A stretch of DNA of 57,163 nucleotides, taken from contig JAFPVW010000009.1 in assembly GCA_017395215.1 (NCBI GenBank), positions 1-57,163 of the forward strand, written 5' to 3'. This document shows, piece by piece, positions 1-57,163 of this stretch. The translations under genes were made by a program, and so were the position numbers. How positions within the stretch are numbered: the first letter of the stretch is position 1; each line of letters starts with the position of its first letter. Source of the stretch: Prevotella sp. GTDB lineage: Bacteria; Bacteroidota; Bacteroidia; Bacteroidales; Bacteroidaceae. A model generated the notes under the pieces. The model ran no database searches and was not told the origin of the DNA. It was given only the letters and a program-made list of their open reading frames with translations.

Positions 1-303
1 AAAGTCACCGTAGATCTCGTGGAGGTTCAGACGGTGGTTGCCGCCGAGGAGGGTCTTGACGAACTCAATGTCCTGGCGCACCTCGTCGATGGTGCGTGCG
101 CGGCCGGGGTAGTTACCGGTGGTCTGGATACCGCCCGAGAGGGCCTCGTTGCGCTCGAAGCCGACGACGTCGTCGGTCTGCCAGCAGTGGAGTGAGAGCT
201 GCTGCTTCTGGAGCTGGTCAAGTACTGCGTCGGTGTCGACGCCAATGGCTGCGTAGCGCTCTTTGGCTACGGCGTAAGCCTGTTCAATGAGATTTGCTTT
301 CAT
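1..303 (-). CDS. rhaA: L-rhamnose isomerase, 5' part (cut by window edge)
   Basis: Isomerises L-rhamnose to L-rhamnulose, the first cytoplasmic step of rhamnose catabolism. Only the first 101 residues are inside the window; the frame is open to base 1. The translation from the ATG at 303-301 begins [19 protein letters not shown] and contains [14 protein letters not shown] and [14 protein letters not shown], which match the N-terminus of the RhaA family closely. It lies 103 bp downstream of rhaB on the same strand, so the two are probably co-transcribed, as in the Bacteroides rha operon (kinase then isomerase). No separate promoter was seen in the gap. The metal-binding and catalytic residues lie outside the window. 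Confidence 0.93.
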
Positions 304-406
304 CGTGGAAATTTGTTATAGGTGTAATAAATGTTTCTTTGTTTTGGGGAAACCAATTGGCACTAATTGGGGTAAATTTATCTTAATTGGTGCCAATTCG
401 TTTCTT

Positions 407-1957
407 TTATTGCTTGCTTGTGATGGAAATGTATTTGTCGTATGCCTTATCCCAGATTTCCTTCTCCTGCGGCTCGTAGCGGACGAGGTCGAGGGTGTCG
501 GCAATGATCTGGCGCATCTGCCAGATGTCGCTGACCAGACCGGCGGCCTTGGCCTGCAGCATGATGTTGCCGAGGGCGGTGCACTCCTGCGGGCCGGCGA
601 GGACGGTGGCACCGGTAGAGTTGGCCGTGAACTGGTTGAGATACTTGTTGAGCGAGCCACCGCCGATGATGTGGAGCACGTCGAGCTGGAACGGGGCAAA
701 CTCCTGCAGCCAGGTGAAGACCTGACGATAGCGCAGGGCCAGCGAGTCGAAGATGCAGCGGCAGATTTCGGCAGGCGTCTCGGGGACGGGCTGACCGGTC
801 TGGCGGCAGTACTGCTGGATAGCCTGAATCATCGACGTCGGGGCGGCGAACATCTGGTCGTCGGGATTGATGAGCGAGCGGAAGGGCTCTACCGTCATAG
901 CCGATGACTGCAATACAGCGTGGGAGAGAGCCCCCCCTACTGCCCCCGAGGGGGCTTCATTACCCTGTTGGACATTTGTGTCCCCCTCGGGGGACGACAG
1001 GGGGGCTTTCTGCCACTCCAGTCGGCAGCGCTCGTAGAGCCACATGCCGCAGATGTTCTTCAGGAAGCGGGTGGTGCCCTCGATGCCGCCTTCGTTGGTG
1101 AAGTTGCGCTCGTAGGAGAGGTCGCTGATGATGGCGTCCTTCGTCTCGATGCCCATGAGGCTCCACGTGCCGCTCGACAGGTAGGCAAACTGCTCGTCCT
1201 TGGCAGGAACGGCAGCAACGGCAGCTCCCGTGTCATGTCCGGCGACGGCAACAACAGGCACGGCGCCGAGGCCCGTCAGCCGCTGCACCTCGTCGGTGAG
1301 CACGCCGATGACCGTTCCCGGCTGCACCATGCGGCCGAACTTGCTGCGCGTCAGCCCTAACGAGGCGAGCAGGCGCTCGTCGAGCTGTTTGGTGCGCGGG
1401 TCGAGCAGCTGGCTGGTCGAGGCGATGGTATATTCGCACACCTCGTTGCCGGTGAGCATCCACGAGAGGGCGTCGGGGACGAAAAGGATTTTCGTCGCAC
1501 AAGAAAGGGCGCTGTTGCCCTCGCGGCGCATGGCGTAGAGCTGGAAGATGGAGTTGAAGTTAAGGAACTGAATGCCCGTGATGTCGTAGACCTCCTTGCG
1601 CGAGACGACGTGGCGCAGGTAGTCGTCCATCGCGTCGAATGTAATAGGATCACGATATGCGCGCGGATTCCTTAATATAGCGCCGTCGTCGCCGATGAGG
1701 ACGAAGTCGACGCCCCACGTGTCGATGCCGATGGAGGTAATCTCCAGGCCGCGGCGGGCTACTTCCTTCAGTCCCTTGATGATTTCAAAGTAGAGGGCGT
1801 AGATGTCCCAGTAGTAGTGGCCCCCCTGCTCAATGAGGTTGTTGGGAAATCGCGTCACCTCCTCTAACGAGAAGCGTCCGTCGGTGATGTTGCCGATAAT
1901 GGTGCGGCCGCTGGTGGCCCCCAGGTCTACGGCAAAGAAATACTTCTTCTGTTCCAT
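407..1957 (-). CDS. rhaB: L-rhamnulokinase with in-frame palindromic insert
   Basis: Phosphorylates L-rhamnulose to L-rhamnulose-1-phosphate (FGGY sugar kinase family). The 516-residue protein starts at the ATG at 1957. The N-terminal nucleotide-binding motif DLGATSGR lies at residues 11-18, and the C-terminal half carries the FGGY-type CRCIFDSLALRYR and HIIGGGSLNKYLNQF segments. Residues 318-343 are encoded by a 78-bp G/C-rich palindromic element (929-1006). They fall where E. coli RhaB has a short loop after the conserved GMWL-ER segment, so the insert probably lies in a surface loop. First gene of the rha operon, followed by rhaA; nhaD diverges upstream. A -7 element is visible on the minus strand upstream. 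Confidence 0.93.
   Translation of the reverse strand: MEQKKYFFAVDLGATSGRTIIGNITDGRFSLEEVTRFPNNLIEQGGHYYWDIYALYFEIIKGLKEVARRGLEITSIGIDTWGVDFVLIGDDGAILRNPRAYRDPITFDAMDDYLRHVVSRKEVYDITGIQFLNFNSIFQLYAMRREGNSALSCATKILFVPDALSWMLTGNEVCEYTIASTSQLLDPRTKQLDERLLASLGLTRSKFGRMVQPGTVIGVLTDEVQRLTGLGAVPVVAVAGHDTGAAVAAVPAKDEQFAYLSSGTWSLMGIETKDAIISDLSYERNFTNEGGIEGTTRFLKNICGMWLYERCRLEWQKAPLSSPEGDTNVQQGNEAPSGAVGGALSHAVLQSSAMTVEPFRSLINPDDQMFAAPTSMIQAIQQYCRQTGQPVPETPAEICRCIFDSLALRYRQVFTWLQEFAPFQLDVLHIIGGGSLNKYLNQFTANSTGATVLAGPQECTALGNIMLQAKAAGLVSDIWQMRQIIADTLDLVRYEPQEKEIWDKAYDKYISITSKQ
929..1006 (-). repeat. In-frame palindromic element, rhaB copy
   Basis: A 78-bp element (26 codons). Its outer arms (AGCCCCCC at 929-936 and its complement at 1000-1007) enclose two smaller hairpins, GCCCCC-GA-GGGGGC type at 942-955 and TCCCCC-TC-GGGGGA at 981-994, separated by a spacer of about 25 nt. 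On the rhaB strand it reads A-P-L-S-S-P-E-G ... [10 protein letters not shown]. The spacer and right half are nearly identical to the dnaE copy, including the frame. Confidence 0.9.
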
Positions 1958-1997
1958 ATTTGTTTTGTTGTGATTAGCTGTTTTAAGTTTACGTTTG

Positions 1998-2005
1998 CAA
2001 AGGTA
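1998..2005 (-). promoter_or_regulatory. -7 element, rhaB promoter
   Basis: TACCTTTG on the minus strand, 41 bp upstream of the rhaB start. No convincing TTTG is seen at the -33 distance, which would fit a promoter that needs an activator such as an AraC-type regulator (inference). Confidence 0.5.
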
Positions 2006-2055
2006 GTAATAAAAAGGCGGTGGCGATATGATAATTTGATTTTCTTACCTTTATT

Positions 2056-2087
2056 TTTGATTTATCGGAAAGAAAGTGTTACCTTTG
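2056..2087 (+). promoter_or_regulatory. nhaD promoter
   Basis: TTTG (2056-2059), 20 bp, TACCTTTG (2080-2087), matching the Bacteroidetes -33/-7 consensus. Transcription would begin near 2092, so the upstream in-frame alternative start at 2076 would not be in the mRNA and the ATG at 2115 is preferred. Confidence 0.8.
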
Positions 2088-2114
2088 CGGCGAAATTCAA
2101 TTACTTTATACAAT

Positions 2115-3446
2115 ATGGCAACATTAACAATCCTGATTGTCACCGTCTTCTGTATCGGCTACCTGTGCATAGCCTTGGAGAGCGTGACTAAAATCAACAA
2201 GGCGGCCATCGCCCTGCTGATGTGTGTGCTCTGCTGGACGCTCCTGATGATGGGCCCCGGCGCGTATTATCCTGAGGTCGCCGACGGTAGCGTGATCCAC
2301 CACATTGCCGAGGTCATCGAACATCACCTGGGCGATGCCGCCGGCACACTGTTCTTCCTGATGGGCGCTATGACCATCGTCGAGATTGTCGACTCAAACG
2401 GCGGCTTCAACTTCGTGCGCGACACGATGAAGACGCGGTCGAAGCGCAAGCTGATGTGGCGCATGGCCTTCATGACGTTCTTCCTGTCGGCCATCCTCGA
2501 CAACCTGACCACCTCCATCGTGATGATTATGGTGCTGCGCAAGCTGGTGCAGGCCCGCGAGGACCGGCTTATCTATGCCGCGCTCGTCGTCATTGCGGCC
2601 AACTCGGGCGGTGCCTTCTCGCCCATCGGCGACGTGACGACCATCATGCTGTGGATCAAGGGTGTCATTACGACGCAGGGCGTGCTGACCGAGATTTTCA
2701 TACCGTCGCTCGTGTCGATGCTCGTGCCGGCGTTCATCCTGCAGTACTCGCTGAAGGGGAAGTTCGACAAGGAGCAGAACCTGCCGAAGGCCGACGTCAG
2801 CCAGTTCACCCAGGCCCAGCGCACCACCATCTTCTGGCTCGGTGTGGGCGGCCTCTGCTTCGTACCTATCTTTAAGACGCTGACCCACCTGCCGCCGTTC
2901 ATGGGCATTCTGCTGGTGCTCGGCATCCTGTGGACCGTGACTGAGATTTTCCATTACAACACATCGGAAGAGGACACGATGGCCAAGCGCGTGAGCGACA
3001 TCATGACCAAGATTGACCTGTCGACCATCATGTTCTTCCTCGGCATTCTGATGGCAGTGGCCGTGCTGCAGGAGGTGGGCGTGCTGACAGCTCTCGGCGA
3101 GGGCCTGAACGAGACCTTCTCGGGCAACTACTACGTCATCAACGGCATCATCGGCATGCTCTCGTCGATTGTCGACAACGTGCCCCTCGTGGCCGGCTGT
3201 ATGGGCATGTACCCCGTGGCCGCCGAGGGAGCGATGGCCGTCGACGGCATCTTCTGGCAGCTGCTGGCCTACTGCGCCGGTGTGGGCGGCTCGATGCTTA
3301 TTATCGGCTCTGCCGCCGGCGTGGTGGTCATGGGATTGGAGAAGATTACCTTCGGCTGGTATATGAAGCGCATCACGTGGATAGCCTTCGTGGGCTATCT
3401 CGCTGGCATCCTCATCTACTGGCTGGAGCGTTCTCTGCTGTTCTAA
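2115..3446 (+). CDS. nhaD: Na+/H+ antiporter, NhaD family
   Basis: Inner-membrane exchanger that exports sodium in return for protons. The 443-residue protein is almost wholly hydrophobic, with about a dozen predicted membrane segments. Family segments include FFLSAILDNLTTSIVMIMVL, AANSGGAFSPIGDVTTIMLW and SSIVDNVPLVAG, the DNLTT and SPIGDVTT motifs being typical of NhaD/ArsB-type ion transporters. The start was chosen at MATLTILIV because the -7 element lies upstream of it and downstream of the longer alternative start. It is divergent from rhaB. Its 3' end overlaps the 3' end of the convergent AraC-type regulator gene by 35 bp. Confidence 0.9.
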   Translation: MATLTILIVTVFCIGYLCIALESVTKINKAAIALLMCVLCWTLLMMGPGAYYPEVADGSVIHHIAEVIEHHLGDAAGTLFFLMGAMTIVEIVDSNGGFNFVRDTMKTRSKRKLMWRMAFMTFFLSAILDNLTTSIVMIMVLRKLVQAREDRLIYAALVVIAANSGGAFSPIGDVTTIMLWIKGVITTQGVLTEIFIPSLVSMLVPAFILQYSLKGKFDKEQNLPKADVSQFTQAQRTTIFWLGVGGLCFVPIFKTLTHLPPFMGILLVLGILWTVTEIFHYNTSEEDTMAKRVSDIMTKIDLSTIMFFLGILMAVAVLQEVGVLTALGEGLNETFSGNYYVINGIIGMLSSIVDNVPLVAGCMGMYPVAAEGAMAVDGIFWQLLAYCAGVGGSMLIIGSAAGVVVMGLEKITFGWYMKRITWIAFVGYLAGILIYWLERSLLF

Positions 3447-4302
3447 GTTCGCTTGGCCGGCGTCCGGTCTTGATCTTGAACTTAGCTGAGAAATAGTCTG
3501 GCGACTCGAAGTTGAGTCGGTAGGCTATTTCTTTTATGCTCATGGCGGTGGTCGAGAGCAGTTCCTTGGCGCGCTGCAGGCGCAGGTCCTGCTGGTAGAT
3601 GGCCGGCGAAATGCCGGTGTGCTCTTTGAAGAGCTTGCGGAAGTTGGAGTAGCTGACGCCCATCTCGTCGGCCACCTGCTGGATGGTGAGGTTGCTTTCG
3701 AGGGCTTCGCGTATGCGCAGGCGAGCCTTACTAATCATATCGACGTGCGTCTGGTTGCGGCTCAGCTGGATGTTGCGCTCCAGTGAGTACATCAGTCCGA
3801 TGAGGTGGTTGACGATGCCGGCCATCAGCTGTTGCGAGTAGGCGGCCTCGATGACGGCTGTGTCGTATGCCTGCTTGTAGAGTCGCACAATCTCATCGCT
3901 GAAGCCGACGTGGTAGACGGGCTTCTGCGGCGAGAGGAAGCCGGCGCGCACGCGGTCGTCCATGTTGCGCCCCTTGAAACCTATCCAGTAGCTCTTCCAC
4001 CCGGTCTTGGGGTTGGGGCGGTAGGAGTGCCACTCGCCGGGGAAGAGCAGCCAGAGGTCGCCCTCGCGCAGCTTCGCCTCGCGGACGGTGGCGCTGTGGA
4101 ATATGCCTTCACCTTCGGTGAGGTAAAGCAGCTGGTACTCGTTGAGTTCGCGCCCGCGCTCCACTTCAAAGTAGTATCCGTCGGCGTGGCCGCGGGTGGG
4201 GTAGGAGTCTCCCGGTTTGATGTCCTCATAGCCAACGGTGCTGACGGTGAGGCCCCATAGAGAGTCGCGCTCATTGGCCAATAGGTATTTGCTGATTTGC
4301 AT
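3412..4302 (-). CDS. AraC-family transcriptional regulator, possible RhaR
   Basis: DNA-binding regulator of 296 residues. The N-terminal half (about 10-165) is a cupin-like ligand-binding domain with the family segments LLYLTEGEGIFHS and LREGDLWLLFPGEWHSYRP. The C-terminal about 100 residues hold two helix-turn-helix motifs (LTIQQVADEMGVSYSNFRKLF and MSIKEIAYRLNFESPDYFSAKF). It has its own promoter. AraC-type activators of rhamnose genes are known in Bacteroides (RhaR), and this gene lies about 1.5 kb from rhaB, separated by nhaD, so a role in rhamnose sensing is plausible but is inference. Its last 35 bp overlap the end of nhaD on the opposite strand. Confidence 0.88.
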   Translation of the reverse strand: MQISKYLLANERDSLWGLTVSTVGYEDIKPGDSYPTRGHADGYYFEVERGRELNEYQLLYLTEGEGIFHSATVREAKLREGDLWLLFPGEWHSYRPNPKTGWKSYWIGFKGRNMDDRVRAGFLSPQKPVYHVGFSDEIVRLYKQAYDTAVIEAAYSQQLMAGIVNHLIGLMYSLERNIQLSRNQTHVDMISKARLRIREALESNLTIQQVADEMGVSYSNFRKLFKEHTGISPAIYQQDLRLQRAKELLSTTAMSIKEIAYRLNFESPDYFSAKFKIKTGRRPSELRTAENAPASR

Positions 4303-4337
4303 ACACTATTAGGTTTTTGTCACTGTTTTTCTGCGCA

Positions 4338-4368
4338 CAAAGATAGGCAAATTCGTTGGAATAGCAAA
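4338..4368 (-). promoter_or_regulatory. Promoter of the AraC-type regulator
   Basis: On the minus strand: TTTG (4368-4365), 19 bp, TATCTTTG (4345-4338), 36 bp before the ATG. Confidence 0.78.
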
Positions 4369-4395
4369 ATAAAGAAATAAAAAAAATGTAAAACG

Positions 4396-4427
4396 CTTGG
4401 CAGTTTCAGGGAAAAGCGTTACTTTTG
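4396..4427 (+). promoter_or_regulatory. frr promoter
   Basis: CTTG (4396-4399), 20 bp, TACTTTTG (4420-4427). It overlaps the alternative upstream TTG start at 4425, which supports the ATG at 4455 for frr. Confidence 0.72.
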
Positions 4428-4454
4428 GGGGCAGAAAACTTAAAACGCAGAAAT

Positions 4455-5015
4455 ATGATAGACGTAAAAGAGACTTTGAAGAAGAGTGAGGAGAGAATGG
4501 AGATGGCCGCCATGTTCCTGGAAGAGGAGCTGAACCGCATCCGCGCCGGCCGTGCCAACGTAGCCATTCTCGACGGTGTCAGGGTGATGTCTTACGGCAG
4601 TAAGGTGCCCCTGAACCAAGTAGCAACCGTGATGACGCCCGACGCCCGCACCATCGCTATCAAGCCGTGGGACCGCAAGCAGATTCGCGACATTGAGAAG
4701 GCCATCATGGACAGCGACGTGGGCATCACGCCCGAGAACAACGGCGAGGTCATCCGTCTCGGCATTCCGCAGCCCACCGAGGAGCGCCGCCGCGACCTGG
4801 TGAAGCAGTGCAACAAGATAGCCGAGAAGGCCAAGGTTGAGGTTCGCAACGTTCGTGCCGACATCAAGGACAAGCTGAAGAAGGCCATCAAGGACGGACT
4901 CTCTGAGGACAACGAGAAGGACGCCGAGCTGGAGCTCCAGAAGATTCACGACAAGTACATCAAGAAGCTCGACGAACTGATTGAGGCCAAGAACAAGGAA
5001 ATCATGACCGTGTAG
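4455..5015 (+). CDS. frr: Ribosome recycling factor
   Basis: Splits the post-termination ribosome together with EF-G. The 186-residue product has the family's usual length and signature segments: LNRIRAGRANVAILDGV near the N-terminus, VMTPDARTIAIKPWDR, IPQPTEERRRDLVKQ, and a helical C-terminus. The ATG at 4455 is preferred over the TTG at 4425, because the latter overlaps the -7 promoter element. It is followed after 21 bp by rsgA, a gene order common in Bacteroidetes, which makes a two-gene ribosome-function operon. Confidence 0.97.
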   Translation: MIDVKETLKKSEERMEMAAMFLEEELNRIRAGRANVAILDGVRVMSYGSKVPLNQVATVMTPDARTIAIKPWDRKQIRDIEKAIMDSDVGITPENNGEVIRLGIPQPTEERRRDLVKQCNKIAEKAKVEVRNVRADIKDKLKKAIKDGLSEDNEKDAELELQKIHDKYIKKLDELIEAKNKEIMTV

Positions 5016-5020
5016 TTGAC

Positions 5021-5041
5021 AATTGAGAATTGAGAATTGAA
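5021..5041 (+). repeat. 7-bp tandem repeat (AATTGAR) spanning the rsgA start codon
   Basis: Three copies of AATTGAG/AATTGAA in a row fill the frr-rsgA gap. The TTG initiation codon of rsgA (5037-5039) lies inside the third copy, and no ordinary ribosome-binding sequence is present. Confidence 0.8.
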
Positions 5042-6014
5042 AGGTCTCGTCGTTAAGAACACGGGCAGCTGGTACACCGTCCGCACGGACGATGGCCGGC
5101 TGCTCGATTGCAAAGTTAAGGGAAACTTCCGTATCAAGGGCATACGGAGCACGAATCCCGTGGCCGTCGGCGACCGTGTGACCGTCAACGACGAGGGCTG
5201 GATTGTAGCCATCGACGACCGCCGCAACTACATCATCCGCAAGAGTATCAACCTCTCGAAACAGAGCCACATCCTGGCCGCAAACGTAGACCAGACACTG
5301 CTCATCATCACCGTAGCCCGCCCCGAAACCTCCACCACGTTCATCGACCGTTTCCTCGCTTCGGCCGAAGCCTACAGCGTGCCCGTCGTCCTGGTGTTCA
5401 ACAAGACCGACACGCTCAGCGCCGACGAACAGCACTACCAGCAGATGATGGTCACGCTCTACTCTGGCATCGGCTACGAGTGTCGCCAGATTTCGGCTGA
5501 GACGGGCGACGGCGTCGAAGAGCTCCGCCCACTGCTCGACGGCAAGATCACGCTGCTCAGCGGAAACAGCGGCGTGGGCAAGTCGACGCTCATCAACCGC
5601 CTCGTGCCCGGTGCCAACCTGCGCACGGCTGAAATCAGCGAGGCCCACCTCGCCGGTCAGCACACAACGACGTTCTCGGAGATGATAAGCCTGGCCCCCC
5701 CTACTGCCCCCGAGGGGGCTTCAAGTGCTGACGTGTCCCCCTCGGGGGACGACAGGGGGGCTTACCTCATCGACACGCCGGGCATCAAGGGCTTCGGCAC
5801 GTTCGACATGGAGCGCGAGGAGCTGACCAGCTACTTCCGCGAAATCTTCGAGTACAGCAAGCAGTGCCGCTTCAGCAACTGCACCCACACCCACGAGCCC
5901 GGCTGTGCCGTGCTGCGCGCCGTCGACGACCACCTGATAGCCCAGAGCCGCTACCAGTCGTACCTCTCCATGCTCGACGACAAGAACGAGAACCGCTACC
6001 GCGAAGCCTTCTGA
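5037..6014 (+). CDS. rsgA: Ribosome small-subunit GTPase RsgA with in-frame palindromic insert
   Basis: GTPase that acts in late maturation of the 30S subunit. Domains in order: N-terminal OB fold (about 1-70); circularly permuted GTPase with NKTD (122-125), GNSGVGKS (176-183) and DTPG (246-249); C-terminal zinc-binding segment [14 protein letters not shown]. The start is a TTG, chosen because [13 protein letters not shown] aligns with the N-terminus of Bacteroides RsgA; no ATG is available nearby. Residues 220-242 come from a palindromic element that separates the G2 region (HTTTFSEM) from the G3 motif, a place where other RsgA proteins have only a short turn. Downstream of frr in one operon. 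Confidence 0.94.
5694..5762 (+). repeat. In-frame palindromic element, rsgA copy
   Basis: A 69-bp element (23 codons). The outer arms are GCCCCCC (5694-5700) and GGGGGGC (5755-5761); inside are hairpins around 5706-5719 and 5736-5749. It encodes A-P-P-T-A-P-E-G-A ... [10 protein letters not shown], in the same frame as the rhaB and dnaE copies but with a shorter, unrelated spacer. Confidence 0.9.
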
Positions 6015-6130
6015 CAACTCATGATGATCGCCCCCAGTCTCAGCAATGGTCAAGACCACAAGGCAGCAGTTACTGAGCCTACTCATACGAGATAAAATGC
6101 TATCTTATTATGTAATTTACTAAACAATTA

Positions 6131-6161
6131 TTTGTGAATTAGGAAAAAAATGCTACCTTTG
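6131..6161 (+). promoter_or_regulatory. ptuA promoter
   Basis: TTTG (6131-6134), 19 bp, TACCTTTG (6154-6161), 22 bp before the ptuA ATG. The rest of the 6015-6183 gap shows nothing else. Confidence 0.82.
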
Positions 6162-6183
6162 CACACAAAAGAAAAATTATTCT

Positions 6184-7413
6184 ATGAATAACGGTATAAA
6201 GTTTCGCTCCATATCTCTGAAATCGTTTAGGAGTTTTGATGATTTTGAGATAAACTGCGAGAAAGACGGCTCGTCTCTTTATCAGTGGACTGTATTGTTG
6301 GGTAACAACAATACGGGTAAGACCAGTATTTTGAAAGCCATTGCCAATCTGAGACCTGTAAGAGTAAAAACTCAGCAGGAAGAGGATAAGGATAAATATA
6401 ACATAGTGCCCGCATCTTTCGCAAATAAATATTTAATGCGACAGCTAACCAAAAACGTAGAGGAAGCTATGGTTAGCAGTCAATTGATAGGCTACGAGAA
6501 TATATCTTGGATGTATAGTAATCATGGAGTTTGGTCTATGGATGCTTCCAACAAGTTGTCATCATTCTATATCTTCGGCTACGGCGTAAGCCGTTATCCC
6601 TCGAAGACAAGCCTTTCGGAGCAGTCATGCGGCGACTGCGACACGCTGTTTTCCAACGACCAGCGCCTGGTGAACATTGAGGAATGGCTGATGCAGCTGG
6701 ACTATGCCGCAAAGAACCACAACGCCTCAGCAGCCAAACGGTTGGAAAAGGTTCGCGAACTGATTTGCGGCAATGTCTTCCCAGAAATCTCCGACTTCAA
6801 GTTTGAGAGTTCCGACGAAATGCACAACTACGTGCTGTTCCTGACAAAGGACGGCTGGTTCAGATATACACAGCTCGGCTATGGCTACCAGTCCATGCTC
6901 TCATGGGTGATTGACCTGTGTAAAAGGATGTTCGAGAAATATCCTGACTCCGACAACCCCTTGCAGGAAAGCGCCGTGGTGCTGATAGACGAGATTGACC
7001 TGCACCTGCACCCCAAGTGGCAACGAGACATCATTGCCATCATTTCCAATGTGTTCAGGAACGTACAGTTCATTGTGACCACTCACAGCCCACTTGTCAT
7101 CCAGTCTATGAACGAGGTCAACCTGTATGTGCTGCGGCGCCAAGGCGAAAAACTCATTGCCGAACGCTCGCCCATCAACAACTTCAGCGGGTGGACGGTT
7201 GAGGAAATACTTCGAGAAACGATGAAGATGGACAACGACGTGTATTCTGATGTCTACCAGAAGTACTTCCAGATGTTCGACGAGGGTTTGGATCAGGACG
7301 ACAAGGAAAAAGCTGAGAACGCCTATCAGGTCCTGACAGAAATCCTGCACCCGCAGAACCCTGAGAGAAGGTTGCTGAAACTACAATTAGCCCGCCTGAC
7401 GAACAATGATTAA
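6184..7413 (+). CDS. ptuA: Septu-like defence ATPase PtuA
   Basis: SMC/RecF-like AAA ATPase of 409 residues, the putative sensor and motor subunit of a two-gene Septu-type anti-phage system. Walker A GNNNTGKTS lies at 40-48; a signature-like LGYGYQSMLSWVIDL begins at 231; Walker B VVLIDEID lies at 265-272; the H-loop TTHSP lies at 299-303. The downstream HNH gene overlaps by 8 bp (ATG at 7406, stop at 7411-7413), which points to translational coupling and fits PtuA-PtuB. No reverse transcriptase is present nearby, so this is not a retron-linked version. The first 375 bp are clearly AT-richer than the rest of the gene, a sign of mosaic origin. Other RecF/OLD-like ATPases are possible, but the HNH partner favours PtuA. 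Confidence 0.82.
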   Translation: MNNGIKFRSISLKSFRSFDDFEINCEKDGSSLYQWTVLLGNNNTGKTSILKAIANLRPVRVKTQQEEDKDKYNIVPASFANKYLMRQLTKNVEEAMVSSQLIGYENISWMYSNHGVWSMDASNKLSSFYIFGYGVSRYPSKTSLSEQSCGDCDTLFSNDQRLVNIEEWLMQLDYAAKNHNASAAKRLEKVRELICGNVFPEISDFKFESSDEMHNYVLFLTKDGWFRYTQLGYGYQSMLSWVIDLCKRMFEKYPDSDNPLQESAVVLIDEIDLHLHPKWQRDIIAIISNVFRNVQFIVTTHSPLVIQSMNEVNLYVLRRQGEKLIAERSPINNFSGWTVEEILRETMKMDNDVYSDVYQKYFQMFDEGLDQDDKEKAENAYQVLTEILHPQNPERRLLKLQLARLTNND

Positions 7414-8146
7414 ACTGTCTCTCATAGCCAAGCCGGTCGAGCTGACCGAAGAAGCCGAAGCGCAACTGGTGGAAGACTTCAAGAGTAGCGGGAAGGCCGT
7501 CTGGAAGAAAACCTACATAGAGCAGGCCCTGCTAAAGATGACTCACAACAAATGTGCTTATTCTGAGCAGTTGCTGAACGAGGAGAGTGCCTATATGGAG
7601 ATAGACCACTTCCGCCACAAAGACAAATACAAGGATGAGGTCGTCCGTTGGGGCAACCTGCTGCCTTCGTGCAAGAAGTGTAACACGGCTAAAGGCGACC
7701 ACGACGTAGTGGCAGAGCCTATCGTCAATCCTCTGGTCGACAACCCCAAGGACTTCCTTTATGTGGAAAGTTTCAGATATTACAGCAGGAACCACAACGA
7801 AAAGGGGCAAACAACCATCGATGTGCTTGCACTTAACGACAGACTTCATTTTGCAGAGCCTCGGGCGAGTATCGCCTTTATTGTAGCCGACGAACTTGAA
7901 ACGCTTTTCGAGAAGCTAAAGCAGGATGATACTGACAGAAAGCGAAAAAACACGATTTCCAAAATAAAGTCAACACTGGAAGGATGCGGCCCGGAATACG
8001 AATACTCAGCAGCCATATCTACCTATATCCTATACGAATTTGATCCGTACAAGGACATGGAGGCCTACCTCATCCAGCATCAGCTTTGGGACGACGACCT
8101 CAAGGCGATAAAGTCGAAACTACTTTCTGTGGCTATGACTAAATAA
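7406..8146 (+). CDS. ptuB: Septu-like HNH endonuclease PtuB
   Basis: Putative nuclease effector of 246 residues, coupled to ptuA. The HNH region reads KCAYSEQ (C50, S53), MEIDHFRHK (H68), RWGNLLPSCKKCNTAKGD (W82, N84, C89, C92, N93, K96), the layout of PtuB and of the related TIGR02646-like HNH proteins. Those proteins usually begin the zinc knuckle with C-A-Y-C-E. Here the second cysteine is a serine, so only three of the four expected metal-ligand cysteines are present. The rest of the protein has no motif that I recognise. Its stop lies 16 bp from the convergent end of res. Confidence 0.8.
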   Translation: MIKLSLIAKPVELTEEAEAQLVEDFKSSGKAVWKKTYIEQALLKMTHNKCAYSEQLLNEESAYMEIDHFRHKDKYKDEVVRWGNLLPSCKKCNTAKGDHDVVAEPIVNPLVDNPKDFLYVESFRYYSRNHNEKGQTTIDVLALNDRLHFAEPRASIAFIVADELETLFEKLKQDDTDRKRKNTISKIKSTLEGCGPEYEYSAAISTYILYEFDPYKDMEAYLIQHQLWDDDLKAIKSKLLSVAMTK

Positions 8147-8162
8147 GAAGGTGGAGGAGGAC

Positions 8163-10208
8163 TTACGAAATACCGGCCGCTTTCTTCAACGACTCCTTGA
8201 AGCTCTTTTCCGAAATCTGGTCCTCCTTGCCATCCTCATAGCGGAATATCTGCCAGTCGTCCTTCAGTATGGGCAGGTAGAAGATGTGATTCCTCAGTTT
8301 CTTGGAGCAATGCAGATAGCAGTCTTTCAGTTTGCCTATCTTCTGGTTGTATTCTTCTGGGTCGATGTTCTGCCCACTGGCCTTGTTGACGCTTTTCACC
8401 TCAAACACATGGATTCGCCCCGCCTTGTCCTTCATGATAAAGTCGGGATATGACGAATGAATGCCGTCAGCATAGTATTCGTATTTGATTTCCGATGACG
8501 TGGGGAAGTTCTTTCCCCACAGACAGCGCTCCTTGTCGTCAAACAGGTCCCCGTCGCTGACCAAAGCCATGTCTTCTTCGCAGTCCATCAGCACCGAAGC
8601 CCATTCACGCTCAGCCTCGCTGTCGAAAGTGAACTTATGACCACTGCCATCCTTGCGGCACCACACCCATGAGCGGATGCGCTCCGACTGGTCAGTCTCC
8701 ACATACGACGAAACGAGGGGGAACGACACGGTCTTACCAACTTCCATGCTCTCGTCGTAGTCGCAAATATAGTTGTCGTACTTTCTCCGCACCTCATCAG
8801 CCATCTCCATAAACCGCCACCAGCGCTGCACGTCACCGTTGGCATAACTGTAGCATAGTGTCTGCACGTCGTTAGGACATTGCTGCAACTTGTTCCATAG
8901 CTTGAAGATGTTGGTGCTGACGGGCGGTACGGGCTTGCTCTCCACCACGCTGTTCACATCGAAGTCGGCCTTTTCCGTCAGATTGGACAGCCGGGTAGTA
9001 GTCACTTTCACCTGCTGGCGGATGTCAACCTGCTGACTCTCCCACAGCTTGACCTGTCGGGTTTTCTTCATTGCCTCGGGCTTGACGCCCCACACCCATG
9101 CCATCATGGCCAAGTCCTGTGCTTTTTCTGGAAGAGTGTCAAAGTCCAGCAACCGTGGATTACGGCGGACGCGCCCCATCACCTGCTCGTCCAGTTGCTT
9201 GCTCTGCGTGTCTCGCACCTGATAAAGCATACAGGCCCTCGGAATATCCCACCCTTCCGAAATGACCATCTTGAAGACGATGATGTCGATGGTCGAGTCC
9301 TTGCCCTTCGCGTAGTCTTTCCAACGGCTGACGGGTAGCCGACGCTTCACGTCGTCGTTGGTGTCGCAGTCCTTGTCCTTATTCACTATGAGCATCCATT
9401 TCAGCTCCTGATGCTTGTCAATGGCCGGTCTGACCTGACGTTCCCACTCCTCCTGCGCCTTGTCCTTGTTAGATATTTGTATGATGAGACAGGGGTGTGT
9501 CTGAAGCAGGTTATTGTAGTCGCGTCGTATCTCTATGAACTTGTCGATGGCAGCATCTACGGGAATCGTCTCGTCATCCTCCAACTCAACCCGCTTGATG
9601 AGTCGGGCCTGCACGGCTTCCTCGTCTGTTATCTGCACGTCGGGCACCTGGCCGCGCTTCAGATTGGGTGTAGCTGAGAAGTTGATGACCTTCTGAAAGT
9701 GCTTTTCCGACAAGTCATCCAGGTTGTTGGTGGCCTGATGGCACTCGTCCTTGATGAGCCAAATCCTCTTCTTCATGCCCTGGCCGAAATAGCTCTCGGT
9801 CAGCGTTTTCAGGAAGTTCAGCATGGGGCCCTGCATCAGACGACCGTTCTTCTTGTACAAGTCGCGCGGCAGCACATAGACGTTGTGGTCAACGGGAATG
9901 AACAGTGTCTCTTCGCTGCTGACCTCTGTAGAAATGAGCCAAGGGTCTATCTTCGTAAAGACGCCCTTGTCGGCACAATCGCGGAATACGTCGTAGTTCT
10001 GTTCGGCCAGTCCTCCCTTTGAAAGTGTGGAAACGAGGAACACGACATCGCCCTTTGTCCCTAACACGCGGTTCATAAAGTCGGCCATCATGCGTGTCTT
10101 TCCGCTGCCCGTCGGAGCGCGGAATGTCAGTTCGCGCTTGCTGCCGTCTGCCTTACGTACCAGTTCTGCCACGGCACGCTGTTGCAAGTCTTTAGCCTCT
10201 TGTAGCAT
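8163..10208 (-). CDS. res: Type III restriction enzyme, Res subunit
   Basis: ATP-dependent helicase-nuclease subunit of a type III restriction-modification system, 681 residues. Superfamily 2 motifs: APTGSGKT (31-38), DECH (154-157), SATP (178-181), QVMGRVRR (342-349). A C-terminal PD-ExK nuclease is seen as YPDF (587-590) followed by FEVKS (E603, K605). The start was set at the ATG at 10208, which has GGAGGG just upstream and overlaps the 3' end of mod by 17 bp; a longer frame opening at 10274 would overlap mod by 83 bp. Co-transcribed with mod and convergent with the ptuAB pair. Confidence 0.88.
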   Translation of the reverse strand: MLQEAKDLQQRAVAELVRKADGSKRELTFRAPTGSGKTRMMADFMNRVLGTKGDVVFLVSTLSKGGLAEQNYDVFRDCADKGVFTKIDPWLISTEVSSEETLFIPVDHNVYVLPRDLYKKNGRLMQGPMLNFLKTLTESYFGQGMKKRIWLIKDECHQATNNLDDLSEKHFQKVINFSATPNLKRGQVPDVQITDEEAVQARLIKRVELEDDETIPVDAAIDKFIEIRRDYNNLLQTHPCLIIQISNKDKAQEEWERQVRPAIDKHQELKWMLIVNKDKDCDTNDDVKRRLPVSRWKDYAKGKDSTIDIIVFKMVISEGWDIPRACMLYQVRDTQSKQLDEQVMGRVRRNPRLLDFDTLPEKAQDLAMMAWVWGVKPEAMKKTRQVKLWESQQVDIRQQVKVTTTRLSNLTEKADFDVNSVVESKPVPPVSTNIFKLWNKLQQCPNDVQTLCYSYANGDVQRWWRFMEMADEVRRKYDNYICDYDESMEVGKTVSFPLVSSYVETDQSERIRSWVWCRKDGSGHKFTFDSEAEREWASVLMDCEEDMALVSDGDLFDDKERCLWGKNFPTSSEIKYEYYADGIHSSYPDFIMKDKAGRIHVFEVKSVNKASGQNIDPEEYNQKIGKLKDCYLHCSKKLRNHIFYLPILKDDWQIFRYEDGKEDQISEKSFKESLKKAAGIS

Positions 10209-11802
10209 GGTCAAGTTCCCTCCGTTTTGTTTCCCACTCCTTGTCGCTCTCCATATACTGCTGTGTATGGGCAAAGTTGCTGCACACCCAGGCTATCTTT
10301 TCCTTCAGCGTCTCAAACCTCTCCTGTCCGTAGAGCGTTTCGTCTATCACGTCAAACGGCGTCTTTCCTGGCGCAGAGTTGTCGTTGGCCACAGTTGCTA
10401 TCTCGTAAACGTCCAAGTTGTCGCCGTATGGCAGATTTTCCTGTGCCCACCTAAAGTCCTTCGTTCCGTCGTAGCATTCGCCAGTCATAATGCGCTTCAG
10501 ACGTTTGGCCGTCACGTCGTAAGCTATACCATTTGGCGTGGTGCCAGTCTTTTCGTTCAGCTGGCAAAGGATAAACTGGCGGTTGCCCTTGTCCTTTTCG
10601 TTCAATGAGAGTACGGCGTGGCCGGTGGTGCCAGAGCCTGCGAAGAAGTCGAGGATGATGGAATCCTTGTCACCATACAAAGCCACTATCCTTTCCATCA
10701 ACCCTACTGGTTTGGGATAAGGAAATACAAAATTGTCACTGAATATCTTCTTCAAGTCTTTAGTTGCATCCTGGGAGTGCCCTACATCGGAATACTTCCA
10801 AATCGTCATTGGGGTAATGCCTTGCTTTACCTCAGTGAGAAACTTCTTCACTCGCGGCATATTCGCACCATCTTCGCCAAACCAAATGCGGTTGTCCTTC
10901 CGCATTTCTTCAAATCTGTCTTTTGTAAATAGCCAGCATCTTCCACTTGCAGGTTTCAAGACATTCCCATTCGGTCCAATAATATCATAAAGTTTCTCTT
11001 TAATAACGGGGCCTACGGTCATATCAGAAGAAGTCCATACTCCTCTCGGGTCGTTGTCAGGATTGGAATATCTATCATTAGTCTCGTCCGTTCGTGATAA
11101 ACCATTACATCTTGCATTGGTTATGTTCCTTGCATAGCAAAGAATATAATCATGGCTTTCTGAGAAATGTTTCTTTAAATTGACGGGAGCAAAAGCCCTT
11201 TCCCAAATGATATTGGCAATGAAGTTATACTCCCTGAATACCTCGTCGAACAGGCACTTGACATACGCCTGGTTCTTGTCATCAATGCTGCAGAATATCA
11301 CCCCATCATCTGCCAGCAGCTGCTTGGCCAGCATCAGTCGCGGATAGAGCATGGAAAGCAGGTTGTCGCGGGTGATGGCATTCTCGTAGTTCGTCTGTGC
11401 AAACTCGCCCATGCTGTCCTTGCCGTAAGGCGGATCGATATAGATGACGGAGATGCGCCCAAGGTATTCTACCAAGAGATTTTGCAAAGCCTCGTAGTTG
11501 TCGCCTATGATGAGCTTGTGGGTGGGACGGCTTTCATCCGTGCGGAAGCTCAGCGCTTCGTTCTTCTTGAAATAGCGTATGTCCTTGCCCAACTTCTCCA
11601 AACGTTTGTCGAAGTGGAATCCTGTCCGCTTATACGTCGTACCCAACGCGGCTATCATCATCGCCTCGTCCACGTCGTCAGCTTGCCGAATCAGCTTTTT
11701 CAGCAGCTCGGCGTTCGTCGGCTCCAGGATATGGTCCTCCACCCGACGGTCAATGTCGGCAATCAGGCTCTCCCTGCTTGCCCTCAGCGTGTCGTTTGTC
11801 AT
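10192..11802 (-). CDS. mod: Type III DNA methyltransferase, Mod subunit
   Basis: Adenine-N6 methyltransferase and specificity subunit of a type III restriction-modification system, 536 residues. Motif IV DPPYG lies at 123-127 and motif I FFAGSGTTGH at 386-395, the beta-class order usual for Mod proteins. The stretch between them (about 195-360, bases about 10720-11215) is the expected target-recognition domain and is visibly AT-richer than both flanks, which suggests exchange of that domain. The following res start overlaps the mod stop. Upstream lies a leader of about 300 nt with strong predicted structure. Confidence 0.9.
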   Translation of the reverse strand: MTNDTLRASRESLIADIDRRVEDHILEPTNAELLKKLIRQADDVDEAMMIAALGTTYKRTGFHFDKRLEKLGKDIRYFKKNEALSFRTDESRPTHKLIIGDNYEALQNLLVEYLGRISVIYIDPPYGKDSMGEFAQTNYENAITRDNLLSMLYPRLMLAKQLLADDGVIFCSIDDKNQAYVKCLFDEVFREYNFIANIIWERAFAPVNLKKHFSESHDYILCYARNITNARCNGLSRTDETNDRYSNPDNDPRGVWTSSDMTVGPVIKEKLYDIIGPNGNVLKPASGRCWLFTKDRFEEMRKDNRIWFGEDGANMPRVKKFLTEVKQGITPMTIWKYSDVGHSQDATKDLKKIFSDNFVFPYPKPVGLMERIVALYGDKDSIILDFFAGSGTTGHAVLSLNEKDKGNRQFILCQLNEKTGTTPNGIAYDVTAKRLKRIMTGECYDGTKDFRWAQENLPYGDNLDVYEIATVANDNSAPGKTPFDVIDETLYGQERFETLKEKIAWVCSNFAHTQQYMESDKEWETKRRELDHATRG

Positions 11803-11822
11803 TACTGCATTAATATGTTTTA

Positions 11823-12106
11823 GTTCTTATTAATGCGCCGAGCCACCAAACAAAACGATTCCTGCAAGCACCCGTATGGACACAAAACGTGGACGAATCC
11901 CCGTTTGATGTTCCAGGTACTTGCAGGAAACCTTCACCAAGAAAACAGGAAAACGCCCACTATACCAGTAGGCGCTACCATTATTACTTGATGAGTTCTT
12001 TCTACCTGCAAGTTTCGGAACATCTTGAATAATAGCCAACGCTAATGTATAACCCACGAAAGTCGCACCGCCACACCTGCACTCAGGCTCCCGCAGCCGT
12101 GCTTGG
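11823..12106 (-). ncRNA. Candidate structured leader or small RNA upstream of mod
   Basis: A stretch of about 285 nt between a -7 element (12110-12117, minus strand) and the mod start. On the minus strand it holds a 14-bp stem (TTCCTGCAAG with CTTGCAGGAA, extended by TACC with GGTG), whose loop contains further pairing (TGGA-ACA-CAAACG with CGTTTTG-TGT-CCA); a hairpin CGCCTAC/GTGGGCG in the middle; and GGCT/AGCC plus ACCCA/TGGGT pairings near the 5' end. An open frame of 126 codons spans it (11830-12210), but that frame would begin upstream of the promoter and shows no recognisable domain. I do not recognise the RNA family. It could be an independent small RNA, a cis-regulatory leader or a domain remnant. 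Confidence 0.42.
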
Positions 12107-12109
12107 GTG

Positions 12110-12117
12110 CAAAGGTA
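12110..12117 (-). promoter_or_regulatory. -7 element ahead of the mod leader
   Basis: TACCTTTG on the minus strand. Only a weak TTTC is seen at the -33 distance. Confidence 0.5.
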
Positions 12118-12225
12118 CAAAGAAAAAATGAAAAAGAAAACATGGACAGCTATTTTTTTTGCTTTCCCTTGTTTCGATTGTCCATTTAATAATGTACGCA
12201 GCGCGCTCATACGCGTGAAAGTTAA

Positions 12226-12688
12226 AAAGTGCCTACACTGCTTACACTTGAGGTTAACAGACTGGAAGACAGTACGTTATTAAGTGTAAGCAGATTTATT
12301 TAGTGTAGGCAACATTTCTGAAAAGACGTGGCAACTGGGCAAAAAGGCGGCATTTTCCGCTCTGATTCTATGGTGCTGAACAACGAGAGAGCGGCGCTTT
12401 CGGGACGTTCCCACGGCCTGGGACGTTTGTACCAGGCCGTTGGAACGGTTGGGAACATCCACTATTCTGGCGGTTTGTGGACTGAGGTTTCTGATTGTCG
12501 GTTGTGCTTGGCGTTTTGATGCCGGACGTTGCTGTCGGCAATCAGCATTTTCGACGTCGTTTTTGCGGATTTCAGCCGATATCAGAGCGTTTTTGAGGGC
12601 ATTGCCTACACTAAACAAATTTGCCTACACAAAGAAACACTCTGATATACAGTTTATTACGGCTTAGTGTAAGCAGTGTAGGCACTTT
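12226..12688. mobile_element. MITE-like inverted-repeat element, 463 bp
   Basis: The two ends are perfect 23-bp inverted repeats (12226-12248 and 12666-12688), each containing GCCTACACTGCTTACACT or its complement. A second, nested perfect 14-bp inverted repeat lies at 12299-12312 and 12602-12615 (TTTAGTGTAGGCAA and complement). The YTACAC core occurs about seven times in both orientations. The interior has no convincing gene, although short frames exist on both strands. No clear target-site duplication is visible. Best read as a non-autonomous element between mod and the S9 peptidase gene. Confidence 0.6.
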
Positions 12689-12770
12689 AAAACTTTTTTT
12701 GTGCGCGCGATGGGTGGCAGAAGCAGAAGACAGGCGGTTTTGCAACATTTAACTATTATGGCGGGGCAAT

Positions 12771-12803
12771 ATTGGTGAAAGTGGATTTTTATTCGTAACT
12801 TTG
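12771..12803 (+). promoter_or_regulatory. Promoter of the S9 peptidase gene
   Basis: ATTG (12771-12774), 21 bp, TAACTTTG (12796-12803). It lies outside the MITE-like element. Confidence 0.65.
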
Positions 12804-12827
12804 CAGAAAAATCAGAAAGGGATGAAT

Positions 12828-15311
12828 ATGAAGAGACTATTAACGGTGGCCGTCCTTGCGGCCCTGACCTTACAGGCAGCTGCCCAGCAGCAGAAGACAG
12901 AAGTGAAAACATTCAGACTGGCTGGACCATACGCCGTGGCTGAGCCGTTTGCTGCTGACAGCGTCGACGTGCAGGGCAAGAAGTTCGACGTGAAGTCGTC
13001 GCTCTCAGCATTGCCGCTGCAGGCTGAGGCGCAGGGCGTGTTCAGCGGCAGCGTGCTGCCCTCGCTGAAGGACTCACGGTCGGTGGGCGTACTGACGTTC
13101 TACGTGAACAACGCTGACTACGTGAAGGGAAAAATCAACGTGAAGGGCCCCAGGAACTACAAGCTCTACATCGACGACAAGGAGGCCGGCGCCGACCTGA
13201 GCCTGGCCCCCGAGCACCATACATTCGCCATCCGCTATCTGGCCGAGCCCAACGACACCGACAGCATCAGCGTCAGCTTCGATACGCAGATTGCCGTCAG
13301 TCCGACCACCGACAAGCGCCACCCCTACATGATCCACGACCTGCTGGACGGGCGGCGCGTGCGGGGCATAGCCCTCTCGGCCGACGGTTCGCTGGTCAGC
13401 ATGAGCTACCAGACCACCGAGCCTACGGGAAACAGCCGCTGGGACTACGAGCTGCGCGAGGCAAAGAGCGGCCGGCTGCTGCAGCGCCCCACGAGAAGCG
13501 TGAACTGGATGCCTACGAGCACAGCCTGGCTCGAGGAGGAGAAGGAGCAGGGCCAGCGCGTATTATATAAGGTGGACGCCATGACGGGCGAGCGCACCCG
13601 CTGGGCCGCCGGACTGCCCGAGGGCAGCTACACCGTCAGTCCGACCGAGGACTACCTCATCATCACCGCCACCGAGGACGGCCCGAAGGAGGATGCCGGC
13701 GTCTTCGAGGTGACCGAGATGGACGACCGCCAGCCCGGCTGGCGCAAGCGCAGGTTCCTTGTGCGCTTCGATGTCAGGACGGGCGTCAGCCAGCGCATCA
13801 CCTTCGGCTCCAAGGGCCAGTACCTGGCCGACATCAGTGCCGACGGGCAGAAGCTGCTCATCGGCGCCAGCTACTCCTGGCTGGCCCAGCGCCCGACGGA
13901 GGTTGGCGACTACTACCTGATGGACGCCCGTACGCTGAAGGTCGACACCGTGCTGCAGTGCGTGGGCTTCCTCGGCGGTGCCCTGCTGTCGCCCGATGCC
14001 AGGCAGATTCTGTTCACCGGCACGCCCGAGGCCTTCAACCGCATCGGCTGTCAGCTGCCACTCGACGTGACCCCGAGCATGACCGAGAACGAGCTCTTCC
14101 TCTACGACATCGCCACGAAGAAGGTGACGCCGCTGACTAAGGACTTCGACCCGAGCATCAACAGCGTCGTCTGGTCGAAGGCCAGCGGACAGATATTCTT
14201 CAATGCCGAGAACCGCGACTACGTGCACATCTATCAGCTCAATCCTGCCGACGGCAAGATTGTCAGGCTTGAACTCGTCGGCGACAATGCCTACCGCTTC
14301 AGTCTGTCTGAGCACGCCAACGTGCTGGGCTATCTCAGCGACAAGACGATGGAGCCCACCTCTGCCTTCATAGCCTTTACGGCCAAGGGCAAGAGCGCCG
14401 TCAAGCAGTTCTCCCTCTTCGAAGGCAAGATCGCCCTCGGCGACGCTGAGCTTGGCACCTGCCGCGACTGGAACTTCACCAACAGCAACGGCGACACCGT
14501 CTATGGGCGCCTGTATCTGCCTGCTGACTTCGACGCCGCGAAGAAATATCCGATGATAGTCTACTACTACGGCGGCTGCTCGCCCGTCACGCGCACCTTC
14601 GAGTCGCGCTATCCCGCCCAGTATTACGCCTCGTTGGGCTACGTGGTCTACATTCTGCAGCCCAGCGGAGCCACCGGCTTCGGCCAAGAGTGGGCCTCGC
14701 GCCACGTCAACACCGCCGGCGGCGCGCCCGCCGCCGATGGTTCCGTGCCTGCTGGTACGCCGGCAGGCGACATCATCGAGGGTACGAAGCGCATCTGCGC
14801 TGAGCATCCCTTCATCGACGCCTCGAAGATAGGCTGCATGGGTGCCAGCTACGGCGGCTTCATGACCATGTACCTGCAGACCGTCACCGACATCTTTGCC
14901 GCTGCCGTCAGCCACGCCGGCATCGCCAACCACACCAGCTACTGGGGCGAGGGCTACTGGGGCTACAACTACAGCGAGGTGTCGATGGCCAACAGCTACC
15001 CCTGGAGCCACCGCCAGCTCTACGTCGACCAGTCCCCGCTGTTCCGTGCCGACAAGGTGCACACGCCGCTGCTGCTGCTTCACGGCAATGCTGACACCAA
15101 CGTGCCGCTCATCGAGAGCCTCCAGATGTTCACCGCCCTGAAGCTCCTGGGCCGCGAGGTGGCCTTGGTCGAGGTGGCAGGCGAGAACCACCACATTCTC
15201 GACTACACGAAGCGCACCCGCTGGATGCAGACCCAGATGGCCTGGTTCCAGAAATGGCTGAAGGGCGACTCCACGTGGTGGGACGCCCTCTATCCGAAGA
15301 AGCATCTGTAA
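12828..15311 (+). CDS. Exported S9-family peptidase (prolyl oligopeptidase/DPP IV type)
   Basis: Secreted or periplasmic serine peptidase of 827 residues that probably removes dipeptides from the N-terminus of peptides. A signal peptide is visible (MKRLLTVAVLAALTLQAAAQ). A long beta-propeller-like N-terminal region is followed by an alpha/beta-hydrolase domain with the catalytic serine in GASYGGF (S674), aspartate in HGNADTNVP (D756) and histidine in GENHH (H788). The ATG at 12828 is preferred because AAAGG lies at suitable spacing; ATG at 12822 is an alternative. It stands alone, with its own promoter. Confidence 0.9.
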   Translation: MKRLLTVAVLAALTLQAAAQQQKTEVKTFRLAGPYAVAEPFAADSVDVQGKKFDVKSSLSALPLQAEAQGVFSGSVLPSLKDSRSVGVLTFYVNNADYVKGKINVKGPRNYKLYIDDKEAGADLSLAPEHHTFAIRYLAEPNDTDSISVSFDTQIAVSPTTDKRHPYMIHDLLDGRRVRGIALSADGSLVSMSYQTTEPTGNSRWDYELREAKSGRLLQRPTRSVNWMPTSTAWLEEEKEQGQRVLYKVDAMTGERTRWAAGLPEGSYTVSPTEDYLIITATEDGPKEDAGVFEVTEMDDRQPGWRKRRFLVRFDVRTGVSQRITFGSKGQYLADISADGQKLLIGASYSWLAQRPTEVGDYYLMDARTLKVDTVLQCVGFLGGALLSPDARQILFTGTPEAFNRIGCQLPLDVTPSMTENELFLYDIATKKVTPLTKDFDPSINSVVWSKASGQIFFNAENRDYVHIYQLNPADGKIVRLELVGDNAYRFSLSEHANVLGYLSDKTMEPTSAFIAFTAKGKSAVKQFSLFEGKIALGDAELGTCRDWNFTNSNGDTVYGRLYLPADFDAAKKYPMIVYYYGGCSPVTRTFESRYPAQYYASLGYVVYILQPSGATGFGQEWASRHVNTAGGAPAADGSVPAGTPAGDIIEGTKRICAEHPFIDASKIGCMGASYGGFMTMYLQTVTDIFAAAVSHAGIANHTSYWGEGYWGYNYSEVSMANSYPWSHRQLYVDQSPLFRADKVHTPLLLLHGNADTNVPLIESLQMFTALKLLGREVALVEVAGENHHILDYTKRTRWMQTQMAWFQKWLKGDSTWWDALYPKKHL

Positions 15312-15354
15312 GAGTCGTCTGCGGCCTTGACAGACAGAGAAATAAAGACTGTAA

Positions 15355-15531
15355 TTACTTGTAGTTCTCGTCGGCACTGACGTCGCCGTGGAGCGCGTCC
15401 TGAAACGAGTCCCAGTCCTGGAAACCGACCAGCAGCGACAGCCGGTCGAGTGTCTTGCGGTCGGGCTTGTGTAGTAGTTCCTTTTCCACGGCTACCAAGA
15501 GTTTCTTCAGTGCCAAGCGTTTCTTTTCCAT
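15355..15531 (-). CDS. Small conserved hypothetical protein (58 aa)
   Basis: A 58-residue charged protein beginning MEKKRLALKKLLVAVEKELL and ending VSADENYK. It has a helical, basic N-terminus and an acidic C-terminus, with LSLLVGFQDWDSFQDALHG in the middle. The start was chosen at the ATG at 15531, because a -7 element (TAATTTTG, minus strand, 15550-15557) lies just upstream of it. It is divergent from the AICAR formyltransferase gene. I do not know its function. Confidence 0.65.
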   Translation of the reverse strand: MEKKRLALKKLLVAVEKELLHKPDRKTLDRLSLLVGFQDWDSFQDALHGDVSADENYK

Positions 15532-15570
15532 AAATTCTGAATTTTGCTGCAAAATTACAAAAATATTTCG

Positions 15571-15578
15571 TACCTTTG
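15571..15578 (+). promoter_or_regulatory. -7 element, AICAR formyltransferase gene
   Basis: TACCTTTG, 31 bp before the ATG at 15610. The nearest TTTG upstream (15543-15546) is 24 bp away, longer than usual. Confidence 0.6.
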
Positions 15579-15609
15579 CACACAAATCGACAAAAAACGC
15601 AAAAGCACA

Positions 15610-16797
15610 ATGAAAGAATTAGCACTGAAGTATGGATGCAATCCGAACCAGAAGCCTTCGCGCATCTTCATGCAGGAGGGCGAGTTACCCATCGAAGTAA
15701 TCAACGGCCGTCCGGGCTACATCAATTTCCTCGACGCCTTCAACGCCTGGCAGCTGGTCAAAGAGCTGAAGGAGGCTACTGGCCTGCCCGCCGCCGCGTC
15801 GTTCAAGCACGTCAGCCCCGCCGGTGCTGCCGTGGGACTGCCGCTGACCGACACGCTGAAGAAAATCTATTTCGTCGACGATATCGAGGGACTCGATGAG
15901 TCGCCCATTGCCTGTGCCTACGCCCGTGCCCGCGGTGCCGACCGTATGTCGTCGTATGGCGACTTCGTGGCCCTGAGCGACACCTGCGACAAGACGACGG
16001 CCCTGCTGCTGAAGCGCGAGGTCAGCGACGGCGTGATTGCCCCCGGCTATACCGACGAGGCTATTGCAATTCTGAAGGACAAGCGCAAGGGCACGTATAA
16101 CGTCATAAAGATGGATCCGGCGTACCGTCCTGCTCCCGTGGAGACGAAGCAGTGCTTCGGCATCACCTTCGAGCAGGGACGCAACGAAATCCGCCTGAAC
16201 GCCCCCGCCCTGTTTGAGAATATTCCGACGCAGAACAAGACCTTCCCGGCTGAGGCCAAGCGCGACCTCATCATTGCACTCATCACGCTGAAGTACACGC
16301 AGTCGAACTCCGTCTGCTACGTCAAGGACGGCCAGGCCATCGGCATCGGTGCCGGTCAGCAGAGCCGCATCCACTGCACCCGTCTGGCTGGCAACAAGGC
16401 CGACATCTGGTGGCTGCGCCAGCACCCGAAGGTGATGTCGCTGCCCTTCAAGGAGGGCATCCGCCGTGCCGACCGCGACAACACCATCGACGTGTACATC
16501 TCTGAGGACGAGCACGACGACGTGCTGCGCGACGGCGCCTGGCAGCAGTTCTTCACCGAACAGCCTGCCGTGCTGACCCTTGACGAGAAGAAAGCCTGGA
16601 TAGCGCAGAACACAAAGGTGGCACTCGGCTCTGACGCCTTCTTCCCCTTCGGCGACAACATCGAGCGCGCCCACAAGAGCGGCGTGGAGTTCATTGCCCA
16701 GGCCGGCGGTTCCGTGCGCGACGACCATGTCATCATGACCTGCGACAAGTACGGCATCGCCATGGCGTTTACCGGCGTCAGGCTGTTCCACCATTAA
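15610..16797 (+). CDS. purH: AICAR formyltransferase without IMP cyclohydrolase domain
   Basis: Transfers the formyl group of 10-formyltetrahydrofolate to AICAR, the penultimate step of IMP synthesis. The 395-residue protein begins MKELALKYGCNPNQKPSRIF and holds the AICARFT segments AAASFKHVSPAGAAVG, ARARGADRMSSYGDFVALSD, YTQSNSVCYVKDGQAIGIGA and HKSGVEFIAQAGGSVRDD. The N-terminal MGS-like cyclohydrolase domain of the usual bifunctional PurH (about 500 residues) is absent, so the ring closure to IMP must be done by another protein. Its stop codon is followed at once by a G/C-rich palindromic half element. The symbol is given by homology to the C-terminal part of PurH. Confidence 0.92.
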   Translation: MKELALKYGCNPNQKPSRIFMQEGELPIEVINGRPGYINFLDAFNAWQLVKELKEATGLPAAASFKHVSPAGAAVGLPLTDTLKKIYFVDDIEGLDESPIACAYARARGADRMSSYGDFVALSDTCDKTTALLLKREVSDGVIAPGYTDEAIAILKDKRKGTYNVIKMDPAYRPAPVETKQCFGITFEQGRNEIRLNAPALFENIPTQNKTFPAEAKRDLIIALITLKYTQSNSVCYVKDGQAIGIGAGQQSRIHCTRLAGNKADIWWLRQHPKVMSLPFKEGIRRADRDNTIDVYISEDEHDDVLRDGAWQQFFTEQPAVLTLDEKKAWIAQNTKVALGSDAFFPFGDNIERAHKSGVEFIAQAGGSVRDDHVIMTCDKYGIAMAFTGVRLFHH

Positions 16798-16798
16798 A

Positions 16799-16831
16799 AG
16801 CCCACCCCCAACCCCTCCCCAAGGGAGGGGA
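16799..16831 (+). repeat. Intergenic palindromic half element
   Basis: Begins two bases after the purH stop codon. It contains the hairpin CCCCTCCC (16812-16819) / GGGAGGGG (16823-16830), preceded by a CCCACCCC tract. A close relative lies directly after the SusC stop at 46584-46616. Without a following T tract it is not a standard terminator. Confidence 0.75.
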
Positions 16832-16850
16832 GTAATAAAAACAACAGACT

Positions 16851-17051
16851 ATGACAGGCGAAGAGGACTTTCAGAAAATCCTGGAGAACGGCATCTCGTT
16901 CGGTCGGGGCGGCGACCGCCGCGACCCGAATGAGGGCAAGGTGAAGACCAAGGCCAAGAAAAAGCAGTACATCACGGGGGCGCACGGTTCGGGGTCGGCA
17001 CGACAGAAGGCCAAGTACCGCGAACAGCGTGCCAACCGCAAGCATCGATAA
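16851..17051 (+). CDS. Small basic hypothetical protein (66 aa)
   Basis: A 66-residue protein beginning MTGEEDFQKILENG with a strongly basic C-terminal half (KVKTKAKKKQYI and KAKYREQRANRKHR). It is co-directional with the AICAR formyltransferase gene, 53 bp downstream, and followed by a strong terminator, which supports it as a real gene. Its composition suggests binding to RNA, DNA or the ribosome, but that is inference; no family was recognised. Confidence 0.6.
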   Translation: MTGEEDFQKILENGISFGRGGDRRDPNEGKVKTKAKKKQYITGAHGSGSARQKAKYREQRANRKHR

Positions 17052-17055
17052 GAGA

Positions 17056-17084
17056 GTGGGCAGGTTTTCCTGCCCACCTTTTTT
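17056..17084 (+). terminator. Rho-independent terminator
   Basis: Stem GTGGGCAGG (17056-17064) / CCTGCCCAC (17069-17077) with a TTTT loop, followed by CTTTTTT. It ends the purH transcript and overlaps the stop of the convergent ABC transporter gene. Confidence 0.88.
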
Positions 17085-18747
17085 ATTCCACGCGCAGCAC
17101 CTGGTCGCAGTAGTCGACGACGGCTGGGCGGTGGGTGATGAAGATGACGGTCTTCTGCTTGTCCGACAAGATATTCTGTAACAACTGCCGTTCTGTGTCG
17201 GGGTCGAGGGCCGAGGTGGCCTCGTCGAAGAGCATGATGCTGCGGCCACGGAGCAGGGCGCGGCCGATGGCGATGCGCTGGGCCTGGCCCTCGCTGAGTC
17301 CGCCGCCAGCCTCGGTGCAAACGGTGTCAAGGCCCTGCGGGAGGTCGGCAACAAAGTCGCCACAGACGAGGTGGAGAACGCGCCAGAGGTCGTCGTCGGT
17401 GGCACCAGGGCGGGCAATGAGCAGGTTGTCGCGGATGGTGCCGCTGAGCAGGGTGTTGCCCTGAGGTACGTAGACAAAGTTGCAGCGGTGGAGGGGTGAG
17501 ATTTCCTCAGCCTTGTGCTGATCATAGATGCTGACCTGCCCGGACTTCGGCCGGATCAGGGCCAGGATCAGGCGGACAAGCGTTGTCTTGCCGGCACCCG
17601 TCTCGCCGAGGATGGCCGTACACGTGCCGGGACGGAAGTCGAACGACAGATGGTCGATGACGGGCACCGGGGAGTCCTCGTAGCCATAGGTGACGTCCTC
17701 GAACCTTATGCCGCAGGGGGCCGCCATCTCGACGCCATCGCCCTGCTGCTCCTGCGGGGCCTCCTCCAGCTCCATCAGTCGCTCGGCAGAGGTGAATACG
17801 CTCACGAAGGCGGGAGCCAGACGTGTCAGGTCGCGGGCCGGTCCCTGGATGCGGTAGACCAGCTGCAGGAAGGCCGTCATCTGTCCGAAGGTGATGGTGC
17901 GAGCGCTCAGTCGGACCGCTCCCCAGAGGAAGGCGATGAGATAGCCCAACGAGAAACCGCCGTTGACGAAGAGGTTGCTGGCTATCGAGAACTTGGTGCG
18001 CTGGCGCACATGATAGCGCAGTTCCGACTGCGTGTCGCCGAGTCGGTCGACCATCTGGTCGCCGGCCTCCAGCGTCTTGATGAGCATGCGGTGCTGCACG
18101 GTCTCGGTCAGCAGGCTCTGCACCTGACTGTCACTGTTGCGCACCCGGCGGGTGTACTTCCTCATCTGGGCGACATAGATGCGGCTGACGAGGATGAACA
18201 GCGGCAGGATGCCCACGGTAATGAGCGAGAGCCAGACGTCCATCTGGAACAGGTAGACAAAGGCACCCAGAAAGAGGGCCATGGTCGAGAGCGTATTGGG
18301 CAGCGTCTCGGTAATGAACGTCACCACCGTCTGCACGTCTTGCTCCAGCCGGTTGATGACGTCGCCGCTGTGGTGGGTGTCCTTGCTCTGCCATTCGGCC
18401 CGCAGCAGGCGGTCGAGCATCTGCTGCTGCATCAGGTTCTGAGCCTTGACACCGAGGATGTTCTTAATCCACACCCGCGAGATACCCAGTGCAAACTCGG
18501 CCAGGATAACGGTTCCCATCAGGGCCACGCCCCAGTAGATGGACCCGGGGACGACACCCGTCGCCATGTCGATGGTGCGCTGCATGGCCCACACCATCAG
18601 CAGACTGCACGCCACACCCAGCATACCGATGGAGGCGTTGAACAACGCCTGCGTGCGGTTGCCGCGCAGCACGCGCCACAGCCACCTGACGATTTGCCGG
18701 ATGGTGTACTTGCTTTCCGGGTTATGCAGTTTCTCTATCAGTCTCAT
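17083..18747 (-). CDS. ABC transporter, fused permease and ATPase
   Basis: Half-size exporter of 554 residues: an N-terminal type I exporter membrane domain with about six hydrophobic segments (roughly 30-310), then a nucleotide-binding domain. Motifs: Walker A GETGAGKTT, Q-loop PQGN, signature LSEGQ, Walker B IMLFDEATSALD, H-loop ITHRP. The substrate cannot be read from the sequence; lipid, peptide or drug export is usual for the family. The ATG at 18747 is preferred over a GTG at 18753. Its ribosome-binding sequence (AAAGGTG) belongs to the upstream tandem repeat. Downstream of nadK on the same strand, probably co-transcribed. Confidence 0.88.
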   Translation of the reverse strand: MRLIEKLHNPESKYTIRQIVRWLWRVLRGNRTQALFNASIGMLGVACSLLMVWAMQRTIDMATGVVPGSIYWGVALMGTVILAEFALGISRVWIKNILGVKAQNLMQQQMLDRLLRAEWQSKDTHHSGDVINRLEQDVQTVVTFITETLPNTLSTMALFLGAFVYLFQMDVWLSLITVGILPLFILVSRIYVAQMRKYTRRVRNSDSQVQSLLTETVQHRMLIKTLEAGDQMVDRLGDTQSELRYHVRQRTKFSIASNLFVNGGFSLGYLIAFLWGAVRLSARTITFGQMTAFLQLVYRIQGPARDLTRLAPAFVSVFTSAERLMELEEAPQEQQGDGVEMAAPCGIRFEDVTYGYEDSPVPVIDHLSFDFRPGTCTAILGETGAGKTTLVRLILALIRPKSGQVSIYDQHKAEEISPLHRCNFVYVPQGNTLLSGTIRDNLLIARPGATDDDLWRVLHLVCGDFVADLPQGLDTVCTEAGGGLSEGQAQRIAIGRALLRGRSIMLFDEATSALDPDTERQLLQNILSDKQKTVIFITHRPAVVDYCDQVLRVE

Positions 18748-18753
18748 CTTCAC

Positions 18754-18857
18754 CTTTCACTCTTCACTCTTCACTCTTCACCCTTCACTTCACCCTTCAC
18801 CTTTCACCCTTCACTTCACCCTTCACCTTTCACCCTTCACCTTTCACCCTTCACCTG
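18754..18857 (-). repeat. 7-bp tandem repeat (GGTGAAR) between nadK and the ABC gene
   Basis: On the minus strand about a dozen GGTGAAG/GGTGAAA units, with some slippage to GTGAAGTGAAG, fill the whole gap. The nadK stop codon (TGA, 18853-18851) and the ribosome-binding sequence of the ABC gene are both made of repeat sequence. Confidence 0.85.
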
Positions 18858-19735
18858 ACATCCGCTCCCCACATCATTTTCTCGCGCAGCGTCGTAAAGT
18901 ACTGGTTGTTGCTGCGCTTCACCACCTGAATATTATAAGGTGCACGGCGCAGGGTGATACGTGTCTCCTCGCGGCACTTCTCTGAGCGGCCGTCGATGGC
19001 TACTAAGAACGAGTGGCTGCGACTCTCGACGTCGAGCGTGACGACCGCCGTGTCGGGAATGACGATGGGGCGGATGTTCAGCGAGTGGGGAGCTACGGCC
19101 GTCATCAGCAGCACCCCCGTGCCGGGCACGATGATGGGACCGCCGTTCGACAGTGAGTAGGCCGTGGAGCCGGTCGGCGTCGAGACTATCAGACCGTCGG
19201 CCTGGTAGGTGGTCAGGTGCTTGCCGTCGATGCTGGCACGGATGCTGATCATCGAGGCCGTGTCGCGCTTCAGCACGGCCACGTCGTTCAGGGCGCAGTT
19301 CATCGAGCCCAACGGCTCGCCGTCGGCCTCCACCTGAATGACGGCGCGGCTCTCCACGACAAAGTCGTCGATGTAGAGAGCGTGCAGGCATGACTCTATG
19401 TCGCCGGGGGCGATGTCGGCCAGGAAGCCGAGCCGCCCCATGTTGACGCCAAGAATGGGTATGTTACGGCTGCCCACGCGGTTGGCCGTCTTCAGGAACG
19501 TGCCGTCGCCACCCATTGAGATGGCGAAGTCGGCATCGAAGTCGCTATCGGTGAAGACCCTTGCCGCAGGAACGTTGATGCGCTGGTCGTTCTTGAGGAA
19601 ATCATAATACTCCTGGTCGACGGCCAGTTCGGCTCCGTCCTCACTCAGACAGGACAGCACTTTTTGTATGGCCGCCGACTTCTTAGCCTGATAGATATTG
19701 CCGAAAAGGGCGAACTTTAGCTTGCGTTGCGTCAT
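18851..19735 (-). CDS. nadK: NAD kinase
   Basis: Phosphorylates NAD to NADP, 294 residues. Signature segments: GGDGT (75-79), NIPILGVNMGRLGFLADI, NDVAVLKRD, the dinucleotide-binding TYQADGLIVSTPTGSTAYS, and LVAIDGR near the C-terminus. The ATG at 19735 (MTQRKLKFALFG) was chosen because the longer frame to 19807 runs through the promoter. The stop codon lies in a tandem repeat. The promoter is shared in a palindrome with the divergent DJ-1 family gene. Confidence 0.95.
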   Translation of the reverse strand: MTQRKLKFALFGNIYQAKKSAAIQKVLSCLSEDGAELAVDQEYYDFLKNDQRINVPAARVFTDSDFDADFAISMGGDGTFLKTANRVGSRNIPILGVNMGRLGFLADIAPGDIESCLHALYIDDFVVESRAVIQVEADGEPLGSMNCALNDVAVLKRDTASMISIRASIDGKHLTTYQADGLIVSTPTGSTAYSLSNGGPIIVPGTGVLLMTAVAPHSLNIRPIVIPDTAVVTLDVESRSHSFLVAIDGRSEKCREETRITLRRAPYNIQVVKRSNNQYFTTLREKMMWGADVR

Positions 19736-19774
19736 TTTTTTGCCTTGAATGTTCGTGGTTTCAGAAATTATTAT

Positions 19775-19795
19775 TATCTTTGCGCTGCAAAGATA
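19775..19795. promoter_or_regulatory. Palindromic divergent -7 elements, nadK and DJ-1 gene
   Basis: TATCTTTGC (19775-19783) and GCAAAGATA (19787-19795) form a perfect inverted repeat around GCT. Each arm is a full TAnnTTTG -7 element, one for the plus-strand DJ-1 gene and one for minus-strand nadK, so the two predicted start sites fall inside each other's element. Confidence 0.7.
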
Positions 19796-19823
19796 CTTAA
19801 TTTCCACGAAAAAAGAAAGAATT

Positions 19824-20390
19824 ATGGCAAAAGTTTATGTATTCTTGGCTGACGGCTTCGAGGATGTCGAGGCTCTCATCCCCATCGATGTGCTGCGCCG
19901 AGGTGGCGTAGAGGTAGTAACAGTGAGCACGACGGACTTCCCACTGGTGGAGTCGGCCCACGGAGTGGCCATCGAAGCCGACCTGCAGTTTGAGCAGTGC
20001 GACTTCTCGGATGCCGACCTGCTGATGCTGCCCGGCGGTATGCCTGGTGCCGCCAACCTCTATGCCCACGAGGGTGTCTGCAAGGCTGTCTGCGACCAGG
20101 CCGCTGCGGGCAAGAAGGTGTCGGCCATCTGTGCCGCCCCTGCCGTGGTGCTGGCCCCGCTCGGACTCCTTGAGGGCAAGCGTGCCACGTGCTATCCAGG
20201 CTTCGAACAGGCCTTGGAGGGTGCCGCCTACACCGGCGACCTCGTCACCGTCGATGGCAACATCACCACGGCCGAGGGTCCTGCTGCCGCCTTTCCCTAT
20301 GCTTACGAGCTGCTGAGCCAGCTGGTCAGCAAGGAGGTGAGCGACCAGGTAGCCGAAGGCATGCGCTTCAAGCACCTCATGGCGAGGTGA
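19824..20390 (+). CDS. DJ-1/PfpI (ThiJ/YajL-like) family protein
   Basis: A 188-residue cytoplasmic protein of the DJ-1 family, proposed to act as a chaperone or glyoxalase/deglycase. The glutamate in [10 protein letters not shown] (E16) and the nucleophile cysteine in [12 protein letters not shown] (C103) are both present, as is the glycine-rich LPGGMPGA loop. The ATG at 19824 was chosen because it follows the -7 element by a normal distance and [17 protein letters not shown] matches the family start. The stop TGA overlaps a possible ATG of ispD (TGATG), so the two genes form an operon with recG. Confidence 0.92.
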
Positions 20391-20407
20391 TGTTTAACAA
20401 CGAAAGT

Positions 20408-21088
20408 ATGGATTATGTTATCATCGTTGCAGGCGGCAAGGGCCTGCGCATGGGCAGCGACATTCCGAAGCAGTTCCTGCCCGTCGGCGGGCGGCCGGTG
20501 CTGATGCGCACCATAGAGCGGTTTCGTGAGTATTCGGCCGACCTGCAGATTATTCTGGTGCTGCCCAAAGCCCAGCAGGACTACTGGCGGCAGTTATGCC
20601 AAGAGTATCATTTTCCGCTCCCTCAACAGGGAGAGGACAGGGGTGGCGCTTACCAGTTAGCCGACGGCGGCGAGACCCGCTTCCACTCTGTGCAGCATGG
20701 ACTGGCACTGATTCCCGACGATGCCCGGGGGGTCGTCGGCGTTCACGACGGCGTGCGTCCGTTTCCGTCGGTCGAGGTCATCGCCCGCTGCTACGAGACG
20801 GCCCGCGTCCAGAAGGCCGTCGTCCCCGTCGTCCCCATCGTCGAGACCTTGCGCCACGTCGCTGAAGGCACCAAGCCCCGTGGCGACTACCGCCTCGTGC
20901 AGACCCCGCAGACATTCGACATCCAGCTGCTGAAAGCCGCCAACCGGCAGCCTTACAACGACAATTTCACCGACGATGCCTCCGTCGTCGAAGCCTACGG
21001 CCACCCCATCACCCTCGTCGACGGCAACCGCGAGAACATCAAGATTACTACCCCCTACGACCTGCGAATAGCCGAGGTACTGATATAA
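20408..21088 (+). CDS. ispD: 2-C-methyl-D-erythritol 4-phosphate cytidylyltransferase
   Basis: Transfers CMP to methylerythritol phosphate in the MEP isoprenoid pathway, 226 residues. The nucleotide-binding N-terminus [51 protein letters not shown] and the C-terminal [13 protein letters not shown] are all visible. An alternative start at 20390 overlaps the stop of the preceding gene and would add six residues. Residues 70-81 ([12 protein letters not shown]) come from a short palindromic G/C-rich element and precede the conserved LADGGETRF. recG begins at the very next base after its stop. Confidence 0.94.
20615..20650 (+). repeat. Short in-frame palindromic element, ispD copy
   Basis: A 36-bp (12-codon) element with the hairpin CTCCCT (20618-20623) / AGGGAG (20628-20633), followed by a G-rich half (GGACAGGGGTGGCGCT) resembling the 3' part of the rsgA and recG copies (ending D-R-G-G-A). 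A reduced relative of the family. Confidence 0.65.
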
Positions 21089-23254
21089 ATGGACATTCTG
21101 AAGCAGGACATCATGTACTTGCCGGGCGTGGGCCCCAACCGCAAGAAGATACTCAGCGAGGAGCTGGGTATCCAGACCTACGGCGACCTGTTGGAGTACT
21201 ACCCTTACAAGCACGTAGACCGCTCGCGGGTGTACACCGTCCATGAGTTGACGGGCGACATGCCGTTCGTTCAGGTGGTGGGTACCATCCTGAGTTTCGA
21301 GACGTTCAAGATGAGTCCTACGAAAGACCGGGTCGTCGGCCACTTCAGCGACGGCACAGGTATCATGGACCTGGTGTGGTTCGGTGCCGGCGGAAAATAT
21401 GCCAAACAGAACTACCGCATCGGCACGGAGTACCTGGTGTTTTGCAAGCCCACCGTCTTCAACAACCGCATACAGGTGAGCCATCCTGACATTGACGAGG
21501 CCTCGAAGGTAGACACCTCGGCAATGGGGATGCAGCCCTACTACAACACGACGGAGAAGATGAAGAAGCGCGGACTCACCTCGCGCTCGGTAGAGCGGAT
21601 AGTCAAGACGCTGCTCGAAAAGCTGACGTCACCCGTCGGCGAGACCATCCCCGACTTCATCACCGCACGACTGCACCTGATGGGCCGCGACGCGGCGCTG
21701 CGCACCATTCACTACCCCCAGAGCGCCCGAGAACTGGAGCGTGCCCGCGTCCGTCTGAAGTTCGAGGAGCTGTTCTTTGTGCAGCTTAATATCTTAAGGT
21801 ACGCGAGCGACCAGCGGCGCAAGTACCTGGGCTATGTGTTCAGCCATGTCGGCGAGGTGTTCAACGACTTCTACCACAACCACCTGCCCTTCCCGCTGAC
21901 GGAGGCTCAGAAGCGCGTCATCCGCGAAATCCGCAAGGACATGGGCAGCGGGCGCCAGATGAACCGTCTGCTGCAGGGCGACGTCGGCTCAGGAAAAACC
22001 CTCGTCGCCCTGATGTCGATGCTCATTGCCATCGACAACGGCTACCAGGCCTGCATCATGGCTCCGACAGAGATACTGGCTGAGCAGCACCTGCAGACCA
22101 TCCGCCAGTTTCTCGGCGACATGCCCGTCCGCGTGGCCCTGCTGACGGGCATCGTCAAGGGCAAGCGGCGGAAGGAAGTACACGAAGGACTGCTCGACGG
22201 CACCATCCAGATTCTCGTGGGCACCCACGCCGTCATCGAGGACACGGTGCAGTTTGCCCGCCTCGGCTTCGTGGTCGTCGACGAGCAGCACCGCTTCGGC
22301 GTGGCCCAGCGCGCCAAACTGTGGGCCAAAAGCCCCCTCCAACCTCCCCCCGAAGGGAAGGTCCCGGCGCAGCAAGCCTCCCCTTCGGGGGAAGGTTGGA
22401 GGGGGCTTCCCCACGTCCTCGTGATGACTGCCACGCCCATTCCCCGCACACTGGCCATGACGCTCTATGGCGACCTCGACGTGAGCGTCATCGACGAGCT
22501 GCCGCCGGGGCGCAAGCCCGTGGTGACGCACCACTTCTTCGACTCGCGCATCACGTCGCTCTACAACGGTATCCGCCAGCAGATTAACCAGGGCCGGCAG
22601 GTCTACTGCGTGTTCCCGCTTATCGAGGAGAGCGAGAAGAGCGACCTGAAGAATCTGGAGCAGGGCTACGAAGTGCTCTGCCAGGCCTTCCCCGAGTTCC
22701 GCCTGAGCAAAGTCCACGGCAAGATGAAACCCGCCGACAAGGAGGAGGAGATGCAGCGCTTCGTCAGCGGCGAGACGCAGATCCTCGTCGCCACGACCGT
22801 CATCGAGGTGGGCGTCAACGTGCCCAATGCCTCGGTGATGGTCATCTTCGACGCCCAGCGCTTCGGCCTCTCTCAGCTCCACCAGCTGCGCGGCCGCGTA
22901 GGGCGCGGTGCCGACCAGTCGTACTGCCTGCTGGTCACACCCTATAAGCTCAGCGAGGACACTCGCAAGCGCATCGACATCATGTGCGACACGAACGACG
23001 GCTTCCGCATTGCCGAGGCCGACCTGAAGCTGCGCGGCCCCGGCGACCTGGAGGGCACCCAGCAGAGCGGCATGGCCTTCGACCTGAAGATAGCCGACAT
23101 TGCCCGCGACGGCCAGCTCGTCCAGATGGCCCGCGACGAGGCTCAGCTCATCATCGACGAAGATCCCACCTGCACGTCGGAGAAGTACCAGATTCTGTGG
23201 AACCGGCTGCGACAGCTGCGCAAGACCAACATCAACTGGGGCGTCATATCGTAG
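21089..23254 (+). CDS. recG: ATP-dependent DNA helicase RecG with in-frame palindromic insert
   Basis: Branch-migrating helicase that remodels stalled forks and recombination intermediates, 721 residues. An N-terminal wedge/OB region is followed by the helicase core: GDVGSGKT (297-304), MAPTEILAEQH, DEQHRFG (398-404), MTATPIPRT (about 446-454), QVYCVFPLIEES, TTVIEVGVNVPNA and QLRGRVGRG. Residues 415-440 (SPLQPPPEG ... SPSGEGWRG) are encoded by a palindromic element and sit between motif II and motif III, where E. coli RecG has a short loop. The gene starts immediately after the ispD stop. Confidence 0.95.
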   Translation: MDILKQDIMYLPGVGPNRKKILSEELGIQTYGDLLEYYPYKHVDRSRVYTVHELTGDMPFVQVVGTILSFETFKMSPTKDRVVGHFSDGTGIMDLVWFGAGGKYAKQNYRIGTEYLVFCKPTVFNNRIQVSHPDIDEASKVDTSAMGMQPYYNTTEKMKKRGLTSRSVERIVKTLLEKLTSPVGETIPDFITARLHLMGRDAALRTIHYPQSARELERARVRLKFEELFFVQLNILRYASDQRRKYLGYVFSHVGEVFNDFYHNHLPFPLTEAQKRVIREIRKDMGSGRQMNRLLQGDVGSGKTLVALMSMLIAIDNGYQACIMAPTEILAEQHLQTIRQFLGDMPVRVALLTGIVKGKRRKEVHEGLLDGTIQILVGTHAVIEDTVQFARLGFVVVDEQHRFGVAQRAKLWAKSPLQPPPEGKVPAQQASPSGEGWRGLPHVLVMTATPIPRTLAMTLYGDLDVSVIDELPPGRKPVVTHHFFDSRITSLYNGIRQQINQGRQVYCVFPLIEESEKSDLKNLEQGYEVLCQAFPEFRLSKVHGKMKPADKEEEMQRFVSGETQILVATTVIEVGVNVPNASVMVIFDAQRFGLSQLHQLRGRVGRGADQSYCLLVTPYKLSEDTRKRIDIMCDTNDGFRIAEADLKLRGPGDLEGTQQSGMAFDLKIADIARDGQLVQMARDEAQLIIDEDPTCTSEKYQILWNRLRQLRKTNINWGVIS
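22331..22408 (+). repeat. In-frame palindromic element, recG copy (variant stem)
   Basis: A 78-bp element (26 codons) with perfect 15-bp outer arms, AGCCCCCTCCAACCT (22331-22345) and its complement (22393-22407), and inner CCCC-GAA-GGG type hairpins. It encodes S-P-L-Q-P-P-P-E-G ... A-S-P-S-G-E-G-W-R-G-L, the same frame and P-E-G/P-S-G layout as the other copies although the stem sequence belongs to a different subfamily. Confidence 0.9.
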
Positions 23255-23305
23255 CGTCTTCAGGAAACAAAGTAAGTGAAGTTAATATAAAAAAGGAAGA
23301 ATGTG

Positions 23306-23337
23306 TTTGGAAAATCCAGCATAATTAAGTACCTTTG
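23306..23337 (+). promoter_or_regulatory. dnaE promoter, predicted leaderless
   Basis: TTTG (23306-23309), 20 bp, TACCTTTG (23330-23337). The dnaE ATG begins only 6 bp after the element, where transcription should start. Confidence 0.8.
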
Positions 23338-23342
23338 CACAC

Positions 23343-26300
23343 ATGGAAGACTTTATACACCTGCACGTACATACATATTACTCTATCCTTGACGGACAAT
23401 CGAAGATTTCGAAGCTTGTGGACAAGGCCATCGGCAATGGCATGCGAGGCATGGCCGTGACCGACCATGGCGACATGTTCGGTATCAAGGAGTTCCACGA
23501 CTATTGCATCGGCATTAACAAGAAACGCCAGAAGGAAGGGCTGGAGCCGTTCAAGCCCATCTTCGGCTGCGAGATGTACGTCTCGCGCCACGGCTCGAAG
23601 TCGCTGCGTCGTGGTAAGGAGGACCAGAGCGGCTATCACTTGATAGTGCTGGCCAAGAACTACCAAGGTTACAAGAACCTGATCAAGCTTGTGTCGAACT
23701 CGTGGGTGGACGGCTACTACATGCGTCCGCGAACCGATCGTGAGGATTTGGAGCGCTACCATGAGGGGCTCATTGTCTGTTCGGCCTGCATTGCCGGCGA
23801 GGTGCCCAAGAAGATACTGAATGGCGACATGGCAGGAGCGCGCGAGGCTGTGGAGTGGTATCACCGCGTGTTTGGCGACGACTACTACCTGGAGCTGCAG
23901 CGCCACGAGGTGAAGAACCCGGCACAGCGCGCCAACCGCGAGACGTTCCCCCTGCAGCAGCAGGCCAATAAGGTGCTCATCGAACTGGCACGCGAATACG
24001 GCATCAAGCTTATCTGCTCGAACGACGTCCACTTTGTGGATGAGGAGAATGCTGAGGCCCACGACCACCTGCTCTGCCTGTCGACGGGCAAGGACCTGGA
24101 CGACCCCACCCGCATGCTCTACTCGAAACAGGAGTGGTTCAAGACGCGTGAGGAGATGAACGCCATCTTCAGCGATGTCCCCGAGGCGCTGTCGAACACG
24201 CTGGAGATATTAGACAAGGTGGAAATCTACTCGCTCGACCATGATCCCATCATGCCGTTCTTCCCCATTCCCGAGGAGTTTGGTACTGAGGAGCAGTGGC
24301 GCCAGAAGTTCTCCGAGGAAGACCTCTACCGCGAGTTCACCAGCGACGAGAACGGCGAGAACCCGCTGCCGCGTGAGGAAGGTGAGAAGAAAATCAAGAA
24401 GCTCGGTGGCTACGACAAGATATACCGCATCAAGTTTGAGGCCGACTATCTGGCGAAGCTGGCGTATGAAGGAGCAATGAAACGTTACGGAGTGGCCCCC
24501 CCTTCTGCCCCCGAGGGGGCTACAAATGTGTTGCAGCAAGGTAATGAAGCCCCCTCGGGGGCAGTAGGGGGGGCTTCGGGGCCTTCGGCTTCCGAGGTCC
24601 TTGACCGCATTCGCTTCGAGCTGCATATCATGAAGACGATGGGTTTTCCTGGCTACTTCCTCATCGTGCAGGACTTCATCAACTCCGCCCGCGACGAGCT
24701 GGATGTCTGGGTAGGTCCGGGCCGAGGCTCGGCAGCTGGCTCGGTGGTGGCCTACTGCCTGGGCATCACGAAGATTGACCCGCTGAAATACGACCTGCTG
24801 TTTGAGCGTTTCCTGAATCCTGACCGTATCTCGCTGCCCGATATAGATACCGACTTCGATGACGACGGTCGCGGCAAGGTGCTGAAATGGGTGATGGACA
24901 AGTATGGCCATGAGAACTGTGCCCACATCATTACCTACGCCTCGATGGCCACGAAGAACAGTATCAAGGATGTGGCGCGGGTGGAGAAACTGCCACTGGC
25001 CACGTCGAACGCGCTGTGTAAGGCCATTCCCGACCGTCTGCCAGAGGGCATGAAGATGAATCTGGCCAACGCTATCAAGGCTGTTCCTGAGCTGCGCGAT
25101 GCCGAAGCTTCGGCCGACCCCGTGCTGGCCAACACGATCAAGTATGCCAAGATGCTGGAGGGTACTGTCCGCGGCACTGGCATCCACGCCTGCGGCTTTA
25201 TCATCTGCCGCGACCCCATCTCGGACTGGGTGCCCGTCTCAACGGCCGACGACCCCGACTTCAAGGACACGAAGACGAACTGCACGCAGTACGATGGTCA
25301 CGTTATTGAGTCGACGGGACTCATCAAGATGGACTTCCTCGGACTGAAGACCCTGTCGGAGCTGAAGGAGGCCTGTGCCAATGTCAAGCAGCACCGGGGA
25401 ATCGATATCGATCTTGACACCATACCCATTGACGACCCCAAGACCTACGAGCTGTACCAGCAGGGCCGTACCATCGGCACCTTCCAGTTTGAGTCGGCAG
25501 GCATGCAGAAATACCTGCGCGAGCTGCACCCGACGGTGTTTGAGGACCTCATAGCCATGAACGCCCTCTACCGTCCGGGACCTATGGACTATATACCGAG
25601 TTTCATTGCCCGTAAGAACGGCCGCGAGGAAATCAAGTACGACATTCCCTGTATGGAGAAGTACCTGAAAGACACCTACGGCATTACCGTCTATCAGGAG
25701 CAGGTGATGCTGCTCTCACGTCAGCTGGCCGACTTTACCCGTGGCGAGAGCGATGCCCTGCGTAAGGCGATGGGTAAGAAGAAAAAGGACATCGTCGACG
25801 CCATGAAGCCAAAGTTTATTGAGGGGGGCAAGAAGAACGGCCACGACCCGAAGGTGCTGGAGAAAATCTGGGCCGACTGGGAGAAGTTCGCATCCTATGC
25901 CTTCAACAAGTCGCACGCCGCCTGCTACTCTTGGGTAGCCTACCAGACGGCCTACCTGAAGGCCAACTACCCGGCTGAGTTCATGGCTGCCATCATGAGC
26001 CGCCGCCGCGACCAGATAACGGAAATTACGAAACTGATGGACGAGTGCAAGCAGATGGGCATTGCCACGCTGGGACCCGACGTCAACGAGTCGTTCCAGA
26101 AGTTCGGCGTGAACCATAAGGGCGAAATCCGCTTCGGGCTGGCCGCCATCAAGGGCATGGGCGACTCGGCGGCACAGGCCATCATCGACGAGCGTGAGGC
26201 GAACGGCCCCTTCAGGAGTATCTTCGACTTTGCCCAGCGTGTGTCGTTTTCCAGTGTCAACCGCAAGGCCTACGAGTCGCTGGCACTCAGTGGCGGTTTC

Positions 26301-27146
26301 GACTCGTTCGGCATCCGCCGTGAGGAGTTTTTCGCTACGAATGCCAAGGGCGAGGTGTTCCTCGACACGCTGGTGCGCTACGGACAGACCTACCAGACGG
26401 AGAAACAACAGGCACAAAACTCGCTGTTTGGCGGTTTCGACGACGTGGAGATAGCTACGCCGCCGATACCGAAGACCGACATTCGGTGGAGCGACATTGA
26501 GCGGCTGAACAAGGAGCGCGACCTTGTGGGTATCTATCTTAGTGCTCATCCGCTTGACGAATACAAGATTGTGCTCGACAATCTGTGTAATACCAAGTGC
26601 CAGGAACTGGCCGACGTCGACAAGCTGGCCGACCGTGAGGATGTCATACTCGGTGGCATCGTGACGGGTGTCAGGACGGGCTTCACCAAGACGGGCAAGC
26701 CCTTCGGCATTGTTACCATCGAGGACTTCGAAGGTTCCGGCGAGCTGGCGATGTTTGGTGAGGACTGGGGCGTCAGGGCAGGCTTCTTCACCGTGGGTGC
26801 CTCCGTTTATGTGACGGGCAAGGTGAAGTCTCGCTACCAGTTTAACGAGAATGGTCCGAAGGACTTGAAGGTCAGCGGCGTGGAGTATCTGCAGACCATC
26901 AAGGACAAGGCCATCGACCGCATTACCATTCAGTTGACTACCGACCTGTTAGACGACCAGATTGTGGCCGATTTAGGTGAGATAATCAGCGAACATCCTG
27001 GCAAGACTAAGCTATTCTTCCAGCTGCGCGACTCGATGGGCAAGCACCATGTCCTGCTGAAGTCGAACAATCGCTCGGTCGACATCCGCTATTCGCTGAT
27101 TGACTATATCGAGCGCACAGAGGCACTCGACTATAAGATAAACTGA
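23343..27146 (+). CDS. dnaE: DNA polymerase III alpha subunit with in-frame palindromic insert
   Basis: Catalytic subunit of the replicative polymerase, 1267 residues. An N-terminal PHP domain (FIHLHVHTYYSILDG from residue 4) is followed by the polymerase core, with GPGRGSAAGSVVAY and the catalytic aspartates in PDIDTDFDDDGR (D500, D502), then FNKSHAACYSWVAYQTAYLK, a tandem HhH region and a C-terminal OB fold (VILGGIVTGVRTGFTKTGKP). Residues 385-411 are encoded by a palindromic element at the PHP-polymerase junction, just before ELHIMKTMGFPGYFLIV. The start must be at 23343 because the PHP motif begins there, yet the promoter -7 element ends 5 bp before it. Confidence 0.97.
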   Translation: MEDFIHLHVHTYYSILDGQSKISKLVDKAIGNGMRGMAVTDHGDMFGIKEFHDYCIGINKKRQKEGLEPFKPIFGCEMYVSRHGSKSLRRGKEDQSGYHLIVLAKNYQGYKNLIKLVSNSWVDGYYMRPRTDREDLERYHEGLIVCSACIAGEVPKKILNGDMAGAREAVEWYHRVFGDDYYLELQRHEVKNPAQRANRETFPLQQQANKVLIELAREYGIKLICSNDVHFVDEENAEAHDHLLCLSTGKDLDDPTRMLYSKQEWFKTREEMNAIFSDVPEALSNTLEILDKVEIYSLDHDPIMPFFPIPEEFGTEEQWRQKFSEEDLYREFTSDENGENPLPREEGEKKIKKLGGYDKIYRIKFEADYLAKLAYEGAMKRYGVAPPSAPEGATNVLQQGNEAPSGAVGGASGPSASEVLDRIRFELHIMKTMGFPGYFLIVQDFINSARDELDVWVGPGRGSAAGSVVAYCLGITKIDPLKYDLLFERFLNPDRISLPDIDTDFDDDGRGKVLKWVMDKYGHENCAHIITYASMATKNSIKDVARVEKLPLATSNALCKAIPDRLPEGMKMNLANAIKAVPELRDAEASADPVLANTIKYAKMLEGTVRGTGIHACGFIICRDPISDWVPVSTADDPDFKDTKTNCTQYDGHVIESTGLIKMDFLGLKTLSELKEACANVKQHRGIDIDLDTIPIDDPKTYELYQQGRTIGTFQFESAGMQKYLRELHPTVFEDLIAMNALYRPGPMDYIPSFIARKNGREEIKYDIPCMEKYLKDTYGITVYQEQVMLLSRQLADFTRGESDALRKAMGKKKKDIVDAMKPKFIEGGKKNGHDPKVLEKIWADWEKFASYAFNKSHAACYSWVAYQTAYLKANYPAEFMAAIMSRRRDQITEITKLMDECKQMGIATLGPDVNESFQKFGVNHKGEIRFGLAAIKGMGDSAAQAIIDEREANGPFRSIFDFAQRVSFSSVNRKAYESLALSGGFDSFGIRREEFFATNAKGEVFLDTLVRYGQTYQTEKQQAQNSLFGGFDDVEIATPPIPKTDIRWSDIERLNKERDLVGIYLSAHPLDEYKIVLDNLCNTKCQELADVDKLADREDVILGGIVTGVRTGFTKTGKPFGIVTIEDFEGSGELAMFGEDWGVRAGFFTVGASVYVTGKVKSRYQFNENGPKDLKVSGVEYLQTIKDKAIDRITIQLTTDLLDDQIVADLGEIISEHPGKTKLFFQLRDSMGKHHVLLKSNNRSVDIRYSLIDYIERTEALDYKIN
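24495..24575 (+). repeat. In-frame palindromic element, dnaE copy
   Basis: An 81-bp element (27 codons), arms GCCCCCCC (24495-24502) and GGGGGGGC (24567-24574), with two inner GCCCCC-GA/TC-GGGGGC hairpins. It encodes A-P-P-S-A-P-E-G-A-T-N-V ... [12 protein letters not shown]. The spacer (ACAAATGT ... GGTAATGAA) is shared with the rhaB copy in the same orientation relative to the gene. Confidence 0.92.
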
Positions 27147-27164
27147 CTCTCAGCTGCTGATATG

Positions 27165-27199
27165 CAGAAAGGGGTTTCCAAGTAGGAAACCCCTTTCTG
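27165..27199. terminator. Strong hairpin between convergent dnaE and TPR genes
   Basis: Perfect 15-bp stem CAGAAAGGGGTTTCC (27165-27179) / GGAAACCCCTTTCTG (27185-27199) with a 5-nt loop. No long T tract follows, but its position between convergent genes suggests a shared terminator. Confidence 0.7.
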
Positions 27200-27221
27200 T
27201 GTAGTATGCTTGTCAGTTGTC

Positions 27222-28646
27222 TTATTTCAGTTCGAGCACCTGCTTGGCAGTCTCGTTCTCAGGGTCGACAGCCTGCAGCTTGGCAGCAAACTCCTTGGCC
27301 GTGTTCTTGTCGTCCTTAGTGATAAGGTAGTAGGAGATGAGGTAGCGGTATGCCTCAATCAGGCGCACGTTGTCGGTGTTGTCGCGCTCGGCCTTTTCGC
27401 CCAGCAGTTCAACGAGCTTCTCGTAGTGGGGCTTGGCCAGCTCCTCCTTCGACTCGGGATCCATATACATGCCGATGCGGGCACGCTGGAAGGCGACGTA
27501 GTCCTCGATGTCGGTGTACTTGGTCAGCAGGTTGGCGTAGACCTCGTCGGCCTTCTTGAACTTCTCCAGCTTCAGGGCGGCATCCTCGATGCTGTTGGCG
27601 TGCTGCACATAGAGCTGACCCAGGCCAGCGTGGTCGTTGGCCGAAGCCTTGGACACCTCGTTCAGGTACTTCTCGTAGTACTTGATGGCGTTCTCGTAGT
27701 CCTTCGTTCCTTTGTAGGCATCGGAGAGCGTCTTGATGACACCGGCACGCTTGTCCTTGTTGTCGAACTCCTGGTCGAGGGCCTTGTTATACATGGCGAT
27801 GGCCTCATCGTGGCGCTTCAGACCATTGAGCGCGTTGCCGTAGTAGACATAGTCCATGTAAGAGAGGTTGGCCGAGTCGGACTTGTTGAACAGACGGTCG
27901 GCGAAGTCGAGAGCCTTGTCGAAGTTGCCCTTCTCAGTGTTGCAGAACATGGCCAGACGGTTCAGCGTTGAGTTGCGCGGCTCCTTCTGGAGTCCGAACT
28001 CAGCCATCTCGATACCTTTGTCATACTTCTGGGTGAGATAGGCCGAGAAGGCGCTCTCGATAATGTCCATCTTCTCGAGCTTTGCCTGGGGCACCTTATC
28101 GTAGGCGGCGATGGCTTCGTCGAAGTTGTTGGAGATGTAGTTGATGTGGCCGATAATGGCATCAACAGGATAGTCGGGCAGCTGCGTGCGCAGGTCGTTG
28201 AGCTTGGCGATGGCACCGCGCGGGTCAATCTTGCGGTAGACAGAGGCGTACTTGCGGTAGCCCTCGGGGTTCTTCGGGTCGAAGTAGATAGCCTGGTCGT
28301 AGAACGAGGCAGCGCCACCACCGTCCTCAGCGAGTGCGCGGAGGTCGCCCTTGAGGATGTAGGCAGGAGCATAGCTCTTGTTTGCCTTCAGGGCCAGATC
28401 GGCATACTTCATGGCGTTGGCTGTGTCCTTGACCTCGTAGAAGGCGCGTGCGAACTCTGTGAGGTTCTCGGCGTTCTTCTTGTTCTTCTTGTCGAAGGGC
28501 TTCATCTGGTCGGCCAGATCAGCGGGTTTGCTACTAATGATTTTCTTGACGGCATCAATGTCGGCCTTAGTGCCGTCCTGAGCCATGACGGTGGTGCTGA
28601 AACCTGCCAGCACAACACCCATTGCTAAATATTTAATCGTTTTCAT
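27222..28646 (-). CDS. Exported TPR-repeat protein of the TonB operon
   Basis: A 474-residue periplasmic protein with a signal peptide (MKTIKYLAMGVVLAGFSTTVMA) and tetratricopeptide-like repeats along most of its length, for example YAPAYILKGDLRALAEDGGG, YGNALNGLKRHDEAIAMYNK and TKDYENAIKYYEKYLNEV. Such repeats mediate protein binding; no catalytic motif is visible. It is the last gene of the exbB-exbD-exbD-tonB-PBP-TPR series, 85 bp after the preceding gene, so it probably supports outer-membrane transport or envelope function (inference). Confidence 0.85.
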   Translation of the reverse strand: MKTIKYLAMGVVLAGFSTTVMAQDGTKADIDAVKKIISSKPADLADQMKPFDKKNKKNAENLTEFARAFYEVKDTANAMKYADLALKANKSYAPAYILKGDLRALAEDGGGAASFYDQAIYFDPKNPEGYRKYASVYRKIDPRGAIAKLNDLRTQLPDYPVDAIIGHINYISNNFDEAIAAYDKVPQAKLEKMDIIESAFSAYLTQKYDKGIEMAEFGLQKEPRNSTLNRLAMFCNTEKGNFDKALDFADRLFNKSDSANLSYMDYVYYGNALNGLKRHDEAIAMYNKALDQEFDNKDKRAGVIKTLSDAYKGTKDYENAIKYYEKYLNEVSKASANDHAGLGQLYVQHANSIEDAALKLEKFKKADEVYANLLTKYTDIEDYVAFQRARIGMYMDPESKEELAKPHYEKLVELLGEKAERDNTDNVRLIEAYRYLISYYLITKDDKNTAKEFAAKLQAVDPENETAKQVLELK

Positions 28647-28731
28647 ACTTTTTTTCCTTTTAAAGGGTTAGACATGTTGTTTTTGTTATCTCTCTCGTTA
28701 TATCGTTATGACGTTATTTCGGATAAAAGGT

Positions 28732-29691
28732 TTATTCTGTTGTAACATTAACATTACGAACCTCCATGCCGGCCTGAATAGGGAGCAGTCCTGAGCGGAA
28801 GATAATCATCTGGCCCTTGGGCAGGCGGCAGAAGTGGGCAAACCCCGATGGCACGCCCGAACGCGGCTCGTTGAGCAGGGCGTAGATGGTGCGGATGAGC
28901 GGGTAGTTGCCGTTGTATAGGTAGTACTGATAGGGCTTGAAGCTGTTGTACGCCGTAGCGGAGTCCAGCCTGCTGACCTTCATGACGGTTATGTTCTTCT
29001 TAAAGGTGACGTTGGTGGTGTCGCGCTTGTCGTTGAGCCAGTTGGAACCGATGATTCCGATGGCGTTCTCGTGACGCTCCACCCAGTCGATGACCTCTAC
29101 GCTCTTCTTGACGGCGCCAATGTTGTCAGTGCCCTGAATGGGCTTGCCGCCGAGAATGGAGTCGACACAGTAGGTCACGGTGCTCGACTTGGGATTGTCG
29201 AAGACCACGTCGATGGCACCCAACTTGGAGTTGGGGTAGATTTCTTTCCAGTTGGTGACCTCACCGCTGAGAATACGGCGGAAGTCCTTGACTGAGATAC
29301 ACGTGTCGGGATTGGCATTGTTGACGATGATGGCCAGACCATCGTAGGCAATAGGTATAACCCTTGGCATGAACGAGCGCGCCTTCAGGCTCTCAATCTC
29401 CCTCTGCGAGAGCTGGCGCGTGCCAAATGCCAGCCACACCTTGTTCTCCATGAGCTGTCGGATGGCGTCTTCTTGGTCGGTATAGACGGCCTTCAGCTCA
29501 CCCTGGGCGTGGAGTGCCTGATATACTTCGAGCTCCTCGTCAAGGATGGGGTAGAAACTTTCGTCGGAAGCAAAAGATGCTGCCGCTGCCTCATAGTCGT
29601 AAGGCAGTGATTTAGGCTTGTTCCCACATGCGAGGAACAAGCCTAAAATTAGTGTTAATCCAACGAATTTGTTGAATGATTTCATTTTCAT
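28732..29691 (-). CDS. PstS-like substrate-binding lipoprotein
   Basis: A 319-residue lipoprotein with a lipobox (LILGLFLACGNK) and a periplasmic-binding fold of the phosphate-binding PstS type: LAFGTRQLSQREIESLK, VIPIAYDGLAIIVNNANPD, SVKDFRRILSGEVTNWKEIYP and DSILGGKP. No transporter permease genes adjoin it, so it probably does not serve a classical Pst importer. It starts directly after the tonB stop, which places it inside the TonB operon. A role as an envelope-anchored ligand sensor or partner of the TonB complex is possible but unproven. Confidence 0.82.
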   Translation of the reverse strand: MKMKSFNKFVGLTLILGLFLACGNKPKSLPYDYEAAAASFASDESFYPILDEELEVYQALHAQGELKAVYTDQEDAIRQLMENKVWLAFGTRQLSQREIESLKARSFMPRVIPIAYDGLAIIVNNANPDTCISVKDFRRILSGEVTNWKEIYPNSKLGAIDVVFDNPKSSTVTYCVDSILGGKPIQGTDNIGAVKKSVEVIDWVERHENAIGIIGSNWLNDKRDTTNVTFKKNITVMKVSRLDSATAYNSFKPYQYYLYNGNYPLIRTIYALLNEPRSGVPSGFAHFCRLPKGQMIIFRSGLLPIQAGMEVRNVNVTTE

Positions 29692-30525
29692 TTACTGCAA
29701 TCTGAAGGTTACAGGCACGGTGTACTTCACGCGTACAGCCGAACCGTTCTGCTTACCGGGAATCCACTTAGGCATGGATTTCAGCACGCGGATGGCCTCC
29801 TTGTCGAGTGACGGGTCAACAGACTTGATGACCTTGACATCGGTAATAGAACCGTCGCGCTCAACCACGAAGGTGGCAACCACACGGCCCTGGATACCGT
29901 TCTCCTCGGCAACTGCGGGGTACTTGATGTGCGAGTTCAGGTACTTCATCAGCTCGGCGTCGCCACCGGGGAATGAAGGCATCTGCTCGACGACGTCGAA
30001 CACCTTTGTCTCCTCTTCCTTCGGCTTCTCGTCGACCACGACTTCCTTAGCCTTCAGCACTTCACCTTCTGCCTCGTCGTTACCCTTCACGTCGAAGGTA
30101 CCGATGGCGGTGTTGGTCTTCGAGAGGTCGTCCTGTGACTTGATTTCGTCCTCGGGCTTCACTTCGTCGTCCTTCTTGATTTCAGGAGCGGTGAACTTCA
30201 CAGACGATTTCACTTTCTCAACGACCTTCTGCTCGACTTCCACCTTGATGGGTTCCTTGCGCTCCACCTTGGCTTCCTTCTTCTGTGCCAGTTTCGACAG
30301 CTCCACATCGGTATCGATGGTGGCGTTCTGCTTCATGGCATTCTGAATGGCCAGGTTGGCGTAAGCGAGAGCGAAGATGGCAGCAATGCCAATCAGCACC
30401 CAGATGAGAGCCTTGACGTTACGCTTTCCGGTTTCCTTACGGAGAACGTATGCGCCGTATTCCTTGTTCTTTCCTTCAAATACGAGGTCGGTCCAGTTGT
30501 TGTCAATAAGATCAATTTTTCCCAT
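29692..30525 (-). CDS. tonB: TonB energy-transducing protein
   Basis: Links proton-motive force at the inner membrane to outer-membrane receptors, 277 residues. The N-terminus is cytoplasmic (WTDLVFEGKNKEYGAYVLRK, typical of Bacteroidetes TonB) and is followed by one membrane segment (about 38-58). A charged, Lys/Glu-rich periplasmic spacer precedes the C-terminal TonB domain (YPAVAEENGIQGRVVATFVV to FRLQ). It lies 19 bp after the second exbD. Confidence 0.93.
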   Translation of the reverse strand: MGKIDLIDNNWTDLVFEGKNKEYGAYVLRKETGKRNVKALIWVLIGIAAIFALAYANLAIQNAMKQNATIDTDVELSKLAQKKEAKVERKEPIKVEVEQKVVEKVKSSVKFTAPEIKKDDEVKPEDEIKSQDDLSKTNTAIGTFDVKGNDEAEGEVLKAKEVVVDEKPKEEETKVFDVVEQMPSFPGGDAELMKYLNSHIKYPAVAEENGIQGRVVATFVVERDGSITDVKVIKSVDPSLDKEAIRVLKSMPKWIPGKQNGSAVRVKYTVPVTFRLQ

Positions 30526-30544
30526 GGTCTTTCCTTTCTTTTAA

Positions 30545-31225
30545 TTAGTCATTAGTAAATTTGATGCCCTTCAACGTGAGAAGCTTCTCATCGTCTTCGT
30601 TCACCTTGTCAATGACATACTTACCAATACTGCAAACCAACATCTCGTCAAGAGCCTGTACCATGTTGTCGTACGTAGAACAGTCCATAGGCTTGATAAT
30701 GACCGTCAGGGTCTGCATACCCTGGTCGCCAAACTCAGCAACGAACTCCTCCGACTTACCATTTCGGATGTCCGACAGCTGTTTGTCGTAGTCTTCCTTG
30801 GACATCTTGTCGCCCAACTGGGCCTTCTTTTCGTCGAGCTTCTTCTTGGCCATCATGACACGAGCCACAGGGCTGAAGCCATCCTCGGTAACGTGCTCGA
30901 TGAGCAGTTTGCGGATGCCGTCCTTGCCCCAGGTTATCTCCTTCAGGCACTCAGCGTTCTCGTACTCAGGAAGTCCCTCGACATAGTACAGTTTATCCTC
31001 GCCACCAAGGTAGAGCGTGATGGTGTACGAAGCCTTCGTCACCGACTTGTCTTCCTTGGTCATATTTTCATCATTACTCGGCATCGTCAGCTGCATAGCC
31101 TGCGGCTTGCTCAGCGTCGTACAGAGCATGAAGAACGTAATCAGAAGCATCATCATGTCCACCATCGGCGTGAAGTTCACGCGGGTGTCCATCTTTTTCT
31201 GCTTACTCGCATTCTTTTTTGCCAT
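30545..31225 (-). CDS. exbD: ExbD-family biopolymer transport protein (second copy)
   Basis: A 226-residue protein with an N-terminal basic segment, one membrane helix carrying the proton-relay aspartate (FTPMVDMMMLLITFFML), and a periplasmic domain. It begins 3 bp after the stop of the other exbD gene, so the two are translated together. Paralogous ExbD pairs are common in Bacteroidetes TonB operons and may form a hetero-oligomer with ExbB. Confidence 0.92.
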   Translation of the reverse strand: MAKKNASKQKKMDTRVNFTPMVDMMMLLITFFMLCTTLSKPQAMQLTMPSNDENMTKEDKSVTKASYTITLYLGGEDKLYYVEGLPEYENAECLKEITWGKDGIRKLLIEHVTEDGFSPVARVMMAKKKLDEKKAQLGDKMSKEDYDKQLSDIRNGKSEEFVAEFGDQGMQTLTVIIKPMDCSTYDNMVQALDEMLVCSIGKYVIDKVNEDDEKLLTLKGIKFTND

Positions 31226-31228
31226 AGC

Positions 31229-31849
31229 TTAGATCTCCCCCTGTTTTTTAGTGTCAAGGTTTGTAATCAGCTGGTAACGGTTCTCGTTCATGTCCTGCAG
31301 CTCCGACATCATCTTCTTGATGACGGCATAGGGCGTCTTGGCGTCGGCCTTGATGGCTATGCGGATGTCTGCGTTGGACTCACGGGCAGCCGTGACCCAC
31401 TCTTGGAACTCACTCTTCCCACCGTCGATGCTGTCGAGGGGGATGCTCAACTTCTGGATCTCCTCACCCATCTTGTCCGTCTCCAGGCTATAGTAGTCAG
31501 TGAAAACGTTCATAGGTGCACCGATCATGGCATCCTCGCGGAAATGCTTGAGCTGTGCGCCGTTCAGCGAGACGCCGAACTTGCCTGTCACGGTCTCCAT
31601 CATCTCCTGCATCGTGTTCTTGTTCTCGGAACCCAGGTAGATGTTACCCTCTGGCGAAACCAGGATGTTGAGCACATCGTTCTCGGGCACCTTGACCTCG
31701 GACACGGAGCTCGGCGTGTTGACCTTGATAGGCTCTGGCGTCAGGAATGTTGATGTCAACATGAAGAAGCAGAGCAGCAGGGTCATCACGTCCGACATAG
31801 GCGTCATGTCGATCCAGATGTCTTTTTTCTGAATTTTTATTTTACCCAT
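31229..31849 (-). CDS. exbD: ExbD-family biopolymer transport protein (first copy)
   Basis: A 206-residue ExbD paralogue with IDMTPMSDVMTLLLCFFML near the N-terminus, containing the conserved aspartate of the single membrane helix, followed by a periplasmic domain. It lies 31 bp after exbB and 3 bp before the second exbD. Confidence 0.92.
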   Translation of the reverse strand: MGKIKIQKKDIWIDMTPMSDVMTLLLCFFMLTSTFLTPEPIKVNTPSSVSEVKVPENDVLNILVSPEGNIYLGSENKNTMQEMMETVTGKFGVSLNGAQLKHFREDAMIGAPMNVFTDYYSLETDKMGEEIQKLSIPLDSIDGGKSEFQEWVTAARESNADIRIAIKADAKTPYAVIKKMMSELQDMNENRYQLITNLDTKKQGEI

Positions 31850-31880
31850 AATCGTCTAAGGAATTAAAAGGTAAAACAGC

Positions 31881-32711
31881 TTATGCCTCGTGGTGGTTAG
31901 AATCGTATGTAGCGGCGATAGTGTAACCAACTTCATCGAGAGCGAATGTCAGCTTGTCGATCTTGTTTGAGAAGAAGTTATAGACGACGGTAGCAACCCA
32001 AGATGTCAAGATACCCGAAGCCGTGTTCACAAGGGCCTCAGAAATACCTGCAGACAGAGCCATAGAGTCAGCACCACCACCAGCAGACAGAGCTTGGAAT
32101 GATCCGATCATACCGAGCACCGTACCGAACAGAGCGGTCAGGGTACCGAGTGATACGATGGTAGCGATCATCGGGAGGTTCATGGTCAGGGTCGGCATCT
32201 CGAGCTGGGTAGCCTCTTCGTGAGCCTGCTGGATCTTCGAAATCTTCTGCGACTTCTTCAAGGTCTCGTCCTTCTCAACGGTCTCGTACATGTTGATGGA
32301 AGCCATCACCACGTTAGCAACCGAACCCTGCATCTTGTTGCAGAGAGCCTTAGCCTCGTCAAACTTCTGAGCCTTGATGGCTTCCTTGACCTGAGAGGTG
32401 AACTTGGCCAGGTTAATCTTACCAGAGGCCGACTTGATAGCGAAGTAGCGCTCGACACCGAGAACGATAACGGTGAGCAGGAGGGTCAGGATCACACCTA
32501 CGACGAAACCTCCCTTATACACTGTTCCCATGAGGTTTGCGGGATGGCCTTCACGGTCGCCGCCTACGAAGTTGTCGGGATTACCGAGCACGAAGAAATA
32601 GAAGCAGTAAGCGATGATACAGCAGATTACCAGGATAATCCATGCAGCCTTAATACCTCCGAAGCCCTGATTTTTCTTGGCTGGGGCTGCAGCCTTTGTT
32701 GATGTTGCCAT
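31881..32711 (-). CDS. exbB: MotA/TolQ/ExbB proton channel protein
   Basis: A 276-residue inner-membrane protein forming the proton channel that energises TonB. Membrane segments lie near residues 20-45, 75-95, 170-200 and 225-250; the family segment LNLPMIATIVSLGTLTALFGTVLGMI is recognisable in MTLNLPMIATIVSLGTL. First gene of a six-gene operon with its own promoter, followed by two exbD genes and tonB. Confidence 0.93.
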   Translation of the reverse strand: MATSTKAAAPAKKNQGFGGIKAAWIILVICCIIAYCFYFFVLGNPDNFVGGDREGHPANLMGTVYKGGFVVGVILTLLLTVIVLGVERYFAIKSASGKINLAKFTSQVKEAIKAQKFDEAKALCNKMQGSVANVVMASINMYETVEKDETLKKSQKISKIQQAHEEATQLEMPTLTMNLPMIATIVSLGTLTALFGTVLGMIGSFQALSAGGGADSMALSAGISEALVNTASGILTSWVATVVYNFFSNKIDKLTFALDEVGYTIAATYDSNHHEA

Positions 32712-32780
32712 AATAAAAATTAATTTTTAGTTATTAAATAATTTGAGTTATATAAATGTCGGCGTTATATTATTCACGCG

Positions 32781-32810
32781 CAAAGATACTAATTTATGAC
32801 GTACTTCAAG
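32781..32810 (-). promoter_or_regulatory. exbB operon promoter
   Basis: On the minus strand: CTTG (32810-32807), 18 bp, TATCTTTG (32788-32781), giving a leader of about 65 nt. Confidence 0.65.
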
Positions 32811-32845
32811 CCGAATTAATATCTTTTAACGCGTAAAAAATGAAA

Positions 32846-34042
32846 CTAATGGAGTTTTGCCAGTACATTTCTGATTCGGCGCATGGCTTCGATGATGTTT
32901 TCGTCGCTTGTTGCATAGCTCATGCGGAAGCAGTCAGGGTCGCCGAAGGCGTCGCCGCCGACGGTTGCCACGTGGCCCTCTTCGAGCAGATACATGGCCA
33001 GGTCGGTGCTGTTGGCAATGGTCGAGCCGTTGGGTGCAGTCTTGCCATAGAAGCTGCTGCACTTGGGGAACAGGTAGAAGGCGCCCTCGGGCACGTTGAC
33101 CTCCAGTCCTGGTATGTCCTTGGCCAGCTTCACGATGAGGTCGCGGCGGCGCTCAAAGGCCTGGCGCATGTCCTCTACGCACTGCTGGTCGCTGATGTAG
33201 GCAAACTCGGCTGCCTTCTGGCTGACGGAGCAGGGGCCGCTGGTGTACTGGCCCTGAAGCTTGTTGCAGCCCTTGACAATCCACTCTGGGGCGGCTATGT
33301 AGCCTATGCGCCAGCCCGTCATGGCGTAGGCTTTCGACACGCCGTTGACGATGATGGCACGCTCCTTCATGCCTGCGAACTGGGCTATCGACTCGTGATG
33401 GCCCACGTAGTTGATGTGCTCGTAGATTTCATCAGCCAGCACGAACAGGTCGTCGTGGCGCAGAATGACCTCGACCAGCGAGCGCAGCTCCTCCTTGCTG
33501 TAGACGGAGCCCGTGGGGTTGCTGGGCGAGCAGAGTATGAGCATGCGCGTCTTGGGCGTGATAGCCGCCTCCAGCTGCTCGGCAGTCATCTTGAAGTTCT
33601 GCTCGAAGCCTGCCTCCACGATGACGGGCTCGCCTCCGGCCAGCTTCACCATCTGCGGATAGCTGACCCAGTAGGGGGCAGGAATGATGACCTCCTCGCC
33701 GTCGTTCACCAGCGCCATGATGGTGTTGCAGACACTCTGCTTGGCACCGTTCGATACCAGGATTTCGTTGACCGTATAGTCGAGCTGGTTCTCGTTCTTC
33801 AGCTTGTTGGCAATGGCCTTGCGCAGTTCAGGGTAGCCCGGCACGGGTGAGTAGCGTGAGTAATTATCGTCGATGGCCTGTTTGGCAGCCTGTTTTATCT
33901 GGTCTGGCGTGTTGAAGTCGGGTTCTCCGACGCTCATGTTGATGACGTCAATGCCCTGAGCCTTCATCTCAGAGCTTTTCTGCGACATGGCGAGTGTCGC
34001 CGATGGTGCAAGCCTTTGCAGGCGGTTGGATAGTTGTGCCAT
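32846..34042 (-). CDS. aspC: Class I aspartate aminotransferase
   Basis: PLP-dependent transamination between aspartate and 2-oxoglutarate, 398 residues. Family segments include INMSVGEPDFNTPD, PAPYWVSYPQMV, CSPSNPTGSVYS, the PLP-lysine motif VNGVSKAYAMTGWRIGY and the C-terminal FRMSYATSDENI. The start was taken at MAQLSNRLQRLAPS (34042); the frame extends upstream only through the promoter. Stands alone, 109 bp after ribBA on the same strand. Related aminotransferases with other substrates cannot be excluded. Confidence 0.9.
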   Translation of the reverse strand: MAQLSNRLQRLAPSATLAMSQKSSEMKAQGIDVINMSVGEPDFNTPDQIKQAAKQAIDDNYSRYSPVPGYPELRKAIANKLKNENQLDYTVNEILVSNGAKQSVCNTIMALVNDGEEVIIPAPYWVSYPQMVKLAGGEPVIVEAGFEQNFKMTAEQLEAAITPKTRMLILCSPSNPTGSVYSKEELRSLVEVILRHDDLFVLADEIYEHINYVGHHESIAQFAGMKERAIIVNGVSKAYAMTGWRIGYIAAPEWIVKGCNKLQGQYTSGPCSVSQKAAEFAYISDQQCVEDMRQAFERRRDLIVKLAKDIPGLEVNVPEGAFYLFPKCSSFYGKTAPNGSTIANSTDLAMYLLEEGHVATVGGDAFGDPDCFRMSYATSDENIIEAMRRIRNVLAKLH

Positions 34043-34068
34043 TTTATCTTGATGTGTAAAATTCCGTG

Positions 34069-34100
34069 CAAAATTAATCAAAATCTTTCTCCCAAGCAAA
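34069..34100 (-). promoter_or_regulatory. aspC promoter
   Basis: On the minus strand: TTTG (34100-34097), 20 bp, TAATTTTG (34076-34069), 27 bp before the ATG. Confidence 0.78.
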
Positions 34101-34151
34101 GAAAAACGCCATTTTTTAGCTTGGCTGGACGAAAAAGTAACGTTTTGAATG

Positions 34152-35363
34152 CTATTTCAGGTGCAAGGTGTGTCCCATGCGGTCTTGTTTTGTCTTCAGG
34201 TAGCGGTAGTCGTATTGGTTGGGCGTTACCTCGATGGGCACGTTTTCCACGATTTCCAGTCCGTAGGCCTCCAGTCCGACCCGCTTGGTGGGATTGTTCG
34301 TCATCAGCCGCATCTTGTGTATGCCCAGATGTCGCAGCATCTGTGCCCCGCAGCCATAGTCGCGCTCGTCGGGCTTGAAGCCTAAGTGGACGTTGGCATC
34401 GACGGTGTCGAGCCCCTCCTCCTGTAGCTTGTAGGCAGCAATCTTGTTCATCAGACCGATACCCCGGCCTTCCTGCTGCATGTAGATGACTACGCCCTTG
34501 CCTTCGTCCTCAATCATCTGCAGCGAGCGGTGAAGCTGTTCGCCGCAGTCGCAGCGCAGGGAGCCAAGGATGTCGCCGGTAGCGCAGCTGGAGTGGACGC
34601 GCACCAGTACGGCCTCGTCCTCAGCCCACTCTCCCTTGATAAGTGCCATGTGTTCGAGCCCGTTCGACTTCTGGCGGAAGGGTATGAGCTGGAAGTGGCC
34701 ATAGCGTGTGGGCATGTCCACACGGTTGCCCACCTCAATGAGCGACTCTTTGCGCAGCCGGTAGGCAATAAGGTCCTTGATGGTGATGATTTTCAGACTG
34801 TGCTCATGTGCAAACACCTGAAGTTCAGGCATGCGGGCCATCGAGCCGTCATCGTTCATGATTTCCATCAGCGCGCCGGCAGGGTAGAGTCCGGCCAGCT
34901 TGCACAGGTCGACGGCAGCCTCCGTGTGGCCCGAGCGTCGCAGCACGCCGTTGTCCTGAGCGTACAGCGGATTGATATGGCCCGGACGCCCGAAGGTCTG
35001 CGGTGTCGATGTGGGGTCGGCCAGTGCCAGGATGGTGGCGGCGCGGTCGTGGGCAGAGACTCCCGTGGTGCAGCCCTCGAGCTTGTCGACGGTGACGGTG
35101 AACGGCGTTCCTAATACCGACGTGTTGTCAGCCACCTGGCGGGGCAGGTCAAGCTCCTCGCTGCGGCTGATGGTGATGGGCGCACAAAGCACGCCTCGGG
35201 CATATTTCAGCATGAAGTTCACCATCTCGGGCGTTATCTTCTCTGCTGCACATATCAGGTCGCCCTCGTTCTCGCGGTCTTCGTCGTCGACCACGATGAC
35301 GAACTTGCCTTCGCGGAAGTCGCCGATGGCCTCTTCAATCGTGTTTAGTTTAAAGTTGTCCAT
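34152..35363 (-). CDS. ribBA: Bifunctional DHBP synthase / GTP cyclohydrolase II
   Basis: Provides both precursors for riboflavin synthesis, 403 residues. The N-terminal domain (about 1-200) makes dihydroxybutanone phosphate and shows [19 protein letters not shown] and [13 protein letters not shown]. The C-terminal domain (about 205-403) opens GTP and shows the zinc cysteines in [20 protein letters not shown] and [15 protein letters not shown]. It starts 13 bp after the LptF/G permease stop, so it is probably the second gene of that transcript. No FMN riboswitch was seen. Confidence 0.95.
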
Positions 35364-35376
35364 TATTACACCTTAT

Positions 35377-37293
35377 TTATATATTGGGGGCTGGGTTTGC
35401 CAGTTCCCGTGCACGTGGTATGACCTTGCCGCTTACCTGTTTGATGGTATGCAGGTCTCTGTACAGGCGCAGGCGGAATCGCCACATGCGCAGGTAGAAG
35501 AAAATACCCACGGGCAGGACAAGACCCGTCACGATGTTCATCCACTTCCGGTTGAACGGGCGCGTGTGGGCGCGTGTCATGATGATGGGGTAGTGGTTCA
35601 GCTCGGTCAGTATGAGACGGTCCCTGCTGTAGCCCAAGTCCTCGATGGCCTCCTCCAGCACCTCGTCTATTTGTTCTATCTCATGGTCGTCGCTGGCCTT
35701 GAAGAACACGCTGATGGGGTTAGGCAGGCGCAGCAGCTTGTGCTCGTCGGAATACCGCGTTATATGCTCGTTGACCTCTTCCAGCTTCTGTGCGTCTGTC
35801 TCGTATTTCGGATCCTCGATGATAACCTCTTTGCGGGTGATGTTGCGCTTGACGCGCAAGCCGAGGAACCGCCGCAGCAGTTCTTTGTACATGTCGATGT
35901 TGAACACCACGGAGTCGTTGTTGGCCTTGTAGGTGAAGAACACCGCCAGCGGCGTCAGCACCATCGTCGGAATGAGTTTCCCGAACCATACCGTCCATTC
36001 GTCGGCGCGAGCCATGCGGTAGCCTGAGGCATCAAAGATGTAGAACACGATGAACACCAGTACGGAGATGATGACCGGCACACCGAGTCCGCCCTTGCGG
36101 ATGATGGCTCCAAGGGGCGCGCCGATGAAGAAGAAGATGATGCACGACAGGGCCACCGTGAAACGGTTGATGGCCTCCATCCTGTGCAGGCGCTCACGGC
36201 GGTTGATGTCGAAAGAGTAGTCCTCCTTCATGCTGAGGTCGAACGATTCCGACTGGGCTTTCTCCGAGGCCCATTGTATGACGTTGCGTTTCTCGTCTGT
36301 CGACAGCTTACTGTAGATGGTGTCGAATACGGCCTTGCCCGAGGCAACCTGAGAGAAGGCCTTGAGCGAATCTTTCTTGTCGATAGTCGCCTGGTGGAAC
36401 GTCCTGTAGCGGCCTTCGCGTTCAAACATTCGGCCGATAGAGTCGTTGAAAACGATGATTGAGTCGAGGTCGGCCAGAATTCGCTCCAGACTCTTTGAAC
36501 GGGCATCAGCAGCGATGCCCGTCTCGTCGGCCAGGTTGAAGTCGCTGTCGAAGTCGAGCACGATACGCTTCTGCGAGAACGTCTCGCGGCGATAGGGCAC
36601 GTTGGCCGAGCCGCCCAGCTCCTGCGACTTCATGTTCTCAAACCATTCGCCGTTGTGGAGTGTCAGCAGCAGGTGCTTCTTCTCAGCCGTTGTCTGCATC
36701 ATGCCCGAGTCGGCCAGAATGATGGCCTGGTCCTCGTAGCTGTCGGTGCGGCGGTAAATCATGATACCGTAGAGCATACCCGTCTGCATGTTTTTCTTCT
36801 GCACATACAGGTTAGCGTTGGGAATACCGTCGTAGAAGACGCCCTCGGGAATCTCCAGCTCAGGACTCTTCTGCTTCACCGAGAGCAACAGCTGGTAGAA
36901 CGACTTGTTGGCAGCCGGACCCACCACGTTCTGGAAGTAGAACGAGATGCCCGCTATGAGGACAACGAGTACTATCAGCGACCGCGACGCCTGGAGCAGC
37001 GAGATGCCCGCGGCCTTGATGGCCGTCAGCTCAGAGCTTTCACCCAGGTTGCCGAATACGATCAGCGACGACAGCAGAATGGCCAGCGGGAAAGCCTGGG
37101 GCATCAGCATCAGGCCCATATACCAGAAGAACTGGGCCATAATCTCAAGCGAGAGACCCTTACCGATGAGCTCGTTGACGTATCGCCAAAGAAATTGCAT
37201 CATCAGCACAAACTGGCAGATGAAAAAAGCGCCCACAAACAGTTGCAGGAACTGCTTGGTCACAAAGATGTCTAATTTCTTGATGCGAAACAT
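35377..37293 (-). CDS. LptF/LptG (YjgP/YjgQ) family permease, long form
   Basis: Inner-membrane component of the lipopolysaccharide export complex, 638 residues. N-terminal membrane helices (LQLFVGAFFICQFVLMMQFL, the LMLMPQAFPLAILLSSLIVF segment, ELTAIKAAGISLLQ) and a second helical group near 375-460 enclose a periplasmic jellyroll. A cytoplasmic C-terminal extension of about 170 residues with another hydrophobic stretch follows, longer than E. coli LptF (about 366). The predicted -7 element lies only 11 bp from the ATG, so the leader is very short. Confidence 0.87.
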   Translation of the reverse strand: MFRIKKLDIFVTKQFLQLFVGAFFICQFVLMMQFLWRYVNELIGKGLSLEIMAQFFWYMGLMLMPQAFPLAILLSSLIVFGNLGESSELTAIKAAGISLLQASRSLIVLVVLIAGISFYFQNVVGPAANKSFYQLLLSVKQKSPELEIPEGVFYDGIPNANLYVQKKNMQTGMLYGIMIYRRTDSYEDQAIILADSGMMQTTAEKKHLLLTLHNGEWFENMKSQELGGSANVPYRRETFSQKRIVLDFDSDFNLADETGIAADARSKSLERILADLDSIIVFNDSIGRMFEREGRYRTFHQATIDKKDSLKAFSQVASGKAVFDTIYSKLSTDEKRNVIQWASEKAQSESFDLSMKEDYSFDINRRERLHRMEAINRFTVALSCIIFFFIGAPLGAIIRKGGLGVPVIISVLVFIVFYIFDASGYRMARADEWTVWFGKLIPTMVLTPLAVFFTYKANNDSVVFNIDMYKELLRRFLGLRVKRNITRKEVIIEDPKYETDAQKLEEVNEHITRYSDEHKLLRLPNPISVFFKASDDHEIEQIDEVLEEAIEDLGYSRDRLILTELNHYPIIMTRAHTRPFNRKWMNIVTGLVLPVGIFFYLRMWRFRLRLYRDLHTIKQVSGKVIPRARELANPAPNI

Positions 37294-37304
37294 AATCTGG
37301 GCTG

Positions 37305-37312
37305 CAAAGGTA
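37305..37312 (-). promoter_or_regulatory. -7 element, LptF/G-ribBA transcript
   Basis: TACCTTTG on the minus strand, 11 bp upstream of the ATG at 37293. No clear -33 TTTG is seen. Confidence 0.5.
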
Positions 37313-37380
37313 CAAAAAAGATGTGAAATGCGAGAAGTGAGAGGTGAAAAGTTGCTCCTACACTACATTAATTAACACAA

Positions 37381-37497
37381 ACTCCTCAACTCCTTCACTT
37401 TTCACTTTTCACTTTTCACTCCTCAACTCCTTCCCTCCTCAACTCCTCAACTCCTTACTCCTCAACTCCTCAACTCCTTACTCCTCAACTCCTCAAC
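37381..37497. repeat. Short tandem repeat (CTCAACTC/CACTTTT units)
   Basis: A run of CTCAACTCC(TTA) units with an inner CACTTTT triplet (about 37397-37418) fills the gap between the START-like gene and the permease gene, abutting the START-like gene's stop codon (37498-37500). No coding signal is present. Confidence 0.85.
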
Positions 37498-37905
37498 TTA
37501 AATTCCGCTCGCCTGGTGCAGTCGTTCCATATTATCGTCCCAGAGGTCGTGCAGGTCGTCAATATCCTCAGGCAGTGCGAAGTCTTCAACATACAGGCAG
37601 AGCTCGTCGGTCAGCTCGCTCTTGCCTATTCGCATTTCCCAGTAGGCTTCCGGGTCTTCTTCGTTCACCCACTGCAGCCTGATGTGGCTGTTGCGGTTGC
37701 GCTCTACGATCTTAGCCTCCAGCGTATGATGGTCAGTCCATATTTCGCCCCAAGTCAGCGAGATGACGTCGTCGCCAAGGTCCTCAACATGGTCGGCAAG
37801 CCATCTTTCCAGGCCGTGCGCCGTGCTTATCTGGTCCCAAACGATGTTGTACGACTTAGTCATCAGAGGGTATTCTAGATACAGCTTTTGCTTCTTTGTA
37901 TTCAT
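37498..37905 (-). CDS. START-like domain protein
   Basis: A 135-residue cytoplasmic protein of the Bacteroidetes START-like family (SRPBCC superfamily), likely binding a hydrophobic ligand. Recognisable segments: MTKSYNIVWDQISTAHGLERW, ISLTWGEIWTDHHTLEAKIV, IRLQWVNEEDPEAYWEMRI, and an acidic C-terminus (LPEDIDDLHDLWDDNMERL). A -7 element (TAATTTTG, minus strand, 37937-37944) lies 32 bp before the start. Its exact function is unknown. Confidence 0.82.
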   Translation of the reverse strand: MNTKKQKLYLEYPLMTKSYNIVWDQISTAHGLERWLADHVEDLGDDVISLTWGEIWTDHHTLEAKIVERNRNSHIRLQWVNEEDPEAYWEMRIGKSELTDELCLYVEDFALPEDIDDLHDLWDDNMERLHQASGI

Positions 37906-37936
37906 GATAATCCAGGTTAGTATTACGATTTTGGGG

Positions 37937-37944
37937 CAAAATTA
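37937..37944 (-). promoter_or_regulatory. -7 element, START-like gene
   Basis: TAATTTTG on the minus strand; no obvious -33 element. Confidence 0.45.
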
Positions 37945-37984
37945 CGATTTTTTTCGTGAATAAGAAAATATTTTCCGTGGAAAT

Positions 37985-38015
37985 TTTGCTATTTCAAAAA
38001 ATAAGTGTACCTTTG
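37985..38015 (+). promoter_or_regulatory. tRNA-Met promoter
   Basis: TTTG (37985-37988), 19 bp, TACCTTTG (38008-38015), about 20 bp before the mature tRNA. Confidence 0.8.
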
Positions 38016-38034
38016 CACCCGCAAAACCGATGAT

Positions 38035-38111
38035 GGCGGGATAGCTCAGCTGGTTAGAGCGCATGATTCATAATCATGAGGTCGCCGGTTCAATCCCGGC
38101 TCCCGCTACCA
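38035..38111 (+). tRNA. tRNA-Met (CAT)
   Basis: A 77-nt tRNA with encoded CCA. The acceptor stem is GGCGGGA / TCCCGCT (first pair G-T), the D arm GCTCAGCTGGTTAGAGC, the anticodon arm CATGA-TTCATAA-TCATG, and the T arm GCCGGTTCAATCCCGGC. The loop reads CAT, so elongator methionine is most likely; a lysidine-modified isoleucine tRNA is the alternative. Confidence 0.93.
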
Positions 38112-38131
38112 AGGAAAGGTGCTGAAAATGA

Positions 38132-38160
38132 GGGGTTTACAATGAAGTAAGCCCCTTTTT
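38132..38160 (+). terminator. tRNA-Met terminator
   Basis: Stem GGGGTTTAC (38132-38140) / GTAAGCCCC (38147-38155), then TTTTT. Confidence 0.82.
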
Positions 38161-38418
38161 CTTTGCCATAATCTTAAGGCGGTGAAAGTTATGTGAAAGT
38201 TTACTTAGTCTTTTAACGGCTTTCGCTTTTCCTGCTTTTTCATGTGTTTTTCAGAAATCTCGGCGAAAAGTCGCCCCTTCATTTGCGCGCGCGCGTTGGC
38301 GCATTAAAGATGTGGTGAAACACGACACCCTTGATGAAAAAGCGAAAGAAAAGTAGCCAAGCCGAAATGGGATTTGCATCATCAGGAAAGATACGGAAAC
38401 CACATACATAATAAAATT
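38161..38418. other. Gap between tRNA genes; possible integration scar
   Basis: About 260 bp without a convincing gene. It includes a GC dinucleotide run (GCGCGCGCG near 38288) and a short open end DVVKHDTLDEKAKEK-stop (about 38310-38357) with no start, which could be the tail of a lost gene. Position next to a tRNA 3' end is typical of old integration sites, but no duplicated tRNA end was found. Confidence 0.3.
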
Positions 38419-38419
38419 A

Positions 38420-38452
38420 AAAAAACCGCCGATTCACGTGAATCAGCGGTTT
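38420..38452 (-). terminator. tRNA-Pro terminator
   Basis: On the minus strand the stem AACCGCTGATTC / GAATCGGCGGTT with an ACGT loop is followed by a T tract. Confidence 0.82.
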
Positions 38453-38458
38453 GATTGG

Positions 38459-38534
38459 TGGTCGAGGTGACAGGACTCGAACCTGCGACATCCTGGTCCC
38501 AAACCAGGAACGCTACCAACTGCGCTACACCTCG
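38459..38534 (-). tRNA. tRNA-Pro (TGG)
   Basis: A 76-nt tRNA with encoded CCA. The acceptor stem is CGAGGTG / CACCTCG, the anticodon arm CCTGG-TTTGGGA-CCAGG (anticodon TGG), and the T arm CAGGTTCGAGTCCTG. Convergent with tRNA-Met. Confidence 0.94.
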
Positions 38535-38650
38535 ATTTTGCTTACCTTTCTCAAAAGCCATGCAAAGTTACTAACAATTTGTTGAACAATGAACATTAGG
38601 CGCTGAACATTATTTTTTTTTAACGTTCGCACAGCAATGGAGTGTTGCTT

Positions 38651-38757
38651 GGAAAACCCGCCGCCTTTTCTCCAAAACCCGCCGCCTTTTTGTCAAAACC
38701 CGCCGCCTTTTGCTTGTAACCCGGTGCCTTTTCGTCAATACCCGCCTCGTTATGCCG
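38651..38757. repeat. 21-bp tandem repeat, about five copies
   Basis: Units start at 38653, 38674, 38695, 38716 and 38737, exactly 21 bp apart, with consensus AAAACCCGCCGCCTTTT plus four variable bases; the last copies are diverged. Because 21 is a multiple of three, both strands carry open heptad-repeat frames (K-A-A-G-F on the minus strand, N-P-P-P-F on the plus). These have no other coding support and I treat them as repeat DNA. Confidence 0.8.
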
Positions 38758-38866
38758 AGGTGTCTGTTCAAGTGTCGGTTCCCGCTCCCAATGGCTGTCA
38801 AATAGCACTGTTTTGCCGCTTTTTCCTGCCTTTTTTACTATAATAGTTCTCATTTGCACTTTTTAT

Positions 38867-38923
38867 CCAACACTTCCTACACTTCCTACACCTGCCGGGT
38901 GCAGGAAGTGTAGGAAGTGTTGG
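38867..38923. repeat. Long palindrome with CCTACAC motifs
   Basis: Perfect 20-bp arms (38867-38886 and 38904-38923) built of ACACTTCCT units around a 17-nt loop. The CCTACAC core is shared with the ends of the 12.2-12.7 kb MITE-like element. Confidence 0.75.
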
Positions 38924-38981
38924 GTGTTTCCTGCGATTCACAATCAGAACGCCAATAGTTAAAAAACAATAATAAGTAGGG

Positions 38982-39020
38982 AAAACTTCGGGGTTATGCT
39001 GCGCAACTCCGAAGTTTTTT
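38982..39020 (+). terminator. Terminator-like hairpin upstream of the DUF349 gene
   Basis: Stem AAAACTTCGGGGTT (38982-38995) / AACTCCGAAGTTTT (39005-39018), followed by more T residues. No gene directly upstream uses it, so it may be a leftover or an attenuator. The interval 39021-39113 holds a weak -7-like TAATTTTA (39022-39029). Confidence 0.6.
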
Positions 39021-39113
39021 GTAATTTTACACCCCAAAACGTCGGTGTGCCTTGGCATACGGCGCTAAATATCGTGTGTGTACTCACCATAGAAGTAACT
39101 AAAAGCAGTTATT

Positions 39114-40988
39114 ATGGACTCTCAAGAAAACATCCTCGAGCAGGGGATCAGTGAAGAAAAAGTAAACCAGGAGGCAGCTCCTGAAGTAGTAACCACCGCA
39201 GAGGCCGCAGAGGCCGCTGAGCCTCAGGAGGTCTTAGAGCCTCAGGAGGATCAGGCTCCTGTTGAGCGCAAGGTCTATGAGACGAAGAAGGAGGTGCTCG
39301 ACCGCGTGAAGGAGATTGCCCACGGCGAGGAGATGCCCCAGAAGGACGAGGTCGACTATCTGAAGACCACGTTCTACAAGCTCCACATTGCCGAGCGCGA
39401 AGCCAAGCTGAGGGCATACATCGACGGCGGCGGCGACCCCGAACTGTATCAGATTACCCCTGATGAAGACGAGGAAGTGTTCAAGGCCGAGATGGGCGTC
39501 ATCAGGGAGCGTCGTCAGCAGCAGTTCCGCGAGCAGGAGGCTGAGAAGGAGGAGAACCTGCGTAAGAAGCTCGAGATAATTGAGAAGATAAAGGCCATGG
39601 TCACCTCGCCCGAGGAGGCCAACAAGACGTTCCAGGAGTTTAAGGCCCTGCAGCAGGAGTGGCGCGACATCAAGGCCGTTCCCGCCGAGAAGGCCAACGA
39701 GCTGTGGCGCAACTACCAGCTGTACGTCGAGCAGTTCTACGACCTGCTGAAGCTGAACAGCGAGGCCCGCGAATACGACTTCAAGAAGAACCTGGAACTG
39801 AAGACGAAGCTCTGCGAGGCTGCCGAGAAGCTGGCCGAGGAGAATGACGTCATCAGTGCCTTCCACCAGTTGCAGAAGCTGCACCAGGAGTACCGCGAGA
39901 TTGGCCCCGTGTCGAAGGACCTGCGCGAGGAGGTGTGGAACCGCTTCAAGGCCGCCTCGACGGTCATCAACAAGCGTCACCAGCAGCACTTCGAGGGCAT
40001 CCGTGCCCGCGAGGAGGAGAACTTGGCAAAGAAGACCGCTCTCTGCGAGAAGGTGGAGGCCATCGCTGCCGAGGAGAACAAGGGCAGCGGCGACTGGGAG
40101 CGCCATACCAAGGAAATCATCGAGCTGCAGTCGGAGTGGAAGACCATCGGCTTTGCCCCGCAGAAGATGAACATCAAGATATTCGAGCGCTTCCGTGCTG
40201 CCTGCGACGACTTCTTCGGCCGCAAGGCAGAGTACTTCAAGACGCTGAAGGACACCTTCAAGGAGAACGCCGAAAAAAAGCGCGCCCTCATCGAGAAGGC
40301 CAAGGCCCTGCAGGACTCCACCGACTGGAAGTCGACGGGCGACAAGCTCATCAACCTGCAGAAGGAGTGGAAGCAGATAGGCATGGTGCCCAAGAAGCTG
40401 GGCGACCAGCTGTGGGAGGAGTTCCTTGGCGCCTGCAACAAGTTCTTTGAGGCCCGCAACGCCGCCACTGCCGGTACGCGAGGCGAGGAGCATGCCAACC
40501 TGGAGCGGAAGCGCGACGTCATTGCCCGCCTGAAGCTCGTGACCGAGGAGGCCGGCGACAACCTGCAGGAGATGGTGCAGCAGCTGGTCAATGAGTATCA
40601 GGCCATCGGCCACGTGCCGTTCCGCGAGAAGGACAAACTCTACGAGGAATACCACGCCGTGCTCGACAAGCTCTACAAGGAGCTGAACATCTCGGTGGCC
40701 AAGCGCCGTCTGAACTCGTTCAAGCAGAACCTGAAGCAGGTGGCCGAGCGCGGCGAGAACGCCTTGGACAACGAGCGCGCCCGCCTGTTCCGCCAGTATG
40801 AGGCCATGAAGCAGGAGATTCAGACCTACGAGAACAACCTTGGTTTCCTGAGTGTCTCGTCGAAGAAGGGCAACTCGCTCATCGACGAGATGAACCGCAA
40901 GGTGCAGAAGCTGAAGGACGACATGAACCTGGTCCGCGAGAAGATCAAGGCTATCGACCAGGAGAACCGCGAGAAGCAGGAGTCGTAA
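39114..40988 (+). CDS. DUF349 repeat coiled-coil protein
   Basis: A 624-residue soluble protein with an acidic, low-complexity N-terminus (EAAEAAEPQEVLEPQED) and at least four DUF349 repeats between about 150 and 520, each with a W-x2-I-G-x-V/A-P core: LQQEWRDIKAVP, LHQEYREIGPVSK, LQSEWKTIGFAPQK, LQKEWKQIGMVPKK, NEYQAIGHVPFREK. Most of the chain is predicted helical and coiled. The role of DUF349 proteins in bacteria is not settled. Followed by a terminator; transcribed alone. Confidence 0.88.
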   Translation: MDSQENILEQGISEEKVNQEAAPEVVTTAEAAEAAEPQEVLEPQEDQAPVERKVYETKKEVLDRVKEIAHGEEMPQKDEVDYLKTTFYKLHIAEREAKLRAYIDGGGDPELYQITPDEDEEVFKAEMGVIRERRQQQFREQEAEKEENLRKKLEIIEKIKAMVTSPEEANKTFQEFKALQQEWRDIKAVPAEKANELWRNYQLYVEQFYDLLKLNSEAREYDFKKNLELKTKLCEAAEKLAEENDVISAFHQLQKLHQEYREIGPVSKDLREEVWNRFKAASTVINKRHQQHFEGIRAREEENLAKKTALCEKVEAIAAEENKGSGDWERHTKEIIELQSEWKTIGFAPQKMNIKIFERFRAACDDFFGRKAEYFKTLKDTFKENAEKKRALIEKAKALQDSTDWKSTGDKLINLQKEWKQIGMVPKKLGDQLWEEFLGACNKFFEARNAATAGTRGEEHANLERKRDVIARLKLVTEEAGDNLQEMVQQLVNEYQAIGHVPFREKDKLYEEYHAVLDKLYKELNISVAKRRLNSFKQNLKQVAERGENALDNERARLFRQYEAMKQEIQTYENNLGFLSVSSKKGNSLIDEMNRKVQKLKDDMNLVREKIKAIDQENREKQES

Positions 40989-41013
40989 TCAGACTCCCGA
41001 TAACCCATACAAT

Positions 41014-41050
41014 AATCCCCTCCGCTTGTTCGAACGGAGGGGATTTTTTT
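41014..41050 (+). terminator. Rho-independent terminator of the DUF349 gene
   Basis: Stem AATCCCCTCCG (41014-41024) / CGGAGGGGATT (41035-41045), then a run of T residues. Confidence 0.9.
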
Positions 41051-41072
41051 GTTGTCTATACCTTTTATATAA

Positions 41073-43145
41073 TTACTCGACGGTCATCGTATAGATGTGG
41101 CAGCCGCTGGTGTTCCAGACGACTACGTCGCAATCCTGATCGATGGTCCAGGTGTAGGTGTCCTGAGTCGTCGGCTTGAAAGCCTCGCCTATCTGGTTGG
41201 CAGCGTCGTAGCTGTTGGCATAGATCTGGATACCGCGGGCATCTGACACTTTATGCGATTCCATGACGACCGTCAGCTTCTGACCAGCCTTCACACCGGG
41301 AATGGTGAAGCAGGGGCAGGCCTGCTTGCTGCCACCACCGCCGAGCCAGAGGTAAGCGCCTCCGGCGTATGGTCCAAAGCCGTTTGATACGTTTGCCTCA
41401 GGATAGTTCACGGCAATGGCCAATGAGCGCTTGGCAGCATAGTCGGGATCGAACTTCAGGCCCTTCAGCTCCTCGATGACCTTACCGTTGGCTGAGAGCG
41501 AACCGTCAGCCCCCACAGTACCAGCGAGCCAGAAGCAGTTGTCCTTGGAAATGTCGGTGGGGTCAGCACCGTTGGCAGCGTCGGCAGCCTTCTCCACGTC
41601 GCTCCATCCCTCAGTCTTTGAGGCGGCAGCGTCGGCCTTCAGGTTGGCAATGGTGGCGGCGCTCCAGGCGGTGAAGTTCCAGGTCTGACCGGCAGCGGCA
41701 GCAGCCTTCACGGTGAACGGGGTGGTTACAAGGGCATTCGCGCTTGAGAGCAGGGGGAAGGCCTCGTTCTGCATGGTGATGATTACCTGGTCGCTCTGGG
41801 CCTTGATGAACTTGAACTTGCCGGGAGCAACAACCTGATAGTCGGTGCCCTCTACCAGTGCGGCGCCGCTCTGATTCAGGTGGAAGCCGTAGCTGGTGGT
41901 GGCGGGAGCATCGAGGATGCCCTGTGCGGTGAGCTGCTCGGTCAGGTCAATCTCTGTCACCTCCTCGGGAACGGGTAGGGCTGCCTGCGGGGCGTAGGTG
42001 AAGCGCTTGGCCTTGGCGTTCGTGTTCAGTCCGGCGGGCTTCGCGGGCAGTGTGGCCAGTGTCAGCTGGTTGTTCTCGATCTTGCAGCTGTAGGTGGCAT
42101 CGGCAACGCTGAACGACTTCAGCTGGTTGTTCTGAGCCTCGAGAGCCCTGACGGTCACGGGGACGTTAAGCTCCTCAAGCTGGTTGTTCGACACGTTGAC
42201 GTTGATGCTGCTGCCCTCAATCATCTTCGAGAGGTCAAGACTCTTCAGCTGGTTGTTGTTCACCTGGAGACCCTTCAGCGAGCCGAGCACCGACAGGTCG
42301 AGCTCGGTCAGCTCGTTCTGCTCCAGGCTCAGCTGGCTCACCTCAGCGCCAGCGGGCAGGATGATGCTCTTCAGCTTGTTGTTGCCGATGACGATGGTCT
42401 GCAGTGCCGGATTGTTCGACAGGTCGATCGATGTCAGCTGACCTGCCTTATAGAAGGACGAGCCTAAGTTAAGATACTCCAGCTTGGGATTGCCTGAGAG
42501 GTCGATACTCTTCAGTTGCGGCTCGTACTCAGACTGGTTCGTGCAAAGGACGGTCAGACTCTTCAGTTCAGCATTCTTTGACACGTCGATGTCGCTTACC
42601 GGCGAGTTGTTCACTGACAGTGATGTCAGCATCGGCATCTTTGAGAAGTCGATGCCGTCAACATTCAGGCCTGAAAGCTGGAGGTTCTGGATCTTCTCCT
42701 CCATACCTGCCCTGAACTCGGCGGGAACAGCGTTGCCCATGACACTGAGCATCCAGATGTCGCTCTTGCCATAGACCTTGATTGTGCCTTCGCCTGCTAC
42801 CGTTCCAGTAAACACGGTGGCATTCTTATGAGTGGTTCCAGCCACCTCGACACCCTCCTCATCGCGCAGGCCACCATTCTCGAAGCAGACGGTGTCGGCC
42901 ACGATGTTACCATCGCCGAAGTCGACGCCGTAGATGTCGTAGCGGTCATAGACGCCAATGCTCAGGCTCACCTCCTTGCCCACTTCGCCATAGAGTGAAG
43001 CTACGAGGTCGGTTTCATACTGCTGGCCGTCAAGTTCGATGACAGTCTTCGGTTCCTCAATCACAGGATTGTCCTTGTCGTTACACGACGTCATCAATGC
43101 AGCTGATGCAAGCAGCACTGAAGCAAGAATACAAAGTTTCTTCAT
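41073..43145 (-). CDS. Surface lipoprotein with leucine-rich-like repeats
   Basis: A 690-residue lipoprotein (lipobox ALMTSC, then NDKDNP). From about residue 150 to 390 it carries degenerate leucine-rich repeats of about 20-24 residues: LTSLSVNNSPVSDIDVSKN, LEYLNLGSSFYKAGQLTSID, LQTIVIGNNKLKSIILPAG, LKGLQVNNNQLKSLDLSK. The C-terminal about 180 residues look like a beta-sandwich with a glycine-rich loop (LWLGGGGSK) and end HIYTMTVE. Such proteins are usually exposed at the surface and bind ligands or host molecules. Divergent from the SusC-like receptor gene; a functional link is possible but unproven. Confidence 0.83.
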   Translation of the reverse strand: MKKLCILASVLLASAALMTSCNDKDNPVIEEPKTVIELDGQQYETDLVASLYGEVGKEVSLSIGVYDRYDIYGVDFGDGNIVADTVCFENGGLRDEEGVEVAGTTHKNATVFTGTVAGEGTIKVYGKSDIWMLSVMGNAVPAEFRAGMEEKIQNLQLSGLNVDGIDFSKMPMLTSLSVNNSPVSDIDVSKNAELKSLTVLCTNQSEYEPQLKSIDLSGNPKLEYLNLGSSFYKAGQLTSIDLSNNPALQTIVIGNNKLKSIILPAGAEVSQLSLEQNELTELDLSVLGSLKGLQVNNNQLKSLDLSKMIEGSSINVNVSNNQLEELNVPVTVRALEAQNNQLKSFSVADATYSCKIENNQLTLATLPAKPAGLNTNAKAKRFTYAPQAALPVPEEVTEIDLTEQLTAQGILDAPATTSYGFHLNQSGAALVEGTDYQVVAPGKFKFIKAQSDQVIITMQNEAFPLLSSANALVTTPFTVKAAAAAGQTWNFTAWSAATIANLKADAAASKTEGWSDVEKAADAANGADPTDISKDNCFWLAGTVGADGSLSANGKVIEELKGLKFDPDYAAKRSLAIAVNYPEANVSNGFGPYAGGAYLWLGGGGSKQACPCFTIPGVKAGQKLTVVMESHKVSDARGIQIYANSYDAANQIGEAFKPTTQDTYTWTIDQDCDVVVWNTSGCHIYTMTVE

Positions 43146-43180
43146 ACGATAATAATTGTTAGGTTAATAATTACGTGCTG

Positions 43181-43188
43181 CAAAAATA
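43181..43188 (-). promoter_or_regulatory. -7 element, LRR lipoprotein gene
   Basis: TATTTTTG on the minus strand, 36 bp before the start. Confidence 0.5.
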
Positions 43189-43273
43189 CGAAAATAATTC
43201 CTTTTGGCAGAAGAAAAATAGTTAAACAAGTGTTAAATAATGCTTTTCGCTCCATATTGGTCGATAATCTTTG

Positions 43274-43281
43274 TATTTTTG
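43274..43281 (+). promoter_or_regulatory. -7 element, susC-like gene
   Basis: TATTTTTG, 28 bp before the ATG at 43309; a T-rich TTTT (43243-43246) replaces the -33 TTTG. Confidence 0.5.
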
Positions 43282-43308
43282 CAATCAAATCAGAACGAAA
43301 ACAGAGGT

Positions 43309-46300
43309 ATGAGAGCAATCCTACTATCCCTTTTTATGCTTTTCCTTGCCGTAACGGGAGTGTCGGCCCAGCGAACGCTGACCGGAACCGTGACCGACAC
43401 GAGTGGCGACCCCCTTATGGGCGTCACGATAACCGTGAAGAATGGAAAGCAGACAGCCGTGACCGACCTGAACGGAAGATTCAGCATCAAGATAGACGAC
43501 CCGAACGCCGTCGTGGTGTTCCGCTATGTGGGCATGGAGCCTTACCAGGCATCGGTCAGGAACCAGTCGACGATGAACGTCACGCTGAAGGAGCAGACCA
43601 CACAGCTGGCCGAGACGGTGGTCGTTTCGACAGGTTACCAGCGGCTGAGCCGCGAGCGGTCGACCGCAGCCTTCGGATTCGTCGACTCCACGAAGCTGAA
43701 CCGCGTCATGCACAAAGACCTCGTCTCGGCCTTGGAGGGCCAGGTGGCCGGACTGCGCATGGACATCAATCCGAACACCGGCGAGAGCAACCCGATACTG
43801 CGTGGTGTCGGCACGTTCTCGAACAGCGTGGGCACGAAGCCGCTGATCGTTGTCGACGACATGGCCACCAATATGGAACTGTCGGAGATCAATCCCTACG
43901 ACGTGGAGTCGGTGACGGTGCTGAAGGATGCCGCCGCCGCCAGCATCTACGGTGCGCTGGCTGCCAACGGCGTCATCGTGCTTACCACGAAGCAGGGCAA
44001 GACCGACAAGACGACCGTCAACGTGAATGCCGACTGGTATATCTCGACCAAGCCGTCGTTCGATGCCATGCACTACGCCTCGACCAGCGACATCATCGAC
44101 TACGAGACGAAGGTCTATCAGGCCCGCGTGGCCAGCAGCGGCAGCGTCAGGACACTGTTCGACACCTACGCCAACAACTACTACTCGCCGCTCTACCAGC
44201 TCTACCGCGACCAGGCAGAGGGGCGCATCAGTCAGGCCGACGCCGACCAGACGCTGAGCCAGTGGCGCCAGAACGACTTCTACTCGCAGTACCGCGACCT
44301 GGCCTGGCGCACCGCCGTCACCCAGCGCTACAACATCTCGGTGTCGCAGAAGTCGCAGCAGTCGAACCACTTCGCCTCGTTCAACTACGAGCACGACAAG
44401 AACCGCGTGAAGAACGACAAGAACGACATCTTCTCGATTTACCTGAAGTCGAACTTCCAGGTGGCCAAGTGGCTTAGCCTGAAGCTCGGCATCGACACCC
44501 GCTTTGCCAACAGCACGTCGCCCGACGGCTCCTATACCAGCTACAACATGCAGGAGCGCTATGCTGCCATCGAGGATGCTCAGGGCAACCTGGTCCGTTC
44601 GCCCTACGTCAACGTGGCGGGCTTTGCCGGCAGCGCCATCAACGGCACCCGCATCCGCGAGGTGCAGGACCAGCGCGTCGAGGGCCTGATGCCCTATTCG
44701 TTCAACGTCCTGGAGTCGCTCGACGAGAGCCTGACCAAGCACCGCAACGTCCGCCTGCGCCCGTTTGTCAACTTAGAGGCCAAGTTCCTGAAGTGGTTCA
44801 AGTATAACGTCATGTTCCAGTATGAGTGGGCACAGACGCGCAGCGAGCAGTACGACGAGCCCTCCACCTACCAGATGCGACTGACGCACAACGCCTTCAT
44901 TGACCAGTCGGGCGAGTGCCTGCTGCCCGACGGGGGCCGCTTCTTCCAGCAGACCAACAACTCGCGCCGCTATACGTTCCGCAACCAGCTGAACTTCGAC
45001 AAGAGTTTCCTCGACGCCAAGCACAACGTTAACGCCATCATGGGCTTCGAACTGCGCGAGAACCGCTCGCCACGCCTCGTACAGCAGCTGATGTACGGCT
45101 ACAACGACACAGCACTGACCTCCGTCCGCATGGACTGGCAGACGCTCTACAACGAGGGCTGGCAGTCGCTGGTCTATAACGGCACGCAGCGCATGAGCGG
45201 CCTGGGCACCAGCCAGAGCGAGGTGTTCCACCGCTACGCCTCGTTCTATGCCAACGTGGGCTACAACTACCTGTACCGCTATAACCTGACAGGCAGCATC
45301 CGCTGGGACGAGGCCGACCTCTTCGGACTCGACACCAAGAACCAGCACCACCCGCTCTGGTCTGTCGGCGGCGGCTGGAACATCTCCGAGGAGCAGTTCA
45401 TGAAGGATGTCTCCTGGCTCGACTTCCTGAAGCTGCGCCTGACCTACGGTGTGAACGGTAACGTCGACCAAAGCTCGACCACCTACTTCGTGGCCCGCTA
45501 CCGCACGCTGAGCTACGACCCGACCAACACGCAGTACCTGAACTACAGCGACGACAACCTGCCCAACCCGAAGCTGCGCTGGGAGAAGACGTCGACCTTC
45601 AACGTCGGCGTGGACTTCCGCATGCTGAACAACCTGCTCAGCGGTTCACTGGAGTTCTACAACCGCGTGGGCGACGACCTGCTGGTACGCAAGTATATGG
45701 ACTCCACACTGGGCGCTTCCTCGCGCGTAATAAATAATGGTAAGATGCGCAACCGGGGCATCGAACTCTCGCTGACGGCCAATCTCATCCGCCAGAAGGA
45801 CTGGGGACTGTCGGCCACGCTGAACTACGCCTACAACAACAACAAGATGCTCAACGTGGAGCACAACCCGACGGACATCGCCTCGAACTTCATCACCGCC
45901 CCCGAGAACTACCGCATCGAGGGCACCAGCTACAACACCGTCTGGGCCTACCGTCTGAGCCGCGTGGTGAGCGGCTACCCCGTCATCGTCGACCAGGACG
46001 GCAACGAGATGGCGATGTTCGACGCCGACGGTAATCCCACGGAGGTGACCTACACCTCGACGCTGAAGGGCACCGACGCGCTGAAGAACATGGGAACCTT
46101 CGTGCCCATCCACACCGGTTCGCTGTCGCTGAACCTGCGCTGGCGCGAGCTGGAGCTGAACACGCTGTTCATATTCTCGGGCGGCAACAAACTGCGCTTA
46201 GACGTCACCGACATGAACTCCTACCAGATGGTGACCGACCACGTGAACGACCACACCGTGAAGCACTACTACGAGATGCCCACGGGCAGCGTGGCCCAGC

Positions 46301-46584
46301 AGAACGCCTCGACATTCTCGGAGTGGTGGCGCTACGCTGACGAGCAGGTTGTGTCGGCCAACTACCTGAAAATGCGCAGCATCAACCTGGCCTATCACCT
46401 GCCCGACGCCGTCATCCGCAAGATCGGCATCGGCCCGACGCGCCTGACGCTGCAGGTGAACAACCTCTTCTACATCTCGGCAGCCGGCAAGGACATCGAC
46501 CCCGAGTCGTACTCCATCAAGACGGGCACCCGCACCCTGCACCAGCCCAAGACCGTCAGCATCGGACTGTCAACCACATTGTAA
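43309..46584 (+). CDS. SusC/RagA-family TonB-linked outer-membrane receptor
   Basis: A 1091-residue outer-membrane importer. Signal peptide MRAILLSLFMLFLAVTGVSA; N-terminal carboxypeptidase-regulatory-like domain (RTLTGTVTDTSGDPLMGVTI, about 22-110); plug domain with the conserved VESVTVLKDAAAASIYGALA and ANGVIVLTTKQGK; then a large beta-barrel ending in KTVSIGLSTTL with aromatic-rich strands. It pairs with the SusD-like lipoprotein 64 bp downstream. No glycoside hydrolase or peptidase adjoins the pair, so the imported oligomer cannot be predicted. The start was chosen at the ATG followed by the signal peptide; upstream sequence is promoter. Confidence 0.94.
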   Translation: MRAILLSLFMLFLAVTGVSAQRTLTGTVTDTSGDPLMGVTITVKNGKQTAVTDLNGRFSIKIDDPNAVVVFRYVGMEPYQASVRNQSTMNVTLKEQTTQLAETVVVSTGYQRLSRERSTAAFGFVDSTKLNRVMHKDLVSALEGQVAGLRMDINPNTGESNPILRGVGTFSNSVGTKPLIVVDDMATNMELSEINPYDVESVTVLKDAAAASIYGALAANGVIVLTTKQGKTDKTTVNVNADWYISTKPSFDAMHYASTSDIIDYETKVYQARVASSGSVRTLFDTYANNYYSPLYQLYRDQAEGRISQADADQTLSQWRQNDFYSQYRDLAWRTAVTQRYNISVSQKSQQSNHFASFNYEHDKNRVKNDKNDIFSIYLKSNFQVAKWLSLKLGIDTRFANSTSPDGSYTSYNMQERYAAIEDAQGNLVRSPYVNVAGFAGSAINGTRIREVQDQRVEGLMPYSFNVLESLDESLTKHRNVRLRPFVNLEAKFLKWFKYNVMFQYEWAQTRSEQYDEPSTYQMRLTHNAFIDQSGECLLPDGGRFFQQTNNSRRYTFRNQLNFDKSFLDAKHNVNAIMGFELRENRSPRLVQQLMYGYNDTALTSVRMDWQTLYNEGWQSLVYNGTQRMSGLGTSQSEVFHRYASFYANVGYNYLYRYNLTGSIRWDEADLFGLDTKNQHHPLWSVGGGWNISEEQFMKDVSWLDFLKLRLTYGVNGNVDQSSTTYFVARYRTLSYDPTNTQYLNYSDDNLPNPKLRWEKTSTFNVGVDFRMLNNLLSGSLEFYNRVGDDLLVRKYMDSTLGASSRVINNGKMRNRGIELSLTANLIRQKDWGLSATLNYAYNNNKMLNVEHNPTDIASNFITAPENYRIEGTSYNTVWAYRLSRVVSGYPVIVDQDGNEMAMFDADGNPTEVTYTSTLKGTDALKNMGTFVPIHTGSLSLNLRWRELELNTLFIFSGGNKLRLDVTDMNSYQMVTDHVNDHTVKHYYEMPTGSVAQQNASTFSEWWRYADEQVVSANYLKMRSINLAYHLPDAVIRKIGIGPTRLTLQVNNLFYISAAGKDIDPESYSIKTGTRTLHQPKTVSIGLSTTL

Positions 46585-46616
46585 GCCCACCCCTGACCCC
46601 TCCCCAAGGGAGGGGA
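46584..46616 (+). repeat. Intergenic palindromic half element after susC
   Basis: Begins at the last base of the SusC stop codon. Hairpin CCCCTCCC (46597-46604) / GGGAGGGG (46608-46615) after a CCCACCCC tract; nearly identical to the copy after purH at 16799-16831. Confidence 0.75.
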
Positions 46617-46648
46617 ATGGGTACCGAATAATAAACAAAGCACTATAT

Positions 46649-48124
46649 ATGATAAAGAATATTTGCCATAGAATTCTGCGGAAGTGGTATCTGCTCCTCC
46701 CCCTCACAGGGGGAGGCTGGGTGGGGGTCTCCTCCTGCGACTCCTACATCAACATCACGCCGAAGGGGGCCGTCACCGTCGATTCCGCCCGCCAGTACTA
46801 CGAGCTCATCGTCAACCCCATGCGCTGCTACAATCCTGCGTCATACTATTACCTGACGGACGATGCCTGGGCCAAGGAGTCGAACATCCTCGGCTACGAG
46901 AGCACCAGCTTCCACGGCATCAACTTCACGTTCAACGAGCAGGCCGACCGCACGCTCTTAGCTGACAATAATCTCTATGAGAATATGTACGCCTACATCC
47001 TGCGCATGAACCTCATCATCGATAACATCGACGAGGCCGACGGCTCGCAGGAACTCAAGGCGCTGGCCAAGGCCGAGGCCCGCACCTTCAGGGCCTTCGA
47101 CCACTTCCTTGCCGTCAACACCTTTGCCAAGGCATACGACCCTGCCACGGCACAGCAGGACGGCGGCGTCTGCATCATTGACCACTACGACCTGGAGGCA
47201 ACGCCCCGGAAGGCTACCGTCGCCCAGGTCTACGACTTCATCATCCGCGAACTGGAGGAGTCGGTCGGCCTGCTGCAGGAGAAGCCCGAGAACATCTACC
47301 ACCCCAACCGCGCCTATGGCTACGGCCTGCTCTCGCAGGTCTACCTGTTCCACCGCGACTGGGATAAGGCCCGTCAGGCCGCCGAGGCGTCGCTGAAGCT
47401 GAACTCGGCACTGGTGGACTACAACGTCATCAAGGCTGCCGGTGGCGTGGCACGCTGCAAGGACTACAACCGCGAGAACAACCCCGAGGTGCTCTCCTAC
47501 ATGTGGATGGGCTCCGGCTGGACCACCGAGGAGGCCGCCCTCTACTACTACGGCATGATCAGCCCCGAACTGAAGCAGCTGTTCGAGCCTGACGACCTGC
47601 GCTACAGCCTCTTCCTGCGCGATACAGGTACCAGCATCGTCAACTGGTTCGACACGGGCAGCGGTGCCGCCATCTGGACGCCGGCCTCCACGTCGGAGCG
47701 CTTCACCTACATGACTGTCGGACTGCGCACCGCCGAGGTCTACCTGATTGCCGCCGAGGCCAACGCCCGACTGGGCAACCTCGATGCCGCTGCCGACTAC
47801 GTCAACCGCCTGCGTGCCAAGCGCTTCTCTGCTCCCCAACTTCTCACCTCCTCAACTCCCCAACAGGAAATGGTTCAGACCATCATCAGCGAGCGCCGCA
47901 AGGAGCTGCTCTTCGGCTTCCACCGCTTCTTCGACCTGAAGCGCCTGAACACTGAGCCGGAGTACCGGAAGACCGTCACCCGCACCTTCCCCGTGGTGAA
48001 CGTCAGCGAGACCTATCCGCAGCGTACCTATACCCTGCGCCCCGACTCGCGCCTCTACATCATTCCCTTCCCCCGCTCGGCACGCGACAAGAACCCGAAC
48101 TTAACGCTGAACACGGATGAGTGA
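46649..48124 (+). CDS. SusD/RagB-family outer-membrane lipoprotein
   Basis: Ligand-binding lid of the SusC-like importer, 491 residues. The lipoprotein signal peptide ends in SSC (cysteine at 30), but its hydrophobic core is interrupted by LTGGGWVGV from a G/C-rich palindromic element, so processing may be affected. SusD features: ILRMNLIIDNIDEADGSQ, the TPR-like helices, AEVYLIAAEANARLGNLDAAADYVNRLRAKRF, ISERRKELLFGFHRFFDLKRL and a C-terminal IIPFPRSARDKNPNLTLN. Another repeat-like stretch (SAPQLLTSSTPQQ) lies before the conserved ERRKEL. It follows the SusC gene closely. Confidence 0.92.
   Translation: MIKNICHRILRKWYLLLPLTGGGWVGVSSCDSYINITPKGAVTVDSARQYYELIVNPMRCYNPASYYYLTDDAWAKESNILGYESTSFHGINFTFNEQADRTLLADNNLYENMYAYILRMNLIIDNIDEADGSQELKALAKAEARTFRAFDHFLAVNTFAKAYDPATAQQDGGVCIIDHYDLEATPRKATVAQVYDFIIRELEESVGLLQEKPENIYHPNRAYGYGLLSQVYLFHRDWDKARQAAEASLKLNSALVDYNVIKAAGGVARCKDYNRENNPEVLSYMWMGSGWTTEEAALYYYGMISPELKQLFEPDDLRYSLFLRDTGTSIVNWFDTGSGAAIWTPASTSERFTYMTVGLRTAEVYLIAAEANARLGNLDAAADYVNRLRAKRFSAPQLLTSSTPQQEMVQTIISERRKELLFGFHRFFDLKRLNTEPEYRKTVTRTFPVVNVSETYPQRTYTLRPDSRLYIIPFPRSARDKNPNLTLNTDE
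46694..46728 (+). repeat. Palindromic element in the SusD signal peptide
   Basis: Hairpin CCTCCCCCT (46696-46704) / AGGGGGAGG (46708-46716) with a CAC loop, followed by CTGGGTGGGGG. It encodes L-L-P-L-T-G-G-G-W-V-G-V inside the signal peptide. Similar in layout to the right half of the recG element. Confidence 0.65.
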
Positions 48125-48134
48125 TGTCTTGACT

Positions 48135-48161
48135 ACGAATTATACGAATTAAACGAATTAG
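48135..48161 (+). repeat. 9-bp tandem repeat ahead of the exported protein gene
   Basis: Three copies of ACGAATTAN in a row directly upstream of the ATG at 48165, filling most of the 40-bp gap after the SusD gene. Confidence 0.8.
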
Positions 48162-48164
48162 AAT

Positions 48165-48968
48165 ATGAAGAAACTTTACGCAACTATCGCAATGGCCATG
48201 ATAGCCATGACGTCGTTTGCTGCTGAGCAGAACGACACCACCTACGTCATGTTCGACTTTAACCTGAACCCCTGGAACTACCCCGTTACCACCGCCATGA
48301 AGGGATGGTCGCCTGACTACGACGAGGACGATGCAGGCGCTATTTACAAGGAGACCGACTTTACCTGGCCCATCGCCGAAGGTTCAGACAAGCTCATTAC
48401 CGTCACCGTCTATCCCGTCGACCTTGATGAGTTCACCAAGCCCGCCATGCTGGCCCGGTTCGAGAACTACGATGTGAAGTGCGCCGATGAGAAGACCGAC
48501 TCCGTGATGACCATGCTCTTCACCTATCCCGGTACCACTATGCGTTTCCGAGCTCCAGAGGGCTACAAGTTTGCCAAGATGCTGTTCTACGACTACCGCA
48601 ACTCCTACTTCCTGCTCGACACTGAGGAGGCTGTTGAGGCCGTCCGCTTCGGCACGACGCATCTGGACACCCACAAGATCTGGGTTCCCACAACGCCGAA
48701 GGTGAACCAGAACCAGCTGGACTGCTGGGAGGGCGACGAGACCAACATCCTCTTCAATAACGTCGCCTACTTCAAAGGCAACTTCCTGAAGATTGACATG
48801 CGCCTCGTGTCGGACGGCACCAGTACGCCCGACGTACCCGACGCCATCAGCGAGCAAATCGCAGACCGCCAGTCCGTCAGCCGTAAATACTACGATCTGC
48901 AGGGCCGGAAAGTGAGTAACATCCGGAAGGGCATCTACGTCGCAGACGGCAAAAAGGTCATACGCTAA
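48165..48968 (+). CDS. Exported protein with C-terminal sorting-like tail
   Basis: A 267-residue protein with a signal peptide (MKKLYATIAMAMIAMTSFAA). The mature part looks like a beta-sandwich with many aromatic and acidic residues and no catalytic motif that I recognise. The C-terminus YYDLQGRKVSNIRKGIYVA followed by DGKKVIR matches the tail seen on many secreted Prevotella and other Bacteroidetes proteins, related to type IX secretion sorting tails. Third gene of the SusC/SusD operon, so it may be a surface glycan- or peptide-binding accessory protein (inference). Confidence 0.75.
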   Translation: MKKLYATIAMAMIAMTSFAAEQNDTTYVMFDFNLNPWNYPVTTAMKGWSPDYDEDDAGAIYKETDFTWPIAEGSDKLITVTVYPVDLDEFTKPAMLARFENYDVKCADEKTDSVMTMLFTYPGTTMRFRAPEGYKFAKMLFYDYRNSYFLLDTEEAVEAVRFGTTHLDTHKIWVPTTPKVNQNQLDCWEGDETNILFNNVAYFKGNFLKIDMRLVSDGTSTPDVPDAISEQIADRQSVSRKYYDLQGRKVSNIRKGIYVADGKKVIR

Positions 48969-49045
48969 GACTGGTGCGCGTGCCCGGGTGTAAATGATGA
49001 AGTGTTAAAAGACACCAAAACTATGTTAAGGAATAAAAGCAAGCT

Positions 49046-49076
49046 ATTGGTTTTCGGAATTTTCTTCGTACCTTTG
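49046..49076 (+). promoter_or_regulatory. Promoter of the M23/LysM gene
   Basis: ATTG (49046-49049), 19 bp, TACCTTTG (49069-49076). The leader then holds a hairpin CGAGTTTT (49081-49088) / AAAACTCG (49100-49107). Confidence 0.72.
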
Positions 49077-49141
49077 CACTCGAGTTTTTTCTTTTGCAGA
49101 AAACTCGCTTGAATAATGAACCCAAAAACAACCGAAGGATA

Positions 49142-50092
49142 ATGATTAAGACCTTAAAGAAGCTCTTTGCAATAGCTATGATGTCAGTCGCAACCGTTCC
49201 CGTACAGGGACAGGACCTCTTGGCACGCCAGGCACCCATTGACCGTAAGATGAAAACCGTCGACTCAGTAGCACTGAGCCGGCTCATACAGTTCGAGCAG
49301 ATGGTATCGCCAGCCGCCGACCTCTATCAGGACTGGGAGAACTACACCGCCCACCGCGAGACGGCGCTGCCCGACACCTTCCGCATCGACCTGCGTGGCT
49401 TTGCAATGCCCACCGAGAGCCGTGTGCTCACCTCGAACTTCGGTGCACGCTGGGGACGCCAGCACAAGGGACTCGACATCAAGGTCTACATCGGCGACAC
49501 CATCCGCGCCGCTTTCTCAGGTAAGGTTCGTGTCGTCAGGAATGAAGGAGATCATACGGGTTACGGAAAGTTTGTTGTCATCCGTCACTACAACGGTCTG
49601 GAGACCATCTATGGTCACATGTCGAAGTGGCTTGTGAAGCCCGACCAGGAAGTTCGCGCCGGCGAGCCCATCGGACTGGGTGGCAGTACTGGCCGCTCCA
49701 CCGGCTCACACCTGCACTTCGAGACCCGCCTCTGCGGCGTGGCCCTCAATCCCGCACTGATGTTCGACTTCCGCAATCAGGACGTCACGGGCGATTACTA
49801 TATGTTCCGCAAGTCGACCTACTCGCGTGAGTCGGCACAGGCCAACCGTCTGCGTGGTGTCAGTGGCTCATCGGTTTCGGCCAGTGGCGACCAGCTCTAC
49901 TCACAGGCCAGCAGCAAGAAGGCTGCCAACAAGCGTAACACGGCCAGTGCCCGCTTCCACAAGGTGCAGAAGGGCGAGACGCTTTACTCCATTGCACGCA
50001 AGCGCAATACCTCGGTCAATGCCATCTGCAAGCTCAACGGTATCGGCAAGAACATGAAACTGCGTCCGGGACAGATCCTGAAGTACAATTAA
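49142..50092 (+). CDS. M23-family metallopeptidase with C-terminal LysM domain
   Basis: Secreted cell-wall endopeptidase or its regulator, 316 residues. A signal peptide is followed by an M23 domain with zinc ligands in RQHKGLDIK (H108, D112) and GSHLHFE (H190, H192), and TIYGHMSK (H159). A C-terminal LysM domain (about 271-315, FHKVQKGETLYSIARKR to GQILKYN) anchors it to peptidoglycan. All catalytic residues are present. The ATG at 49142 was chosen over the upstream frame at 49094 because the latter runs through the leader hairpin. Followed by an NlpC/P60 hydrolase gene. Confidence 0.92.
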   Translation: MIKTLKKLFAIAMMSVATVPVQGQDLLARQAPIDRKMKTVDSVALSRLIQFEQMVSPAADLYQDWENYTAHRETALPDTFRIDLRGFAMPTESRVLTSNFGARWGRQHKGLDIKVYIGDTIRAAFSGKVRVVRNEGDHTGYGKFVVIRHYNGLETIYGHMSKWLVKPDQEVRAGEPIGLGGSTGRSTGSHLHFETRLCGVALNPALMFDFRNQDVTGDYYMFRKSTYSRESAQANRLRGVSGSSVSASGDQLYSQASSKKAANKRNTASARFHKVQKGETLYSIARKRNTSVNAICKLNGIGKNMKLRPGQILKYN

Positions 50093-50093
50093 A

Positions 50094-50124
50094 ATCCGAA
50101 ATATCGAAAATCGAAACATCGACC
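50094..50124 (+). repeat. ATCGAAA-type tandem repeat before the NlpC/P60 gene
   Basis: Imperfect units ATCCGAAAT, ATCGAAA, ATCGAAAC, ATCGACC fill the gap between the M23 and NlpC genes. Confidence 0.7.
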
Positions 50125-50135
50125 ATATCCCCTCT

Positions 50136-50732
50136 ATGACGAAAAAGATCATTCTTTGCGCACTCCTCGTATTGTTTGCCATCGGCGACATCGCCAACGG
50201 AAAGGTGAGAAAGAGCGCAAAGAAAAAGACACAGCATACCACCGTTGTTGCCAACCAACAGGAGCGCTACGACGAGATTGACAATTACGACTTCCTCTAT
50301 GCCGGGGCCAACGACGACCTGAACCTCGACTACGACGTGGCCACCATCAACTGCCTGCTCGACGAGGCCGTCAGTCATATTGGTGCGCGCTATCGTAGCG
50401 GCAGCAAGGGACCAAAGGCCTTCGACTGCTCAGGTTTCACCAGCTATGTCTACCGCCAGATGGGCTACGACAATATCGGTGCCTCGTCGCGCGACCAGTA
50501 TGCCCGTAACATTCCCGTCAGCCGCAGTGAGATGCAGCGTGGCGACCTGGTGTTCTTCACCAGTCCCAACTCAGGCCGTAGCGTTGGCCATGTAGGCATC
50601 GTCGTCGACGTAGACCCCATCACCCATAGTTTTAACTTCATCCATGCCAGCAGCAGCCAAGGCGTGAAAATTACAAACTCAAACGATGGTTTCTATGCTC
50701 GCCGCTTTATTGGTGTGCGCCGCGTTTTGTAG
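50136..50732 (+). CDS. NlpC/P60-family cysteine peptidase
   Basis: Exported peptidoglycan endopeptidase of 198 residues. A signal peptide (about 1-22) and a short basic linker precede the NlpC/P60 domain with the catalytic cysteine in AFDCSGFTSYVYRQMG (C98), the histidine in SVGHVGIVVD (H152) and the third polar residue in FIHASSSQGV (H170). Neighbour of the M23/LysM gene; together they look like a cell-wall remodelling pair. The last 47 bp overlap the start of the CapA-like gene in another frame. Confidence 0.9.
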   Translation: MTKKIILCALLVLFAIGDIANGKVRKSAKKKTQHTTVVANQQERYDEIDNYDFLYAGANDDLNLDYDVATINCLLDEAVSHIGARYRSGSKGPKAFDCSGFTSYVYRQMGYDNIGASSRDQYARNIPVSRSEMQRGDLVFFTSPNSGRSVGHVGIVVDVDPITHSFNFIHASSSQGVKITNSNDGFYARRFIGVRRVL

Positions 50733-51732
50733 CACACCCGCTTCAGCCTCCAACAACAACAGCAATGACACCCTCAGCGTCGCCATGTGCGGCGACATCA
50801 TGATGGGCACCACCTTCCCCTCCGTCCAGCTGCCGGCTAACGACGGTGCCGACCTGTTTAAGGATGCAGGTCCCGTCTTCAGGCGTGCCGACCTGGCCGT
50901 CGGCAATCTTGAGGGCACCCTCTGCGACGGCGGAAAGAGCGCCAAGGGCGAAGGTCCCAACGTCTACTCCTTCCGTACGCCCACCACCTATGTGCAGTGG
51001 CTCAAGCAGGCCGGCTTCGACTTCCTGAGCATGGCCAACAACCATGCCCACGATTTCGGTGAGGAGGGTATCCTCAGTACCGAGCGCATGCTTCTGCAGG
51101 AGGACATCAAGTTTGCCGGTATCGAAGGGCGCACAGAGACTGCCGTCATTGAGCGCAAGGGCCTCAGAATCGGCCTGTGCGCCTTCGGTCATAACTCGTA
51201 TACCCTGAAGCACACCGACCTCGGTACCGTCGGGCGCATCCTGGCCGACCTGAAGCAGCGGGCCGACCTGATCATCGTCTCATTTCATGGCGGTGCCGAA
51301 GGGCGCACCAAGAGTCACCTGCCTCACGGTACGGAGATGTTCCTCGGCGAAGACCGCGGCTCTCTGCGTGAGCTGGCTCATTTCTGCGTCGACAATGGCG
51401 CCGACATCGTCTATGGCCACGGTCCGCACGTCGTCCGTGCCGTCGAGGTCTACAAAGACCGTTTCGTCGCCTATAGCCTCGGCAATTTCTGCACGCCCTA
51501 TGGCATGAGCCTCACGGGTATCTCGAGCTATGCACCCGTCATCGAGGTGAAAACCGACCGTCAGGGCCGGTTCCTCAAGGGCAAAGTCCACGCCTTTATA
51601 CAGCAAAAGGGCATCGGTCCGCGCCATGACAAGACGGGCAGCGTGATACGCGAGATGAAACAGCTCAGCGAGGCCGATGTACCCCAGAGTCAGGCCCGCA
51701 TCGACGGCGAGGGTAATATCAGCTTGAAATAG
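50686..51732 (+). CDS. CapA-family (poly-gamma-glutamate synthesis-like) metallophosphatase
   Basis: A 348-residue exported protein of the CapA/PgsA family. A signal peptide (MLAALLVCAAFCSTPASA) is followed by the phosphoesterase-like motifs AMCGDIMMGTTF, AVGNLEGTL, DFLSMANNHAHDFGEEG, VSFHGGAEG, GADIVYGHGPHVVRAVEVY and AYSLGNFCTPYG. No other capB/C genes adjoin it, so it may act on cell-wall or capsule polymers by itself. The start codon (50686, or ATG at 50695) lies inside the end of the NlpC gene, so translation is probably coupled. Followed by a terminator. Confidence 0.87.
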   Translation: MVSMLAALLVCAAFCSTPASASNNNSNDTLSVAMCGDIMMGTTFPSVQLPANDGADLFKDAGPVFRRADLAVGNLEGTLCDGGKSAKGEGPNVYSFRTPTTYVQWLKQAGFDFLSMANNHAHDFGEEGILSTERMLLQEDIKFAGIEGRTETAVIERKGLRIGLCAFGHNSYTLKHTDLGTVGRILADLKQRADLIIVSFHGGAEGRTKSHLPHGTEMFLGEDRGSLRELAHFCVDNGADIVYGHGPHVVRAVEVYKDRFVAYSLGNFCTPYGMSLTGISSYAPVIEVKTDRQGRFLKGKVHAFIQQKGIGPRHDKTGSVIREMKQLSEADVPQSQARIDGEGNISLK

Positions 51733-51754
51733 CGCCATGACGGCAAAAGCCATA

Positions 51755-51792
51755 AAAAAGGTGGAGATGCCCGAAGACATCTCCACCTTTTA
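51755..51792. terminator. Bidirectional terminator, CapA-like gene and fba
   Basis: Perfect 15-bp stem AAAAAGGTGGAGATG (51755-51769) / CATCTCCACCTTTTT (51778-51792), giving T tracts on both strands between the convergent genes. Confidence 0.9.
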
Positions 51793-51809
51793 ATATAATC
51801 GACAGTTGA

Positions 51810-52811
51810 TTAGCACTGAGCGAGCTTGCCGTCGCTACCGAGCACATTCACAATCTTGTGGATGTACATCTTCTTCATGTTCTCGCGGGCGGGCTTCAGA
51901 TACTGACGAGGATCGAAGTCTCCAGGATGCTCGGCCAGGTGCTTGCGGATGGCAGCGGTCATGGCCAGACGAGAGTCGGAGTCGATGTTGATCTTGCAGA
52001 CAGCGCTCTTCGAAGCCTCACGCAGCTGCTCCTCGGGGATACCGATGGCGGCCTCGAGGTGGCCACCGAACTGGTTGATGGTGTTGACCTCGTCCATGGG
52101 AACTGAAGAAGAGCCGTGGAGCACGATGGGGAATCCGGGGAGCTTCTTCTCAATCTCGTGCAGGATGTCGAATGCCAAGGGAGGCGGAACGAGCACGCCG
52201 TTGACGAGTGTGCACTGCTCGGGCGTGAACTTGTGGGCACCGTGCGAAGTACCGATGGAGATAGCCAGCGAGTCGCAGCCCGTGCGGGTTGAGAAGTCGA
52301 TGACCTCCTCGGGCTTGGTGTAGTGAGACTCAGCAGCGCTGACCTCGTCCTCAACACCGGCGAGCACGCCGAGCTCAGCCTCGACGGTCACGTCGAACTG
52401 ATGAGCGTAGTCAACCACCTTCTTAGCCAGGGCGATGTTCTCCTCGTAGGGGAGGTGCGAACCGTCGATCATCACGCTTGAGAAGCCCATGTCGATGCAG
52501 TCCTTGCAGAGCTCGAAGGTATCACCGTGGTCGAGGTGCAGCACAATCTCGGGATGCTCACAGCCCAGTTCCTTGGCGTAAGCCACGGCACCCTCGGCCA
52601 TGTAGCGGAGGATGGTAGCGTTGGCATAGTTACGGGCACCCTTAGACACCTGCATGATGACGGGCGACTTGGTTTCGACGGCAGCCATGACGATGGCCTG
52701 CATCTGCTCCATTGTGTTGAAGTTGAAAGCGGGGATGGCATAGCCACCGGCCACTGCTCTCTTGAACATCTCGCGGGTATTCACGAGACCTAAATCCTTG
52801 TAGTTTACCAT
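51810..52811 (-). CDS. fba: Class II fructose-bisphosphate aldolase
   Basis: Zinc-dependent aldol cleavage of fructose 1,6-bisphosphate in glycolysis, 333 residues. Family segments: AGGYAIPAFNFNTMEQMQAI, zinc-site HLDHGDTF, SSVMIDGSHLPYEENI, TVEAELGVLAGVEDEV, ISIGTSHGAHKF, IVLHGSSSVP and CKINIDSDSRLA. The ATG at 52811 (MVNYKDLGLVNTREM) was chosen because the frame upstream runs through the promoter and has no family similarity. Confidence 0.95.
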   Translation of the reverse strand: MVNYKDLGLVNTREMFKRAVAGGYAIPAFNFNTMEQMQAIVMAAVETKSPVIMQVSKGARNYANATILRYMAEGAVAYAKELGCEHPEIVLHLDHGDTFELCKDCIDMGFSSVMIDGSHLPYEENIALAKKVVDYAHQFDVTVEAELGVLAGVEDEVSAAESHYTKPEEVIDFSTRTGCDSLAISIGTSHGAHKFTPEQCTLVNGVLVPPPLAFDILHEIEKKLPGFPIVLHGSSSVPMDEVNTINQFGGHLEAAIGIPEEQLREASKSAVCKINIDSDSRLAMTAAIRKHLAEHPGDFDPRQYLKPARENMKKMYIHKIVNVLGSDGKLAQC

Positions 52812-52854
52812 AACAATTATGTATTTTGAATATTGGGTTTTATTTTTCCGAGCG

Positions 52855-52886
52855 CAAAGGTACACAATTCTTCCCGAAAACGGAAA
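52855..52886 (-). promoter_or_regulatory. fba promoter
   Basis: On the minus strand: TTTC (52886-52883), 20 bp, TACCTTTG (52862-52855), 44 bp before the start. Confidence 0.65.
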
Positions 52887-52976
52887 AGAAAAGGGCACGG
52901 ATTGCGCCGTTTTCACGGTTTTTAATTCTTTTCCGTGACCTTGGCGCTTATAGCGGTGGAAAAATGTAACGCGAAG

Positions 52977-53008
52977 TTTGCAAAACTCCGAAAAAAGATG
53001 TACCTTTG
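52977..53008 (+). promoter_or_regulatory. Promoter of the CotH-dockerin gene
   Basis: TTTG (52977-52980), 20 bp, TACCTTTG (53001-53008). Confidence 0.82.
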
Positions 53009-53049
53009 CAGCCGTATTTTCGGAATATGTATCATAATAACAATTCTTT

Positions 53050-55995
53050 ATGCAGAAACTATTACCAAGACTATTATTGCTATTGGCGGTTGTGCTCAGC
53101 GTGAAAGCAACGGGCAAGCCAAACCTGGACTCCAACAAGCGGTATCATATCGTGTGTTCTTACTATTCCAACGGATGTCTGATTGATGGTGCCAGTGCGG
53201 CAGCAACCACGCCGCTCTACTATCTGGAAACGGCCACGACAGACGAGAGCACCTACTGGCTTTTCAGTGAGGAGCAGGAGGGCATGTACACCATACAGAA
53301 CGCAGCCACGGGGAAGTTCGTCACATACGACGGGCAACGCTCGGACGCAGGAACTAATGGCGCCACGCTGACTCGCCGCTATGTGGACATGACGGACGAC
53401 GCGAACGGCCAAAACTCTCTGTGGACTTTCCAGGAATACAGTGAGGGCGTCTATGCCATCCGCAATGTGGCACAGACCGACCATATCTGGGATGTCCGTA
53501 TTGGCTCCTTTGTGGTGGGAACTTACTCCAACGGGGGAAGTCCCAATGTTAACCAGCGGTTCCTGCTGATTGAAGAAACGGTTTCTACCTCAGGTATCAA
53601 CGTGTCGACCTGGCTGGAAGCTACTGAGAACAGCGACAGGGGCTGGACGAACCAGGGAGGCTGGTGGATAAATACCGGTGCCGGCGGTTCGCACTACAAC
53701 AACGAGACGGGCGCCAACCTTGTACAGCCGTTTATTGAACTGTGGAGACAGTCAAGTAGTGGCGCTCTCCAGGATAATGGCATCTCACAGGTGCTGACCA
53801 CCCTGCCCGCAGGCCAATATACGCTTCAGGCTGACATGATGGCCTGCAGACAGTCGTATGGGAACAACTGGAATTACCATTCAGATGAACCAGCCAACAA
53901 CGTCGTATTTTATGCCGGCGAAACAGAGATACCCGTCGCCACGGGCAATGATCCGCCACAGCACTTCACGCTCGGCTTCACACTCAGCGAGACCAGTGAC
54001 ATAGAGATTGGCGTGCGGGCGACGGAAACGAACGCCAACTGGATAGCCCTCGACAACCTAACGCTGACCTATCACGGCACTGACGAAGAGCTGCTGGAAG
54101 GTGAACGCGTCAAGGTAATGGCAGTGCTGGCCGAACGGCTTGGTGAGGAGCAGGCAGCAGCCCAGATGGCTGCGGTTGGGGATGACTTCTTGCAGTTGGA
54201 GGCACTACGCAAGAGTGTTGCCAACATGCCTGTCGCCGACCCGATAGGCAAGGCCTTAACAGACTTGCGCATCGACGGGCGTCCCGTCCTGTTTGCTGAA
54301 TCCATAGGCCTGTATCTGTGTCCCATCCCGCTCAGCAAGTTTGGAACCGACCTGACGGCAACCATCAGTTACATGCAGAGCGAGGGATGCGGCAACTTGG
54401 TGATTGACGATGAAGAGCAGCCTGCGGGGACGAGCCACACCTTCGCCAGTGTCGAAGGCGGCAAGAACTATACACTGAAAGTCACCGATGCTATGGGACG
54501 GGAAGTCAGCTACCCCCTGACGTTCACCTCGCTGCCCGTAGTAGAGATTTACGGTTCGTTCAACAACAGCTATAGCGACGGATATATCACAGTGACCGAA
54601 CCAGACAAGACGGCAGCAAAGGAACTGCTGAACATGAAGGCCAAGTGGCGCGGAGGCATCACCAACGGCGACAACAAGCACAAGCGCAACTACCACGTGA
54701 AGCTGAAGGATGAGAACGGCGACAAGCTGGAGAAGAAGTTCTTCGGACTGCGCAACGACAACTCCTGGATTCTGGAGTCGTGCCAGGTGGACATGTCGCG
54801 CATCCGCAACCGCACACTCACCGACCTGTGGAACGACTACTCCACGCCACCTTATTATATCAGCGAGGAGAAGAAAGCGATGACGGGCACCCGCGGTCAT
54901 TTCGTCGAACTGATTCTCAACGGCGAATACCGGGGCATCTACTGCATGACCGAGAACATGGACCGCAAGCAGATGAAGCTGAAGAAGTATGACGAGGAGA
55001 ACGAAGAGACCCACGGCCAGCTGTGGAAGTCGAAGGACTGGACCTACGCCACCTTAATGGGAACCCGGCCCGATGGCAGCTACTGGCCCAAGGACTTTCT
55101 CACAGAACCAGATTCTAACAGTGAGATGTGGGACCAATATGAGGTGAAATACCCTGACTTCGAGGACTACGGCTACCAGACCGACTGGGAGGTGCTGTAT
55201 AATGCCGTAGACTTCGTTTGCCATTCTACTGACGACGAATTCAAAGCCCAAGTTGCCGAATATTTCGACCTGCCATTGGTGATTGACTACTACATCCTGA
55301 TGGAGACCATCCTGGCGACTGACAACCACGGCAAGAATATGTTCTTTGGCGTCTACGACAAACAGGTTGACAAGAAGATTACCTTCAGCGTATGGGATAT
55401 GGATGCCACCTGCGGACAGCGCTGGAGCGACGACTATTACCACTGGGACGGCATGAAGCCCGAGCAGGACTACGCCACATACATACAACAGCACGAGCAC
55501 GGCGACTACAACCTGTTCAAGCGGCTGCGCGATACCGATGCCAACGGTTTCAACTTGAGGGTGCGCCAGCGCTACCGCGACCTGCGACAGAATGAGCTGG
55601 CTACTGAGAGCATCCTGAACCGGTTCAGAACTTATCTGGACGAATTCAAGACGGCTGGCACCGCCCAGCGCGAGTATGACCGGTGGAACTATGACAGCGA
55701 CATTGCCGGCCATGAATTGGATTTCGACGACGAGATGGCGTACCTCACCGATTGGTTCACACGTCGTATGAACTATCTCGACAACACCCGCTTCAATATT
55801 GCTGAACTGCCGAAGAAGGGCGACGCCAACGGCGATGGCAAAGTAGATATTGCCGACGTAACGTTCATTGTGAACTACACCCTGGGCAGGCCTACAGCAG
55901 ACTTCCAGAAGGCTGCCGCCGACGTCAATATCGACGGGGTCGTCGACAGTAACGATGCCCAAGCCTTGGTGAATATCATCATTCGTGGCGAATAG
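53050..55995 (+). CDS. Exported CotH-family protein with C-terminal dockerin domain
   Basis: A 981-residue secreted protein. After a signal peptide (MQKLLPRLLLLLAVVLSVKA) come a ricin-like beta-trefoil-like region (about 25-180), a carbohydrate-binding-like beta-sandwich (about 185-345), then a CotH domain (about 490-900) with KKFFGLRNDNSWILESCQVD, GEYRGIYCMTENMDRKQMKL and FSVWDMDATCGQ. CotH proteins of spore-formers are protein kinases; in Bacteroidetes their role is unclear. The last 60 residues are a type I dockerin with two calcium loops (GDANGDGKVDIADV, ADVNIDGVVDSNDA), which normally bind a cohesin partner. It overlaps the convergent permease gene by 17 bp. Confidence 0.88.
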   Translation: MQKLLPRLLLLLAVVLSVKATGKPNLDSNKRYHIVCSYYSNGCLIDGASAAATTPLYYLETATTDESTYWLFSEEQEGMYTIQNAATGKFVTYDGQRSDAGTNGATLTRRYVDMTDDANGQNSLWTFQEYSEGVYAIRNVAQTDHIWDVRIGSFVVGTYSNGGSPNVNQRFLLIEETVSTSGINVSTWLEATENSDRGWTNQGGWWINTGAGGSHYNNETGANLVQPFIELWRQSSSGALQDNGISQVLTTLPAGQYTLQADMMACRQSYGNNWNYHSDEPANNVVFYAGETEIPVATGNDPPQHFTLGFTLSETSDIEIGVRATETNANWIALDNLTLTYHGTDEELLEGERVKVMAVLAERLGEEQAAAQMAAVGDDFLQLEALRKSVANMPVADPIGKALTDLRIDGRPVLFAESIGLYLCPIPLSKFGTDLTATISYMQSEGCGNLVIDDEEQPAGTSHTFASVEGGKNYTLKVTDAMGREVSYPLTFTSLPVVEIYGSFNNSYSDGYITVTEPDKTAAKELLNMKAKWRGGITNGDNKHKRNYHVKLKDENGDKLEKKFFGLRNDNSWILESCQVDMSRIRNRTLTDLWNDYSTPPYYISEEKKAMTGTRGHFVELILNGEYRGIYCMTENMDRKQMKLKKYDEENEETHGQLWKSKDWTYATLMGTRPDGSYWPKDFLTEPDSNSEMWDQYEVKYPDFEDYGYQTDWEVLYNAVDFVCHSTDDEFKAQVAEYFDLPLVIDYYILMETILATDNHGKNMFFGVYDKQVDKKITFSVWDMDATCGQRWSDDYYHWDGMKPEQDYATYIQQHEHGDYNLFKRLRDTDANGFNLRVRQRYRDLRQNELATESILNRFRTYLDEFKTAGTAQREYDRWNYDSDIAGHELDFDDEMAYLTDWFTRRMNYLDNTRFNIAELPKKGDANGDGKVDIADVTFIVNYTLGRPTADFQKAAADVNIDGVVDSNDAQALVNIIIRGE

Positions 55996-57163
55996 CCTCG
56001 ATGGGGTCCATGTTGGCGGCCTTCTGGGCGGGAATATAGCCGAAGAGGATGCCGAGGCAGACGCAGACGAGGAACGACACGTAGATGGACCACGCCGGCA
56101 CGCTCGACGGCATGCCGAACGACGCGACGAATGTGCTCGCCCCGACGCCCACCAGGACGCCTATCAGTCCGCCCGTCACGGATATCAGCACCGACTCGAT
56201 GAGGAACTGCAACGAGATGACGGGCCCTGTGGCGCCGACGGCCATGCGCAGGCCTATCTCCTTGGTGCGCTCGGTGACGGAGACGAGCATGATGTTCATG
56301 ATGCCGATACCGGCCACCAACAGCGAGAAGGCGGCGGCGACGACGAGGATGACGGTCACGGTGTCCATCGTGCTGGACATCGTCTCCATCATCTCGGCCT
56401 GCGAGCGGATGGTGAAGTCGTCGACGGCCTCGTCCTTCAGCTTGTGGTTGTCGCGCAGAATCTGCGTCAGCTCCTCGATGGCGGCGTCCGACAGCTCCTC
56501 GGTGACGGCCGAGCAGATGATGGATGAGAACCACGTCTGGGCGGCAATGCGCTTCATCACCGTGGTATAGGGCGCAATGATGACGTTGTCCTGGTCCATG
56601 CCCCATGAGTTGTAGCCCTTGCCCTTGAGCACGCCGATGACGCGCATGGGGATGCTCTTGAAGCGGATGGTCTTGCCGATGGGGTCGTGGCCGTCGAAGA
56701 GTTCCTTGACGACGGTGGCACCGATGAGGCACACCTTCGAGGCCTTCTTGATGTCCTCCTCGGTGAAACACTCACCCTCGTCGATGACCCACTGGCGGAT
56801 GTCGAGGTAGTCGACCGACTCGCCGTACATCGACGACGTGGTGTTGTTATTGCCGTAGATGGCCTGGCCGCTCGAGGTCACCTCGGGCGACACCTTCGTC
56901 ACGAAGCGCTTCTCGCGGAGGATGCGCTCGTAGTCGGCCATCTTCAGCGTCTGCATGGCCGACGGGTCCTGGCGCACGCCGCCGCGCATGTCGGCGCCGG
57001 GCCGGATGGTCAGCAGGTTGGTACCCATCGTCGACAGTTCCTGGCGGATGCTCTCCTTCGAGCCTTGTCCGATAGACATCATGATGATGACGGCGGCCAC
57101 GCCGATGATGATGCCCAGCATGGAGAGGAACGAGCGCATCTTGTTGTTGGCCACGGCCTTCAG
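55979..57163 (-). CDS. MacB-type ABC transporter permease (5' end outside window)
   Basis: Inner-membrane permease of the MacB/FtsX family, 394 residues visible and open to the window edge, where it reads LKAVANNKMRSFLSMLG; members usually start about 15 residues earlier, so the true start is likely just outside. One N-terminal membrane helix (LGIIIGVAAVIIMM), a large periplasmic MacB_PCD domain with GMDQDNVIIAPYTTVMKR, then three FtsX helices with AGIGIMNIMLVSVTERTKEI and GLRMAVGAT. The ATPase partner is expected upstream, outside the window. It may export peptides, toxins or lipoproteins. Confidence 0.9.
   Translation of the reverse strand: MKAVANNKMRSFLSMLGIIIGVAAVIIMMSIGQGSKESIRQELSTMGTNLLTIRPGADMRGGVRQDPSAMQTLKMADYERILREKRFVTKVSPEVTSSGQAIYGNNNTTSSMYGESVDYLDIRQWVIDEGECFTEEDIKKASKVCLIGATVVKELFDGHDPIGKTIRFKSIPMRVIGVLKGKGYNSWGMDQDNVIIAPYTTVMKRIAAQTWFSSIICSAVTEELSDAAIEELTQILRDNHKLKDEAVDDFTIRSQAEMMETMSSTMDTVTVILVVAAAFSLLVAGIGIMNIMLVSVTERTKEIGLRMAVGATGPVISLQFLIESVLISVTGGLIGVLVGVGASTFVASFGMPSSVPAWSIYVSFLVCVCLGILFGYIPAQKAANMDPIEAIRHE

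Follow-up and report, generated by a model that had tools for sequence, protein, structure and literature searches.

Background

Why should four genes in one stretch of Prevotella DNA each carry a short, G/C-rich palindrome within their coding sequence, and what kind of DNA is this? The window analysed here is the whole 57,163-nucleotide stretch of contig JAFPVW010000009.1, in which an earlier sequence-only reading had noticed such palindromes in rhaB, rsgA, recG and dnaE. Rickettsia is the best-known source of in-frame palindromic elements and, to our knowledge, the mechanism behind them is not settled. Here we describe the window palindromes, their relatives in the source genome (a 3.6 Mb draft) and in other genomes, and the explanations that may account for them.

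Results

The four palindromes and their host genes

All four palindromes were found where they had first been noticed, that of rhaB on the minus strand, and each keeps the frame of its host, with lengths of 78 (rhaB), 69 (rsgA), 78 (recG) and 81 nt (dnaE), all divisible by three (Table 1). The Pfam domains agree with the gene names given earlier. RNA folding yields -49 to -69 kcal/mol (z -4.9 to -7.8), a stability matched by none of 200 shuffles, and a search of the window against Rfam at gathering scores returned two tRNAs only. The palindromes had been placed in loops or linkers, and each of the four does coincide with a break or gap when its host is aligned with the best-matching solved structure. 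The rsgA element lies between the G2 and G3 motifs, and the recG element between DEQH (II) and TATP (III). The simple loop story fares less well across 128 copies (two from the source genome). Compared with random positions of the same proteins, the residues flanking the inserts show slightly higher hydrophobicity and slightly lower turn propensity; the sign is opposite to expectation and counts against that story.

Table 1. Host genes and palindromic units in the window
Feature	Position	Strand	Remarks
rhaB (rhamnulokinase, FGGY family), host gene, 516 aa	407..1957	-	Pfam FGGY_N, FGGY_C; best solved relative 2cgj L-rhamnulose kinase
Family A palindromic element in rhaB, 26-residue reading	929..1008	-	absent from 18/18 aligned relatives
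rsgA (ribosome small-subunit GTPase), host gene, 325 aa	5037..6014	+	Pfam RsgA_GTPase, RsgA_N; structure 1u0l
Family A palindromic element in rsgA, 23-residue reading, rarer orientation	5694..5762	+	putative hotspot in relatives
Family E palindrome unit (CCCACCCCCAACCCCTCCC), third family	16792..16831	.	coding flanks in different frames
recG helicase, host gene, 721 aa	21089..23254	+	Pfam RecG_wedge, DEAD, Helicase_C, RecG_dom3_C; structure 1gm5
Family B palindromic element in recG, reads SPLQPPPEGKVPAQQASPSGEGWRGL	22330..22408	+	absent from 29/29 aligned relatives
dnaE (DNA polymerase III alpha), host gene, 1267 aa	23343..27146	+	Pfam PHP 6-188, DNA_pol3_alpha 369-667
Family A palindromic element in dnaE, 27-residue reading	24495..24575	+	past PHP domain, N-terminal edge of polymerase region
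Family E palindrome unit	46577..46616	.	coding flanks in different frames

Dispersed families of palindromes

The four had been taken for a single family, which is ruled out by their arms: rhaB, rsgA and dnaE carry family A (GCCCCCCCTWCNGCCCCCGAGGGGGC) and recG carries family B (AGCCCCCTCCAACCTCCCCC...), so that there are at least two families. Family A consists of two inverted GC-rich arms of ~26 nt with a variable loop between them; full copies are two inverted halves, an inverted-dimer hairpin, and single halves are also present. After merging of matches, the source genome holds family A at no fewer than 40 places, a lower bound with 40 of 45 candidates scored, and family B at 34, copy numbers that are not due to chance in a 3.6 Mb draft. 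The rhaB copy matches one in a different gene at 96% over 78 nt, and one 33-nt loop is identical at two unrelated sites of a single genome (L290, L291). Hosts of family A include tRNA ligases, CTP synthase (with two inserts in the source genome), IspH, Mfd and UvrA, as well as GltB, GlmM, DapF, CCA transferase and GcvT.

In a scan of 84,980 species genomes, the matches listed (80 of 115 stretches) all came from Prevotella, Prevotellaceae or Bacteroidaceae, so that among these matches the families appear, so far, confined to the Prevotella group. The named carriers are mostly metagenome-assembled genomes (MAGs), those listed being MAGs or uncultured isolates, and four contigs of the source genome end in or near elements (C174, C165, C199, C124), as would be expected of assembly artefacts or chimeras. 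Misassembly, however, would not yield the frame and orientation rules described below, nor place elements at the same sites in different genomes with diverged flanks, and on these grounds we reject an artefact, to which we give almost no credence.

Reading frame and genic location

The frame of each copy in the source genome was judged by a codon model run on the 180-nt flanks alone, with the element excluded. Among the 36 family A places with two flanks, 32 are genic and 31 of these 32 are in the phase that reads ...PEG...PSG... (the PEG phase); 31 of the 36 are thus genic, with a common frame across the two flanks and the element in this phase, as are, with respect to phase, four further places at contig edges. 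The exceptions are C157 (phase 1, a poor family match), C64 and C141 (non-coding), and C24 and C134 (at gene ends). In other genomes, after exclusion of the source genome's own copies (L115, L139) and of copies identical over 25 nt either side (L329, L359), 126 of 164 family A copies are genic and 125 of the 126 are in the PEG phase, the exception being L279 (phase 0). Without contig-edge copies, 125 of 156 are genic in one frame and one phase. The core-to-core length is divisible by three in 159 of the 164; a larger set with two own copies included gives 130/168 genic, 129/130 in phase and 163/168 a multiple of three. A genome-wide preference for one frame, the test set beforehand, is therefore borne out for family A (31/32 own, 125/126 elsewhere), and supports the proposal of a protein-coding palindromic family like that of Rickettsia. 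The broader claim that all elements share one frame does not extend to family B, whose 29 genic places in the source genome fall in phase 0 (20), phase 1 (6), both (2) or none assigned (1): a single frame is near-absolute for family A and a majority only for family B.

Random positions are genic in 71% of cases, against 32/36 in the source genome (p 0.011) and 126/156 non-edge copies elsewhere (p 0.005; pooled p 3e-4); family A therefore does not avoid genes. By contrast, repeat families C and D of the same DNA are genic in 0/9 and 0/8 units, which share 8 loci. Stop avoidance may account for part of the frame rule, because the PEG phase is the sole open one in 80 of 124 genic copies; in the other 44 another stop-free phase is open, and all 44 use the PEG phase.

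Orientation and the encoded peptide

In the PEG phase the elements encode a low-complexity peptide of about 22-30 residues, rich in A/G/P/S/E/T. The reversed element is stop-free in 120 of 124 genic copies from other genomes, and in 108 of these 120 the loop is more hydrophilic in the orientation used than in the reverse (mean -0.43 vs +1.14, p 4e-19), as it is in 18 of 20 copies of the source genome. Since the reverse is nearly always open and yet the hydrophilic loop is preferred, the frame and orientation rules argue strongly that a filter acts on the encoded peptide, and they support the earlier proposal of selection for a hydrophilic peptide. Codons of hydrophilic residues tend to have complements that encode hydrophobic ones, so that the orientation signal could have arisen after insertion. 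The genomic record documents dispersal, a single phase, multiple-of-three length and a bias towards the hydrophilic orientation.

These rules also bear on whether the elements reach the protein at all. Mitochondrial byp elements are skipped by the ribosome, and the very stable mRNA hairpins in the four window genes, together with the many housekeeping genes among the hosts, would suit ribosome skipping or removal from the mRNA. Skipped DNA, though, needs neither a single phase nor a length in multiples of three, an absence of stops or a hydrophilic orientation, and all four hold in nearly all genic copies. Translational bypass is rejected for this reason, non-translation in general is highly improbable, and the peptide of the element is probably translated.

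Sites in relatives

Absence from orthologues, as predicted, is complete at two sites, the element being missing from recG in all 29 relatives aligned and from rhaB in all 18. The empty sites are not quite empty, however: the recG site of one relative (G339) has 12-13 nt in place of the element, and 13 of the 18 rhaB relatives have 12 nt. About 12 nt of gene were thus replaced at both sites, where the fine borders are uncertain with relatives 75-95% alike at the flanks, and the pure insertion first envisaged does not hold there. No target-site duplication was seen at these two empty sites.

At the other two sites the prediction failed in part. One of 19 rsgA relatives has a family A element with a different loop and five are short; among 17 dnaE relatives, two have family A with different loops and one a B-like palindrome; and in other species the loops of rsgA, dnaE and pyrG hold other palindromes or tandem repeats. 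Orthologues that carry the segment with unrelated nucleotide sequence had been named in advance as grounds for refutation, and rsgA and dnaE come close to this; we read the two sites as probable insertion hotspots. The same rsgA, dnaE and pyrG sites have evidently been occupied repeatedly in different species. The dnaE relatives come from a separate dnaE search, and no dnaE adjoining recG was recovered from the flanks of the 29 recG loci. For seven rsgA inserts, a single word of 12 to 17 bases each was sought in the 3 to 19 loci covered from the same genome, and no second occurrence was found that would point to a source of these repeats.

These comparisons weigh on the suggestion that the peptide or the hairpin benefits the host, as a linker or in regulating translation. 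Retention in housekeeping genes would fit such a function, as would 8 of 41 shared-site pairs with an identical loop, in which the non-core arms are 96-100% and the flanks 83-97% alike, a pattern that could be constraint. Against it are the aligned relatives of rhaB and recG without the element, the unrelated sequences held elsewhere at the same rsgA and dnaE sites, and the many unrelated hosts; a functional insert is thus improbable, and the peptide is more plausibly tolerated than useful.

Across all 41 pairs, arms outside the cores are as alike as flanks (86.7% vs 86.3%; 22/41, p 0.59) when the 24 of 52 arm positions that are identical by construction of the search pattern are dropped. An apparent excess in the arms (92.8% vs 86.3%) was discarded because it included those fixed positions, and the 41 pairs give no sign of exchange that keeps arms alike. 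In a hand-picked set of eight shared sites whose loops are identical or almost so, identity is 96% in the first 15 nt and 86-88% beyond; the set is too selected to separate homing, exchange and constraint.

Mobilisation

REP hairpins are small and often occur as inverted pairs, and genic dimers encode 20-30 residues (PMC3733652). The elements might accordingly be classical REP/BIME sequences, moved by a RAYT (a Y1 HUH transposase) and surviving in genes by happenstance. The inverted-dimer architecture and the published peptide length are in keeping with this, CTAC/GTAG adjoins the hairpin in 154 of 376 units, and the genome has two Y1_Tnp genes. A single conserved tag is nevertheless lacking, with CTAC at 41% and CGT before the stem in 83 of the 376 units (TTCGT in 54, GTCGT in 29), which becomes CGTC if the first C of the stem is counted. 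Moreover, the copies are mostly genic, which REPs are not, and target nucleotides are replaced at recG and rhaB. Of the two transposase genes, that on C48 is flanked by distinct GGGGACAGTCCCC hairpins of its own, and the stretch examined around that on C141 has no family A or B hairpin. A Y1_Tnp above the cut-off occurs in 12/16 carriers and 22/44 non-carriers (Fisher p 0.14); four carriers (G022, G023, G056, G057; drafts 56-81% complete) have none above it. Neither the two own loci nor the carrier comparison ties a transposase to the elements, and we regard the REP explanation as unlikely, if the most serious of the alternatives.

MITEs such as ERIC and RUP are non-autonomous, repeated inverted-repeat DNA that can fuse to ORFs, and in these respects resemble the elements described here. 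They differ in that target nucleotides were replaced without duplication at the two empty sites, recG and rhaB, and no parent element for MITE-type mobilisation was found. MITEs of this kind are named in two reports (PMC10969869, PMC3733652).

Discussion

Comparison with known systems

The closest likeness is to the Rickettsia palindromic elements (RPEs), which are also palindromic and repeated, lie in frame in unrelated genes, encode similar peptides and are patchy among related species; in-frame siting within unrelated genes was found here for 31/36 own and 125/156 non-edge copies elsewhere. RPEs measure about 150 bp, and of those first reported nearly half lay in ORFs (PMC10969869). The Prevotella elements belong to another phylum, are 69-90 nt, are in large majority genic, keep one phase and a hydrophilic orientation, and share their sites with other repeat types; the likeness is one of description. 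Intragenic GTAG/CGTC REPs are reported from Opitutus terrae and from Rickettsia conorii (RPE-4/RPE-6), with dnaE and repair genes among the hosts and Bacteroidetes among the phyla with CGTC repeats (PMC3733652). The present elements share the small inverted-dimer hairpins within genes, and dnaE as a host, whereas most REPs, as that text describes them, are extragenic with a conserved tetranucleotide; here siting is mostly genic and no GTAG/CGTC tag is conserved. Protein-coding genes of Nematomorpha mitochondria contain inverted repeats as coding palindromes (PMC6649704), in animal organelles and with no dispersed repeat family mentioned in the available part of that report. Our literature search, covering few subscription journals, listed no match on in-frame palindromic elements in Prevotella or Bacteroidales.

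A probable coding-adapted palindrome

We consider it probable that the elements are short mobile palindromic DNA, selfish or near-neutral, that is adapted to protein-coding genes and filtered by tolerance of the peptide; coding-adapted, RPE-like selfish palindromes would be the best description. Older copies would give rise to new ones at permissive places in proteins, with a few codons displaced in at least some cases. A loop length that is nearly always a multiple of three in family A would leave the host frame unshifted, purifying selection would retain copies in the benign phase and in the hydrophilic-loop orientation, and only copies whose peptide the host tolerates would survive.

With more than 100 copies across many genomes of one genus, absence, presence and replacement can be compared at one site, which makes the creation of protein sequence by elements, their mode of movement and the reason for their genic siting testable. 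The sites would also amount to a natural map of where essential bacterial enzymes tolerate insertions, and Prevotella gene models and homology searches will meet these inserts.

More tentatively, and with rather less than even confidence, the elements may form a class of selfish DNA that has coding sequence as its niche, the encoded protein being the level at which phase and orientation are selected. Prevotella would then have a standing process by which repeat DNA (coding-adapted palindromes of families A, B and E, and tandem repeats) overwrites a limited number of tolerant loops in essential proteins, replaces the native turn, is swapped for other copies and is lost again, so that one and the same loop of RsgA, DnaE or PyrG would come to differ between many species.

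Four in-frame palindromes of two families

The palindromes that the sequence-only reading described in rhaB, rsgA, recG and dnaE are present (78, 69, 78 and 81 nt, respectively, each a multiple of three), the host frame is carried through all four, and a protein scan bore out the host identities. Their RNA folds are far above shuffled sequences in stability (z -4.9 to -7.8), and the inserts fall in breaks or gaps of alignments to solved structures. The proposal of a single family stood in part: the rhaB, rsgA and dnaE elements share family A, in which two inverted GC-rich arms of ~26 nt enclose a variable loop, and the recG element is assigned to a separate family B because the recG copy, used as a query, retrieves a different set of places.

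Family A is nearly always read in a single phase

The draft assembly from which the window comes, as one contig, has 3.6 Mb in 211 contigs and is 85% complete with 5.9% contamination. Family A occupies at least 40 places in it, some of them single halves, merged from 91 matches; this is a lower bound because 40 of 45 candidates were scored. Places were called genic when both flanks were coding in one frame; the six frames of 180 nt on each side, element excluded, were scored with a codon model for which the window genes served as training set. At 31 of 36 two-flank places both flanks share a frame and the element is read in the phase encoding the ...PEG...PSG... peptide (the PEG phase); the exceptions are listed in the table below. 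The other four of the 40 places are at the ends of contigs, where a single flank could be scored, and each of them is in the PEG phase. Family B places were gathered by their likeness to the recG copy, and 29/34 are genic: 20 are read in phase 0, 6 in phase 1 and 2 in both, and one has no phase assigned.

Thirty host frames of the own genome, out of the 40 places, were scanned together with the four proteins of the window, and 27/30 frames were matched. Hosts include arginine, methionine and glutamate/glutamine-type tRNA ligases, CTP synthase (with two inserts), glutamate synthase, IspH, GlmM, DapF, CCA transferase, GcvT, Kdo transferase, glycoside hydrolases, Mfd, UvrA, an ABC-F protein and a chromate transporter. 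In two genomes (locus L100 and own contig C134) a family A element forms the gene tail a few codons ahead of the stop, adjoining a next gene that is in another frame.

The paired arm cores occur in 52 of 299 genus genomes (own included), at 1 to 46 copies each; the reversed control pattern gave none among the matches listed for these 299. Similarity searches found family A in 15/59 other same-genus genomes and in 0/40 belonging to the order's other genera. Across 84,980 species genomes, a scan returned at least 115 stretches, of which the 80 listed titles are all Prevotella, Prevotellaceae or Bacteroidaceae; where titles among the matches listed name a source animal, it is a ruminant.

Removal of own copies, and of copies identical over 25 nt on either side, left 164 copies, from which diverged copies are absent since two exact cores were required in each. 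Core-to-core length is a multiple of three in 159/164. The flank test called 126 genic, 125 of them in the PEG phase, so that the frame preference suggested from the window holds genome-wide and beyond; the remaining 38 have one coding flank (14), flanks that differ in frame on a single strand (10) or lie on opposite strands (4), or non-coding surroundings (2), or are at edges (8). Random positions in the same sampled DNA are genic in 71% of cases (150-nt flanks), a figure that describes the neighbourhood of family A and B copies, around which the DNA was picked, rather than the whole genome. The family A share exceeds it in the own genome (32/36, p 0.011), among non-edge copies elsewhere (126/156, p 0.005) and pooled (p 3e-4).

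Orientation points to probable selection on the encoded peptide

Among 124 genic, PEG-phase copies of multiple-of-three length, 44 are also free of stops in a further phase; that all 124 use the PEG phase follows from how the set was selected, and just one of the 126 genic copies departs from it. Orientation is a stronger test of peptide-level selection than phase. Turned round, the element retains its phase and length and is stop-free in 120/124, and for 108 of these 120 the loop is more hydrophilic in the orientation in use than in the reverse (mean hydropathy -0.43 vs +1.14, p 4e-19), as it is for 18/20 own-genome copies, in line with the suggested selection for a hydrophilic peptide. The bias may stem from selection at insertion or from later change; under either origin it acts on the encoded peptide. 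Were the insert skipped or removed, leaving the peptide absent, no such orientation rule would be required, yet the rule holds, which argues against either process. The six residues on either side of the inserts are slightly more hydrophobic (p 0.001) and less turn-prone (p 0.0005) than positions drawn at random from those proteins (n=128), which runs against a simple loop story; the result would fit inserts that took the place of a tight strand-to-strand turn, but does not count as evidence for this.

Empty sites and probable insertion hotspots

Absence from orthologues, a check proposed in the sequence-only reading, held for two hosts and in part for the others. A recG match was found in 60/60 genomes searched, and the insert is absent in 29/29 aligned relatives having loci, which mostly carry LWSKSANPPHVLV or alike, in some with a loop longer by a few residues; a nearer genome, G339, has 12-13 nt there. 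The rhaB insert is absent in 18/18 relatives, with site lengths of 12 nt in 13, 11 nt in two (shifted anchor), 3 and 32 nt in two, and one mis-anchored. The ~12 nt at empty recG and rhaB sites implies replacement of a few codons; comparison with relatives showed no target duplication at these sites.

At rsgA, 9-12 nt are present in 5 of 19 relatives, a family A element in one (G285), other palindromic sequence in G051, G059 and G023, tandem repeats such as (AACTCTC)n in several, and other sequence in a few. At dnaE, nine of 17 relatives are short and five have other extensions; G051 and G059 carry family A with different loops, and G034 a B-like palindrome. In all three PyrG proteins compared, the first variable loop holds family A, and at least three further loops differ. 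From these comparisons we read the three sites as probable insertion hotspots. In-frame palindromes or (AACTCTC)n-type tandem repeats vary among Prevotella at pyrG (loci L321, L297, L341) and rsgA (L223-L242).

Mobility and candidate machinery

An identical 33-nt loop lies at two sites with unrelated flanks in one genome (L290, L291), and the rhaB element and a copy in another gene (contig C102) share 96% identity across 78 nt. Of 43 copy pairs at sites common to two genomes, 41 have flank identity <97%. In these, arms outside the cores are as alike as flanks (86.7 vs 86.3%; arms higher in 22/41, p 0.59). Loops differ in 33 and so have been altered or exchanged for others at many sites; in 22 of these pairs loop length differs too, each time by a multiple of three. 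The other eight have identical loops, arms 96-100% alike and flanks 83-97% alike; some whole elements are thus younger or more constrained than their flanks. Repeated insertion, exchange or constraint may fit these data alike.

The own genome has two Y1_Tnp genes. That on contig C48, with its hairpins, is reminiscent of TIR-flanked genes that carry a GGGGWSAS motif, described in passages of PMC3733652; around the second, no family A or B hairpin was found in the stretch. Y1_Tnp occurs in 12/16 family A carriers vs 22/44 non-carriers, with no significant association (p 0.14), a comparison weakened by incomplete genomes.

Known elements and other repeats

The nearest known elements are Rickettsia RPEs and intragenic REPs. 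Family A is RPE-like in its behaviour, judged from descriptions (passages of PMC10969869 and PMC3733652), and fails the REP features of a conserved tag and extragenic location. The literature matches listed report no such elements for Prevotella or Bacteroidales. CGTC repeats are mentioned for Bacteroidetes, species not given, in the passages concerned of PMC3733652, so family A may partly overlap an already described repeat.

Family C (CTTCCTACACTTCC hairpin) is genic in 0/9 units and family D (AAAACCCGCCGCC tandem units) in 0/8, counts that are not independent because the two occur together at 8 loci, and that describe the DNA sampled around family A and B copies. Rfam at gathering scores gave no match at the composite repeat of the window.

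Family A exceptions, other repeats and individual loci (C, own-genome contig; L, DNA locus; G, other genome)
Place	Feature	Observation
C157	Family A exception	Genic, phase 1, matches family poorly
C24	Family A exception	Gene end, one flank in PEG phase
C134	Family A exception	Chromate transporter gene; gene end, one flank in PEG phase
C64	Family A exception	Coding on one flank, other flank not
C141	Family A exception	Non-coding
Window 38653-38923	Composite non-genic repeat	~21-nt units (AAAACCCGCCGCCTTTT) near CTTCCTACACTTCCTACACC hairpin
C29, C85, C16, C141, C26, C96, C206	Same ~21-nt-unit and CTTCCTACACTTCCTACACC hairpin composite	8 loci with window, genic in none
Window 18735-18859	Tandem TTCACCTTTCACTC / CTCCTCAACTC repeat	Reaches 3' end of listed + strand ORF
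Window 37380-37495	Tandem TTCACCTTTCACTC / CTCCTCAACTC repeat	
L086 ~2310-3430 (C48)	Y1 transposase-like gene	Bordered by own GGGGACAGTCCCC/TGTGAGG hairpins
G017:C50:5471-7561	recG match	Listed with three in-frame TAA

Family E, a third palindrome family, is genic in one frame in 10/15 cases in the same sampled DNA.
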